DNA of 64,000 nucleotides from Buxus sempervirens (Eukaryota; Streptophyta; Magnoliopsida; Buxales; Buxaceae). The notes under the pieces are model-generated. The model ran no database searches. It was not told the DNA's origin and saw only the letters and a program-made list of their open reading frames with translations. Numbering within the stretch: position 1 is the stretch's first letter; every line of letters begins with the position of its first letter. Below, in pieces: positions 1 through 64,000 of this stretch. The position numbers and the translations under genes were made by a program. Location: assembly GCA_947561395.2 (NCBI GenBank), contig OX387184.1:2046001-2110000 (forward strand), written 5' to 3'.

Positions 1-63
1 TGGTGGGTCTGTGTAGTCCTTCGCTTGCGACTGTTGTCCTTCCTCGCTTACATCCTTCGACAT
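1..63 (-). CDS. PIP2: Plasma-membrane aquaporin PIP2, N-terminal fragment (continues off the left edge)
   Basis: PIP2 aquaporins are six-helix plasma-membrane channels for water and, in some members, H2O2 or CO2. Only the cytosolic N-terminus is present. The minus strand from 63 to 1 reads 21 codons, starting MSKDVSEEGQ and ending KDYTDPP. The MSK-(D/E)-VSEEG start and the KDY-x-DPP motif are typical of the PIP2-7/PIP2-8 type, where the chain normally continues PPAPL before the first helix. The start is the first ATG of the transcript-sense strand, and the sequence upstream of it (64-250) is CT/GA-rich leader-like DNA. The NPA pore motifs and the C-terminal phosphosites lie outside the window, so integrity cannot be judged. 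The plus-strand reading frame across this segment is a shadow. Confidence 0.88.
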   Translation of the reverse strand, partial: MSKDVSEEGQQSQAKDYTDPP

Positions 64-132
64 CTTTCAAAACTCTTCCTAGAGAAATCTCTCTGTCTTC
101 CTCTTGGACGCAGATTTTCAGGCTCTCTGGTT

Positions 133-140
133 CTTATACA
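133..140 (-). promoter_or_regulatory. Possible TATA box of the PIP2 gene
   Basis: On the minus strand the octamer TGTATAAG lies 70 bp before the PIP2 ATG. That spacing would allow initiation near position 105 and a leader of about 40 nt, plausible for a plant PIP gene. No transcript evidence is available; other A/T-rich positions upstream could serve instead. Confidence 0.35.
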
Positions 141-708
141 CTCTCGTGCTCTCCGCGGCTTTTCTCAGTACTGAAGTCAAGTCAAGAATGCAGAGAGCGG
201 CACGGCTCTGAGAATTTATTGGTGAGAGCCGGAACTTTCTCTAGAAATAAATAAAAGCAAAAATAAAACTTTAGAGAGATAAAGCTGTTGGACAGAGGGT
301 GTGTGGTGGGACCACAATTACAGCCAGGCCATGTCCATGTGAGCGGCTAATCATCGCTTCTCTTAGGCCCCGACCTTCAGCCTGGCATCCAACAAAACCA
401 CGGCCGCAACGGCTCATATTGTCTCTTTCGCCCCCTCCTTTTGCCCAATGACCATAATACCCTTCGGTGCAGGTAGTAACATAACGCTTGGCTCCCGGGC
501 CTCCATTGCTGCTGCAGAGATAGGTTCCGTTTCGTAATGGTTTTGTTTTCTTACTTCCACAAGTAAAAAAGTAATTTTCTGTTTTTCAAAATATTTTTTA
601 TTGAAACAAAGTTGTTTCGTAAATTTTTCCTTTACTGTTAAGAAACAAAAAAGCATGTTTGGTAATTACAATAGCATATAAATTGTTTTTAGTGTATAAT
701 ATAAAGCT

Positions 709-757
709 ATCGTAAACAGTTGATCGTTACCAAAAAAAAAAATCGTAAACAGTTGAT
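709..757 (+). mobile_element. Tail-only LINE insertion with 16-bp target duplication
   Basis: The 16-mer atcgtaaacagttgat occurs at 709-724 and again at 742-757. Between the copies lie 17 bp, cgttacc plus ten A (725-741). The insert matches the terminal TTACC-poly(A) of the L1-type LINEs elsewhere in the window, so it looks like a retrotransposition event in which only the extreme 3' end was copied. Confidence 0.7.
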
Positions 758-977
758 ACATTCTACTTAAAAATATATTTGACATATATTGTAATAGGTT
801 GAGCAATAATCAGGTCGGTTCAAATTGAATCTGTTTATTATTAGGTTGGAAAAACTCAAAACCAAACCCCACTTACCAATAATTGAGTTCAACCCACTAA
901 CTCGATTAAAATTTTTTAATTATAAAAAAATATATACCAATAGAAAATAATGTGAATTAGTGATATAATTTAGGTTT

Positions 978-1276
978 AAACAGATCATTATTGTGTTAAA
1001 CGAGTCATTATCGAGTTAAGCGGGTAATTATCAGGTTAAACTAGTCATTATCACGTTAAATGGCTCATTATCGTAACAGGCCTTTATAAACTTTTTTTTT
1101 TGGGTAACAACTAAGGATGGAATTTTATTACCTACACAACAAACAAAAACCCCTCATGTCATCCGACAGCAAGATGGAAAGACATTGTTATGTTAAACAG
1201 GTCATTATCAGGTTGAATGGATCATTGTCAGGTTAAGCGGGTCATTATTGGGTAAAACGGATCATTATCGTGTTAA
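978..1276. repeat. 20-bp minisatellite, about nine units, interrupted by a LINE 3' end
   Basis: Five degenerate 20-bp units run from 978 to about 1077 and four more from 1195 to about 1274, with consensus near aaacgggtcattatcaggtt. About 115 bp between the blocks contain T10 followed by gggtaac (from 1092), the reverse complement of GTTACCC-A10, i.e. a minus-strand LINE 3' end. The array is flanked by GGGT(C/T)-rich sequence (820-900, 1290-1400) resembling non-autonomous hAT-like elements; a second such sequence lies at 60650-60790. Confidence 0.65.
1092..1190 (-). mobile_element. LINE 3' end (minus strand) inside the minisatellite
   Basis: On the minus strand the segment ends in GTTACCC followed by ten A, matching the LINE tails at 5861-5880 and 17458-17478. 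The target duplication cannot be delimited because the target itself is repetitive. Confidence 0.5.
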
Positions 1277-1680
1277 TCAGAACTAGATTCGAGTTGATCC
1301 GAATACGACTGAGTTCCTAAATCCCCAACTCAAAGTCGACCCAACTATTACACGGGTCAACCCGAACCCGTTTATTCGGGTTGGATTGGACATGATGGGT
1401 CAATTTTTTCCTAATTTAGTTTTGTGTCGAGGGTTTTAGAAGCAAGAAAATAAATTTATGGTTAAAGCGAGAAGCAACATTTGCTATGCTTCTTTTGAAA
1501 AGCAATGAAATTACTTTTTTGTTTCTTATAAATCACTTCATGTGTGCATAACCAAATAGCACTTTTGCTTTCGAAAACAATTTTTTGTTTTCAAAAGCAA
1601 AAAAAACACTTCTGAAAAACATTACCAAACGGTACTTTAGTCTCCACACACTTGTAGTTTGCACGGTTCATCCCCGGCAC

Positions 1681-2058
1681 CAAGGGATCACGGGTAACCC
1701 GCCTCACCTCTAATAGTTAGGGTTTGGTATACCTAAAATCGGGTTAGGATTCAAGTTCGGGTTTATGTCAACCCACCTCAAACCTAACCTTTGCATATTA
1801 AATAATTACTTTTATATGTTTTAAATATTATTTTCATATATATCATATATATAAAAAATGTTTAATTAATAAATATGTTATTAATTTATATATTTAATTT
1901 ATACAAACACTCTTTTGCATTTTATACTCTATTAATTGGTCAGACCCGCCCTGCCTCATGATAGGGCAGCTTATTATTTGGTATTTGATGAACTCTATAG
2001 GGGTGAGTTCGGGTTTACCAAAACCTATTCTAAACCTGTCCTATTGCCATCCCTAGAA
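1681..2058. mobile_element. hAT-like non-autonomous element, approximate borders
   Basis: The right end attgccatccctag (2045-2058) is the reverse complement of the left end ctagggatggcaat of the related element at 8350. Both share a core with GGGTT(C/T)GGG and AACCCGCC motifs around an AT-rich centre. The left end here (aagggatcac...) is degenerate and I find no matching 8-bp target duplication, so the borders are estimates. Confidence 0.42.
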
Positions 2059-2299
2059 GCAGCACTCTATGTATTTTAGTGAGATGCTCTCACTTTCGCA
2101 TTTCACAAATCACGACAAGAGTTTTTTTGTGACAAAAATCTTTTGTTATGTTTATGGTCCTGGCCGTGAGATGCTATCATGTGTTTTTCATGTTTCAATT
2201 GCCCTAGTAGGCACTAATTCAAGTAAATGTAACAAAAGATTTTCATTAAGAAAATTTTTTTTTTTTATGTTTTTCAACCTATGCTTCATATGACAACAT

Positions 2300-4059
2300 G
2301 TCACTTAATATCAAACCTTTAAAAATACCGTTCGATTGCTAAGTGATCTCATCAATGTAATTACACGATATTTTCGGGACCCAAAAAAGAGCACTTAGTA
2401 AGAAATCAAAAGTTTTGAGACAATCAAACTTAAGAAAATCTAAAGCCAACAGAACAGCAGATGATCTTGCAAGTTCTTGATTTCTGTTCATGTTTCCGGG
2501 TACAGCGCCTGCCCAATTTTTTGCCATTTATTTTGGAAGAAGACTTTCTTAGTTGTATTTATTCCTTAAACTCTTAAAAGTCATCAATATTTTTACTTTA
2601 AAAAAAAAACCAACACAAAACATTAATAGGACTACTAAAAACTGGACCGGCAGATTTTGACATCCTCTGGCGAAACCCTGAACCTTCGTAGTGCTTAATT
2701 ACAAAAGACGTAACTGTTACTACGTATGACCACAGTCTTATCGGCAAATCAACGTCACATGTCAACCAGCTGGCAAGATATTTCCGTTGGCCACTCGCGG
2801 GACCCACCGTCGTCAATGGTTATCTTGAAGACTCGAATCCGATACTGCATCGTAAGACTCGTAGCTCCTAAGCAAGCAGCCGTGGAAGGGCAGCTTCGGA
2901 ATTTTCCATCAACTGATCAAGGGATGGCGTCATTTCGTTTCGAAGTGTCTTCTCATTTTAGGTTCAGTCAGTGACAGGCTTCCACGTGTCCTTTCCATCC
3001 TGAAGCAACGGCTATACGTTTCTAGAGACTTCTATGAAGCCGTTGGGATATTATGCAGGGAGTGGCTCGCAACGGTCATATTTTGTCGCAGCATCGAGTG
3101 GTTCTGGATCAAGATCTCCTGGCTCATGTTAAATGCCTGAGACGTGATGCGTACGGGCATTTCCCCCTGGCTCACGTTAAGTGCCAGAACCACTCTACAC
3201 TCTGAAGCATCGAGTGGCTGTGGATCAAGATCCCCTGGCTCACGTTAAATGCCTGAGACGTGATGCGTACGAGCATTTCCAAGATCCGGACCATATTATT
3301 TACAACAAAAAGCAGATCCGTTCTCTTAAGCCGCGATTGACAAGACGCGAGTAATAGTATGACGAACAATCCCGCTTTACTTCTTTCGATTGTCTTGCTG
3401 AGATGAGAAATTATATGGTCTTGATGGTCCCACGTCTTAAAGAAAACGCCAAAACGTGATGGAGGGAATTTGATCTGACGGTTATGATTACACGAGCTAT
3501 CTATCGTTGGCTATTTGGAAAATTGTTTTACGTACGGTGCGAGGTATTTGATATATACCCTGAAGCCATACAAAAAAGAAGAAATGTTGCTTTCGCAGAT
3601 GTGGACCCACCATAAGGCCTACATATGGCTTAAGATTAATATAGCAAAGACCTAGTTTTTAGCCTTAAACTTCTTCGGGTTACGAGATTATCACATTCTT
3701 TTACGATGCATTGTTAAAGTGGATTTTACACGAATTTTTTATTAGACCTGTGTGTCACACCTACTCTTTAAGATTATTCCTCGTATTCTGTACTCTAGCA
3801 AGAACAAAAATTTAATTTCAAAATTTCTCTAAAAAAACTGTCTTGCGGACGCAAAGTCACAATTTTCAATTACATGATACGTGCTTGCATCCTGTGGAAG
3901 TTTTACTTAAGAGTTGTAAATAAAACCACCACAGGATGTGAGGTCAGCCCCATTATAACCTATTTGGTGAAAGAAATCAGATATTTATCCGTTGGAAAAT
4001 ATCCTCTTATGATGTTGATCATTCAAAGGATATGCGCGTAATCTTCTTTTCCAAATTCA
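2300..4059. other. Non-genic stretch with a 116-bp-period duplication
   Basis: No coding exon is recognisable. The only internal structure is a tandem duplication: about 74 bp from 3091 (gcatcgagtgg...) recur from 3207 with a few differences, giving a 116-bp period. Both copies carry cctgagacgtgatgcgtac. A CACGTG core lies at 2983-2988. The segment has more GC and palindromic short motifs than its surroundings and looks promoter-like, but no gene next to it can be tied to it. Confidence 0.5.
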
Positions 4060-4258
4060 TTTAATAAGGGATTTACATCTTCTGTTGGGTGCCCAGCAGT
4101 GCTGGGCATCCAGCATCCAATGGGATCCGGGCACGTCAACATCAGCCTGACACAAGCCACATTATTTTGAATGTGGTGCTGACGTGCCCGGATCCCATTG
4201 GATGCTGGATGCCCAGCACTACTGCGCACCTAGCAGAGGATGTGAATCCTTTAATAAG
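4060..4258. mobile_element. Mutator-like MITE, 181 bp, 9-bp target duplication
   Basis: The element occupies 4069-4249 and is almost entirely a hairpin: gcccagca(g)tgctgggcatccagcatcc near the left end is answered by its reverse complement on the right. Terminal sequences GGATTTACATC and GATGTGAATCC are inverted repeats. It is flanked by perfect copies of tttaataag (4060-4068, 4250-4258). A 9-bp duplication is the hallmark of the Mutator superfamily. It has no coding capacity. Confidence 0.85.
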
Positions 4259-4356
4259 ATTACAACATCAATCAGTAAGCATCAATATTTTTCCTTTGAT
4301 AAATATAAGGCGAAATTCAAGATATTGATGTTTACTGATTGATTGATGTTGTATTA

Positions 4357-4405
4357 CATTTTTAGGGCATCATTTTTTTTTGGTAGTCCATTTCTAGGGC
4401 ATCAT
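4357..4405 (-). mobile_element. Tail-only LINE insertion (minus) with 17-bp duplication
   Basis: Copies of catttytagggcatcat at 4357-4373 and 4389-4405 differ at one base and flank 15 bp (4374-4388): eight T then ggtagtc. Read on the minus strand, the insert is gactacc-A8, the same TACC-oligo(A) end as the other tail-only insertions. Confidence 0.68.
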
Positions 4406-5840
4406 ATTAACAACATTTAATAGTCTGTTCGCGCACGTAAACAAATACCACAAGCAATCATTGTGATCTCAGAAATTGTCGTTTCATTTTTTTTTTTATT
4501 TCTGAAAACGGCCCAACAAGTTGCCAGCTATTCTCAACGGTATAACCTCACAATAGTGGTTGGTTTGTTTAGTGAAATAAACAAGAATTAACTAAAAAAA
4601 CTTTATGATTACACATGAAATTTTACTTGAAGCAGCATGGCCTAATTGTTATAATACATTTCTAATAACTCCTACAACAAATACAAATTTTATATCCCAA
4701 AAACCATTGTGATAAGCATTTAGACCTTGTTTGGCATTCATTTTGGAAATTCATTTTGTAGCTTGGAATTAGTGGCTGGACTTAGAACGAGTTCCTGTAA
4801 CAAAGCAAGTGTTTGATTACAATTTAGGAATGAGTTTTCATAAATGAATTATAAAAAATGCACAAAAAGGAGGAATCACCCCTGTACTCGTTTTTTGATT
4901 TTGAAATCTCATTTTGCAAAAGTATGGTCGTAGACTTATAATATCTAAAAATTCTGAAGGACATGCTTGAAACTTATTATAAAGACTTATTTATATGACA
5001 ATAATATACTTGTTATTTATGATTTTTTTTTTTAATTTAAGAAAATGTCAAACTTGTAATATTAATTTCCTACACAATATGAAAAGTTAGTTCCTAAATG
5101 TTCAAGCCAGCTTCTCTCTATTCATGCAGATCCACTTGAGGAACCCTGGGTTGAGAATAAAGGCCAGAAGAGGCCTTACTAAGCAACTTAATCTAGTAAG
5201 GCATATGTGAAAACTTTTTGCCATTACAGTCAACCGTAGGTGTTTTATTGCTTCAACTATAGAATAATGCAATGAATTATTTGTTAATATAAAAATTATG
5301 TGAACCCGGCCTAGACAAATTATAACAAAATTATCCAGCCAGGTCATGCTTGGGTCTTCCTTATGGTCAGCTAAGCAAGTGACCTTTTCCTATATCAATA
5401 GCCAAAACAATTATGACCTTTTTTTTTTTCCTCTCTCTGAAGGTGACTTGTTATGGGCTAAAAAGAAGGAATATTTCATCTGGCATGTCCCCTTTCTAAT
5501 GTGCTTGGGGTCTGCTTCTTGTTATTCTCATATTCATATTATGAAGAGGGAGACTTGAGATAGGAAAATGGATGGTGGGGGCCTGGATGATTGATAGCCA
5601 GAAGGGTACTGCGGTGGATAACGCAGGACTTGTCAGCCGGGCATACCAGAAGAATCTAATTTAGCTTCAAAACCCAATAAAGAAAGAAGGAAGATTAATG
5701 TAATGCTTGGTTTGCTTAATTAGGTTTATAAGTAATAGTATTTTAATTTGAATGTGGCTATGGTTGGTGAATTAGATTTATTTTTTGGTGTGATTAGCGT
5801 GACACAGCTTCCTAATATAACAGATAAATCGCTAATGGTT
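4406..5840. other. Non-genic AT-rich stretch
   Basis: No exon, RNA gene or delimited repeat is supported here. Short reading frames (for example 5102-5347) lack family resemblance. A trace of the common 'ttgtttggcattcatttt' type repeat end lies at about 4730. Confidence 0.4.
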
Positions 5841-5984
5841 TGAATAATGGCTCAAAGACTTTTTTTTGGGTAGGAAACAATTCAAACTTTTTCGGGGGCG
5901 GGGGTGTTTCCCCCCAGTAGCACGGAAAACCGTCCAAAGCGAAGTTTGCAAGGGCATCAACAGCAAATTCAAAACTTTTCATTA

Positions 5985-6030
<46 letters not shown>

Positions 6031-6634
6031 GGGTGTTCCCCCAGTAGCACAGAAAACCGTCCAAAGCGAAGTTTGCAAGGGCGTCAATAGTAAATTCAAA
6101 CTTTTCATTAATGGGGGGGTTCCCCCAGTAGCACGGAAAACCGTCCAAAGCGAAGTTTGCAAGGGCGTCAATAGCAAATTCAAACTTTTCATTAATATGG
6201 GGGGTTTCGGGTTTCCCTAGTAGCACGGAAAACCGTCCAAAGCGAAGTTTGCAAGGGCGTCAACAGCAAATTCAAACTTTTCATTAATGGGGGGGGGGGG
6301 GGGGGGGGGGGGGGTGGTTGACGGTTGACGTTTTCCCAGTAGCACGGAAAACCATTCAAAGCGAAGTTTGCAAGGGCATCAACAACCCTATTAGCCTCGC
6401 GATAAATATGAGTAACAGAGACGAATTCAAACTCAGAACATAACGACTTAGCTTCAGCTATGATGTTGGATACGACCTACGGAATATGACTGCACACCTG
6501 GTTCATGAACTGAGCAATACAAGAAGAGTCACACTCCACTTCGAGTTTTCTACCCTATAAAGCTTTAACAAGTTTCAAGCCTTTAAGCAAACCCATAGCC
6601 TCGGCAACCAATGCTGAATAATGGCTCAAAGACT
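5841..6634 (-). mobile_element. 5'-truncated LINE (RNase H end) with amplified 3' tail, 20-bp target duplication
   Basis: A perfect 20-bp direct repeat, tgaataatggctcaaagact, lies at 5841-5860 and 6615-6634. Between them a minus-strand L1-type LINE runs 5' to 3' from 6614 to 5861, ending in CTACCC-poly(A). About 6614-6340 encodes the C-terminal RNase H-like (RVT_3) domain: recognisable pieces include LEVECDSS, THIYREANR and DALANFALNGFPCYW. At least two in-frame stops mark it as dead. Toward the 3' end the segment coding DALANFALDGFPCYW is repeated about five times (see the array entry). Confidence 0.85.
5888..6395. repeat. Five-unit tandem array of the LINE 3' end, linked by poly-G tracts
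   Basis: A unit of about 75 bp (ccccagtagcacggaaaacc ... to cttttcattaat) recurs at about 5911, 6040, 6122, 6214 and 6333. Units are joined by G-runs of very different length: G42 at 5988-6029, about seven G at 6113-6119, a mixed run near 6199, and G26 at 6289-6314. The last unit merges into the unique LINE body. Neighbouring units differ by few substitutions, so amplification is recent relative to the decay of the LINE coding region. Confidence 0.85.
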
Positions 6635-6683
6635 AAGGGCAGGACTCAAGAGAGATAACGACAGTTGAATTGCTGTGTCTTAC

Positions 6684-6921
6684 CCACTCGTAGAACCACC
6701 TTATGTTCAGTGGGGGCAATTGCCCCCTCCTGAACTTTTATTTTTTAATTAAAAAAAAATTTTCTATATGTTTTAATTGAAATTTATATTTTGCCCCTTC
6801 TGAAATTTCTAGTTTACCCCTCCTAAGTCATTGAAATTTATGTATTTCATGAGAAGTATTAATTGAAATTTCTATTTTGCGTTTGCCCCCAAAGATTTGG
6901 AGTCCTGGTTCAGCCACTCGT
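6684..6921. mobile_element. Putative 222-bp TIR element with 8-bp duplication
   Basis: ccactcgt occurs at 6684-6691 and 6914-6921. The enclosed 6692-6913 begins agaaccacc and ends ggttcag (partly inverted), and is rich in gccccc and ttgaaattt motifs typical of a common plant repeat. The terminal match is imperfect, so superfamily assignment (hAT by duplication length) is tentative. Confidence 0.45.
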
Positions 6922-7613
6922 CTTACCCACTGTCATGACTCATTTCTCATTTATATTCATCTTTATTTATTTATTTTTTCCTTATTTTCCTGTTTGGTTA
7001 GATGGATAAAGCAGTCCCTGAAATGGACAGTGAACTCTTGTAGCTTTTCCTCTTTCCCTTCAATTGGGGGCCTACGGAACGCTATTCTGGCCCAAACTTG
7101 TTCCAAGGCGACACATCATTCGTAGCCTTCCCCTTTCCATCCAAGTCATATTTTTGTCCAATAATTCTAGTTAGATGTAAGAGGTTCTTGTAAGGCCGCT
7201 AACTTAAGGCAATAAAACATGAGATTCTTCCTACTGTGGGCTTAAGGCCCAATAGTGACAATGGACTTATAGTAAACATATATATCACACCCATTTTCAT
7301 TTGAGCCCAATATGAAAACCATAAGCCACACCCATTTAGTAAGCTTTTTCCGTCCAAGCTTATTGTGCCCATGAATGAGTCAGCAGTTAGACATGTCTTA
7401 AGTTGAAGAGCAATTTAAGAAATTATTTCAAGCCGAAGTAAATTTTAACCTAAGCCTAGACTTGGCCATTATAGGCAAAAAATCAAAATATCAGACCAAT
7501 CAACATAACAAGCTGAGAAGAATTACATGCTCATCATATAGACAAACCAGAAGGCATGAGTAAGTTGTTGAGGCACTAGTATATGACTAAATGAATTCTG
7601 GTTTGGCAAGATG

Positions 7614-7874
7614 TTCACACATGGAAATTGTTTTTTATTTTTTATTTTTTTGAAACTTGGGGTATCCGGGCCAACTTGCGTGCACCATGACTAATCCCCA
7701 AAGGCTTGTGCAGTCCCCCTGTCCCACACCAACCGGGTAATTACAAGGCCAAAGACCCTAGAGGTAGCTCCAAAGAATTGATAGCACTTGAGAGGTTTTG
7801 AACCTGAGACATTGGAGGGAGCATACCCCCAGGCCCCAAGCCTTGACCACTAGGCCTTCACACATTGAAATTGT
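7614..7874 (-). mobile_element. tRNA-derived SINE with 18-bp target duplication
   Basis: The minus strand of 7856-7632 starts GGCCTAGTGGTCAAGGC, an A-box-like segment, and carries a perfect B-box GGTTCAAAACC (plus-strand 7794-7804), the two internal RNA polymerase III promoter elements of a tRNA-derived SINE. The body is about 225 bp and ends in an A-rich tail (aaaaaataaaaaataaaaaa on the minus strand). It is flanked by ttcacacatKgaaattgt (7614-7631 and 7857-7874), differing at one base. It needs LINE enzymes in trans. Confidence 0.85.
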
Positions 7875-8349
7875 GTTTGCAAGTCTCCATGTGCTCCTCC
7901 ACATGACTCCCTTTCATGTAATGCTTTGGAAGCTGTATATAACGCAAGACCAAAGTCCAATTGATGGCACAAGTAGAGATTATATGGGTTCAGGGGCTTT
8001 CCATGTGACCAACCCATCTGGGTGTGTGATTGGATCCAAACGTATGACTATCTCTTTAGAAAAGAGCTCCAAGCCCAATTGTGAGGTGTCGGCCTTTAGG
8101 GCTCAACTTAAAACTCTTGGCCCAATGCGGATATGAACAAAAAGGAATGGGTTTGTGAGATCAATAGAGGCCTTTACTCGCTCCAGAAGATCTGGCCAAT
8201 TGGTAGTACCTTCATGATCAGATTAGTTAATTCCGGTAGAAACTGAAATTCCATAGTCACAGAATTTGACCTATTTCGTCTTTTTAACCTTTTTGGTATG
8301 GGTTTTATTTGTTTTTTGGGGTATATTTTACCTGTTTGATAAGTAATAG

Positions 8350-8720
8350 CTAGGGATGGCAATGAGGCAGGTTAAACTGGTAACCTACCCCACCATGCCC
8401 CTAATGGGATGTGTTTGGTATTGCCAAACTCAGGTTAGGGGCAGGTTCGGGTTTAGCCCAACCCGCCTCAGCCTTGCCCCGACGCCACCTTTAATTAATT
8501 AAAATATATTTTTATGTTAAAAATATATAAAATACATATTTTATTAATAAATATATTAGTAATCTATATATTCTATTTAAAAATTGTATTTTAATGAATT
8601 ATTTAACACAAACTAAACAACCCGTCCCGTTACCGACCTGATAGGGCCAAATTAGAGTTTTGTATTAACTAAACCCTTGAGGGGTGGGTTTAGGTTTACC
8701 AAAACCGATGAGGATTACAA
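8350..8720. mobile_element. hAT-like non-autonomous element, right border uncertain
   Basis: The left end ctagggatggcaatgaggc starts at 8350; the body shares 'caggttcgggtttagccc' type sequence and an AT-rich centre with the element at 1681-2058, and the right part repeats gggtttaggtttaccaaaacc. The expected terminal attgccatccctag is not intact at the right side, so only a relative of the earlier copy is claimed. Confidence 0.42.
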
Positions 8721-9342
8721 TTACTTTTCACATTGCCGTTAAGAGACACATTACTGGCAATGAAATGAAGGATTAGCTTCATAGTTTAAAAGCATTAAAG
8801 AGCCTCACTAGCTGGAGCATTAATCTTTTGCACCTATGACCTTACTCAGCTCTGTTTTTGGTTATGTCGAGGTATAAACAGAAGGAGACAAGGAGAGTCG
8901 ATTTCATGTGTTACACTGACAGAAAACATTATTTAGGACCACAAATATGCACCGTAATGTGGTGTTATTGGGGTTTGCCGGACTACCAAGCTGCAATCAC
9001 TTTAATAGGAAAATCGGGTAAGCCATTTTATTTGTCCTCAATCTCGTTCTTGGAATTGCTCTCTTATATCACAACTTTGGCCAAGCACAATTGCATCTTC
9101 CATTCTAGCCACCCCATTATCTCCTTTACTCCACGAAGATAAGCAGATGTGGAGGTTTACATCAAGTGGCAACTTCACAGTGGCATCTGCCTATCGAATG
9201 CTGATGGGGGACCAGTTGGCAAACTCTTTCTATGGAAATCCATGCATAATGCTCTACCTGTTGCTGATTTACTTAGCAAGCGTATTCAAACCATTGACCC
9301 TGAATGTATACTTTGCAAATCTCAAAGGGAGACTGTAGATCA

Positions 9343-10482
9343 TGTTGTTCCTTGGGTACTGTAAGATAGAAAATACAAGATTCTGCAAGACAGAAAATTG
9401 AGAAGCACGTATGGGAAGAAAGACTAGCTATATGATTATAATATCAGTGATTAATTCAATAACAGAGATTATAATATCAGTGATGAATTCAATAACAGAA
9501 ATTATAATATCAGTGATGAATTCAATAACAGAAACTTATAGGTACTAACCAAACTCACAGATGGAAATAATATGCAACAGCAGAGAAATGCTATTAATAA
9601 TAGAGATAAAATTGATAGAGATAAAACAGCATAACATTCAGATGAAGATCATGGTAATAATAGCAACGTACGAAGATCAAATAGAAGTAATTGCAGAAAC
9701 AGAATAGATGAACGATCAAATAGAAACAATTGAAATCAAATTAAAAACTTATTGATTTTTGCCCGAGGCGAGGAGATAAACCCCTGTGCTTAAAGCCTTT
9801 CAGCAACCCCCTTTCGGAATGATTCCTCAGTGCGTGGGTCTGGATACTGTGGCTTCCAGCATTCAACGGACACTAAGATCCTCCAGCAAGCCGCACAGAC
9901 AATGCTGGGATATCAGCGAACTCAATGGCAGCAGCACTCTTCTTAAACCAGACGAAAAAAAGAAGAAGATGAAGGTAGGGTTTTCTCCGTTCGTTTTTCC
10001 AGAGAAGAGATTCTAACTTCGTGGTTTTTAGAACCGAAACCCTAACCCTTTAAATAGACCATCCCACAAAAACGTTATTAACGTTAATTAACCCAACGGT
10101 TAATTAGAACGTTAATAACCCAACGAATATAATCAACTCAACGTTAATAAAATAAAACGGTAATAAAATAATCCAACGATTAGATCAAAGTTAAAACCGA
10201 TTTTCATTTTGTTAAAAAAAAAAAAATTTAATCGTTTAAAAAGATAGCACATCACACACACACCACGACACGACCGACCGACCGGACGGACGGCGGCGGC
10301 GGCGTGATTCAAAGAAACCCCGACAACAGGAACAATGTCTCACTTTAGGGGTTACACCCCTTTAGTTCTCACCATCCTATATTAACACAATGAGGCTTCA
10401 GTAAATTTCCAATGTGGGACTATTCTCCCCACACAAGAAACAAAGGAATTTTGAGTCCTCAAAAAACGACCAAAACACAACA
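9343..10482 (-). repeat. 3' LTR of the copia element
   Basis: Long terminal repeat of 1140 bp with TG...CA ends. It contains a short reading frame identical to one in the partner LTR (starts near 9786 and 15472), which is simply LTR sequence rather than a gene. Confidence 0.92.
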
Positions 10483-11042
10483 ATTCCCCCCACAGGACTC
10501 AAAATTAAAAAAATAACAGAGTGACTAAAATTCTAATATGCATTAATGCCGGTGTCTTTTGGACTTCAACCGACACTTAGTACTTACAGAATAGGCTTCA
10601 CAGAGACCCGGTAGAATAAATTCTTTAACCTTATCTCTTTAGCGTGAATCAACTACCTCTGCAGTCCACATACTAGAATACCTGCCTTTGAGTTCTAATC
10701 GGGTTGGCGCCTATACGGCCATGCGCCTGCTGGTCTCGTGAGCGCTCTAGAGAATTAACCCATATTCTCAACAGAGGCGGCTCCACCTCAACACTCACAT
10801 AGGTAATTTCCATCAAGTGTGTAAACCGCAACTAAAACACACCATCTATAAAAGAATATGGAAATTATTAAGAGTCCCATGACTCATCCTCACATTCGTT
10901 GCAGTTTTGCACTACTCACATCATAGGGATAGGTTTCTCAAATAATAAATTATTTGTAGTGCTTTTCCAAACAACTCAAGTGACTTGTTCTTCCCATTGA
11001 ACCTATTTCCTGGGATCGCCATTCACATAGGTTGGGTTACCA

Positions 11043-14000
11043 TCACGGGTTGTTCATTTTTATGGGTTTTAGACCCATCCCCCTCGATGTGCTAATTACG
11101 AGCTTTTTGCTCAGAGGCTTTGTCAGAGGGTCAGCCAAATTCCCAGCTGACTTCACAAAAGTCAATGCAATTACTCCATCACTGAGTAATTGTCTAATAA
11201 TATTATGCCTCAATCTTATGTGTCTCTTTTTACCATTGTATATATTATTCTGGGCTTTTGCTATTGCTGCCTGATTATCACACAGAATAGTTATAGGAGG
11301 TGCTGGTTTCGTCCATAAAGGGATATCATGCAGAAGGTTTCTCAACCACTCTGCCTCTCCACCAGCTAGCTCTAAAGCTACAAACTCTGATTCCATGGTG
11401 GATTTTGCATTACACGACTGTTTACATGATTTCCATGAAACAGCCCCACCTCCGAAAGTAAATACATATCCACTGGTTGAATTTGTATCATCATGCCCAG
11501 TCACCCAGTTTGCATCACAATAGCCCTCCAAAACAGTAGGATATCCTGAGTACTGTAAACAATAATCCATTGTACCCTTAAGGTATCTCAAAACCCTAAC
11601 TAAGGCTCTCCAATGTTCATAGTTAGGACTATTAGTATACCTACTCAGTCTCCCTACTGCATATGCAATATCAGGTCTGGTGCAGTTCATCAAATACATC
11701 AATGAACCAATCACTCTAGCATACTCAACCTGGGATACACTATCACCTGAATTCTTTCTAAGTTGTATGCTAGAATCATAAGGAGAGGATAATGGATCAG
11801 AATCCATATGTCCAAACTTCCTTAGAATCTTCTCTACATAATGTGATTGGCTTAATTTGATACTACCCGACTCTCTTAATATCTTGATGCCTAAAATAAC
11901 ATCAGCATCTCCTAAATCTTTCATCTCAAATTTAGAAGAAAGAAATTGCTTAGTAGAAACTACTACGTCTAAGCTAGTACCCATGATAAGCATGTCATCT
12001 ACATATAAGCAAATAATAACTCCTAAATTATTATTAAACTTATAATATACACACCTATCTGAATCATTTATATGAAACCCATTCATTACAAGCACTTTAT
12101 CAAACTTTTCATGCCACTGTTTAGGTGCTTGTTTCAAACCATACAAAGATTTAACTAATCTACAAACTTTATTTTCTTTTCCAGGTACATTAAAACCTTC
12201 AGGTTGTTTCATATAAATCTCTTCTTCTAAATCACCATTTAAAAATACAGTTTTAACATCCATTTGGTGAATTACAAGGTTATTTATAGATGCTAAGGCT
12301 ATCAATATCCTGATGGTAGTAATTCTAGCCACTGGTGCATAGGTATCAAAATAGTCTACCTCCTTTTGTTGACTAAAACCTTTTGCAACTAGTCTAGCTT
12401 TGTATTTATCTACAGAACCATCTGTTTTTAACTTTTTCCTAAAAATCCATTTACATCCTATGGGTTTAGTTCCAAGTGGCAAATCAACTAACTCCCAAGT
12501 ATGATTGGCTAAAATTGAATCTAGCTCACTATTAATGGCTTCTCTCCAAAACACTGCATCTGGAGAAGTCATAGCTTCTCCATAGGATGCAGGTTCACCA
12601 TCTATTAAGAATGTATAAAAGTCATCTCCTAGGTTGGTAGTCTTCCTAGGTCTTTTACTTCTTCTTAATTCAGGTTCAAGTTCTATATTATTTTCTGGTT
12701 CAATTCTAAGACTCTGTTCAGGTTCTACAACATGTTCTGGTTCAATTCTAAGACTTGGTTCAGGTTCTAATCCATTGGTTTGCCTTGAGGAAGCCACATC
12801 TGAACCTAATGTCACTTTTGACCTTAAAGGAAAAGTAGACTCAAAAAAGTCTGCATCCCTATATTCTATTATAGAGTTAGCTGACACCATATTATCATCT
12901 ACAGATTTCAAAGTAAGAAATCTATAGGCAGCGCTGTGCTCAGCATAACCTATAAAGACACAATCAATAGTCTTAGGTCCTATCCTTTTTCTCTTAATAA
13001 TTGGTAGACCCACTTTAGCTAGACAACCCCACACCTTAATGTAATTTAAGTTAGGAGTGTGTCCCTTCCAAAGTTCAAAGGGAGTCTTACCAGTTTTCTT
13101 ATGAGGAATCCTGTTTGTTATAAAACAAGCAGAAAGGATAGCTTCCCCCCACAAATTTGCGGGTGAACCAGAACTTACAATCATGGAGTTCATCATTTCT
13201 TTAAGAGTTCTATTCTTTCTCTCAGCTACTCCATTAGACTCAGGAGAGTAGGGAGCAGTGACTTCATGAATAATCCCATTCTCTTCACAATATTTGTGAA
13301 ATGGGTTTGAGCCATACTCACCTCCTCTATCTGTTCTAAGTCTTTTAATCTTCTTATTTAATTGATTTTCTATTTCAGTTTTATACTTGATAAAAGTCTC
13401 TTCTGCTTCATCCTTACTTCTTAAAAGATAAACTTTAGTAAATCTACTAAAGTCGTCTATAAAGGTAATAAAATAATTTTTACCTCCTCTAGACATAGTG
13501 TGCTTCATATCAGCTATATCACTATGAATTAGATTAAGAAGTTCGGTTTCTCTTTTTATAGATTTATGGGGTTTATTTGTGAATTTTGCTTCAGAGCATG
13601 ATTCACATTTATCAAAGTTATTGTTTGTTGTATTCTTGATTAATCCTAGACTTTGCATTCTTTTAATGTATGAAATATTAGTGTGGCCTAATCTTGCATG
13701 CCATAAAGAAATTGAGTCAATCAAGTAAGCTGAACCGGTTATTTCATTAATTTCATCTGAAACATTCAGAACAAACAATCCATTATTACAATATCCCTTG
13801 CCCAAGAATATCCCATTCCTAGAGAGTACTACCTTATTACCCTCAAATACAAGTTTGATCCCCACTTTATTCAGAAGGTATCCTGATACTAGGTTCCTTC
13901 TAATCCCAGGTACATGAAGAACCTCAGTCAATACAAGTTGCTTCCCAGAAGTAAGCTTGATTAGAACTTTCCCTTTCCCAGAAACTGGAGATGTACGAGA

Positions 14001-14891
14001 GTCTGCTAGATACACCTGCTCGCCTTCTCCCACGGGTTGGTAAGATGTGAACATATCACGATCTCCCCAAATGTGCTTCGTAGCACCAGTGTCCACCACC
14101 CATTCCTTGTTGTTGCTTGTCAAATTTATTTCCGAAATAACAGCAACAATAACATCAGTTTCAGCCAAGTTAAGTTGAGGTCTATCTTTGCCTTTCTTAT
14201 GCCGGCATTGAGCCGCATGATGGCCAGGTTTGCCACAGACAAAGCAGTTACCTCTCTTCTTAAAATCAGTTTTGTTGGTAGGTCTAAAGGATTTATGATT
14301 ATCCCATTTCTTCTTCTTAGAACCCTCAACAAAGTTGGCTTTACTAGTTGGATAGGGAACTTGAGGTTTTTGTACCTTTTCTCTAGATTGGGCTTGTTCT
14401 TCTATCCTTATATGCACTATAAGTTCATCTAGAGTCATGTCTTTTCTTTTGTGCTTAAGGTTAGTTTTATATACCTTCCAGGAAGGAGGTAACTTCTCTA
14501 TTAAAGCTCCAGCCACAAATTTCCCAGGTAATAAAATTCCTTCATTAGATAGATCCCTAACAGTTTTCTGATATTCATTAATTTGATCAGAAACAGGTTT
14601 GCCATCAATCATAATAAATTCCAGGAATTTCCCTATGGCAAATTTAACAACACCTGCATCTTCAGTTATGTATTTCTTATGTAATGCTTCCCATAAGTCT
14701 CTAGCAGTTTCATAAACACAGTAAATATCAAACAGATCATTAGTTAAAGAATTTAGGATGTAATGCCTACACATCCTCTCAGCTTTTATCCATTTAGTCA
14801 ATTCAGGTGACTCAGTTTCACCTTCAGGGATTTCTGGTTTAGATTTTGTTAACACAAAATCAATCTCTAAAGTTTCAAGCAAATAGTACAA
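11043..14891 (-). CDS. Copia gag-pol polyprotein (fossil element)
   Basis: A single reading frame of about 1,280 codons carries the parts of a Ty1/copia polyprotein in the usual order: gag (UBN2-like, about residues 1-170); a CCHC zinc knuckle ([14 protein letters not shown], about 216-229); aspartic protease with DTGA (about 267-270); GAG-pre-integrase (WHARLGHTN); integrase core with DRGGEY and [10 protein letters not shown]; reverse transcriptase with YVDD; and RNase H (YCDANW ... ESEFVAL) near the C-terminus. Integrase before reverse transcriptase is the copia order. Sense similarity extends a little upstream of 14891. It serves only the element. Confidence 0.9.
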
Positions 14892-15028
14892 TTTCTGTTT
14901 CCATCTTTTGAAGTTGTCCCCAACTAAGGGTTCAACTTTAGTGAGATCTACAGCAGTGGGGTTCTAATGTGTTCCATATCAATAACAGCAAATTTTCTAT
15001 CAAATAGCTTGATGAAAGGCTTTAAGAT

Positions 15029-16026
15029 TGTTGTTCCTTGGGTACTGTAAGATAGAAAATACAAGATTCTGCAAGACAGAAAATTGAGAAGCACGTATGG
15101 GAAGAAAGACTAGCTATATGATTATAATATCAGTGATTAATTCAATAACAGAGATTATAATATCAGTGATGAATTCAATAACAGAAATTATAATATCAGT
15201 GATGAATTCAATAACAGAAACTTATAGGTACTAACCAAACTCACAGATGGAAATAATATGCAACAGCAGAGAAATGCTATTAATAATAGAGATAAAATTG
15301 ATAGAGATAAAACAGCATAACATTCAGATGAAGATCATGGTAATAATAGCAACGTACGAAGATCAAATAGAAGTAATTGCAGAAACAGAATAGATGAACG
15401 ATCAAATAGAAACAATTGAAATCAAATTAAAAACTTATTGATTTTTGCCCGAGGCGAGGAGATAAACCCCTGTGCTTAAAGCCTTTCAGCAACCCCCTTT
15501 CGGAATGATTCCTCAGTGCGTGGGTCTGGATACTGTGGCTTCCAGCATTCAACGGACACTAAGATCCTCCAGCAAGCCGCACAGACAATGCTGGGATATC
15601 AGCGAACTCAATGGCAGCAGCACTCTTCTTAAACCAGACGAAAAAAAGAAGAAGATGAAGGTAGGGTTTTCTCCGTTCGTTTTTCCAGAGAAGAGATTCT
15701 AACTTCGTGGTTTTTAGAACCGAAACCCTAACCCTTTAAATAGACCATCCCACAAAAACGTTATTAACGTTAATAACCCAACGGATATAATCAACTCAAC
15801 GTTAATAAAATAATCCAACGATTAGATCAAAATAAAAAGATAGCACATCACACACACACCACGACACGACCGACCGGACGGACCGCGGCGGCGTGATTCA
15901 AAGAAACCCCGACAACAGGAACAATGTCTCACAATGAGGCTTCAGTAAATTTCCAATGTGGGACTATTCTCCCCACACAAGAAACAAAGGAATTTTGAGT
16001 CCTCAAAAAACGACCAAAACACAACA
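15029..16026 (-). repeat. 5' LTR of the copia element
   Basis: Long terminal repeat of 998 bp, ending CAACA in element sense next to the gag-pol region. It matches 9343-10482 almost base for base except for length differences in the AT-rich and GC-rich middle parts. Confidence 0.92.
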
Positions 16027-16908
16027 GATCATTTGTGGAGGCAGTGCCCCTTCTCTCTTGCAGCATGGCTTCAATGTTTAGGAAGCACAACTCAATCATT
16101 TGGACCTCCGAATTCAGTCCGGCAGTGGATTCATGCTCTTATCCAGTGCAAATCAGATTTGCACAGCTTTCATATTAATAAAATTCTTGCTGACATTTCA
16201 CTCTTTGGGTGGGTCTTGTGGAGTCACAGAAACAAAATTATATTTGAAAATTGCCCTCCTAATGTTTTTCAGGTTATTAAGAGATTCAAGGCATTGCAGA
16301 AAGAACTTGGGATGATAACGAATCCTCCTTCCTCTTCTTTCATAGTCACTGAACAGACTCAAGTGGTATGGAATTCTCCGCCTACATCCTACGTTAAATT
16401 TAACTTTGATGGAGCTCTTCGCCATTCTACAGGTCAAGCTGGAATTGGAGTTCTAGCTCGTGATCACAATGGTCAATTTTTGGCAGCTGTGGCAGCCATT
16501 TGTGATGTTCAGTTTGCAATCCAGGCGGAGGCTTAAGCTGCGTTAGAAGCATTAAAGCTAGCTCGTGCACTTGGTTTCTCTCAGGTGATCATTGAAGGAG
16601 ATTCTCAAGCACTGATCCATCTTCTACAAAACCCAATATCATCTCCTTCCTGGCGGTTGAAAGCAACAGTAGACCACATCAAATCCTTATGGCATCTATT
16701 CAGGCGAGACACACACTTCGGGAAGGCAATTGTGTAGCAAATAAATTGGCTAATTTCGCACTTGACCAATATCCATGTTACTGGGTCAATAAACCCCCCT
16801 CATTTTTTGTTAACTTGTATATTTGATGATGCTCGGCATGTATCTTACTTACGAAATAAATAAATATTTTGCCCTTTTCACCAAAAAAAAATGACTTTAA
16901 TAGGAATC

Positions 16909-17478
16909 TTATTAACATATTGCCTAATGTGTCTGAATTGTCTAGTGAAATGCTCAAACAAAATGTTATTAACATATTGCCTATTGGGGTTGTTGCAAGA
17001 GATGATCAAGGGCAATTTATAGCAGCTGTTGCGTCTCGGACCGTGGCTTCTTCTTCACTTCAAACTGAGGCATTGGCAGCTCTTGAAGCCCTCAGATTAG
17101 CTAAAGCTATGAACATGTTAAAGATAGTCTTGGAGGAGATTCATGATTGATGATTCGTATATTATCCAAATTACAGAATGGATGTTTGGAGTTATCAGAG
17201 GTACCTTGGAAAATCATACCAACTGTTTGTGAAAATAATCCAGTTATGGAGTTCATTTCAACAGGTGCTGTATCAATTACATATATACAGAGAGGGAAAT
17301 TCTGCAGCTGATCTCTTAGCAAATTTCAGTAGTGTTGAGTACTCTTGTTATGGCGTTATAAAATCCCACCTTTTTGTATTTTGTTTTATTCGATGAAGCT
17401 TGTGGTATTGAATACAATAGGGATGTAACTTGACTTTCTATTAAATAAAGTTCTTTTCTTACCCAAAAAAAAAAAAAA
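16909..17478 (+). mobile_element. Second L1-type LINE 3' end (RNase H) with poly(A)
   Basis: A separate RNase H C-terminal region starts near 16984 (IGVVARDDQGQFIAAVASR, then LAALEALRLAKAMNM) and closes with YIYREGNSAADLLAN in another frame, showing frame decay. It ends cttttcttaccc followed by about 14 A at 17465-17478. At its front an 18-bp direct repeat, ttattaacatattgccta, occurs at 16909-16926 and 16966-16983. No target duplication is found after the poly(A), so the 5' border is uncertain. Confidence 0.7.
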
Positions 17479-17908
17479 TTTTTTTATCTCTATAAAACTT
17501 CAGTGATACGTTTAGTTAGATAGAAAGCAAACTTCTTTTCTTTGTTTTCCTTTTGTTTGTGAGGAAAACAATGAGAGCTTTTTAGTGAAAAAGTAAGACT
17601 CTTTTGGAAAATTAATTTTTGACGGGCCTACATTTTCCTATGAACTGAACATATAAATTTTAATGTAAAACTCATTTTCCTTTGCTTTCCTACAGATTCT
17701 GTCCAGCGAAACGCACTTTAAAATTGAAATTATGATGATAAATGTGTAAGCAACTAATTAAAAAATAATAATAAATAGAAGTAAAAGTGTTAGCAATTTG
17801 GGTAACAAATTCCTATCTAAAATCCCCGGGACTCTCTTTATATCTATCATCATCTTCTACATAGAATTCACGAAACTTTGGGAAATTGAATATCTTGTCG
17901 TACATGGG

Positions 17909-18225
17909 AAAAGATTAGGGTAAATTACACTTACTTCCCTTGAGGTATGACATAATTACACTTACCTCCCTTGGGGTTTCTGATATAACACTGTAATCCC
18001 TTGACGTTTATGTGTGGGTCACAAGTTATTTATTTTTTAAAATTAATTTTTAGTCATACATTCAAAAGTTATTTATTTTTTAATACGGAAAATGTAGTGA
18101 GGAGTGTTAGTGTGACCCACACATAAACGTCAAGGGGTGACAGTGTTATATCAGAAACCCCAAAAGAGATAAGTGTAATTATGTCATACTTCAAGGAAGG
18201 TAAGTGTAATTTGCCCAAAAGATTA
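17909..18225. mobile_element. Mutator-like MITE, 299 bp, 9-bp target duplication
   Basis: aaaagatta flanks the element at 17909-17917 and 18217-18225. The ends GGGTAAATTACACTTAC and GTAAGTGTAATTTGCCC are inverted repeats, and the inverted arms extend over about 115 bp each (ggtttctgatataacactg is answered by cagtgttatatcagaaacc). The 9-bp duplication points to the Mutator superfamily. It is non-coding. Confidence 0.87.
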
Positions 18226-18664
18226 TTATACATGTATTCATAAAAGTTTTTATATCAAAAGATAAAAATATATACGTATGGCTTTTCTAAACTTATTTTT
18301 TGCCCACGTAGTCAAATTAGAGGAACGTTTATCAAATGGACGGCCTAGATTGACCATGATTTTAATATTTAGAGTAGACGTATACTAAATAGCATAAAGG
18401 GTTAAATTGTCTAGTTTGCACTCCCATATGCTTCCCCTATCATGTCTATGAGCGAAACTAATTAGCATGATAATCAATGACTAAATATGAGCTGAGAGAT
18501 CCAAAGCCATTACGTTATATCCCCATTTATCTTCTTGTTTTTTTCTTTTTGCTGCAATTTTCAATTAAATTTTGAATAATTTATTTTTAATTAATAAAAT
18601 CACTCAATAAACAATGTATTTATTCCTTTATAATTATTTATATGATATATTAACTTTCATCTAT

Positions 18665-18693
18665 CCCCGTGCATCGCACGGGGTGTCTGCTAG
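18665..18693 (+). mobile_element. Helitron 3' terminus
   Basis: An 8-bp stem hairpin CCCCGTGC-atc-GCACGGGG (18665-18683) is followed ten bases later by CTAG (18690-18693) and then T. A GC-rich hairpin just before a CTRR end inserted 5' of T is the classic Helitron 3' end. The matching TC 5' end is not identified; the AT-rich DNA upstream (18226-18660) may belong to it. Confidence 0.7.
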
Positions 18694-19440
18694 TATGTAA
18701 GTATTTAAATACTAATTCATGTATTTTTGTGTGTTGTGTGAGAGGGAGAGAAGAAAAAGCATATTGAATGCTAACTGGACAAAGAAAAATTATGATAAGA
18801 TTTGCTCAATAATCATCATATATTATTAATTGATAATATAAATAATTCCTCACCTTCTTATTTATCATTTTTTTCTGATTAGTTAATAAATATCATAAAA
18901 ATTGTATCTTAGTTAATTTATGATAATGAAATTGTTAATGTTTGAACTAATTTTCTTTCTATTCTTGAGCACCATTTTTATTAAAAATTGTGTTACAATA
19001 ATCTATTCTTTTATATTTATGCAATATAAACTAGATTTTAAGGTTAATTGCAGCCAACCATCACTCTCATTATTCAAGTTGCATTATTCCAATTACTTGA
19101 CTTAAATTTATGAAACGGATTTAAGCTGTCATATTAGAAATTCTCAACATATCCCTTCAATGGCTGCGTTAAATTAGATTATTTATTTATTTTTGCCTAA
19201 TGGGATGACTTTAGAGTAACTTAAAACATTTAATGGGTTGTGCTTTTTCAAATATATGAACAGATACACATGACTAAAGGGTAAGTAAAGCCTAATTTGT
19301 TTTTAATTACTAGTAAGCCATGAAATATATAAAAATAATGCAAATCAAGGATTTTATTTTAGCAGGTAAAATAATTTCGATTTTCCTTTTAAAGATACTT
19401 GAAAAAGCTTCAAAGCAAAAGCAAAATACTGTTCTAAGTT
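18694..19440. other. AT-rich intergenic stretch
   Basis: Very A/T-rich sequence before the LARP1 upstream region, with no coding, RNA or repeat feature I can support. Confidence 0.4.
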
Positions 19441-19465
19441 GGTAATTATTGTAAGTTCATTCCGC

Positions 19466-19475
19466 TTGGCGCGAA
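19466..19475. promoter_or_regulatory. E2F-type site upstream of LARP1
   Basis: ttggcgcgaa fits the plant E2F consensus TTSSCGSSAA at every position. It lies about 500 bp before the LARP1 ATG, in a GC-richer block (19460-19530) preceding the purine-rich leader. Function is inferred only. Confidence 0.4.
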
Positions 19476-19954
19476 CTCACATGCCAGCTACCGCCTTGGC
19501 TGACTACTTGGCGGCACCTCCACGAGCCATCGTTCCTGAGTTGCGCCAGTTTTTTCTTTGAAGTCTCTCCAGCTGTCAATCCTCGGGGGTGAATTGGGAT
19601 ATAATAGTAATTTAATGCAAAGGTTCCACGAAAGGGCGTTTTAGTAAAATTTTACCTCATAAGGAAAACTTACATCGAGTCCTGAGAGCAAAGCAAAGAG
19701 GGAAGAGAGAAGAGGAAGAGAGATCGCTAGTGCCGCTCGTGTTCCTGCCGGGCGATCAATCGGTCGGATCTTCGAGATCTGTTTCCAAAATTTTTGAACA
19801 TTACGCATTATTGATAGAAATTTGTAATTATCACTCCTTTCTTTTCATTCCCTCTTCCAATTTTGATCGTGTAAGCGAATTTTGTTTTCCTTTTCTTTCA
19901 CTCCGTCTCGTTGATTATTTGTGATCAATCAATCATCCCTTGCGCGACAAATCT

Positions 19955-19963
19955 AAACCCTAA
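19955..19963 (+). promoter_or_regulatory. Telo-box in the LARP1 leader
   Basis: aaaccctaa lies 6 bp before the ATG. Telo-boxes are common near start sites of plant genes for translation factors and ribosomal proteins. The leader is also pyrimidine-rich (19830-19860). Confidence 0.4.
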
Positions 19964-19968
19964 TTTTA

Positions 19969-22900
19969 ATGGCTACTGCTGCTGATCCCGGGAATAATAA
20001 TCATTCTCCTCGTTCTTCTGGAATATCCGGCGACGGTCTCAACAGTCCCCAATTCCGTCGTAACGCGAAGAGTTTGCCGTCACCTTGGGCGAATATTGTT
20101 CGCGGTGGTGAATCCGAAGCGGTTCCTGCGGCTCCTTCTTCTCCTTCGTCGTCTTCGCCGATCGCACCTCGGGAGGGTGTTATCCATTCCGATGGCTCAC
20201 CTATGAAGGCTTCTTCTTCGTTTTCGCCTGATAATTCTTCAGTGGAAGCTCAGCCCGAGAGCTCCGATAATGGTAATAGCAATGCCGCTCGTGCCAAAAA
20301 GCCAGCCTGGAACAAACCGTCAAATGGTGCTGTGGAGGTTGGTCCTGTCATGGGAGCCGACTCTTGGCCTGCTCTATCTGAGTCCACTAAGCCTTCGGCG
20401 AAATCGTCTTCCGATTCTTTGAAATCCATCACTGATGGGTCGGCCTCTGTTTCCCAGGTTCGATAATTTCTCAATAATTGCTTTCTGTGGTTATTTTTCT
20501 TTCCCTATTATGGTTTAATATTTCGGAGTCATTTACATCTGCATGCATCCTTTTTATTTATATCTGTTTACTTTAGAGGCCTGTGATAGCATCTTCCCCA
20601 CAAAAACAAGCTACCAGCACTGCAAACCCTAATCCAACTTCGAGTCCTACATTTCCGGTCCGCCCGAAATCGAAGCGTAGCGGCGGCGGCGGTGGTGGCG
20701 GACTTGCTAATGGTGGTGTCATTCAGCAACAACCGTTACCATCGCCACCAGTAATGGAAATGCCGCAGAATAGTTCTGGAAAACCTGGGCCAGCCACGCC
20801 AGAATCTTCTTCTGCTAGGGACCCTTCGCACAAGAATAATAATTGGGAAAGTGGATCGAAGGGTGGCTTTCCGTCACAAGCCCACGCTGGGAACGACCAC
20901 CCTCAGCAGCGTAATTCGTTCAGGAGGGGAAATGGGGGATCCCATCCGCGCGGAGAAGGTACTTACCATGGGGGTAGGCGTGATCATGATCGCGGGAATC
21001 ACGAATGGAATTCTCATCGAAGTGTTAATGGTAGAGATGTCCACATGCAGCAGCAGAGAGTTATCCAGAGGGGCTACACACGACCTCCACCCCCTAATCC
21101 TGCCCCATTTATTGGTCCGCCGCAAGTTCGGCCCTTCGGGGTTGGTTTCCATGGTGTGTATCAATTTTGATGAATTTAGGTGTTGCATGATACCGGTTTT
21201 GGAACTAATTCCTGTATCCTCTTTTTCAGAAATGGGATCCTCAGTATATTATCTTCATGCTCCACTTCCAGATGCCTACCGTGGTGTGCCATTTGTTACT
21301 CATGCACCACATCATCCAGTGTTTTTTCCTACAGTTGATCCTCAGTTGCGAGCTTTGATAGTTAATCAGATAGATTATTATTTCAGGTATCCGTAATATT
21401 TGGCTTCTTTTGGATAGGTCATTTTAATTAGGCTATGCCATTCATTATCTTCTTGTTATGAATTTGTTACGTGTTTAGCAGCTTATGCACCCCTTGTTCT
21501 ATGCAGTAATGAGAATTTAATTAAAGACACTTTCTTACGGGAGAAAATGGATGAACAAGGATGGGTTCCGATAACATTAATAGCAAGCTTCAATCGAGTG
21601 AGTTGTCTGGGGTTAATGAACTGGTTCTGTTTGCTTATTGGAGATTAGTCTCGTGAGGATTATCCAGCTTCCACGTTTATGGCAATATCATCAGACTTAA
21701 TTTCATCTTCTTCCACTATTAAATGATTTTACATATGCTTTCTGCTTTATGTTTGAAATCTTGGTCTTCAATGATTACATGATACTTGATTGTTATCCAT
21801 GCAACTATTATGAAGATAAGAATTTTGTATGACTTGTTGCCTATTTAAGGTTGTCTAGTGATCCTGTCTCAGATCATGTGCAATATACTAACACATTAGT
21901 CTATGCCTGGGTCCTGTGATATAGACAATGACCCATATATCTGTGTTAATAAGACAGGATACAAGATGTGAAATGACTGAAAAGTGGCTTGATGAAACAT
22001 GGATTGTGCTAACAAAATTATCATATATCCAGTATTTTTTTTTCTCTATTACAAATTTGGTTTGCTCATTGCTCTTTTTGTTTTTTTTACCTTTTTTATT
22101 TTTGTCTTTTGGCTTGATTTCTTTTTTTTTTTATCAGTAAAAGTAGCAATATATTAATAGTAGAGAAACTAGATACAGATTTTGGTACACAGATAGTGTA
22201 CCAACAGGATTATATCACAAAACAGCACACTACCCCCAGAGAATACAAATAACCCTCCACATCCCTTCGTTGGCTTAGACTAGAAAGGATAGGTTTAATT
22301 GCTTTTCCTATTACATAATCTAGGTTTAATTGCTGTTCTCTCCATCAAGAGCTTAAGCTATTCCTTTTCCTATTACATAATCTAGGTTTAATTGCTGTTG
22401 GTCTCTCTCCGTCGTGTTTACATGCTTCCAAAATAAATATTCGGTTGATTGCTTAGAGGACAGTCTCCTTGGTTCATTACGGCTATTTCTATGCCAGCTT
22501 TTGCTGGTATGTGATTGTATGTGGTTAAAACTTTGATAGCGTTTCTTCTATAAAAATCAATATTTGAAAAACTTAAAGTTGGCTAGCTCTAATGGTTCAA
22601 ATATTAAAATTCTTCATATGCAGAGAAGCAATCATATAGTGGGATGGTTGCATCCATCAAGAGCTTAAGCTATGCCTCTTCCTATTACATAGTCTAAGTT
22701 GAATAGTTCACTATTTCTCTACTGTGTCAGGGGAGCATTTACATGCTTCTAAAATAATTTTCCAGTAGATCATTTAGAGGGCAATCTATTCACTTAATTA
22801 CTGTTTCATCTATGCCTACCTTCTTTGGTATTGATGTCACATGTGAATGACTCTTTTATTGTTTTTTCTTTAAAATTCAATTTCTGGAAAAACCTTAAAT

Positions 22901-25900
22901 TGATTAGCAATGGTTCAAATATTGAAATTTTTTATATTTAATGAACCACATTAACAATTCTTGAACGTATCTGAAACAAGTCTATGATTTTTTCTTAAAT
23001 GTCATGTTTGGAAGAATTTAAGTTGATGAGCTGATGGTTCTGATACGAAAATTCTTTGTATGAAGAACAGCAAGTTAAAATTTGTGGGATCTATCATGCA
23101 ACATTGTTACACTGTTCAATATTTTTGGTTAATATGGAGAATTTTTATAATCTTTCTTGGATTTTCTTAGTTATTGACAAGCAATGTTTAAGATATGGAA
23201 GTGTATGAACTTGTGAGATTCAAAAAATTGGATACTAATAAATTTTATGGGATCTAGTATTAGGCATTTGGATGCTAATAAGTTGTATAGGAGAAAAAGC
23301 TTGGGTACTCATAAGTTGTCTATGAACATTAAAATGTAAGTATTGTACTGGATGAACCTAGAAAAACATCTATAAACTTACAAGACTGCTTGAGAAGAAG
23401 ATAAGAGATGGATCAAATTATTTTTATGAAGAGTGAGGACTTGAGAGTCTTTGTAAGATGATACTAAAGAAACGTGAATAAAAAGTTTCAAATTTTTAAA
23501 TGGTGAGCTAAGAGTGCAATGCTTTATTTTATGTACAAAAGCTTTATTTTATGTATAGATGTGTTTGTTGGAGAGCTAAAAGTGCAATGCTATGTATATA
23601 AGTACTGTTCCATATGAATAGAACTTCAACCAAGATAGAAATAGAATAAGCTTGAGGTGTGGATGTTACTTTAATTAAAGCGTGGAGGGTCATGGGAGAG
23701 ACTGGTGTATAATGGTTGGTCTAATTATTTGATGGAAATTTGATGACTGAAAAAAGGCCACCATGGTAGTATTTATTTATAAAGATGTTTAGAAATGTAA
23801 TAACTAGTGTATAATTAAGCTTATGAGATATTAAGTCACGAGACAAAGTGATGGACAAAGTTAAGAATAATAAGTCTCCTAAAATTAGTTTGATTTTATG
23901 TTAGTTAGGTCTTCCGTTGAAGTGTTCTTTTTACTTAAATAAATAATGGAGAAGTTGAGAAAAGTGGAGGGACCTTTGCATGGTTTTTATTGATTTACAG
24001 AAAAAACGGTCTCTATAGAATCAGTCTAATAGATTTCAATAGAAAGGGGTATTAATTAGATTTATAATAGGTTATTAAAGATATGTATAGGATAGCACGA
24101 ACTAGAGAGAGAGCGGTGGGTAGTGAGAAAAATGAGTTTCTTATAATCACAGGTTACATCAAGAGTCGTCCATGAGTCTTCTTTTTGCTTTACTGAGAGG
24201 GGAACAAGAGGAAATTATTTGGTGTATGCTACAGTAGACTTGATTGGAAAAGTATAAAAGCAAAACCGAAGTTAGAAACACATACTTTGAAATCAAAAGG
24301 TTTTAAATATACCAAATTAAGACCAAGTGTATGGAATGATAGTTTAGCTCAAATATTAGTAGATGTAAAGCAATGGTAAGAATTAGCAATTAAGAAATTT
24401 CTAAAACCAATACAATTCCTATCCTTGATTAATTTTTATAAAGAAAGGGTGAGGATGTTGTTATGCATGAAATTAGAATGAAATGGGTCAGGTCGAGAGG
24501 TGCTTTAGAGCGTTACATGATCGATATATCTGGTCAAACTAGAGGGAGAAATTTACAAGACAACCATTTGAGCTGCTGTGATATGTGTATATGAGAATGT
24601 TAGGCATCTATGAAACAGTACACTCATAGGATCAATGTTGTTTATATGAGAATGGTGAGATGGATGTCTAAGAAGGCTAGAAATGGTCAGGAATGAACAT
24701 AATTGAGAGTATGTAGGCAGGGCTAGAATGTGAGATAGGATAAAAGAAACTATGTTGGGATGGTTTGGGCATGTACGGCAAAGGCATGGGGAGTAGCCAT
24801 AAGAAGGTTTGAGGGGATATTCATGGAAGTATCAAAGAGAACAAAGAGAAAGACCGAAAAGAAACTAGATGGTGTTAGTAAAAAAGGACTTGGATACTCA
24901 TAATAAGTTTTAAAATATTGCCTTTTACAGTTTGTGTTGCCAACCTCAGCTAGTTGGGATTGGCAATTTTTTTGTTTGTTATCAATGAACTAAAGTTCAT
25001 TTTGGAAAAGAGTCCTGCGGTTGATAAGGCAGTGAAATTATTACATCTGAATATATAAGGTTAATGTATCATTTTGTGAGGCAATTTGAGTACTGAAATC
25101 AACTCAAACTGCCGGCCTCTAAATTGAATTCTAGTACATATGTTATCAGATTTGTTATATTCTTCATATCTTATTCTAGATAAGCCTTGATGCTGTAAGT
25201 TGTTTGCTTTATGTTAAATTAATGTCAGCCATTTCAGAATTTGTTAGAAATAAAATTGATGCAGACATCTCAGTAAGAAGTTGCATCAATTTACAACAAG
25301 AGACAATTTTCCAGATTAGCTTTTGAAACGATTGCTCCTGGTTGTATGTTGACATCATCAATCAGACTTATGTTTGGAAAAGGCATGCTTGGAAAGGAAG
25401 AAAAATGAGTCTCCAGTGGATGCCCAGAGTTTATATAAAATTGATGATTTACTTTTATTGGTTGGAAATAAAGACCTCAGAGTCCTATAAATTATGTATT
25501 TTAGATTTTTACGAGATATTACTATTGCAGGAAATTGGAAATTACTAGGTAAAAGTTCTAAAGCATCTCCATATCTTAAGAGATTTTGTTAGAGTTCTCG
25601 TATATTTATTTTCCATTTGAATAGCTTTCTGTATTAGCTTCTGATTTGACATGTAGAAAAATTTTCTGGATATTTCGATTAATTTGATGTTTAAGTGCTT
25701 GAATAGTTCCTTGGAATCCTCGAAACATGATGACTATTCCAGCTGCGGAAAAAAAACTGGTTCATTAGTTGAGTAGTTCTTCTGGTGGGTTATCTGCTCA
25801 ACCCTTGACCATCGTTTTAAATCTTGGCAGATACCAAGTAGTTTTTGGCTGATCTAACTTGGAATTGGCTCTTACCGAGCCAATGTTAGGTCCTGATACG

Positions 25901-28900
25901 AGGGGTTCCCTCTTGTATCGGCTGAAAATGATACAACTCAGGCAATACTGAGTTGGTACCGTCCGAGTTGTATCAGACTGTCCAGATCGAAAGCCAAAAA
26001 AAAAAAAAGGAAAGGAGGGCAAAGAAGAAGAAAGGAAGACAAAGACAGACAGCAAAAGGGGGAAAGAAGAGAAAAGAGAAGGGGGGCGGCGCCAGAGATT
26101 GGAAAATCAGAAATCTGGAATTTTCAGATTTTTGATTTTTTGGTCTTCTGATTTTGGTTTTTCTGAAACCAGTAATCACAAAACAAGACCAAAAAGATTT
26201 AAAAAAAAAGGGATAGAGGAGTAAAAGTTGCAGGAGGAAGAAGAATCTAACTTCTATTGTGGGCTCCATGAAGGCATGAACATTCATCTTGAGTCTTGAC
26301 ATCAATAGGGACAGTGAGGACAACAGGTACATGTTTTTTTACCATCTTTTATCTTCTTATTTTCCTCCTCTCTTCTTTTTTTTTTTCATTCCCTCTCTCT
26401 TCTTCATCTGAAACAGAGGCCGAAGGCCTGAACAGAAGACACAATCTCTTCTTCTTCTGAACAGAGGGTGATGGCACAAGTGGAAGCCACCAACATAGCA
26501 AAAAAATTCACCTTTTAAACCTTATGGGCCAACTTGACCCAACTCATCCCCAAATTGGCCAATATTGCCCGTATCAGCTGAGTTACCTTGGACTTTGGCC
26601 TGGCCGATACAGAGCCCAGTCTGAGATTTTATAACCTTGCCCTTGACATCATAGTGGCAAGATAAAAAAAATATGAAAAAGTTGGAAAAGCTTATGTTTT
26701 AAATGACCCCTGTAATCCCTTCAATATTTGATACAGGTGTCCCTTTTTCTGTTCTTACGTGAGTAGAGTACTGTGGTTGCCATTTGGATATGATATCAAG
26801 TCACCTCGGTGGTTTTTCTTTGTGGATGGTAGTTTACATCTGTGTGGATTCAGTTTACATTATGATATATCATTTTATATTGACTACTACTCTACTCTAC
26901 ATCTTTTATTTATCATTACATATTGATATCACATACTGTAGGTCCTTAAATGCGTGTTTTCTTGTCATGTATGCCTATTTTTGTTATATTTTAAGCCATT
27001 TATCTGTTTTTATGTATCTTACTTATCCTTGGAGTTACATGAAAAATTCCAAGCGTTTCATAACTTTTCTTAATTTATCTCACTTTGCTAAGAATCCTAG
27101 AAGAACAAAAAAATGTTAGGATCACAATGAAATTTGTTGCAGGGATCTTGATGAAATTTATTATGGCCTAATCACAATATTATCAACAAAAGCTATGTTT
27201 AAATTACTAGTTTCAAAATTTTTTTTTTATCAGTAAGCAAGTGTATTATATATATGATAAAGTAGAGTACAGGTACACAAAATGTGTACCAGGACAGCCA
27301 GTTAACTACATATCTAGCTTAGGGAACCCTCTAGGACAGGGATGAAGTCATACAATTGATTTGCCATTTACTTTATTGTGGCATTGAGTTTATTGGACTT
27401 CCATTTGATTTCATCAAAGGTGCTCTAGGCCTTCTTTCCCTGACCTAAACTTTATGTTTATCTTACAAAAACTGATCCCTATAATTTTTAAAAGGGATAT
27501 GGTCATGGTCTGTTGATCTGAAGCCTATTAATTATATATTTTAGTTACAAGCAGCCAAGATAATTGTGATATTCCTGCAAATATCATGCTAAAGGCATTT
27601 CATTTGTCAATCTCTACCATCTTTAACAACTTTGTAAAGTATTATGGTTTTTATATGGACGTGTTCGGTTTTATTGCACTTCCACATGTCATTACATGAA
27701 CAAAAATACCAACTAATATCTATTTTATTCTAGTTTGATCAAATATGATTTTTTAAGTGTTCCTGTCATACACAAATTTCTCCTATTTATTTGCTTACCA
27801 TGGATCATGTTTATTAGTAATCAATAAGTAAAAATTTCTGTCTAGAGTTCAGATCTCTGTATTGTGAGATGGAAAAATTTGAGTCAACTTAGTCTGGGTT
27901 GGTTTCTTTGAAGTTTGAAGTGATGGATAAGAGTGTGTGTGTTTGTGTGTGTGTGTGGTAATTTAAATAATGTTTTCAATTATTATTCAATATGTAATAT
28001 AATATTACCAAAAAAAAATTGACATTTACTTTGATTCTAATAAATCATGTATTGAGGCCTGTTCAATTTTAATTACATCTCTAATGAGAGAAAAACCTGT
28101 GATTCCAACTCTGATTGAAAATTTTATAAATAATTTCATTTGTTTTTTCCTTTTGTTTTTAATCTTGATATCTGTGGGTCAAGGAGTTTTTTATTATTTG
28201 TATTTGAACTGAATTTAACTTTGTCAAGTTGCCTATGTTGTAAATTGGGATTAAGCAAATCATGGTTATATAATATGTTGTGGGCTATGAGGCCATTAAG
28301 TTTCTTTATGTGAGCATAGGCTTATCTTTTATAATATATGGTTTCTTAAGACCATTAAATTATTTAATACATATACATATGGTGTAAAAAGCTCGTTTCC
28401 ATATTACATACATGCTTTTATGATAATCGTTAACAAGTGAGCACCAGGATTGTTATGGTTTTTAAGTATTCATTTGTTAGGATACCTGACCACCATTTGA
28501 GATGCTCTGTCAATGGATTGCACCATTCATAAGTTTAGAGTTAAGGAGTCACCATTACAGGTACTTGCAGTCCTAATAAAGATTACTTTTAGTTTAAACA
28601 AAATAGAGTTCTTTGAGAGATTTTATTGGTGGAGTGTGAGTGTGGGGCTTAATTTTTGTTGATTTTCATTAGGCTTCTTGGCACATTGGTTTTTATAAAT
28701 ATTGTTACTTCTCAAATAAAGAGTATATAAATCCAATAACCCTTTTCCAATGATTGTTGATTATTTTGTTAATGGGTTGGGGCTCAACAGGTTTTGTACC
28801 TTTATTCTAGGACATATGCCCTTTTTAATAGTATACTTTTGAGCCCACTACTAAGAATTCAATGGCTTTGGCTAATTGATTACAGTTTATGGCCTCATAT

Positions 28901-29953
28901 ATGGGTAACACTTCAAGTTTAGTTGATTTCTGTTTTATGGACTTCGTTGCCAAATAAGTTGAATGGTGGACTTGGGACTTGGCACAAGCTCTATATAATT
29001 TGCAAAGATTACTCACTTCTTTTGAAAGCTTTATATGTTTGTTATAGACTGAACCCTATGACCTTTTTATATTTCAGAGGCTTCTAATTTGCTAAATAGA
29101 AAAATATGCACTTATGGGCCTTGAGTTGGAAATTAATAGCCGTGGGTTTAATCGATAATAAGTTTTGTAGATGTGTTAGCGGTCTTGCAGACATCTGCCA
29201 GGAATGGTGCTCAGAGACATTCATTGTTTGTAGGCATACCTGGGGAGGAGTTAACTAGGGTGGGGATATCATATACAGATCTGGAACTAGGGCTGTTATA
29301 TATTAGTCTCACATCAGATGGGAGTATAAAGAATTCCTCTATAAATTGTGGAAGTGAGAGTTTCAGCAAAAGAATCTTATTTCTTTATTATAGCCAAACA
29401 AAAGAATTACAATTGAAACAACTTTAATTTAGAGAATTACAAATCCGTAGATTTGTAATACCACAGACAAATTCTAATTCTCTCTATCAAACACACCCTA
29501 AAGGAATTATGCCCCCTTATTTTTCTTTGTTCCTTTTTTTGGTTTAGTTCCCATAAAGGTTAAGATGGTTTGTGCATTTAGATTTTCCAATCTCAGACCT
29601 TCAACTATAAGGCTTCCATGAGTTGTGAGCCTCACATCTAGAGATTATCTTAATAAATGGTTTGCCCCACACTTGCCAAGTGAAATTATTATTATCTGTG
29701 CAAGAATAAGGTACATGATTCATAATTTATTGAAATATTTTAAGGGTTGTGAGTTTATTTAAATATTTAGGACTATTTCGATTTTTTTTTCATGACTCAT
29801 TTGCCCAGATACGCATACATTGACACGCATATTCAAGGCTTCTGCCTCATGCTTTGTCCATGTAAAATGCCTTGCTTCTTTCCTTGGAGTTTGAAAACAT
29901 TGGTGGGAAGGTTCTTTTTGTGTTTCACTGGCTCTTATTTTTTGATGTATGTG

Positions 29954-30002
<49 letters not shown>

Positions 30003-31316
30003 CTAACTCACACTAATATCTTTCTTATTCATAAAAAAATATTATGACACTGATTCACAATATTCTGACATTCAATTAAGTTACCAGGTTTGAGAGTTTA
30101 GATTAATCTTGGAGGCATCAATGTCATGCTTTGGTTTATTTTCATTTGTTTTTTCTTATTTTATGGTTTTAAGAAGTTTATAACTACATATGTCATACTT
30201 ATATTGAATGAGGAATTCAATAATATTTTGGCAGCATTAAAACAAGTTACCAACGTTGTCTCAAATTTAAATCTGCTTCATTTATTAACCTGGTTTCAAG
30301 TTCTATTGCCTCATAGTTCCTATGAGTTGCTATTATTGGTATTCTTTTGTGTGTGTTCTTAGAAAAATGAAAGGAATTTTCAAAATATCGTAGTACTTTG
30401 ATGTGCCATCATTTTTTTTGGCCTACTTCTCCCTTTTGATATTTGATGCAGTGTTGGGTATTTGCACTTTCTTTCAAATGTATGCACTTTAAAGCATGCA
30501 TGTTCTCCACCACCCGCTTTTAAGTATCATATTGTCATGCCAATGCATTATTTCTTTGCGGCTATGCTTTGCAGGTTAAACAATTGACAACCAATATCCA
30601 AATTATATTGGATGCAGTGCGAACATCAACTGTGGTGGAAGTACAAGTATGCTTTCTTATACATTCTTTGGTTAATGTAATCTTCTGTTTGATTGTATCA
30701 TTTTGAAATTATCTGTGCTCAAGGTAGAAAAAAGAAAGAGGAAGGAAATAACCATTAATACTTCAATCCTGAATATACACATACACATGTATGTTGTGTT
30801 CCAAAAGGAGGGTCATGACCCTTCACTTGTATATGTATGTATTTATTTGGCATTTTGAAGTTCATCTGAGAGGCAATAGTACCATTTTTCATTTAAAAAT
30901 TTTGGTAAAGCTACCAGATAATGCATTTTTCTGCCATATCTGTCCTGCAATTCTAAATTGCCTCTTCTTTGTTTTGCTTTTTGTTGAAGGGTGACAAAGT
31001 AAGGAAACGGAATGAGTGGCAGAACTGGATAATGCCCCCTAATCAGATTCCTGTTGTCTCAGACCCCCAGTCACCCAGTAGAACTTATAATACGCTGGCA
31101 AGCCGTATACAGGGTGTCACATTGGAGGAGAACACCAAGCACAGCAGGAGTAACGCGGATCCTCATTCTGAGGTGGTCCTAAATAGGTCATCATCTGCAG
31201 AGTTGAATAGCCAGTCACAGACACCTAATGGGGAGGAGACAAGCCAAATAAATGTTCAAGCAGATTCTGATCTTTCAATACCGGCAGGAAATTTAAGCAA
31301 GAATGAATCTTGCTAG
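19969..31316 (+). CDS. LARP1: La-related protein 1 (LARP1-type), six exons
   Basis: LARP1 proteins bind mRNA through a La motif and control stability and translation of mRNAs, in plants notably during heat stress and leaf senescence. Exons by my reading: 19969-20457, 20577-21153, 21230-21386, 21507-21597, 30575-30646, 30990-31316, all GT-AG and phase-consistent, giving 570 aa. The first 350 residues are low-complexity Ser/Pro/Gly-rich, with [13 protein letters not shown] near 37 and ADSWPALSE near 129. The La motif spans about residues 385-475 and is cut by two introns: [42 protein letters not shown], then [15 protein letters not shown] and [10 protein letters not shown]. The chain ends NLSKNESC, so it lacks the DM15 repeats of full LARP1a-type proteins and resembles plant LARP1b/c. 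Intron 4 (21598-30574) is 9 kb and full of repeats. Leader features include a telo-box. Confidence 0.92.
22128..22262 (-). mobile_element. L1-type LINE 3' end (minus)
   Basis: On the minus strand this ends tactgataaaaaaaaaa, preceded by a ggtacac...gtgtacc palindrome. The segment at 27222-27340 has the same end and palindrome, so both are 3' ends of one LINE family. 5' borders are not visible. Confidence 0.55.
22342..23070. repeat. 312-bp imperfect tandem repeat, two copies plus a partial third
   Basis: ccatcaagagcttaagctat starts at 22342 and 22654. Order is kept through both copies: cctattacat, 'tttacatgcttcyaaaataa', 'atggttcaaatattraaatt'. A third partial copy (aagaatttaagttgatgagc, ttctttgtatgaagaacagc) runs to about 23070. 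The copies differ noticeably, so the duplication is old. No coding potential. Confidence 0.75.
23600..24985 (+). mobile_element. Degenerate RTE-type LINE
   Basis: Conceptual pieces match the RTE-type reverse transcriptase in order: an IYK..KCNN..IKLM segment near 23760, a [15 protein letters not shown] segment near 23950, a [10 protein letters not shown]...LLCF region near 24160, and near 24650 [13 protein letters not shown] followed by [11 protein letters not shown] (cf. RLRWFGHV). The 3' end reads 'gccaacctcagctagttggg' before a T-rich tail, the typical end of this LINE group in plants. Many stops and frame changes show it is old. Confidence 0.72.
25802..26647. mobile_element. hAT element, 830 bp, 8-bp target duplication
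   Basis: cccttgac flanks the element at 25802-25809 and 26640-26647. Ends are CATCGTTTTAAATCTTGG and, inverted, CAAGGTTATAAAATCTCAG, the CAAGGTTTTAAA-type terminus of plant hAT elements. Subterminal tactgagttgg/ccgatac repeats occur on both sides. The centre is purine-rich simple sequence; short frames across it are not genes. Confidence 0.85.
27222..27340 (-). mobile_element. L1-type LINE 3' end (minus)
   Basis: The minus strand ends cttactgataaaaaaaa, with the palindrome ggtacacattttgtgtacc upstream, as in 22128-22262. Confidence 0.55.
29958..29998. repeat. (CT)n microsatellite
   Basis: About twenty uninterrupted CT units within LARP1 intron 4. Confidence 0.95.
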
Positions 31317-33910
31317 AGCATATGTTATTGGAGATGTGATGGAGGACAGAGGACAGGGTGGCATCACTAACGCGAATACTGAGGAAGGCCTTCCTGAGGG
31401 TCTTATGATAGTCTATGATAAGTTGGGAGCTGGTTTCTCAAGAAGCTTGAAGAAACAAAACAAAAGGTGGAGAGAGATAAAGAGAGAGCAAGAGGAAAAG
31501 CTTAATTAATCAATTGAGCAATTACTATGAAGATATGGATGTATAGTTTGGATTTGGTGTGGTTCTGTGGTGCTTTTTGACTTTATGTTGATTTCCGGTG
31601 CCTGGTTAGGGCTTCGGAATGGGGAGAATTTTCGCTGAGATTTCCCTGGTCATCCCTGGGCTTGTTTTTCAATATTTTTGGGTCAGATGTTCCTCCGATT
31701 TTAGGAGGGGATGATCTGAGGTGGAGTGCTTTTTGAATCCAAGTGGAAGAGATGAATGGATCAATTTTTGATGGATGATGCTGCCGCTTCTACCATAGGC
31801 CTCCATAATTTCTTTGTTTTAAAATTTTTCAATATTCGGTACATATACACTATTTAATTTTACATTCATACATTTACCTTTCTTCCAAGACCCATATTTT
31901 ACTGCATTAATGCCCTGGTAGGAAGACAATCTTTAGGCATGTTTAGGTTGTGATCTGGGATTTGGCTTTATGTGGCTCATTTAAACGTCGGAAATATTAT
32001 TACTATTTAAGACTTTACATATTCTGTGATATATTATCTCCGACGGGCAATGCAGGGGCTGGCTGTAGTGATGGAGTTGAAACGGTGCTCCGCAAAGGGC
32101 AAATTACAACATATGACAGGCGTCAGGGTAATTAGATCTGCCTGTATTCATTGTTTCATTGGCAAATGGCTTTTGATTCTTGTTCCGAATTCATGTTATG
32201 ATAGATTTAGCAAAATTCTACTTTTATCTATTACCTTGACGCAACCATCCTTGATCGGGCAATGGACTAACAATGCCTAAAATATACGTGGAGAAACCTG
32301 ACATGCCAGGTTCTAAATGGGTTGAGCCCTGCAATCAAAGACCCGTGCCCGGCATGTCGACACCAGCTAATGGGTGTAGTAGCTAGGGCTGAAGCAACCC
32401 CTTATAAGCACAGACGGAAATCAATCAAGGGTTCAACGGTTAGCATGAATTTGGTGTCTGCAAGGGGTTGGAAGTTGAGGCGCCTGGACTCTTTCTTAAG
32501 ACATGGTAGTAGTAGTTAGTACTAGGATGAGGTTTGCCAAAATGGATACATACATATGCTTGACATAAAAAGTAGATGGTTAATGGGTTTCCATCAAATC
32601 AAACCAAATGGATGGAGAGGTCAGAGGAGGTGTCATCCATAGCAACATTTACTATCTTTCTTTCCATTTAACATTAACATAACAAACACCTGAGACGTCG
32701 CTGTTCAGAGTTCTAAGTTTGGCTAAGCAATGAATGCTGATGAGTCTGGTCTGCAAACTCATTCAAAACCCACAAGCCAGCCACCAACCCCATTAGTGTA
32801 TGAACGTGGTTCAGTCGGGGCCGCTTGAAAGCTTTCTTCTGGTCATGTCTGAAAGTTGAGGATTACGTGGATCCAGTGTGGTGGGCTTTTTTTGGGATGT
32901 GTAGTTCAAAATTTGCAACCGGAAATGGACGTGATTGATCAGTGAATCGAGTGAGCTGTGGTTGCAGAGTAACAGCTGTCAGCTGTGGATAAGACTGAGC
33001 TCTGGTGATCTGATTAGTCTCTTCCTTCTTCGCTCTCTCTCGCTTTCTAATCTTTTGTTGCTTTTGTCACGGAGGAAGCAGGAGTGACGACAACGGACCG
33101 GTCCGGGATGCCTTTTGGCCGACCCGTATACGACAAACTTCACGCTACTTGGCCTACTCGTTATTTACCACACAAATGAGTGGGACAGGACGTTCCTTAC
33201 CCCAAAAAAAAACATTTAAATAGATAGATAGTAAAAATAAAAAAATAATAAAAAACCAATTGATTGGAAGGTGGATAGCTTTTCAACTCCGAAAAAATAA
33301 AAAAAAAATTCAGTCAGCCTATGTTCCTACTCGTACACCTTTTATCAAAATATTCAAACTTAGTAGCAATTAATCTAGAAACCAAATTCTTCCGAGAATA
33401 TCCCGATTAGATAATTTGTATCTCTCTATGAAATGATTTATACAATACATGTTTATATTATTTTGTAGGTTGAATTGTATGTTCTATCAATTGATTTGTA
33501 CAACATTTTATAATGACATTCTTAGAAGAATTGGGTTTCTAATAGTAAAATATCAATAAAATTTGATTATTTTGATAAATGTTTCCTAAAAGTTACAACC
33601 CACATCAGTTTTGAATGAATATTAATTATTAGGAAAATTATCACTAAAAGTTAATTTTCCTTAGATATAAGATCCTTTTACATGTAGCATCTTACGGCAG
33701 GTATGTTTTCATACTTTTCATTATGAAAGGTTTTTTAACGTGAAAAAACACCAGCGGCTGTGGCATTGATTGTTGCATTGCAGGATGGCGCAATAAACAA
33801 ATGTCATTTCGCAATTGATATATTTAACATTAGTTTGTTTTTTTTTTTTTTTTAAAAAGTCTCGAGATGTCAAATGGGTCAAGCGGCCATAGAATACTAT
33901 GCTCCTGGCA
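31317..33910. other. LARP1 3' UTR and intergenic DNA
   Basis: The first several hundred bases after the stop are the likely 3' UTR. Beyond about 31900 no exon or delimited repeat is supported; reading frames at 32026-32519 lack similarity to known families. Confidence 0.4.
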
Positions 33911-34842
33911 CATGTGGCTAGGGGTGCTTATTGAGTCGTGCCCAGCACGGCACGCCCACTAGAGTGTGTTGTGCCATGCCGGGTCAGGGGGTCTGGGCCA
34001 TCGGCCCGTATAGGCATAGCCTGCCAGGGCATGTGGCCTGGCAGGCCGTGGCATGCTCGGCCCGTGGGCGGCACGGGCCACCTGTGGGCCGGCCTGCTAT
34101 GGGGCATGCCTTCCCTCCCAAAAAAGGGGCTAATTTAAACTGTCTTTTGGTAGCTGATTTAGTGAGCCTGAACAGCTCTTTAATGAGCTTGATTTAAATG
34201 ACCACTCTTTGGTCATTTATTATCCCATGCTTTACCCATCACCAAACTACCTTACTTTTCAAGTTTACTCCTTGCATTCAGATCAACATCAACGGTCCAA
34301 ATCAAATGGAAATGTGCATGGACTTAAATCACACCTTTTAAAAGTTAATTAGTTGTAGCTTTCTAAGTCGTTATGGGTAATAAGGAGAAATGGTCCATTG
34401 ATATATATAAAGCATCTATATATATCTACTTTATAGATATTAATAATAACACAAAGTCAATAAACCTTTCGCATGCATCATACTATATATTAATAATAAT
34501 AGATTATGATGCAGTATTATTTGCAAAGTTGTACTTGCAATAATTAATTTATTTATATTTTTGAGCAAAATCTATCCTATTATGTATAAGACAATTTTGT
34601 GAATTTTTTAGAATCTTTTACCATTTTTTACCTATTTTTTTGATTTTTTATGTTTTTTAAAAAAAAATGGGGGGTTGGCCAGGCAGAGGCCCGCTCGTGC
34701 CCAGCCCAGTCCAAGGCATGCCACGTGTTGGGCCGTGCCCGGGTTTTACCCAATCGGGCCTAGCGTACCGCAGCCCACCCGACACACCCCAAACGTGCTT
34801 GAGTCGTGCCAGGCCGGCCCAGTAAGCACCCCTACATGTGGC
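33911..34842. mobile_element. hAT non-autonomous element, 916 bp, perfect TIRs and 8-bp duplication
   Basis: The element occupies 33919-34834. Terminal inverted repeats TAGGGGTGCTTA and TAAGCACCCCTA are perfect over 12 bp, and catgtggc (33911-33918, 34835-34842) is the target duplication. Both subterminal regions are GC-rich with many GGCACG/GGCCCG and CGTGCC/GGGCC words, while the centre is AT-rich. Reading frames in the GC-rich ends are low-complexity. Confidence 0.92.
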
Positions 34843-35530
34843 CATGCCGTTTAGGCACAACCGGACTAGCCAGGCATGCCGGCACAATTGGGCACATCCT
34901 AACACGCTCGGTCATGCCAACAATCATTCTGTCTTGCAAGCACACCAATATGGTTAATAAAAGATTATATAAGTTTTCTTTCCTTTTTTTATTAAATTAT
35001 AAATAAAAGATATATAAGTGGGTGCTAATCTAATTAGGATGTTGGTGTAACATGAAATATTGCAAATTTTGTATAAATATAAAATTATGAATAAAGAAAA
35101 ACTTTTATTCACTTTTTGCGTAAAATTTACTTTTTCAAGTTTAATAATAAAAAGTTTGGGCCGAACGGGCTATCACAGCCCGGCCCAACTCTAGGCAGGA
35201 TTAAAGAGACATAATACACGTGTGTGTCTCTCATACTCTCTTGGATCTGGTGACTCCATCCCCACCTAATACGGCTGGAGCCTGTAGTGGTGACCCATTT
35301 CCATTTGTCAAAGTGGCAATGTGTTCAAATCAATTGCGTGACTGCACCACTGCACTCTGTCTTGTAATTCTCTTGTATCCACCACCTGTCCGAAGGTTGA
35401 GCGGCGTAGCAAGGGAGGAAGAATACTTGGACAGAATCAGAACAAAAGAAATGAAAAAGAGGGAAGTTTTACTGTTGAAGTAGTACTAGGTTTTCCATTT
35501 TGCTGTTGTAATATTAAATAACTTTCGAGT
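34843..35530. other. Remnant of an older GC-rich repeat and intergenic DNA
   Basis: Just right of the 916-bp element, 34843-34930 (catgccg, cggcacaattgggcac) and 35158-35200 (gggccgaacgggc...gcccggccc) have similar word usage to the hAT ends, suggesting the element landed in an older relative. No gene is visible. Confidence 0.45.
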
Positions 35531-35535
35531 AAGTG

Positions 35536-35538
<3 letters not shown>

Positions 35539-35581
<43 letters not shown>
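35539..35581. repeat. (GA)n microsatellite
   Basis: About twenty-one uninterrupted AG units. Confidence 0.95.
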
Positions 35582-35584
<3 letters not shown>

Positions 35585-35655
35585 ATGAGATGTGTCTTTC
35601 AAGTCTACTGTCCAAATCAATAGAAGGAGGACGGCAGGAAAACCTGCTAAGAAAC

Positions 35656-35699
35656 AGTGTTCCACTTCCTTACCCAAAAAAAAAAAAAGTGTTCCACTT
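35656..35699 (+). mobile_element. Tail-only LINE insertion with 12-bp duplication
   Basis: agtgttccactt at 35656-35667 and 35688-35699 flanks ccttaccc followed by twelve A (35668-35687). The insert equals the last bases of the LINE ending at 17478. Confidence 0.75.
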
Positions 35700-36618
35700 A
35701 ATTCACCGAAGAGTTTTGTTTTTTCTTAGAGAAGCAGAAGAAAGGACACAAATCGATACGGGAATCTCTGAACGGAGCAGCTCAGCTTCGTGGCGGCAAA
35801 TACAGTCCCCAGATCGTACACAGTGAGACTCTCTCTCTCTCTCCTCTCTCGTCAAATCAATCTCCGCTGTGTATCGAGTCTATCCTTTCTTTCAAACCCA
35901 GTACCCCAACCCTAAATAATGGGCGGCGGTTTGCATATTCCAGACTCCAGTCATTCAAATAGTGCAGCGGCGGTCCTTTTCAATCTCTCTGTCTCTCTCT
36001 TTCTCTCTCCCTGACTGTATTGTGTTGTGACCACCAGACTTGGAGACCCCGTGTTATTTGTTTTGGTAAAAGACTGTGTACCCAATGGATAGATAAGAAG
36101 CTCCAAAGAGGAAAAAATAACAGAAAAAGCAAGACAATCAAACAACGTAACGTTCCTGATGACCTTTGGTTAAGGGTATCATAAAATGAGGCAAATGGGG
36201 AAAAAAAATGAGCATTCAAGCTTGATTCTAGCTTCTTGTTTTAAATAGAAGATGGGGAGTTGGTTTGTTAGGTTATTTATTTCCTTTCTTTCTAAATTTA
36301 TACAAAGGAAAGCTCTCTCTCTCTCACATGGACACGCTTGTACGCAGAGTCCGTTACATTACATCACATTGCCATCTTTTGCAGATGTTGCATCATATAC
36401 TGTTCAAACGTAAGCAGTACTCGATCATCTGGGTAACCAAAGAAAGACAACGTTTTTGGCACCGATCGAAGAAGATATCACAACCTACTCGATCGGGTCT
36501 TCTGGGTCGGAAACTGAACTCTTCAATCACACGTTGTATGCCAAATAAAAAAATTGTTAAGATATTTTTTTGGTCTTTGATATACATATTTACGCCATCA
36601 GCAATCAGACATAGTTTC

Positions 36619-36670
36619 ATCTAGAGCCACTCAGTTTTTTACCCCAAAAAAAAAATCTAGAGCCACTCAG
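36619..36670 (+). mobile_element. Tail-only LINE insertion with 16-bp duplication
   Basis: atctagagccactcag at 36619-36634 and 36655-36670 flanks ttttttacccc plus nine A (36635-36654). The same structure is inherited in the second copy of the tandem duplication (about 37437-37488). Confidence 0.72.
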
Positions 36671-37618
36671 TGGTTCTAGCATGAAACTTGCGAATTGATG
36701 GCAATTTTCAATAGTGGGGCCCACACTCCAAAATGCATCTCAGCCGGTGGTTTAGTGAAACCACCGGATTTTGGCTCTAAAAGAAGTGCTTACCAGTTAT
36801 CAACTTAGACTTTCAAGTGCAACAGTTGTTTAGCATAGTATCAAAGCAAGAAGTGATGTTGTTTAGCATAGTATCAAAGCAAGAAGTGATGTATTCAACT
36901 CCCAGGGTGATGTGTTCAACACTCGAGGTGAATTTGCAGTGGCTTTTATTTGAATCTAGGATGTAAAATACATGCAGGGGAGTGCTAAGATATTGTATTT
37001 GGACCCTTTGTTACACATAATTGCGCTTTCATCTATCATCTTAAGTTTTTAGGTGCAATGATTGCTTAATAAAAATTATTATAAGAAGGTGAGAAATTTT
37101 ATAAACTATTTTTTACGGGTAACTCTGTGTTCGAACGTGTTTGGCCATTTAGTTGAAGCAATTTCAATTTATGGTTCTTTGTGCAGAGATCCCATTAAGG
37201 GTTTGCTTAAAGAGGTTTAGAGCATTAGCTTTGTAAAATTATTTTCCTAATTACTAAGGGATTGCACGTGCTACGCGCGTAACAAATCATGTGGGACCCA
37301 CTTACCAGAAAGAGTTCAAATCGTTATGTTAATGTGGTCTTCAATCACACATGGTATGCCAAATAAAAAAATTGTTAAGATATTTTTTTGGTCTTTGATA
37401 TACATATTTACGCCATCAACTATTAGAGATCGTTTCATCTGGAGCCACTCAGTTTTTTACCCAAAAAAAAAAATCTGGAGCCACTCAGTGGTTCTAGCAT
37501 GAAACTTGTGAATGGATGGCAATTCTCAATAGTGGGACCCACACTCCAAAATGCATCTCAGCCGGTGGTTTAGTGAAACCACCGGATTTTGGCTCTAGAA
37601 GAAATGTTTACCAGGCTA

Positions 37619-37979
37619 CCAGCTATCAAGGTTTTAAGTTTCGGTGCCACTGGGCGTGCCGCCCAGGGCACCGAACGGAAAATTTTTATGGGAAAAAAAA
37701 ATAAAAAAGTATGTTTTTTTGGATTTCGGCGAAATTTCGCCGGCATGCCACCCATTTCGCTAAAATTTTTTTTTTAAAATTTACATTTTTTTCTCTGTTT
37801 CGCCCGTTTCGGTCCATTTCGCTCGGCACGCCACCCGTTTCACTCGAAATTTCGGTCCGTTTCACCAACGATGCAAATTGACGATTTCCCCCAGCAAAAC
37901 GCATCGCTGGGGGCATAAAAACCGAAATTTCGGCAGCACACTGCGGCGTGCCGCCGAAACTGTAAACCTTGCCAGCTAT
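37619..37979. mobile_element. hAT element, 345 bp, 8-bp target duplication
   Basis: ccagctat flanks it at 37619-37626 and 37972-37979. Ends are CAAGGTTTTAAGTTTCGG and, inverted, CAAGGTTTACAGTTTCGG. The centre has repeated tttcg/gaaat and cgtgccgcc words. It is absent from the corresponding site in copy 1 (about 36790), which serves as an empty site. Confidence 0.9.
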
Positions 37980-38399
37980 CAGCTTAGGCTTTCAAGTGCA
38001 ACAGTTGTTTAGCGTAGTATCAAAGCAAGAAGTGATGTATTCAACTCCCGGGGTGATGTGTTCAACACTCGAGGTGAATTTGCGGTGGCTTTTATTTGAA
38101 TCTAGGATGTAAAATACATGCAGGGGAGTGCTAAGATATTGTATTTGGGCCCTTTGATACACATAGTTGCGCTTTCATCTACCATCTTAAGTTTTTAGGT
38201 GCAATGATTGCTTAATAAAAATTATTATAAGAAGGTGAGAAATTTTATAAACTATTTTTTACGGGTAACTCTGTGCTCGAACGTGTTTGGCCGTTTAGTT
38301 GCAGCAATTTCAATTTATGGTTCTTTGTGCAGAGATCCCATTAAGGGTTTGCTTAAAGAGGTTTAGAGCATTAGCTTTGTAAAATTCTTTTTCTAATTA

Positions 38400-38627
38400 C
38401 TAAGGGATTGCACGTGCTACGCGCGTAACAAATCATGTAGGACCCACTTACCAGAAAGAGTTCAAATCGTTATGCTAATGTGGGAAAACAAATCGGTAAA
38501 AAGGGATCGTTATAACAAGGGATTGTTTTGTTTGGAGAGGACAATCCTTAGAAGAAAAAAAAAGGGAGAGGGGGAGGGGGCAAAATCTAAGAATATTCTC
38601 CCATCTTCTCTTTACTAAACATATAGA
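38400..38627 (-). mobile_element. Non-autonomous Helitron, 228 bp
   Basis: On the minus strand it starts TCTATATGTTTAGTAAAG right after an A and ends ...GCACGTGCAATCCCTTAG before a T. The start, the agaatattc block, ctccaaacaaaacaatccc and the GC-rich 3' hairpin-like sequence match the element at 60133-60320. Its end is TTAG rather than a strict CTRR. A partial copy lies in the first unit of the tandem duplication (about 37253-37337). Confidence 0.68.
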
Positions 38628-38827
38628 TTTCTTGCGACGCAATCCCATGCAGTTTGGGTAAACTCGTTAAACATTTGTATTGTGGTTAATTTGGATACTT
38701 GCTCTTTTTTTTTTCTTCAATTATGCCCTATTTGGCTTTTATTTTCTATTTTCAAGTGGCAGAAAAGTGTTTGGTTACACAAGAGAGAATAAGTTCTCCC
38801 GAAAACAACAAAATGGGAATTAGAAAT

Positions 38828-39190
38828 AAAGGAAAAATTGGTTTTAAGTGATATTTTTCAAAATACTAAAATTCAGATTCAGTCACTCAATTCTTGGTAA
38901 TTGAAAATTAGTAATACTTTTTTAAAACAATTAAGAATCAATGTCATTTTACTATTCATGAAGAATTTCTTTCAAAAATGTCCTCAAAAAGACTTGTAAA
39001 CCTCACTTGTAACAACTAACAAGATAAGTGAAAAGGTTTTCAAAGTCTTTTGAGGCCATTTCGAAATAAAGTCTACACTAACAATAAAATGATATTGATT
39101 CTCAATTATTTTAGTAAAGTATAACTATATATTCCACAATTACCAAGAATTGTACAACTGAATCTAAATTATTTTGAACCAATTTCCTTT
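38828..39190. mobile_element. Fold-back MITE, copy 1
   Basis: Left arm (aaaggaaaaattggttttaa ... ttcttggtaattg) and right arm (caattaccaagaattgtac ... accaatttccttt) are inverted repeats of about 150 bp around a short centre. A related copy follows at 39201 and another at 60054. Confidence 0.75.
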
Positions 39191-39200
39191 AAAAAAAAAC

Positions 39201-39558
39201 AAAGAATTGATTTTTAGTGTTACTTTTTGAAAATAATCTTGATTCAAATCACGTAATTCTTATTGAGTGGGAACTAGTAAAACTTTTTAAAAACAGTTGA
39301 GAACGAGTGCCATTTTATTGTTCACATAAGACTTCTTCCAAAAATACCCTCAAAACACTTCTTAACCTCATTAAAACATGATAACAAATAAATTTTTTTA
39401 AAGAATGTTGAGGGCATTTTTGGAAAAAAAATATTGTAAAAAATAAAATGACGCTGATTCACAATTATTTCCAAAAGGTATCACTAATTTTCAATTACAA
39501 AGAATTTGGTGGCTGAATAAGGATTATTTTTAAAAAACATCATTAAAAACTAATTTTC
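39201..39558. mobile_element. Fold-back MITE, copy 2
   Basis: Same organisation as the preceding copy, with left arm from aaagaattgatttttagtg and right arm ending aaaaactaatttt; the centre contains tgagggcatttttgg-type inverted sequence. The target duplication is not clear because the two copies nearly abut. Confidence 0.7.
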
Positions 39559-40050
39559 CAAAACAAAGAATTAATGCTCACTTTAATAAAGTCTCCGGTT
39601 GCTCGATTTTAGATTTTAATAATTGATAGTTTGTGTTCACTTTTTCTTACGGGTGGCAAACTTGTAAATAAGTATATTTTCTGTTTTTTGCAACAAGCGA
39701 CCTATAAACGTGACTATCTCCATTTTATGTTGCAAACTTATAAATGACAATACCGAAATACCTTTTTATCTTTGAACAATATGAAAATACTTTGGTTATC
39801 AATGTAGGCTCCTCTTACGCTTAGTTGATTGAACTTACAAAACAATGGCCCTTTACGAGCCATAGATATATTTTTGCCAGTAAAACAATAATTACTAATG
39901 GCAACGGCTCTGCCCCTAATTGGTTGTCCGTTAATTACTACAACCATATTTACCATTGCTGAAAGTTTTAAGAAAATATTTTTTTAAAAGATAATAAGCG
40001 ACGATAAACTACCATTGCTTATAATTGCATCAAATATTTTTTTAAAAGGG

Positions 40051-40573
40051 CTTTTGGCCTACATTATAATATATTTGCATCTATATTCTTTTGTTTTTAG
40101 CATTTGTCTTTATGTCCCTCAATTTCACATAATCGTTGCAGATGTCCCCCTAACATTAAATTCCGTTAACTTTTTTATTATTTATTTTTATTAAATGACG
40201 AAAGCAACCATCTATAGAATAAATTTTTTTTCATATAATCCTCATAAATTTTCTTTTATTTTCATTTATATTCTTGTATTATAATATTTATTACATTTAT
40301 ACCTGAACTTGTTGATATTAATTTGCTCAATTGATAATTATTCATTAAAACTTAGACTAGTCATATAATAACTTGGCTATTTAATATTTTTTTAATCTTA
40401 TTGAGGGCTACTTCAGTCATTTAATAAAAATAAACAATGAAAGTTAATAGAATTTAACGTTAGGGATATAATTACAACGATTATACTAAATGGAGAGATA
40501 TAAATACAAATACTAAAAACAAGATGATATAAATACAAATATATTATAATGTACAGGTGTGAATGCAAAAGTG
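40051..40573. mobile_element. Inverted-repeat MITE, about 520 bp
   Basis: tacattataatatatttgca and the following 110 bp are answered near the right end by the inverted sequence ending aatatattataatgtac. Outer ends cttttgg/caaaagt are also inverted. Copies have diverged at several sites and no exact target duplication is visible. Non-coding. Confidence 0.65.
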
Positions 40574-41029
40574 AAAAAAAAAATTTGCATCCAATGGCAG
40601 CACAGATAGCAAGCAAAGAGAGAAAAAGAGAAAATGAGAGAAAAACATCTAGAGAGAGAAGTAAAAACACATGCATGGACTAAGATATTGGTAGAAAGAA
40701 AATTAAAGAAATTAAGTAAAAAGAAAGCGATGGAGAGGGAGTTAAAGTGATAAACAAATATGAAAAAAGAGAAAGAGTATTACTTTGGATTTTGATGCAA
40801 TAGAAAAATCGTTATTAACTTGGAGTATTAGTAGAAAGAAAAAGAAAATTGAAGAAGAAGAAAAGGAAATGAGAGTGAAAGCTGATATGCTAAAATTATA
40901 GGGCTAACGTTTACGGGCTATATAGATCAGGTCCTGTCAATATGACTGGTAAACACAAAAAATAATTCATTTGACAAAACAAACCGAACACAAACATAAC
41001 TCAATTGGAGAAAACAGGGTGATAAGGGT

Positions 41030-41839
41030 TTGATGTGCGAATAAGGCGCGAAGGTTAACAAACAGCAAGCGACGCGTCCGGCTTCTTTAAGTCTACTCCG
41101 GCTGTTACAATATTCGGAAAGTCTGAGTCGATCGGCAACTAGAATTGCGGTTGTCTTTTTTTACGAAGCTCACCAATGCAGCTAAAGAAGACAGGGATGA
41201 GGCAAACGCTGAGGACGGCATCGGTCGGCAATAGTCCGATCTTGGATGGACCGGCAGATTCTGTCGTCCGATAGTATGTTCTCTACCTCTGCACTTCATC
41301 TCTTTTGCAAGCTGTTTTCGGTTGTGGGTTTTTCTTCAAGTTGTTTATAAGTTAGGTTCTAGTTTGTTGTTCATAGTTGTTCTCAGGTTTGGCCATCTCT
41401 CGGCTCCGATCAAGGCTGATGGCCTTATTTTGTCAGTCAGTGTGATGCTTGGAGTTAGGTTCCAGCGTGCTTCTGTAACAATATGTTGGTCTTTGCGCCT
41501 TTTTTCAGTAAAGATCTGTGCTCTGATCCTTCCCTGTTTCAAACTTTGTTTGCGACTCTTTCCGCTTTGTGGATTCTTCAAATCTACCTGTTAGAGGACC
41601 ATTTCTCAGGCGTTTCTAATGGATTTCTATCAGGTCTTTCGGCCTTGGCCGTATGCCTGAATTTGTTTTTGCTTGTTGCAAAAACTAACATTAATGTTGG
41701 CGGTGGTGTCTTTGGGAATTTGGAACTGAGTATGATTTTTTTTTTCATGTGCTCAATGGTGAATGTAGTTATGAATGATGTACTGTTAATTTTTGCTAAT
41801 GAAATGACCTGACTATGGTCTTCTACCCCCAAAAAAAAA
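41030..41839 (+). mobile_element. Possible LINE 3' end with poly(A), poorly defined
   Basis: The stretch ends 'ttctaccccc' plus ten A at 41830-41839, like other LINE tails here, and is preceded by T/G-rich sequence resembling a LINE 3' UTR. The GC-richer part 41030-41310 has no recognisable protein. No flanking duplication found. Confidence 0.33.
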
Positions 41840-42000
41840 ACAGTAATGTCTTCACCTTACATTGACCGGAATTCGTCTTCATGTACCTTAATAAAATTCT
41901 ATTCTGTTCACTCGTGGGAGGCTAACTAAGCAATGAGTTTCTACTTGCCAAGGACGCCATGAATCGTTTTTCTTATGTTGAAAAATTTTCTTTCTTCCTA

Positions 42001-42638
42001 ACATTGTGTTTGAAACCTTGGATTTGGAGAGAAAAGAAAAGAAAATACTAAAATTTTCTTCTCTCTTGTTTGGTTTAGATGAAAGAAAATGAGATTTTCT
42101 CTCCAAATTCTCTTCCTCTTTTTTTCCAATGTAAAATATTCTCTCAAAAAATGTAGGAATTTTGAAAGAAAAGAAAATTCACCATCACTTATCACTATTC
42201 ACACTACTCACCCACTCCACCACTAGCACCATCTACCACCACAACAACCCACCACCCACCGTCACCACCACCAATTGCCACCACCACCCACCAGCCGCTA
42301 CCATCGCCCACCACTACTAGCTGCCACCACTACCTGGCACCATCACCACCCACCAGCCATTACCATCGCCCACCACTACCATCATCTCCCGCCACCACCA
42401 TCGACCACCACCACCCACCACCCACCACCATCCGCCACCAACACCACCCACTGCCGCCACCGCCACCACCACCACCACCCTAACCCATCATCTTCTTAAA
42501 ATATATTTTCTTTTCTTCTTATTTCTCATCTCATTCAAACATCGGAAAAAGAAAAAAAATTTAGTATTTTTCACTTCTTTTCTTTTCTTTTTTAGCTTTC
42601 TTTTCTTTTCTTCCCAAATTAAAGGCTCCAAACACAGT
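42001..42638. mobile_element. Inverted-repeat element with a CCA-rich core
   Basis: Ends acattgtgtttgaaaccttg and, inverted, actgtgtttggagcctttaa are related, followed on both sides by gaaaagaaaag runs. A possible 3-bp duplication (cta) flanks it. The core 42219-42482 is nearly pure C/A (ccaccacc with variants). Superfamily is uncertain. Confidence 0.55.
42219..42482. repeat. CCA/CAC-rich low-complexity block
   Basis: About 260 bp of imperfect CCA repeats. The Pro/His/Thr-rich reading frames across it are products of the repeat. Confidence 0.9.
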
Positions 42639-43108
42639 CTAAAAGAAGTTAGAATTTTTTTCCTCCATTACATTATAATTTAAGAAAAGTTAGAATTCTT
42701 AATTAGAAAAAAGTGAATCATTCACCATGCAGCACGGTGTGCCGGGGTTGGGATATTTATTTTTTTTTAAAAATTTCTGTCGTAATGGGATTATTTATTT
42801 CCAAAATCAATTTTTAGAATGCATTCAACAGTCACCGGTGCATGATTTTGGTTGCTAAAATATATATTGCCGACGAAACAAACGCCGGTTAAGAAAGGCT
42901 GAAAATTAATGAAAAAGAAAACAAAACAAAACCCAAATTTTTTCTGAACTCTTCAAACCGTCAACGTCTTAATCAATCACGGAGCCTCAGTAGAGGGAAG
43001 GCGGAAACATATCATTACAACACCTCTCATCCTTCGGTATTCGTCCCCCTGCTCTTCCTTTCCGTGTCAGGCCCCTCCCATCTGCGACCACCCCGCACTT
43101 CCATTTTT

Positions 43109-44191
43109 ATGTGGTCATCGTCGATTAACATGAGCAGCAACGGCAACAACGGAAGTTCAGGTTTTTCTTCATCCTCCAAGTCAGCATCATCTTATAACTC
43201 TTCATCGTCGCCCTCTCCTTTCTCACCTTCATCCCTTCACCCAACCATCCCAAGAAGAAAGACCATGGAAGAAGTTTGGAAAGACATCAGCCTCGACGAT
43301 TCTACCAGAGAACTTGAGGACCTCTCAGCTGGGAGCAACAACAGCTTAAGGAGTATGATGCTTCAGGATTTCCTCTCTCGACCCTTTAATAAAGATCCTC
43401 CATCAAGTGTCGTCCCTATCGACAGTCCCACCATCAGGGGCGGCAGCCTTTTTGGAGCTTCAACCCCGCATCCCACCATCGGTTTGAGCTTGAGCTCAGC
43501 GCAGGAATTTCATTACCTTGAGAATAACAGCGATCCTCTCAGGCCACAGCTGCAGTTACGTAATCCTACCCCTTCAGCTACTACGTCATCCCAGGCTTCC
43601 TTCGTAAACTCCTCTTTTGATGCTTTGGCTGCTCCGTCCGGATTCCCTGCTGCTGTGCCAAAGAAAAGGGCTCCTGAAATTAACAATATTTCCGGCGATC
43701 AAAGAAACAAGCGCATGATCAAGAACCGCGAGTCTGCTGCTCGTTCCCGAGCTCGAAAACAGGAATCTCTCTCTCTCTCGCGACTATTTTGCACTGCGCG
43801 CTCTGACTGAATTATGAAAAGAATTCTTCTTATGGTTTGTTGATGGGTCTATCGTTTCACAGGCTTATACAAACGAACTGGAGCTGGAAGTTGCTCATTT
43901 AATGGAAGAGAATGCCAAGCTTAGGAAACAGCAACAACAGGTAAAAATAAATAAATAAATAAATATATGAATGAATGACACATAAACGGCAAAGAAAAGC
44001 ACTCATCACCAAAACTAAATCTCGTTATAAATAGTAGTCTTCTTTGTAGTTTTGTTACACCACAAAAGAGCTGATTGTTTGATTGGTTCATGTGTTTGAT
44101 CGTTCGTGTATGACAGCAGTTATACTTAGCTACATCTGCTCAACTTCCCAAAAAAAATCCGCTCCATAGGACGTCAACGGCTCCATTTTGA
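43109..44191 (+). CDS. FD: FD-type bZIP transcription factor, three exons
   Basis: FD is a nuclear group A bZIP that partners the florigen FT through 14-3-3 proteins to activate floral identity genes. Exons: 43109-43762, 43863-43940, 44117-44191, giving 268 aa. The start MWSSSINM is typical; the upstream in-frame GTG is not used. Visible motifs: MEEVWKDI near residue 52, MLQDFLSRPF near 87, basic region NKRMIKNRESAARSRARKQ at the end of exon 1 (residues 200-218), and zipper ELELEVAHLMEENAKL in exon 2. The C-terminus RTSTAPF is the SAP motif whose Thr/Ser is phosphorylated for 14-3-3 binding. Intron 2 is GT-AG, with an alternative CAG acceptor 3 bp on. Intron 1 must begin with GA after AAACAG to preserve the zipper (see findings). 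Without splicing, the frame stops after 15 more residues and lacks the zipper. Confidence 0.9.
43763..43862 (+). other. FD intron 1 with apparent GA-AG borders
   Basis: Joining codon 218 (CAG) to GCT at 43863 keeps the bZIP domain in phase and in register. The removed 100 bp start gaatctctct and end tttcacag, so the donor dinucleotide is GA. No GT near the exon end would keep the conserved RKQ-AYTNELE junction. Confidence 0.7.
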
Positions 44192-44405
44192 GAAGGCATA
44201 TCAGTTCAGCTCTTTGCTCGGTCTCTCTCTCTACACCCTTTTTTCTTCATTTGGATTTTGGACAGGTTCACCTAAATTTTCTAAAAGAAGAGAGAGAGAG
44301 CTGAAAGTATTTTAACATTTTGGTTGTACCCTTTTTATTTTTATTTTTTCTCTGGACAGGTTCAACTAATCCTTCTTAATGAAGAGAGAAAGACTGAGAG
44401 AGTGC

Positions 44406-44444
44406 GACAGAGAGCTGGTTTACCAAAAAAAAGACAGAGAGCTG
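44406..44444 (+). mobile_element. Tail-only LINE insertion with 12-bp duplication
   Basis: gacagagagctg at 44406-44417 and 44433-44444 flanks gtttacc plus eight A (44418-44432). The surrounding GA-rich sequence makes chance repeats more likely than at the other sites. Confidence 0.6.
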
Positions 44445-44987
44445 ACTGAAGGGAAGGGGTTTTAATGTTTTCGTGGGTGGTGGGTGGTGGGTACAAAGTA
44501 CTTCAAATAATGTGAGAGAGAGATAGAGAGAGAGGGAGAGCGAAATGGTTTTATTTGAATTCCAAGCAGGCAGGAAGCGATGCCTCTATTTTGTTAATCT
44601 ATCCTTTGCTTCGTCTTTTTTTGGTCTTCATAATGCTGTCTTCTTTGTTTTTTTTCCCCTCCTGTAATTTATATGATGGTGAGAGACGTACAGGAAGGAT
44701 GAGGATCGAATCCCTGTAAACAGATCTATACTAAAGTATATTAAGAAAACACTTCAAAGGGAAGAAACCAAGAAGACCGTCACTTGGATTTTCTCGGACT
44801 TGTGAAGCTGCAACCACTATGCAGACCAACTATGGCCCAACTACACTACAGTCACGCTATGTAAACCACAAAAGTCCGTTCCAAAAGCATTTCGTGGAGG
44901 GGACTTATTTTCACGTCGATGTGTTCTTCTTCTCTCCCTTTCTTTTTTCAAGTCTAATCACTTATCTCCTCTTTACTTCCTCCCTTT

Positions 44988-45040
44988 CGGTTCCCTCCAT
45001 TATCTTTTTTTTTTTAGGTAATCCGGTTCCCTCCAGTATC
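44988..45040 (-). mobile_element. Tail-only LINE insertion (minus) with 17-bp duplication
   Basis: cggttccctccaKtatc at 44988-45004 and 45024-45040 (one mismatch) flanks eleven T then aggtaatc (45005-45023), i.e. gattacct-A11 on the minus strand. Confidence 0.72.
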
Positions 45041-46641
45041 CCTTTTTCTCCTGTTCTATTATTGCATTTATTAATGCTCCTCCTTTCTTGTTAGGAGGAC
45101 GTCTCTAATCATGTTCCATCGTCTCTTTCAGCGTTTCATGTGTGGTTTCCAACCTATCTTTTAACTTGGCTCGTTCTTGTCTTTATATGGTGTACATGTG
45201 TCCTCAAATCGTACCTCTCCAAGAACAATGTCGGTTTGGATGAATCTATTTGGAACGAGATCATGAACGCTTGAACGGAATATGTAGAGCGTTTCAGAAA
45301 CTGAATTGAGGATGAAAGAGACTTGTAACATAATTTGAAAAGATTGAAAGTTGCTTGTTGGTATTCTTTCGGTACAGACGATACCTCTTAGTGGAACTTT
45401 GTCATGTTGTGGGGCCTATATTTGCAGTACATTGTGCTCTCCAGCAGCTTCAGGTGTCCAAAATCTGAAGGTGCATGCCCCTACCCCCAGTGCTAATCAG
45501 CATTTAAAGGTCCTTCAACCCAATGTTAATGGATTAATACAACAGTTCACGATTTTTAGATGAAGTTTCTTTCACTTTAAACAATTTTCAGATTGTTGCA
45601 AAGAAACTTGAACTAACAACACTAGAGTAAAGGAACTTGTGTGCAAAGTTTATATTAAAAGCAGACTTAATTAATATGGATTATTACCTAAAGAAATGGG
45701 AGTTTAAAATGCTAGTATAATATCAGATCAGTACACCCTAATGGCTCTATAGGTCATGGAACCTGTGCCATTCGGTGACAAAAACCATTGTCTCCCATAT
45801 TTAAAAGCATAGTACCATTATTGTCGTCAATGCCAATTGTTCCAATGGGAATGATGCAAATCGCAAAGAACATGGCCTAACCATCGAAGCCTCCTTGCCT
45901 TGTGGATGCTCACGCCATCGCCTGTACTGAGTGGATCAGAAGGTCCCAACGTGTCATAATTGGAGCTCATACTCAAAAATATGAAACTGAGGTTTCTCCA
46001 CTATGACGTTTCCTATGATATAGTTCACCTTACCTGCAATTGTCATCTGACCTAATATTCCAGCTCCACCCCCTAATGGGCTTACCGACAAGGCCCTTGT
46101 ATCAATTGAAGCCTCTTGCGTAGAAGATTGGCTGGAGCATCCACCGATCTTCACCACGAGTCTCACTTATTCATCATGCCAACTTATCATAATGTAACGG
46201 GTTGTACCAAACGATAAATTAGATTGTATCCCATGAGAGTGGGTTTGTATCCATGATAAATTGTGTATCTATGATAAAGTGGATTGTACCAGTTATGAAT
46301 TTAGTTGTACCTAATAATGAATTAAGGACACATGGCAAAGATCTATGGACGCTCCAACCGATCTTCCAACTTCAAGCTCCAGCAAATACGGGGCTGCCAA
46401 CAAGGGCATTACAATACAAGCCCCAGCTAGCTAATTCAAAGGCAATAGATGCTGTCATGTTGGATACAGAACTGAAATCATTCCCTTTAATGCAGAAATT
46501 TGAGCAAAGGACAAAGTTGTGAATCACTTTTCTTCATATGGCATTATTTCTTAAAATCTCACAACATAATATAGTTTTCTCACTGGGATGCTGCGATTGC
46601 CCTTGCTTTTGCTCATGAGAAAGGAGGGAAACAAAGCCGAA

Positions 46642-49600
46642 TCACTTATCTACAAAACGCGTTACAATCCAGAGAATCTGTTGACCATAAAAAACCATGG
46701 AGGGGGTAAGCTTCACCCTGTATAAATATAATTACAAGAACATTTACAATTTCTACAAGGAACCACAGGAGCTTAAGAAAAAAGTGGGATATTAGCATAT
46801 ATTACCAATAAAAAGCACTTAAAAGGGAAGAGGCTTACAATGTTATTTTCAGGAGATGTCAGGTAGAATCCCTGTATTGCAATAACTGCCAAATTAGAAG
46901 TCACAATCACAAAGATACTTAATGAATGCATCCCAATCCACTCCAGTGGATATGTCAAGTGTCTATAACCACAGACATCTACCTGCAGCAAAGAGCAAGC
47001 AGAAGAAGCATCCAAAAACATTTTTATCAATAACCACATTGAACTTCATGTAAATAATAACTCATATTTTGAGTGTGAAAATACAAATTGTTATTATCAA
47101 CAAATTGTTGTTTTCAACTTGTTATATCAAGAATATTGCAACTGGATGTTCACCAGGATCCATGGTGGGATGTTTTCTATGTGAATACCCATATTTTCTA
47201 CCCTGAAACGTTAGCACTCATGCAAGTGAGATGGAATTCTGTGCACTGCATTTTGGCTGTACAGAAAAACTTTCATAACGCCAGAACACTTAATATAGAG
47301 TCCATATTAATATTAATCTATGAAATTGTGCATTAGTTTTATGATTTAGATATAACTACTTATTTTAGCTCATTTACATTGCTCAACACAGTAAGTGAAA
47401 ATGTATTTTAAGAACCTGAAAAAAAAAATTCTGAACCTCTAATGGCATGTGATTTTCCTCCTAAATGTATAGAAGCAGACAAACAATATGAATCATACAA
47501 ATAAAAGCAGGTATTGTGAAGTAACATCTGGCCCGAAGCAAATCCTGATCAAATGAAAGCAAGTAATATTTAAAGATTCCATCAAAATGGGTAGCCCCTT
47601 CCATATTGTGCCAATATGGCTACAGCTTGGTTTGTGGTTGGAGTGAAGAAACAATACTAACCAAACAGATACTAGATTCAAATGAAAGGGAAAGGATGCA
47701 GAAAGGTAAATAAGGTCCTGAAAGTTACTGATCATTGAACTACACTAGGAAGAGGAATATATATGCTAGTGTTTTGAATTTGATGAGTTATTTTTCTGAT
47801 ATGAGGGCATTGATGAAAGGCTGCTCTGTAAATTTGAATTCGAAGAATAAATTATTGTCAAAAAAATTCCCTCTTCAAACAATTAAAGCAAATATTTTGA
47901 TACTTGTGTAAATTTTAATTTGAAGAATAAATTATTGCCAAAAAATATTCCCCATTCAAACAATTAAAGCTAATATTTTGATACTCACCAATAAATATAA
48001 GGCACAAAATGTGATCCCTGCAAAAGCAGATGTAACCAGCATATAACTGATTGTGTATAGACATTTGTTTAGGGGAATTCCTGAAAGAAAGAGAAATAAG
48101 GGAGTATCAGTTTTATGACTTCTTAAAGTGCATTCTCGCAGATATGTAAACAAGAAGAAGGGATGATGGACATTCCTTCAAATTTCAAACAATCTGCTAG
48201 AATTGTTCAAACTGTAGCTGTTCAAGTGCATACCTATTATGGTAAGGAATGATCCAAGGGCAAAAATTGAAACTGAAAATAGTCCCCAATAACAAAGCCG
48301 CTGTTTATGGGCCTGAAATTCATAAATGCCAAACTGTTCCATCAACAAGGACCAATATGAATGATGCTTTCCAGATTCTATAAAGAATCCAGACACGTCA
48401 TATTCAAATGTCTTAACTGAGATTTGATAATTTCAATTCTCAGTGTAAACTCATAGTCAAAGGCTCATGTAGATGTGCAAGATATGTTACTATGTTACCA
48501 CTTACTAACAGTTGAGTTATAAAACATGACGAGAAAACAGGGAATCAATTGTTTAGAAGATAAAAAAAATTACTTTGAATGAGGAGTTATCGTGGATGTT
48601 GAAAATATCTGGTAAAGTTGGATAGTCTGTAAGTGCATGTTATGTAAGTTCAGAGCTAAGAAAAGCATTTGTGAATCGTTGTGTAGTCTATTGAATCATC
48701 TGCCGATTGCCGTACAAGTCTGCCAATAGTTGTGGGATACTGTATTTGATACATCTTTAAAGCTTTCTACATTCTTGGTTTATGTTATGCATCCATGTTT
48801 AACAAATAACAGGTGAAGCCTTTACAGAATGGTATCTGCTCTTTGAAATAGACTTCCTTTTTTAATTTTAATGCTAATTCTACTGCTCATATACAGTTAA
48901 CAAATTTCTATTCACTCAGTTCCTACTTACATGCAATTATATTGTGTAACAATGCAGCTTTCAAATTATAAATTTCTACATATAGTTGGTTGTCTTGCTA
49001 GTTGCTGCGCCAAGAATTTCACGCTGTTCGTACAGCACCACATGTATTTGTGTCAACGCAAAACCACTCAGTCATACCCACAGTTCTCTTTATGTCCCAT
49101 GAAGTTAAAGACAGTTAACTAAGTAGACCAGAGTTTCTTTCTTCAAGTTGTAGCATCATTAATGTGTAAGTTACCACGACTAGCAAGAAACCAGTTATCT
49201 CAAAGCTATACCTAGCATAATTTTATTTTTAAACTTAAAAACTGTTATATCAAAAAAAAAATGGCACTAGCATAAAGCAGAGACTGATTGTTGCTTGCAC
49301 AAATTTTTTTACTGCAATACTGATCTACCTTATCATTATAATTGGATGTTATGAAATAGAGAAAAGTTTAATGCTACATAAATAGTAATAGAAACAAATA
49401 CACATACACGTGCAGAAATGGCACATACAGAAAGGGGCAACAAAACTGCATGATCATCTCAAACAAATGTCTTACCTTAAATTGTACTATAACATGACCA
49501 TACTGAAGTCCCATGACGCAGGTCACAACAGCAGTTAAGGAACTGAAAATCAGTTTCATCAGTAAAAACAATAACAAAAAGGTCATTTTAAAGTTAAAGC

Positions 49601-52600
49601 ATGCAATTATATGATGGATATATTGTCTCTAATCAGCTAGAAGTCATAAATATGCAGTAAGAGCCAATATTATTATTGCTTTTGCTTAATAGCAATTGAT
49701 TTCATGAATCAAAACCAAGTTTTAGGGCTTTCAAGGGAACAGAAATAATCATTGTTGAGGATATGCATGCCTTTCTAACTTAGATGTAAAGCAAATTAAC
49801 ACATTAGAGCACAAGGCACTCAGATTCACAAGAAGTAAAGTAGGCCTGAAAGGTACAAAAGGAATGGAAGCAACAATTTATAGATTTGCAGGATCTCTGG
49901 AATGGAAAGAAAAAGGGAATGCAAAGTCCATTCATTAATTTACCTCAAAATTCCTTCAGGCTCAAAAGGAGCATGACACCAAGAAATTGAATTCTCTGAA
50001 AGTATATCATTCTTGGAACTATCACATTCCTATGGATAGAAATATTTCTTAGAATTCGAAAATATATACAAGAATAGCAGTTCAACAAAATTAGGCTCTT
50101 CAGATTGTACAAACCTTCATATTTCTGTAGGCAGGCTTCGCATATAGATGATCAATACCAAGAACATAACGATCAATCATTCCAGCAGAATTACAGCCTG
50201 GCCCAAGATCACCCCTCACTCCACACTTCACCTGCAAAAAAGACAACAAAAATTACAAATTTCTGATGGAAAAAGGAGAATGTTCCAGCCTTCTCTTTTA
50301 TGTCTTGTTTTATTTGTATCTTTAATTTTTTTGCCCGTTTTAGAACTACTCAAATGTAAACTATGACCATTAAATTCGGCTATGAATCCTAATCTCAGAT
50401 TAACAAGGAAGAATCCTAATTTGGATTGTCTTGCCTCATGCATTTAATGTGTGTGAAAGAGAGAGAGATTTGCATTGCAGAAGCCTCACATAGGCTTTGC
50501 AAGCATAAGCTTGGCTTCTTGGAAAAGGTCAAGGAACAAAGAAAGATGGCCTGATCTGATGTTCTCCCCATCAAATAGATGGACCATCCTGTAAAACTAT
50601 TATCTTGTAGCTGTCTAAAGAATATCCAATCAATGTGTCCAATAAGACCATCCATTCAGTTTAATTGTTGGAGTAAAGAATCTTCCAGGTAGGATTTGGC
50701 AAAGAGAATTTAATAAAGACTTAAGGAAGACATTCACTAAGGGTTTGCATTTAGTCCTCCCCCACAGATATCATTCCAGCTAAACAGATAAACCATGAAG
50801 CATTCAGAGGTAATTTTATCTTGAGAGGGGAAATCCAGACAAATGTGAATTTACTATTATTTTACTTCACAAAACAGTAGATTATCGTATCATTGTCACT
50901 CATGGGGAAACCACATAGTGTGATCCTTTTAGTAAACTCAATATTGTGCATTTTTGCACAATATTGAGTTATTTAGTAAACACGATTGGCCAGGTTAGTG
51001 AAGCCAGTGACTAGGAATTTTGACAGAATTATCTTATTTCTGAGTCATGGAATGGAAATTGAGAATTATGCATCTGTATAAAATTTGTCATGGCAGTTTG
51101 TTCCACCATGTTTTTTGCAATTTCATGTATTCTTGCGATCATCTGATCTTCATTTTTTTACCATTTTCTTAATTAGATATCAAGCCTACCCATCCAATTC
51201 AAGCCAACCCTTTATCCTACATCAGTTTCTTTGCTTAAAACGCCCTAGGCACTTGAGCAGTTAATAGTGCCTTTCACCTGTATGATTACAAGAATGAAGT
51301 GCAGCCAAAAAGAGAAGTTTCAACATCTTCCCAAAATAAGTAAAATACAAGGTCTCACCAAGTATGTATAGCTCTCATTCGTCGAAAATGCTGAAGAGGT
51401 TGAGTGTAATGCTTTAAATTGCCAATCTGGAACATACAAGCCATATAATAGCCCCATATATATTGTGGATAGTAAAAGCATCACACACCTATCAAAAAGA
51501 AAAAAACATTACCAATGTACTAATTGCTTCAATACCTTTATTTCTTTGATAATTAAGTCACTTATTATGGGAACACAAACAAATAGGTGAAGAAACTTTT
51601 CAAACCAAAAAGAAGGTATTGAGCATGCTTCCAACTCCAAATGTTAGTATTCATCCCTAGGAACTTATGATAACAACAACTGGAAAAAATTGCCCTTTTT
51701 TTTGAAGTAGGAAAAGGAAGAAAATATGCCTCACATACCTGAAAGTGACACACTTATAAGTGAATTCATTCTGAAAGAATTGGGTAATCTCCACAATCAA
51801 AGTAACTACATAGACGTAGGGCTGATCATTGGGAAAGCTCAGGCCAGGCCAGAGGTCACATATAAGTGATATGGTCTTTGTCCAAGCCCGCCCAACCCGG
51901 TGATCTGGCTTGTGACTTTATGACCAAGCCGTTCAATGAGCACACTTAAATGCCCAAGCCTGCCCAACAAGGCAAAGCCTCACTTTTTCAACTTATCCAT
52001 ACATGAATATCAGTGATGGAGACTTTTGTGGAGCACTTCATCATTGAGAAAGAAAAGAACAGAAAGTAGGGGAAGATGGAGAGAACCTACCTTAAGCAAG
52101 ACCAAAGCTCAAGCTCCTAGGATTAGCTAAAAATTGCTAAAACCAAGCAAATCATTAACTTCTATATATGTCATCGGGCTGGGCCGGGCGGGCCCAATAT
52201 TTCTTATATGTGACCAAGCCCATCCAAATTTTATCAAGCTTTTCAGAAGCATGCCCAGCCTGGCCCTATGGACAATATATGCATGACCAAGCCCGTCCAA
52301 GAACAGGCTGGTCATTTCAGAACACCCCTACATAGATGGAGTAAAACTCTGCACCATTGATGAAGGATCAATAAAATAAATATCTGCTGAAACTTACAAA
52401 TTCAAAGACACTATACTGCAGTGAAAAGCAGTTTTAGCCAAATAATATGAACATATGCTTTGATATCCAAATTCCATGCCTTAGTGACCATACCTGCATT
52501 CAACAATCAACATGACAAGTCATTGGTGTGGGTACTGGGCATGCGCAAGATTTCATATCTGAGTTCAATTCCCTTTTTATGTATTTTTCATTTCCAGTTT

Positions 52601-55600
52601 GGTGTTTAGGTTGACCCAGACACAAACGTAACATCATGGGTCATCAGAAAAAGTAAAAAGTGCATTATTTGTTATAGCTTTAGCCATAATAATTGTATAT
52701 TTATATATTTATATGACGTGTTCATATTTCAAGGTGAGCCCTTGCAACTTGTTAGAATGTGGCTCATATTTTTTACCCAACTTTCAAGGGGGCAGGGACC
52801 TGAGGGGCCCCTCACAGTATGGTAAGGGTATATTAGTAACTTTCTCTAATATACTGGAGCTAGGTTGTGACGGGGAGATATATAAATTGAAAGTTGTAGC
52901 CCTACTGTTATTTTCATTAACTAAAGGAATCTTCTCTCTCTTTCCTGTGGACACATGCGCAACGCTAAACCATGTAAATCAGTTTGCATAGTCCTCTTAG
53001 ATCTCCTTGGTCGTCACACGGTTTTATCAATCTTCAACACAACCAAATTCCAGTATCCTAAATACGGTGGTTAAGTAGATCAAATGATTAAAAACCTGTG
53101 TGCAACCAACACCTGTATACAAGTCCATGTAGCATATACCATGAGATGTTGTAGCTTCTAGGCACATTAAAGTGACAAAGGCTATTGAACATGGTAAATA
53201 CATTTCCCTTTAAGATTCTGAATCATTATTTCAGTTTTATATGAAGCAAGGATGGGATGGATGTGTAGAATTTATTTATATCCCAATTATTCATGCTGGG
53301 GGCTTAACTCAACCAGCTTGATCCTCCCAAACCCAACCCAAAAGGAAAGGTTGGCTTTGGATGGAATTTGAGTTAGATTTAGGCTTGAAATGAAAAATAT
53401 CAGCCCAACGTGAGGCTTGTTGGGCAATGGCTGAAGCCTCCAACAACCCAGTGATAAATTCTAGGTCATTCTAATATTTGGTTACTGAGGTGGTGGAACA
53501 AGAAACACTCAAGTATTGAACACCTTATTCGCTCTTCATGGAGAAAATATCAACCCAATTCAGTGACAAATATCTGCATGATGATGATATCAACCCAATC
53601 CAGTGACAAAAAGAGTAACTCATATATATGTATACGCACACATGTGAAAATTGAGTTACTGATTTAATATTCTTAAATGAAGCCTAGTTGCAGATACGTA
53701 AGTAATTTATTAATCTTAGGTTGTTGGCTCATTTCGCAAGTTGCTGTCTGCCTGTCCATAAGAATAGAAGAGGGAGGAACCACAACAGTCAGAGAAGTGA
53801 AACCACATTTGAGGCCTAAAAATTGCAAAAACATCAATCAGGTACAGAAAGAAAACAATATTGAAGCATCAGTATAATATGGTAAAGATATTGAATCAAG
53901 GCTACAGAAACAATAGTGCAAGGTAGAGATGAAACAGACATTGAATCACGGACGGCCACCTCCCAATAGGTATTGCAAGTTAAAGATGAAAAAAAGGAAT
54001 CCAAGGCTACTGTCAAATAGGAAAAGCAAGTTCTAATCTTAATAACCGTGATATTATACAAGAGAGGCTATTGACTTCAAAGTTTTAAGAGTTGATTCTA
54101 TGTGATTATATTACGAAAGATTGGCTTTACCTAAAACCTAGGATGGCTATGGAAATTTACAACAGAAAATGAGGGACTGAGGCTTACTAATTGATGCAAT
54201 AAATTAAACCAGCCACAAATACATGCTGAAGATTTAAAATGGGTAAAATACCATGAAAGATAACTGCTTTAGTTAAGTATCAAACATAGGAAGAAATACC
54301 AGAAAAAATGTCCTACCAATGCCAATAATAGCATTTGAAAATCTGTACTTCATTTCGTCCCCCTCGTGGAAGCCAAATTTCACATAAAGCTGCAACAATG
54401 TATCCAACAGAAATCCTCTGCAAATGATAAAAAATATATATATGAAGTTTACTTCTTCTTTTGCATAGATAAATATTATCCATACCAAAAAAAAAGGAAC
54501 TTTATACTTTTTTTTTAAGTAATTATTTCACCATATCCATTTTCTTTTTTTTTTTTTTCCTCTTTCAAAAAAACCAACAGTTTTCATTCAACCAATCGAC
54601 AGTTCCGATTGCAATGGCAATGCAAGGACCTGACACTTAAGCCAAGTTGAATTGGTAACAAACTCAAAATGCTATAAACCCAGTTGAGACAAACAGTCAA
54701 CCTGCCATAGGTAAAGCACATCAGCCATATTTGACACATTTTGGCAGGAACTGCATCTATCAGACCAAAAACATGTGAAAAATTTCTTCTAGAACATAAG
54801 TTCTTTTTTTTAAAACCTAAGGCCTTCTTAGGTAGCTTGAATGACAGTTTGAATTTATTGAATTTCTGCCTCAACTTCCATCAAGTATTCCTATGTATGC
54901 TCCCATAGATGGATAATATATAGCACCTGCGGAACCACCAATACCCTTTCAAGGAAGTGCCCTGAATTGAAAAATTATGGGTATTTTTCTACATAAAAAT
55001 CACTTATTTTGTTTTTTTCTCCAATCTGTGCTTTTCTTGTTATATCTCTTATGTGCTGCTAGTCCCGAGCCTGGATAAAGAATGAGGATTGCCTCATGGA
55101 ATTGCCCTGAATTGAAAAATTATGGGTATTTTTCTACATAAAAATCACTTAGTTTGTTTTTTCTCCAATCTGTGCTTTTCTTGTTATATCTGTTACATGC
55201 TGCTGGTCCCAGCCTGGATAAAGAATGAGGATTGCCTCAGGTTAGCAGCCGATGTAAAAACTTAGATCTAATATGACATAAAACTTTAATTAGAATCGAA
55301 TCCCATATTCATACTAGAACGTCATTAGGAAATGGCATGCTGTAACAAAGCCCAGTTATAGTGAGAAATGAGCAAGGCTAAGCAATGCAACTTTTATTTA
55401 TATACATAATCCTTTAGTATTTGAGTGATTCAAATGTAATGCACCCATTCAAGGTCCTGGTAACCACATGTAATGAATCAAATAAACAGCAGAATTTTGG
55501 CAAAAAAATTATTATGCTCCACATGCAATACCAATTTAATCCATCATTCTGGCCTAAAAAATAGCTAATCTCTTCTGCTTGAGATGTGGCTTGAGATGAC

Positions 55601-58600
55601 AAAGTTTTAAACTGATTGAAGTTGAAAAGAAACTAATAACTTTTTACCATGTCTAATATGAACATGAATGCCAATCCCTACATACAGAAAGTCTATCAAT
55701 TTTAGATTCAGCAAGTATTTGACATGATATATTCACAAAACCTACCAAATTAATTAAGTTAAAGACAATAATGACCGTCATAGAGAATGCACGGTCAAAT
55801 GAATTATGGTTTGTAAGGAAAAGAATATACAACCCATTATCATTAGTGTTAATCCACCCAAAAACAAAGAAAAAAATTAATTTATACATTTTTTTCAATA
55901 CCTGCAAAATTCCTAGCCAACGTATACTCTCAATGTCAACACCAAATGTCAAGGAAGATAGTCCATGACAATAACCACCTGAAATGAAGCAAGTTCTCTT
56001 GATACTTACTATCAATGACTGGCAGGAACATGAAATCAATCAACGTGAAAGATAGAGATATAATAACCACTGTGCTAAGTGCTAACAAGCAAAATTCCAT
56101 AGAAAAGAGATAATTTTTTCCATAAAAAGAAAGGTCAATGTAAACTAAGTACTTGCTCGCAGAGTTTATAATATCACATGTGAGGGGAAAATGATTCGCC
56201 CCCCAGTTTCTGCCAGAATGGAGTAACAAGCTGCACGTCTGCAGCATGTTACAAGTCGCTTTATTTGAGTGACTTATCTCTCCAACTCAACATTCTCCTT
56301 TTTTTTTCCCCAAATTTTGAAGAAAATCTTCAAGGTTATGCGAAAATCAATTGATTCACACTTATTCATGAGTGTTCTGGCATCCTACGCTAAATTTAAG
56401 CTTAAATCGGGACCCTTGGAGGATTGTTCGTCAAGTAAACATGTTTTTTTTTTCAAATTTGATGCTTGTAAATTTGGCAGAATGACTTAATTTTTGAATA
56501 TATCATTCAACAACACCCCATCTGTCGATGGATTTCATTTACTTGTTCAATCAAACATATATATTTTTTGCATTTATTTGGAAGCAGTATTGTCATTACA
56601 TTGAGAGCATGCATTACAGTTAGACAAAGAGTGGGGTAACAGAGACGAAAATGTGATTCATATTTACCGTTTATTATTCTGCATGGATGTGACATTTAGC
56701 ATAATGTAATGAGCCATATCTGCTCTATATGAACTGATTTTGTGACAGTTACTGTGTCCTTGTTATTATTTGAGTTGCTTTATTTATTTTATGTATCTTA
56801 TTGACTTATTGTATATGTAATGTTAGTGATCTTCATGTCTTTCCACTTCTTCTTCTTTTCCAAATTTGTTTTTGAGTTTTCAGGTGCATTTCACATCCAC
56901 ATGAATTGCCTGACAGATACAGGGACAAAGTCAAACCATATTCGCAACAATTTCTCTTTTTTATCAGAGTGAGGAATTGTCAGCATTTTCCACCATGCCA
57001 GAAGCATGCCGCAGGCATGTCAGCAATATGCTGCCAGTCCAAGGTATTGGCATGCCCTTTGGCAGAGATATTTAAAGCCTTGCTTGATCCTCCATAGTCA
57101 ACATTAAGTTCCATGAAAATGCAAGACCTAGTACTGGACCTTGCCATTCTTTCATGTTTTAATAGACAAGTAGATTACATTTATTCGGTCAGTAGGTCTA
57201 GTTCATCTTCAATAATATATATTTTGGCCATTTGGGAATGGAGAAGGCTTAAAACTAACATCTGGTAAATCTTTAACGGCAGATCATCTATCTCATTCTA
57301 CCGAACGTTATAGTAAATCTTATTACAAATCTCATTACAAATTTCCAACTTATTAAGATCAGAATTTCTCCAATTATTTTGTATTTTCATATAGAACAGT
57401 TTCATCCATTTGGATCAAACAAAATGATATAGACCCAGGTGCCAGGACCAACTTTTGTATCAAAACAACAGGACCCAAATCATGTCCAATGATTGCTTTA
57501 GCATTTGTCGATCACTTCATGACTAACAGAAAATGGTTTCTTCAACCGAAGAAGATGTTCAACTTTCAAATGGTAAACACATTCTAGATATTTCTAATCT
57601 TCAGCAATTTTTACTTTTGGTAGCTAAACTGCTTAGTGGTTGATCTTGTGCTCTAATAACAAAGGATATGGTATGTAGATTGCTATATGTTCTCTTTTAG
57701 TTTAAAATTTACACAAATCACTGATTCAGTGTTGAAAATCGTGAAAGTTATTTGTATGCGCTACAATCATAGAGACAGAAACGTAGATAAAATATATTGT
57801 TCATATCTAATTATGGGAAGACACTTTGAGTAAGAAAAACAAAAACATGTGTCATATCACGAAGTTAGAAGCATCATATAATGGCCACCACTAAAAGGTT
57901 CCCATTTTAGAGAATCCACATGCAAAATAAATAATTAAAATAAAGTAAAATAAAAAAATCAGCTTAGTCAAACAATCGTTAACCATCTGATTTGGCATTA
58001 TTTTTTCAGAAGTTCCCCCAAGCTTTCTAAGATTCTATAGTCTAAAAATGAGATGATTGAATATATAGCTAAACTCATTTTGACAAACCTAAGATTTTAA
58101 ACATTTGATCTCTGCAGTAGCAGCCATCAAATTTCTCAAACCCAAACCCTGCAAATGCCTATTGTGTAAATTATGAAAAATAGAATAAAATAAACCCATT
58201 GTTTTTCAAGCTATATAACAGTTCATGTAGAGTTGAAGTTAAGATCATGAAAATTATTTCCTATTCATGCACATATAAAATCATTTAGCTTTATTTACCT
58301 TGAAGAAGAATACCGAGAAGGAAGAGTTTTATTGCCCTTAGCACTGCCTTGCGTGTGGCAAGCACTCTGTCCGATACATTCTGAGACAAGAAAAAGACTC
58401 TTCAATAACAATTGCACTGCTATTTTGAATGAAGCACTGCAGTCAGTTATTAATTCATCAATGATTTAAAAATATGAAAATTTATATTAATCAACTTCCG
58501 TGTGCACAACAAGTTTCACTCTCTTCAACGAATGAAACCAATTGTTATGAGTGGAATCTTTTAGTTACCTTGTACATTAGTGCTAGGGAAACACCAGCAA

Positions 58601-59511
58601 TAAAGAGAAAAAATGGCATCACAAAATCAGCCAAGTGTAGACCATTCCATGGAGAGTGAGACACGAATGGCAGAACCGCACCAGCATAATCAACAAATGT
58701 CATTAGCTGTACGAAGCAACTGGTTGTGATCAATAACATTATCAGAAAAAAATAGAAATTCCAAATTGTAGAAAAAGTTTTTTAAGTATTTGAAAGGATA
58801 TACAGAGAATATACAAGAGATTGTTGATTAAGTCGATAACATAGGAAATACAATGATATACAGTATCTCCACTTTGTTACGTGCTAGTTATGAATTTCAA
58901 TCAAAATTTTGTTGCCAGTATATCATCTCGGCAGAAAGTTTTTTTAAAATCTGGAGTCTGCTCAAACAGAAACATATTTTGGTACCGCCTAGTTAAGTAA
59001 AATATCAATGAATTTTCTTGCATAGATTTTGGCTATATCTTAAGGTTGGTGATATGCCGAGGGAGAAAAAAGGAAAATGAGGTTAATATACTTGTTAAAT
59101 ACGCTTCTCTGGGCCTATAAATGGCACAAAGCAATAGAATTTAACAGAGAAACCAGATCATCGTTTCAAATTTCAGAGTTGGTCACAAACTGTGATCGAT
59201 CCGAAGCCATAACCCTACGTTAAACATGGGTATCAAAAGCATTGATTCCATCACGTGTAAGAAAATTAGTTTCAATGCCGCTCAGAATGCCAGAAAAGAA
59301 ATAGCCAGAACAAATATGCTTCCTATGCATCTAATCAAGAAAAAAGAACAAAGAAAAGAAGAGGAACAAACGAAAGAAAGAACAAGAAATTAACCAATAC
59401 TGCGAGGCCCCGGAAAACATCTAGAGAAGCAAGACGGCTGTTTCTTGTCTTCGTCTTCCGTTTTCCTTCGCCATCGTCGTCGTCTTCCTTCAGTGGCACG
59501 TAACCGGCCAT
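46642..59511 (-). CDS. Heparan-alpha-glucosaminide N-acetyltransferase-like membrane protein, 13 exons
   Basis: Animal HGSNAT moves acetyl groups from acetyl-CoA across the lysosomal membrane onto heparan sulfate; plants lack heparan sulfate, so the plant substrate is unknown. Exons on the minus strand: 59511-59395, 58706-58569, 58380-58299, 55978-55902, 54417-54317, 51488-51359, 50231-50115, 50029-49944, 49542-49476, 48312-48234, 48080-47989, 46982-46839, 46677-46642. All have GT/AG borders and matching phases, giving 421 aa. The start is MAGYVPLKE with an acidic DDDD stretch, then RLASLDVFRGLAVLLMTFVD. Family hallmarks follow: SHSPWNGLHLADFVMPFFLF, ATRKAVLRAIKLFLLGILLQ, GVDIESIRWLGILQRI, LLYGLYVPDW, GPGCNSAGMIDRYVLGIDHL, CHAPFEPEGIL, HKQRLCYWGLFS, and YPLEWIGMHSLSIFV. 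The chain ends ILWIVTRFVDK. About ten hydrophobic helices are expected. The conserved His in SHSPWNG probably corresponds to the acetyl-accepting His of the family. Introns hold a hAT element and tandem repeats. Confidence 0.92.
47827..47986. repeat. 81-bp-period tandem duplication reaching the exon 11 donor
   Basis: The block from tgtaaatttgaattcgaaga to attttgatact (47827-47904) is repeated with few changes at 47906-47986. In gene sense, the copy nearest the exon begins only a few bases beyond the exon 11 splice donor (47988-47987). Confidence 0.75.
51809..52338. mobile_element. hAT non-autonomous element, 514 bp, in the acetyltransferase gene
   Basis: The element occupies 51817-52330 in intron 5. 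Flanks catagacg (51809-51816) and catagatg (52331-52338) differ at one base. The left end TAGGGCTGATCATTG and right end ...CACCCCTA are imperfect inverted repeats; subterminal sequence has repeated ccaagccc/gggc words like the element at 33919. It is older than that one by its diverged ends. Confidence 0.75.
54958..55240. repeat. 145-bp tandem duplication in intron 4
   Basis: tgccctgaattgaaaaatta starts at 54958 and 55103; the two copies match nearly base for base to 'gaatgaggattgcctca' at 55240. Non-coding. Confidence 0.85.
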
Positions 59512-60053
59512 TTCCTGTTTGTGCTAAACATTTGAAAGGTAGATTTTCTGGGGATTTTATACTACTTTTGCCTACGAGGATTCGCAGATGCGTTTCTCTA
59601 GTTGGCAAAGCCATTCCTTCTGCTTTCTTTTTCATATTTTGGTTGGAGGGTCGGAGCAATCGGAGCTATTAAAATAGCAAGTTTGTTGGTCCAGGTTCTC
59701 TGTCCCCATTTCGTGGCTTTTCCTGTTTAGAGAAGATTCATCCACAAACGCGCCACGTAAGATCTGGGAGGACCCTTTTCTAATCGGACGGTTCAAAGGC
59801 CTGCATAACCTAACGGTCCGACGAGGGTCTTGAATCTTTTTGAGTCGGCGAAGAAAAGATATTTTACAAGAATATTGTTTTCCTTGAAAAATAAGCTATT
59901 AGAGGGATTTTTTATTATTCAGTGGCACACATATTTACGAATAATCTCTCCGAAAGTGGGTCCCATAGCCGTTGCATTAGCTAAATAATTTTACTGAAAA
60001 TTAATTATTAAGTTTTTTTCTCACGACTTTACATAAATAAGTTAATAACCAGG

Positions 60054-60410
60054 TGAAATTAGTTTTTAGTGATATTTTTTTAAAAATAACCCAAATTCAG
60101 TTACCTAATTTTTGATAATTAGAAAGTAGTAATCTATATTATTGATAAAGGGAAGAAGAGAGAATATTCCCTTTAGATTCTGGCCTCCGTTTTCTTTTTC
60201 CAAACATTACCCTCCCCAAACAAAACAATCCCCCACTATTTTAAATATTATGTAACTACCTGGGGCTGTTTCTCTAAGTGGGCCCACGTTTTCTACGCAC
60301 ATAGCGCGTGCAACCCCTAGTACTTTTTAAAAAGAATTGATTATAAGTGTCATATTACTGTTTAAGAAGACCATTTTCAATCAGAAAAGTATTACTAAAA
60401 CTAATTTCCC
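60054..60410. mobile_element. Fold-back MITE, copy 3, interrupted by a Helitron
   Basis: Left arm gaaattagtttttagtgata ... gataattagaaagtagtaa and right remainder ending actaaaactaatttccc match the family at 38828-39558. The inner 188 bp are a Helitron. Confidence 0.72.
60133..60320 (+). mobile_element. Non-autonomous Helitron, 188 bp
   Basis: It starts TCTATATTATTGATAAAG after A (60132) and ends ...GCGCGTGCAACCCCTAG before T (60321), with gcac...gtgc pairing shortly before the CTAG end. Host-gene capture is not visible. The uninterrupted sequence gtaa-tacttt exists at 38911-38920 in the related MITE. Confidence 0.8.
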
Positions 60411-63400
60411 CACATAACAATTAGTCTATTGGCACCTGGAAACCTATCCGATCAAGTATTAGCAGGAGGTTTTTCGGTCCCCATTTTTGTTGGTTCGTGA
60501 TCAGTTCATTGCAAAACAAAAACTTTGTTTCCAAGTTGATACACGTTCTTCACTTGTAGAGGTTGTTTGGTAACATTTTTTAAAAATTAGTTTGAAAACT
60601 AAAATAGTTTGAAACGGGACACTTTTATCTTTTTTTTATTTAAGAATCGGGTTGCCGGATCATAATCGGGTTGATCCCGATTACTGGTGGGTTGGGAAAA
60701 CCCCAACCATCACCCAACCCAATTAATATATGGGTCAACCCAAACCCATTTAAATCGGTTCTGGTTGACCCATCGAGTCAGGCCACGTTTTGCCTGCTCT
60801 AGTTTTTGGGTTCTTGAAAATAGGTGACAAGAAACCTGTTTGATAACAATTGATTAACAAAAACTATTAAAGTTTTCAAAATAAAAAAAAAATTTGATAA
60901 GTCATAATTCAAAAACTGATTTTAATTAATTATTTATTGTATACAACTCTTTCTATAAGGACCATAAATTTTATTATGTTGTCTGATGTAAATACCATGT
61001 TCAATGTCTTGCCATCTCTGTGTGCCATTTTGTATTCAAGTAGTTGACACCCTCCTTCTCCTTGACAATGATATTACCTAATTGGCTACAAACGAGGGTT
61101 TTGACCTGTATCAGTCGAGTCAATCTGAAATTGAACGAAATTAGTTGAAGCTACAAGTTTCAAAACCACAACGCACATATTTATTTTTTGAAACCCAACC
61201 CCAACAAAGTTGATTCTGGATTTTAACCCAACAAAGTTGCACCCCTACTATATACCACACGTCATCGCCATTGACCATCGATGTTTATCACAGCTACTAT
61301 CGTAAGTGTAATACCATATAAAATTTTACAAAAAAATGAAATGCAATAAAATATCAAATGACCCAAATTAAAATAGAAAAAAAGTTAATTATATAAATTT
61401 CTTCTACGTTTGATAAAATCATAGACGCCACGTCCAAGTGAAAAATTTTAAGATATATGGGTTTTATATACTTTAGAATAGGAAGGAATGTATCCTTTTT
61501 TTTTTTTTGGAGAACAGACGACCCATTTCATTAATCTCTTTCAAAAAATACAACCCCTTGCATCATCCAATAAACAAATGGATAGACACGGTAATTATTT
61601 AAACATCAAAGAAGTTTGTTATAATTTTCCTTAAACAGGAGATTAATTTTCCTTAATCTCTTTCATATTTTTTTAGATGTGCTGAGAGAGCGAGAGTGCT
61701 TAGACTTGCGAGGGCTTTCTCATTGCGCCGCTTCTCTGGTACGTTCTCTCCACAACTTTTTCAAATCCTTTGTAATTAGATTTTCCTTTAATCTTTGTAA
61801 GAAAATTAGGGGTTTCTGTTGTCAAATTTAACGTCTCAAATCCTTTCCATTCATGATCCGTCCGAGGCTACTCAGCTCGATCTTGATTGAATTCCATTGA
61901 AACTCTGATCGTCGTTGACAGATTGGTTTAAGTCCCAGCATCATCTCAGATTTTGCTTTGGTTTGGATGTTTAACCGTAGCATTTCACTGAGCGACTATT
62001 TCATTCGCACAGTTTCGTTTATTTTTCCTTTTATAAGCACACAAGAGTCAAGAGAACCCAACACTGGCGCCCAGGCTCCCGTCTCTGCATATGAATTCAT
62101 CTCCTTCGATTAGCAGGCTGCGAACGAAAAAAGGAGTGGCGATCAGGTACGCCTCTTCCGCTCTCTCTCTCTCCCCTATTACTCCCAGTTTCTATCTCCC
62201 CTTCCCTCTCTCTCGATTTTTTTAATCTTTTTCACTGATTCTAGTCAGTACCAACGACAGCCGCTTGGAATGTTGCCAAATCGACGGTACACTTTGTGCC
62301 GTCGATTTATCCTACTCTCGAAACAGGGGGGTTTTTTAAACCCCTCACGAAATCTTCAACAAAACCGGCGAACTTTCTCCGGCACCAGAAGTAGAACCAA
62401 GGTTTTGCACTGTTTGGCACTCGAAAGGAAAAACATCTGCAAATTTTTCCTTTTTTAAAAAAAAGGAGTGCTCAGCAAGTGAAATCTTGTAAGTACACTG
62501 ATTAAATTTGTTAATCGTCAGCAGTAGAACGAACTAGGGGTTTTTCCTGGTTTTCTTGACTTTAAACACCAAAATTTTTTATCATAACATTGTTAGTCTC
62601 CTGTTTCCGTTCGCACAAATTGACTTAACTTAATTGTTTTCCTTATTTCGATTGTTTACCCCTTCACCTGGTTATGATTATTAGCTGGCTTATTTGTTAA
62701 TCACCAACAAACTGATTAAACCGTGGGTTTTGTAAGTTAATTTACTCTTTTTTTTGTTTTTGCTTTTGTTCATTTATTACCCTTTATAGTTTATCCTATA
62801 GTCTTCTAACTCGAATCTGTTTGGAATTTATTCGTTGATTTGGATTTTGAAATCAAGGTTTTTATGCTTATGCGTTTGGAAGCTTTTGTTGTAGTTGATT
62901 TTGAAATTGTATTCCTGGTCAGTGACTAGGTGAGCCATTTTGAAGTTATGATAATTAATTGTTTTTTAATAAGTTATGTTTATTTTTCCATTGAAAATTA
63001 TTGAACACAAGACCATTGCTAAATGCTTGATTTATGTAACTTTTTTGATGAAATTTCTGGATGGACAGAGACCTCTTAAAACCTTTGTCTAACCTGACTC
63101 AAGCTCACTGAACTAGGCAAATAGTAAAAGTATTTGGACCTTAATTATTTCAGTGAGAGTCATCTCCAAAACAGAGTTCAAGGTATAAATTGTTGTGGGA
63201 AAGGAAACCATCAGTTCTATCAGAATTCTGGTGGAAAAGGTAAGAGATCTCGATGACTTACTGATTGAGATCAACACTAAAGTAGAGACAAAATCAAATG
63301 AAGCTATAACAGCCACCTTGAGTTCTGGTTCAACTTCAAGGATGCCATTTCTTTGTTCCTTTACAAATTATTGTTTATCTGTCCTTACTCTGTAAGCTAC

Positions 63401-63644
63401 AGTCGTTTATACTGTCCAAGGCCTTGGAGTAAGCTCAAGAATACTGATTGATACACATGTTGCAATAAATATGAGAGTATGGCACTTACTTACATGTCTA
63501 AATCCTCAATGATTGTTCACAAACCCATTCCCAATTATCATTAAATACAATTCAATCCGTTGGTCTATAGTTTGTATATTTATACCAGTTTTAACTCCTA
63601 TATTGTTTTTTATGGATTCTTTCACAGACCTTCCATAATATACG
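60411..63644. other. Spacer and likely leader region of the 90-aa gene
   Basis: 60650-60790 has gggtt(g/c)/aaccc-rich repeat sequence. From about 61680 the DNA looks like a 5' leader: GA/CT-rich with candidate donors after 61739 (ctctg-gtacgt) and near 62146 (atcag-gtacgc). The acceptor ttctttcacag just before 63629 would join a leader exon to the coding exon. No other coding exon is supported, including the frame at 63195-63395. Confidence 0.45.
62278..62308. other. Strong short hairpin
   Basis: aaatcgacgg (62278-62287) and ccgtcgattt (62299-62308) form a perfect 10-bp stem; cac/gtg in the loop can extend it. It lies in the presumed leader intron. It could be a terminator-like fold, a miniature repeat or chance. 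Confidence 0.55.
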
Positions 63645-63917
63645 ATGGAAGTTCAATCTGATGATGCTATTGGTCCTAGACCTCGAGTTAAGGCCACACT
63701 TCGCCTTAGTTCAGAAACGTATTCAGTCAATGCAACCAAGGGCATTCTTTCTGACCAGCTGGTTTCAATGAAAGAGCAGAGCATGGGTATACTGAAGGAC
63801 TTCATCACCAAACATAACGTTCCAAATGATGTTCCCCATGAAGCAGTTGAAGGCTCTTCTGATGATGACAATGAAACCGCTGAGAAACCTCCCGAAAGAC
63901 CCAAGAAAAGAAAATGA
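63645..63917 (+). CDS. Small conserved acidic plant protein of unknown function
   Basis: The 90-aa product starts MEVQSDDAIGPRPRVKATLR and ends in a charged tail with SSDDDNETAEK and PERPKKRK, a possible nuclear signal. The centre (SSETYSVNATKGILSDQLVS, then MKEQSMGILKDFITKHNVP) looks like a compact helical domain, and I have the impression of a plant-wide uncharacterised family, but I cannot name it. No membrane segment or signal peptide is visible. The start is the first ATG after a good acceptor (ttctttcacag) and an in-frame TGA closes it; 3' UTR runs to the window edge. It may be a single coding exon after leader introns. Confidence 0.72.
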   Translation: MEVQSDDAIGPRPRVKATLRLSSETYSVNATKGILSDQLVSMKEQSMGILKDFITKHNVPNDVPHEAVEGSSDDDNETAEKPPERPKKRK

Positions 63918-64000
63918 CCTACTTCCCATGAGAGAAACTTGATAATTTGTTAGTGGAAGATGGTATATGACTTTGCAGTGGCTTTTAGCTACCTTGTTAC

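What the first reader, a model, noticed from the sequence alone, without database searches (positions are those of the whole stretch)
709..45040. Six tail-only LINE insertions: TACC plus oligo-A flanked by 11-17 bp direct repeats
At 709-757, 4357-4405, 35656-35699, 36619-36670, 44406-44444 and 44988-45040 a 12-17 bp sequence is duplicated around a 15-20 bp insert that is only (T/C)TACC(C) and 8-12 A, on either strand. The same terminal sequence ends the larger LINEs at 5861 (minus), 1092 (minus) and 17478 (plus). Target duplications around poly(A) are the signature of target-primed reverse transcription; here reverse transcription seems to have stopped after copying 5-8 bases beyond the tail. 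Such events are invisible to repeat maskers yet appear about once per 10 kb here and create short direct duplications of host DNA.
Basis: partly seen in the sequence, partly recalled or inferred. Interest (0 to 1): 0.8.

Follow-up and report, generated by a model that had tools for sequence, protein, structure and literature searches.

The report
Seven-base LINE scraps with poly-A tails
This plant genome carries many tiny insertions that look like a jumping gene copying only its poly-A tail plus about seven letters before stopping, each marked by a short duplication of the host DNA; the sharp length suggests that the copying fails at one particular early step.

Summary
All six loci are confirmed; a seventh (37437-37489) is a segmental copy of the one at 36619. 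In the window 7 of 120 A-runs sit in such a structure, against 0 of 3867 in 60 shuffles. Genome-wide, TTACC-A10 occurs 2843 times against 296 for the reversed pattern. Of 68 consecutive sites, 42 have a nearby target-site duplication (TSD), and in 36 of them only 3-9 nt precede the tail. CTACC and some CACC tails behave alike. Over 130 pooled anchors there are 74 TSD calls: the insert before the A-run is 7 nt in 28, 8 in 13, 9 in 6, 10 or more in 14. The endings fit RNase-H-bearing plant L1s (NNYYACC-An). For the commonest 7-mer, CATTACC, base -7 is constrained and base -8 near background; other families keep more long copies. One of 49 flank pairs tested has an empty paralogue. Best reading: target-primed reverse transcription by plant L1s that copies the tail plus about 7 nt, then stops. 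Poly(A)-only insertions are known in humans; sharp length, abundance and family bias are new to me. The cause of the stop is inferred.

The parts
709..757 (+). Tail-only insertion: TSD 709-724, insert 725-741 (CGTTACC + A10), TSD 742-757
   Evidence: 16/16 TSD, 7 nt before the A-run
4357..4405 (-). Tail-only insertion, minus strand: TSDs 4357-4373 and 4389-4405, insert 4374-4388 (GACTACC + A8)
   Evidence: 17-bp TSD with 1 mismatch; the 7-mer GACTACC is also the 3' end of an L1 (L097)
35652..35699 (+). Tail-only insertion: TSDs 35652-35667 and 35684-35699, insert CCTTACCC + A8
   Evidence: 16-bp TSD, 1 mismatch
36619..36671 (+). Tail-only insertion: 17-bp TSDs, insert TTTTTACCCC + A9
   Evidence: 17/17 TSD
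37437..37489 (+).
   Evidence: 17/17 TSD; 277-bp repeat, 94% identical, spacing 818
44406..44444 (+). Tail-only insertion: 12-bp TSDs, insert GTTTACC + A8
44988..45040 (-). Tail-only insertion, minus strand: 17-bp TSDs, 1 mismatch, insert GATTACCT + A11
15958..16891 (+). Donor-type element: L1 relic with RNase-H-like domain and 3' end CTTTTCACC-A9
   Evidence: Pfam RVT_3 over part of the domain
16980..17478 (+). Second L1-like 3' part ending CTTTTCTTACCC-A14 (L1 nature judged by eye)
5860..6700 (-). L1-like 3' part ending TTTCCTACCC-A8 (L1 nature judged by eye), with tandem copies and long C/G runs
1092..1300 (-). L1-like end GTTGTTACCC-A10; 74% identical over 90 nt to the end of L062, an RNase-H-bearing L1

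Best explanation
These are insertions made by the target-primed reverse transcription machinery of plant L1 elements that carry an RNase-H-like domain. The L1 enzyme nicks the host DNA, primes on the poly(A) tail of an L1 RNA, copies the tail and the last 7 or so bases of the RNA, then stops. The short cDNA is joined to the second nick, sometimes after 1-2 bases that do not match the L1, which leaves a TSD of about 16 bp around 'NNNNACC + oligo-A'. Shown: the TSDs, the tail, the L1-like 7-mers, the sharp length, one empty site. Inferred: which enzyme did it, and why it stops. I think it most likely that the enzyme aborts at a fixed early step, still holding the tail-body junction of its RNA, or that it copies an RNA already cut back to a stub of about 7 nt plus tail; I cannot separate these two.
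For: TTACC-A10: 2843 sites against 296 for the reversed control. A nearby TSD at 42 of 68 such sites, against 1.4% for mismatched partners; 36 of the 68 have 3-9 nt before the tail. TSD calls in the pooled set: CTACC 12 of 15 anchors (9 with 2-9 nt), CACC 8 of 20 (5 with 2-9 nt), ATACC 1 of 5, GTACC 0 of 1. Insert length 7 in 28, 8 in 13 and 9 in 6 of 74 TSD calls. In 54 L1 3' ends (several from the same family) the last base is C in 53, -2 is C in 36, -3 is A in 42, -8 is T in 42. Of 22 distinct insert 7-mers, 11 occur among those ends, against a mean of 6.7 when the two outer bases are replaced by TSD-end bases (3 of 2000 trials reach 11). CATTACC ends an L1-like 3' region with AATAAA (L188). 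CATTACC-A9: 624 sites against 27; in the 100 listed, -8 is T40 A26 G21 C13, 12 of them TTT. In ATTACC-A9, -7 is C in 53 of 100 listed. In 31 TTACC inserts of 7 nt or more, -7 is never A. L086 has an empty paralogue in L020 with one TSD copy.
Against: The donor match is helped by selection, since the anchors fix 3-5 of the 7 bases: counted by copies, 18 of 48 inserts match an L1 end, against 14.4 in the control (314 of 2000 trials reach it). The target motif is weak for an L1 endonuclease: first TSD base A 69%, G 23%, second A 54%, no T-rich upstream side (the TSD start is blurred by the A-run). Families differ: base -8 stays T in 65 of 100 listed GGTTACC, 35 of 61 GTCCACC and 39 of 62 readable GTTTACC sites, so long copies are commoner there; GGTTACC, commonest in the L1 sample (7 of 54), is seen once in 48 inserts. 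A pure enzyme-distance rule would not predict that. No TSD was called at 26 of 68 TTACC sites; at least 4 of these have RNase-H coding DNA just upstream, i.e. are longer L1s. Of 74 TSD searches have inserts of 10 nt or more and 2 have none.
Confidence: 0.84

Rival explanations
1. Stub template (a sub-case of the best explanation): the L1 RNA is degraded from its 5' side while a protein holds the poly(A) junction. The enzyme then copies a stub of 7 nt plus tail to its end and adds a base or two, so the insertions are footprints of destroyed L1 RNAs.
For: The end is precise. In the four such CATTACC inserts it is A, C, G and A. L111 holds two tails of one L1 type joined inside one TSD, as if the enzyme jumped from one template end to another tail. 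The last TSD base is T in 37%, against 32% T in the window, so no clear microhomology with L1 position -8.
Against: No RNA data. 15 is a small sample. A precise enzyme stop followed by joining of a stray base looks the same.
Confidence: 0.4
2. RNA fold or U-tract block: a hairpin or the U-rich tract just upstream of the 7-mer makes the enzyme fall off.
For: L1s have T at -8, -9 and -10 in 42, 44 and 38 of 54. In 27 distinct L1 ends predicted pairing at -10 is 0.71 against 0.54 in shuffles, and pairing of -8 to -11 with the tail is 0.09-0.13 against 0.02.
Against: Those excesses are small and other positions near -8 to -12 differ by 0.02-0.09 from shuffles. Where T reaches into the last 7 bases (TTCTACC in L109, TTTTACC in L033) the insert is still 7 nt.
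Confidence: 0.15
3. Old full-size LINE or SINE copies that lost their bodies by deletion.
For: None found.
Against: Deletions would have to end about 7 nt from the tail and exactly at the TSD each time; TSDs are perfect in 43 of 59 distinct inserts; an empty paralogue shows insertion in one case.
Confidence: 0.02
4. Chance direct repeats, slippage or microsatellite growth around A-tracts.
For: In the random stretches 15 of 212 A-runs with other tails give TSD-like hits, many of them in tandem repeats (L026, L013).
Against: 0 hits among 3867 A-runs in 60 shuffles; 7 of 13 with TACC against 3 of 106 with other tails in the window.
Confidence: 0.01

Closest known systems
'Simple poly(A) insertions' by the human L1 machinery
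   Same: TSD plus poly(A) and almost nothing else; PMC3219598 (passages) cites three among 48 disease-causing events and adds one poly(T) stretch
   Different: There few cases, and the donor of the poly(T) stretch is left open; here an L1-like 7-mer, a sharp length and large numbers
5'-truncated L1 insertions
   Same: Shared 3' end with poly(A), TSDs, 5' loss; PMC2912911 (passages) reports extra 5' bases in 14.6% of human truncated L1s
   Different: Here 47 of 74 TSD calls lie at 7-9 nt; the human paper finds microhomology in nearly 80% of truncated L1s, of which I see no clear sign at -8
Plant L1 3'-end recognition (stringent and relaxed types), PMC3747384 (passages)
   Same: L1s that end in poly(A), some with a conserved 3' end
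   Different: The shared ending here is NNYYACC just before the tail, without a strong predicted stem; no statement about tail-only products in the passages seen
Tailless retropseudogenes, PMC5322556 (abstract and one section)
   Same: L1-made insertions with preferred end points
   Different: Those lack the tail; these are nearly only tail

Membership tests
L1-type target-primed insertion | Target-site duplication of about 7-20 bp | tested here: met
   59 distinct inserts of 2-10 nt, mean TSD 16.3 bp, 43 perfect (TSDs under 10 bp could not be called)
L1-type target-primed insertion | Poly(A) at the 3' end next to the TSD | tested here: met
   (by selection of the anchors)
L1-type target-primed insertion | Sequence before the tail equals the donor's 3' end | tested here: met
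   11 of 22 distinct 7-mers among 54 L1 ends, 3 of 2000 control trials reach it; by copies 18 of 48, not beyond control; CATTACC in L188
L1-type target-primed insertion | TT/AAAA-like nick site | tested here: inconclusive
   TSD starts with A or G in 92%, no T-rich upstream
L1-type target-primed insertion | Empty site with one copy of the TSD | tested here: met
   one paralogous empty site, L086 and L020, among 49 flank pairs; no related genome available
L1-type target-primed insertion | Needs L1 ORF2 enzyme | not testable with these tools
   needs a cell or in vitro assay
SINE | Pol III promoter (A and B boxes) and a body | tested here: not met
   inserts of about 7 nt plus tail leave no room for one
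Processed pseudogene | Body of a spliced cellular mRNA | tested here: not met
   no body present; whether some tails come from cellular mRNAs was not tested

The most novel reading that the evidence does not exclude
Plant L1 reverse transcription has a checkpoint (or its RNA a protein footprint) about 7 nt upstream of the poly(A) junction, at which most attempts of some families end. The genome-wide set of 7-nt insertions would then record failed L1 attempts family by family, and outnumber the long insertions of those families.
Probability: 0.4. Interest if true: 0.78.

Novelty: new variant of a known kind. Interest (0 to 1): 0.62.

Why it matters
Failed retrotransposition is normally invisible, because repeat annotation needs long bodies. 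Here the scars can be counted and sorted by a 7-mer, giving a readout of attempts against successes for L1 families, and a measurable prediction for the first steps of LINE reverse transcription. Each event also leaves about 35 bp of new DNA, half of it duplicated host sequence, so many small indels and A-tracts in a plant genome get a cause. For TTACC-A10 alone, 36 tail-only sites of 68 extrapolate to about 1500 (95% 1150-1850) in this genome, if the start of one chromosome is typical.

Tried and rejected
A stem-loop just upstream of the 7-mer: only small pairing excesses (27 L1 ends). A U-tract boundary rule: T-bearing 7-mers keep length 7. Microhomology between the TSD end and L1 base -8: T at the TSD end 37%, no clear excess. 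SINE or mRNA body: none present. Chance repeats: rejected. My first TSD caller misplaced some sites (L004, L006); one search allowed interrupted tails, and L004, L031, L043, L064 and L111 still have calls that span two units or a local repeat; they are kept in the 74. The pool of 130 anchors holds one site twice (L142 and L011), one duplicated pair (L039/L040, of which only L040 passes) and overlapping fetches (L081/L082); one search keeps one row per TSD sequence, inserts of 2-10 nt only (59). CACC and VTACC samples are the first 20 listed regions each, all from contig C1. Literature: no tail-only class of fixed length in plants appeared in the listings of searches (no hits), 58, 60 and 67; the library lacks most subscription papers.
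Full report
WHAT WAS CHECKED. The window is plant DNA (judged by its genes and repeats) from an assembly of 676.5 Mb (G000:C4:2046001-2110000). Each of the six loci reads as the finding says. A seventh, 37437-37489, has the same TSD apart from one base and lies in a 277-bp repeat of 94% identity, so it is the same event copied with its flanks. An A-run test on the whole window found TSDs at 7 of 13 runs with TACC tails, 3 of 106 with other tails and 0 of 1 with CACC; a stricter test found 7 among 120 A-runs and none among 3867 in 60 shuffled windows. In the random stretches the same test gave 3 of 6 with TACC or CACC and 15 of 212 with other tails, many of the latter in tandem repeats.

BEYOND THE WINDOW. 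TTACC followed by ten A occurs 1417 + 1426 times, against 151 + 145 for the pattern read backwards. VTACC-A10 occurs 1034 + 1079 times against 234 + 204, and VACC-A10 2539 + 2683 against 1424 + 1325. I took the first 68 listed TTACC-A10 sites on contig C1 (8 loci and 60 fetched). With a TSD score of 10 or more, reached by 1.4% of mismatched partners, 42 of 68 have a nearby duplication; in 36 of them 3-9 nt lie before the tail, and three more (L031, L043, L064) are double events. Among the first VTACC regions TSDs were called for 13 of 21 anchors (12 of 15 CTACC, 1 of 5 ATACC, 0 of 1 GTACC) and among CACC sites for 8 of 20; inserts of 2-9 nt make up 9 of the CTACC and 5 of the CACC calls. In 19 arbitrary 10-kb stretches there are 4 events in 190 kb, so the window (6 independent in 64 kb) is richer (p = 0.02).

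THE LENGTH HAS A PEAK. For 130 pooled anchors there are 74 TSD calls. The stretch between the TSD and the A-run is 7 nt in 28, 8 in 13, 9 in 6, 2-6 in 11, 10 in 1, 12-16 in 7, 32-58 in 6, and 0 in 2. I take the short side as chance overlap of TSD and insert (not simulated). Of the six calls of 32 or more, four are double events or local repeats (L004, L043, L064, L111). Inserts longer than about 480 nt could not be seen in the TTACC fetches; at least 4 of the 26 sites without a TSD have RNase-H coding DNA just upstream and are long L1s.

THE DONOR. A search with the RNase-H part of the window's L1 gave 5167 first-look candidates, of which 150 were scored. Of 60 3' ends fetched next to such matches, 54 with a clear tail were tabulated; several belong to one family, so they are not independent. 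They end in C (53 of 54), C at -2 (36), A at -3 (42), C or T at -4 (49), and T at -8, -9 and -10 (42, 44, 38). In 48 inserts of 7 nt or more the commonest 7-mers are CATTACC (10), GTTTACC (5) and TATTACC (4); 11 of 22 distinct 7-mers also occur in the L1 ends. Because the anchors fix 3-5 of the 7 bases I ran a control with the two outer bases replaced by TSD-end bases: mean 6.7, and 3 of 2000 trials reach 11; by copies, 18 of 48 against 14.4, which 314 of 2000 reach. So the match is clear by kinds, not by copies. CATTACC was not among the 54, but L188 shows it at an L1-like 3' end with AATAAA upstream; of the other five TTTTCATTACC sites fetched, L189 and L191 look tail-only themselves and L190, L192 and L193 are unclear.

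WHERE THE COPY ENDS. In ATTACC-A9 the base at -7 is C in 53 of the 100 listed sites (1128 in all). In CATTACC-A9 (624 sites against 27 for the control; the pattern excludes G at -11) the base at -8 is T 40, A 26, G 21, C 13 in the 100 listed, and 12 read TTT. Leaving out those 12, T is 28 of 88, equal to an assumed background of 32%. In 31 TTACC inserts of 7 nt or more, -7 is C 14, T 10, G 7 and never A, although A is 18 of 59 at the last TSD base. So for CATTACC the donor sequence runs to -7 and in most listed copies no further. In inserts of 8 nt or more that end in ACC, -8 is T in 6 of 15, against 42 of 54 in L1s (p = 0.009), which hints at untemplated bases. Families differ: -8 is T in 65 of 100 listed GGTTACC (105 in all), 35 of 61 GTCCACC and 39 of 62 readable GTTTACC sites, so the long form is commoner there.

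EMPTY SITE AND AGE. One, L086, matches L020:2200-2324 at 97% over 126 of 130 bases, with one copy of the TSD and no tail. Matches of L039/L040 and of 36619/37437 carry the insert in both copies; those of L004 and L081/L082 fall in local repeats and prove nothing. TSD copies differ at 2.0% of positions in 59 distinct inserts, a figure biased to young events because old ones escape the test.

MECHANISM. Shown: insertion in one case (empty site), TSDs, tail, L1-like 7-mer, peaked length. From established knowledge: target-primed reverse transcription gives TSDs and poly(A). Inferred: the L1 enzyme did it, and it stopped early. Two accounts fit: an enzyme that aborts while holding the tail junction, and an RNA already cut back to a stub. 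The stub account is helped by seemingly untemplated bases and by L111, where two tails of one L1 type (compare L166, L172, L177) are joined inside one TSD. A hairpin or tail-pairing block has only slight support from folding.

KNOWN GROUND. Poly(A)-only insertions by the L1 machinery are known in humans: three among 48 disease cases are cited in PMC3219598 (passages). Truncated human L1s carry extra 5' bases in 14.6% and show microhomology in nearly 80% (PMC2912911, passages). PMC7617806 (passages) proposes that early switching to second-strand synthesis makes truncated copies. The maize survey PMC2774510 (passages) sought LINEs with bodies of 3-10 kb, which would miss these. I found no report of a fixed 7-nt class in the listings of searches, in an open-licence library only.

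VERDICT. The finding stands and reaches well beyond the window. It is a new variant of a known kind: L1 tail-only insertions, abundant in this plant, with a sharp 7-nt peak and family bias.

Noticed in passing
L064, L031, L043, L111; pairs L051/L052, L056/L057, L081/L082: Tail-only insertions pile up: some sites hold two inserts, in L064 and L031 separated by a third TSD copy, and three pairs of the 68 TTACC sites lie within 100 bp of each other, on the same or opposite strands. Hot spots, repeat use of the regenerated nick site or local duplication are possible.
   Followed up: partly
L111 (G000:C1:914311-914961): Two L1 tails of the same type joined head to tail inside one 16-bp TSD, as if the enzyme jumped from one RNA to the tail of another.
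   Followed up: partly
L019 (reverse strand, offset 7180) and L020 (reverse strand, offset 4754): TSD-flanked A-runs preceded by 7 nt without ACC (AGAGGTT, AAAAATT); other RNAs or L1 families may stop at the same length.
   Followed up: no
window 5988-6314: Tandem copies (84-92 bp) of an L1-like 3' region between long runs of C/G (46 and 26 bases).
   Followed up: partly
window 11043-14891 (minus): A 1282-aa open frame that reads like a Copia-type polyprotein (by eye, not searched).
   Followed up: no
window 43064-43807: Open frame with a bZIP match just below Pfam's cut-off, 600 bp from the insertion at 44406.
   Followed up: no
L026, reverse-strand offsets about 4397-5244: Tandem array of roughly 80-bp units ending in A-runs, which mimics TSD-flanked tails and must be masked in any genome scan.
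   Followed up: no
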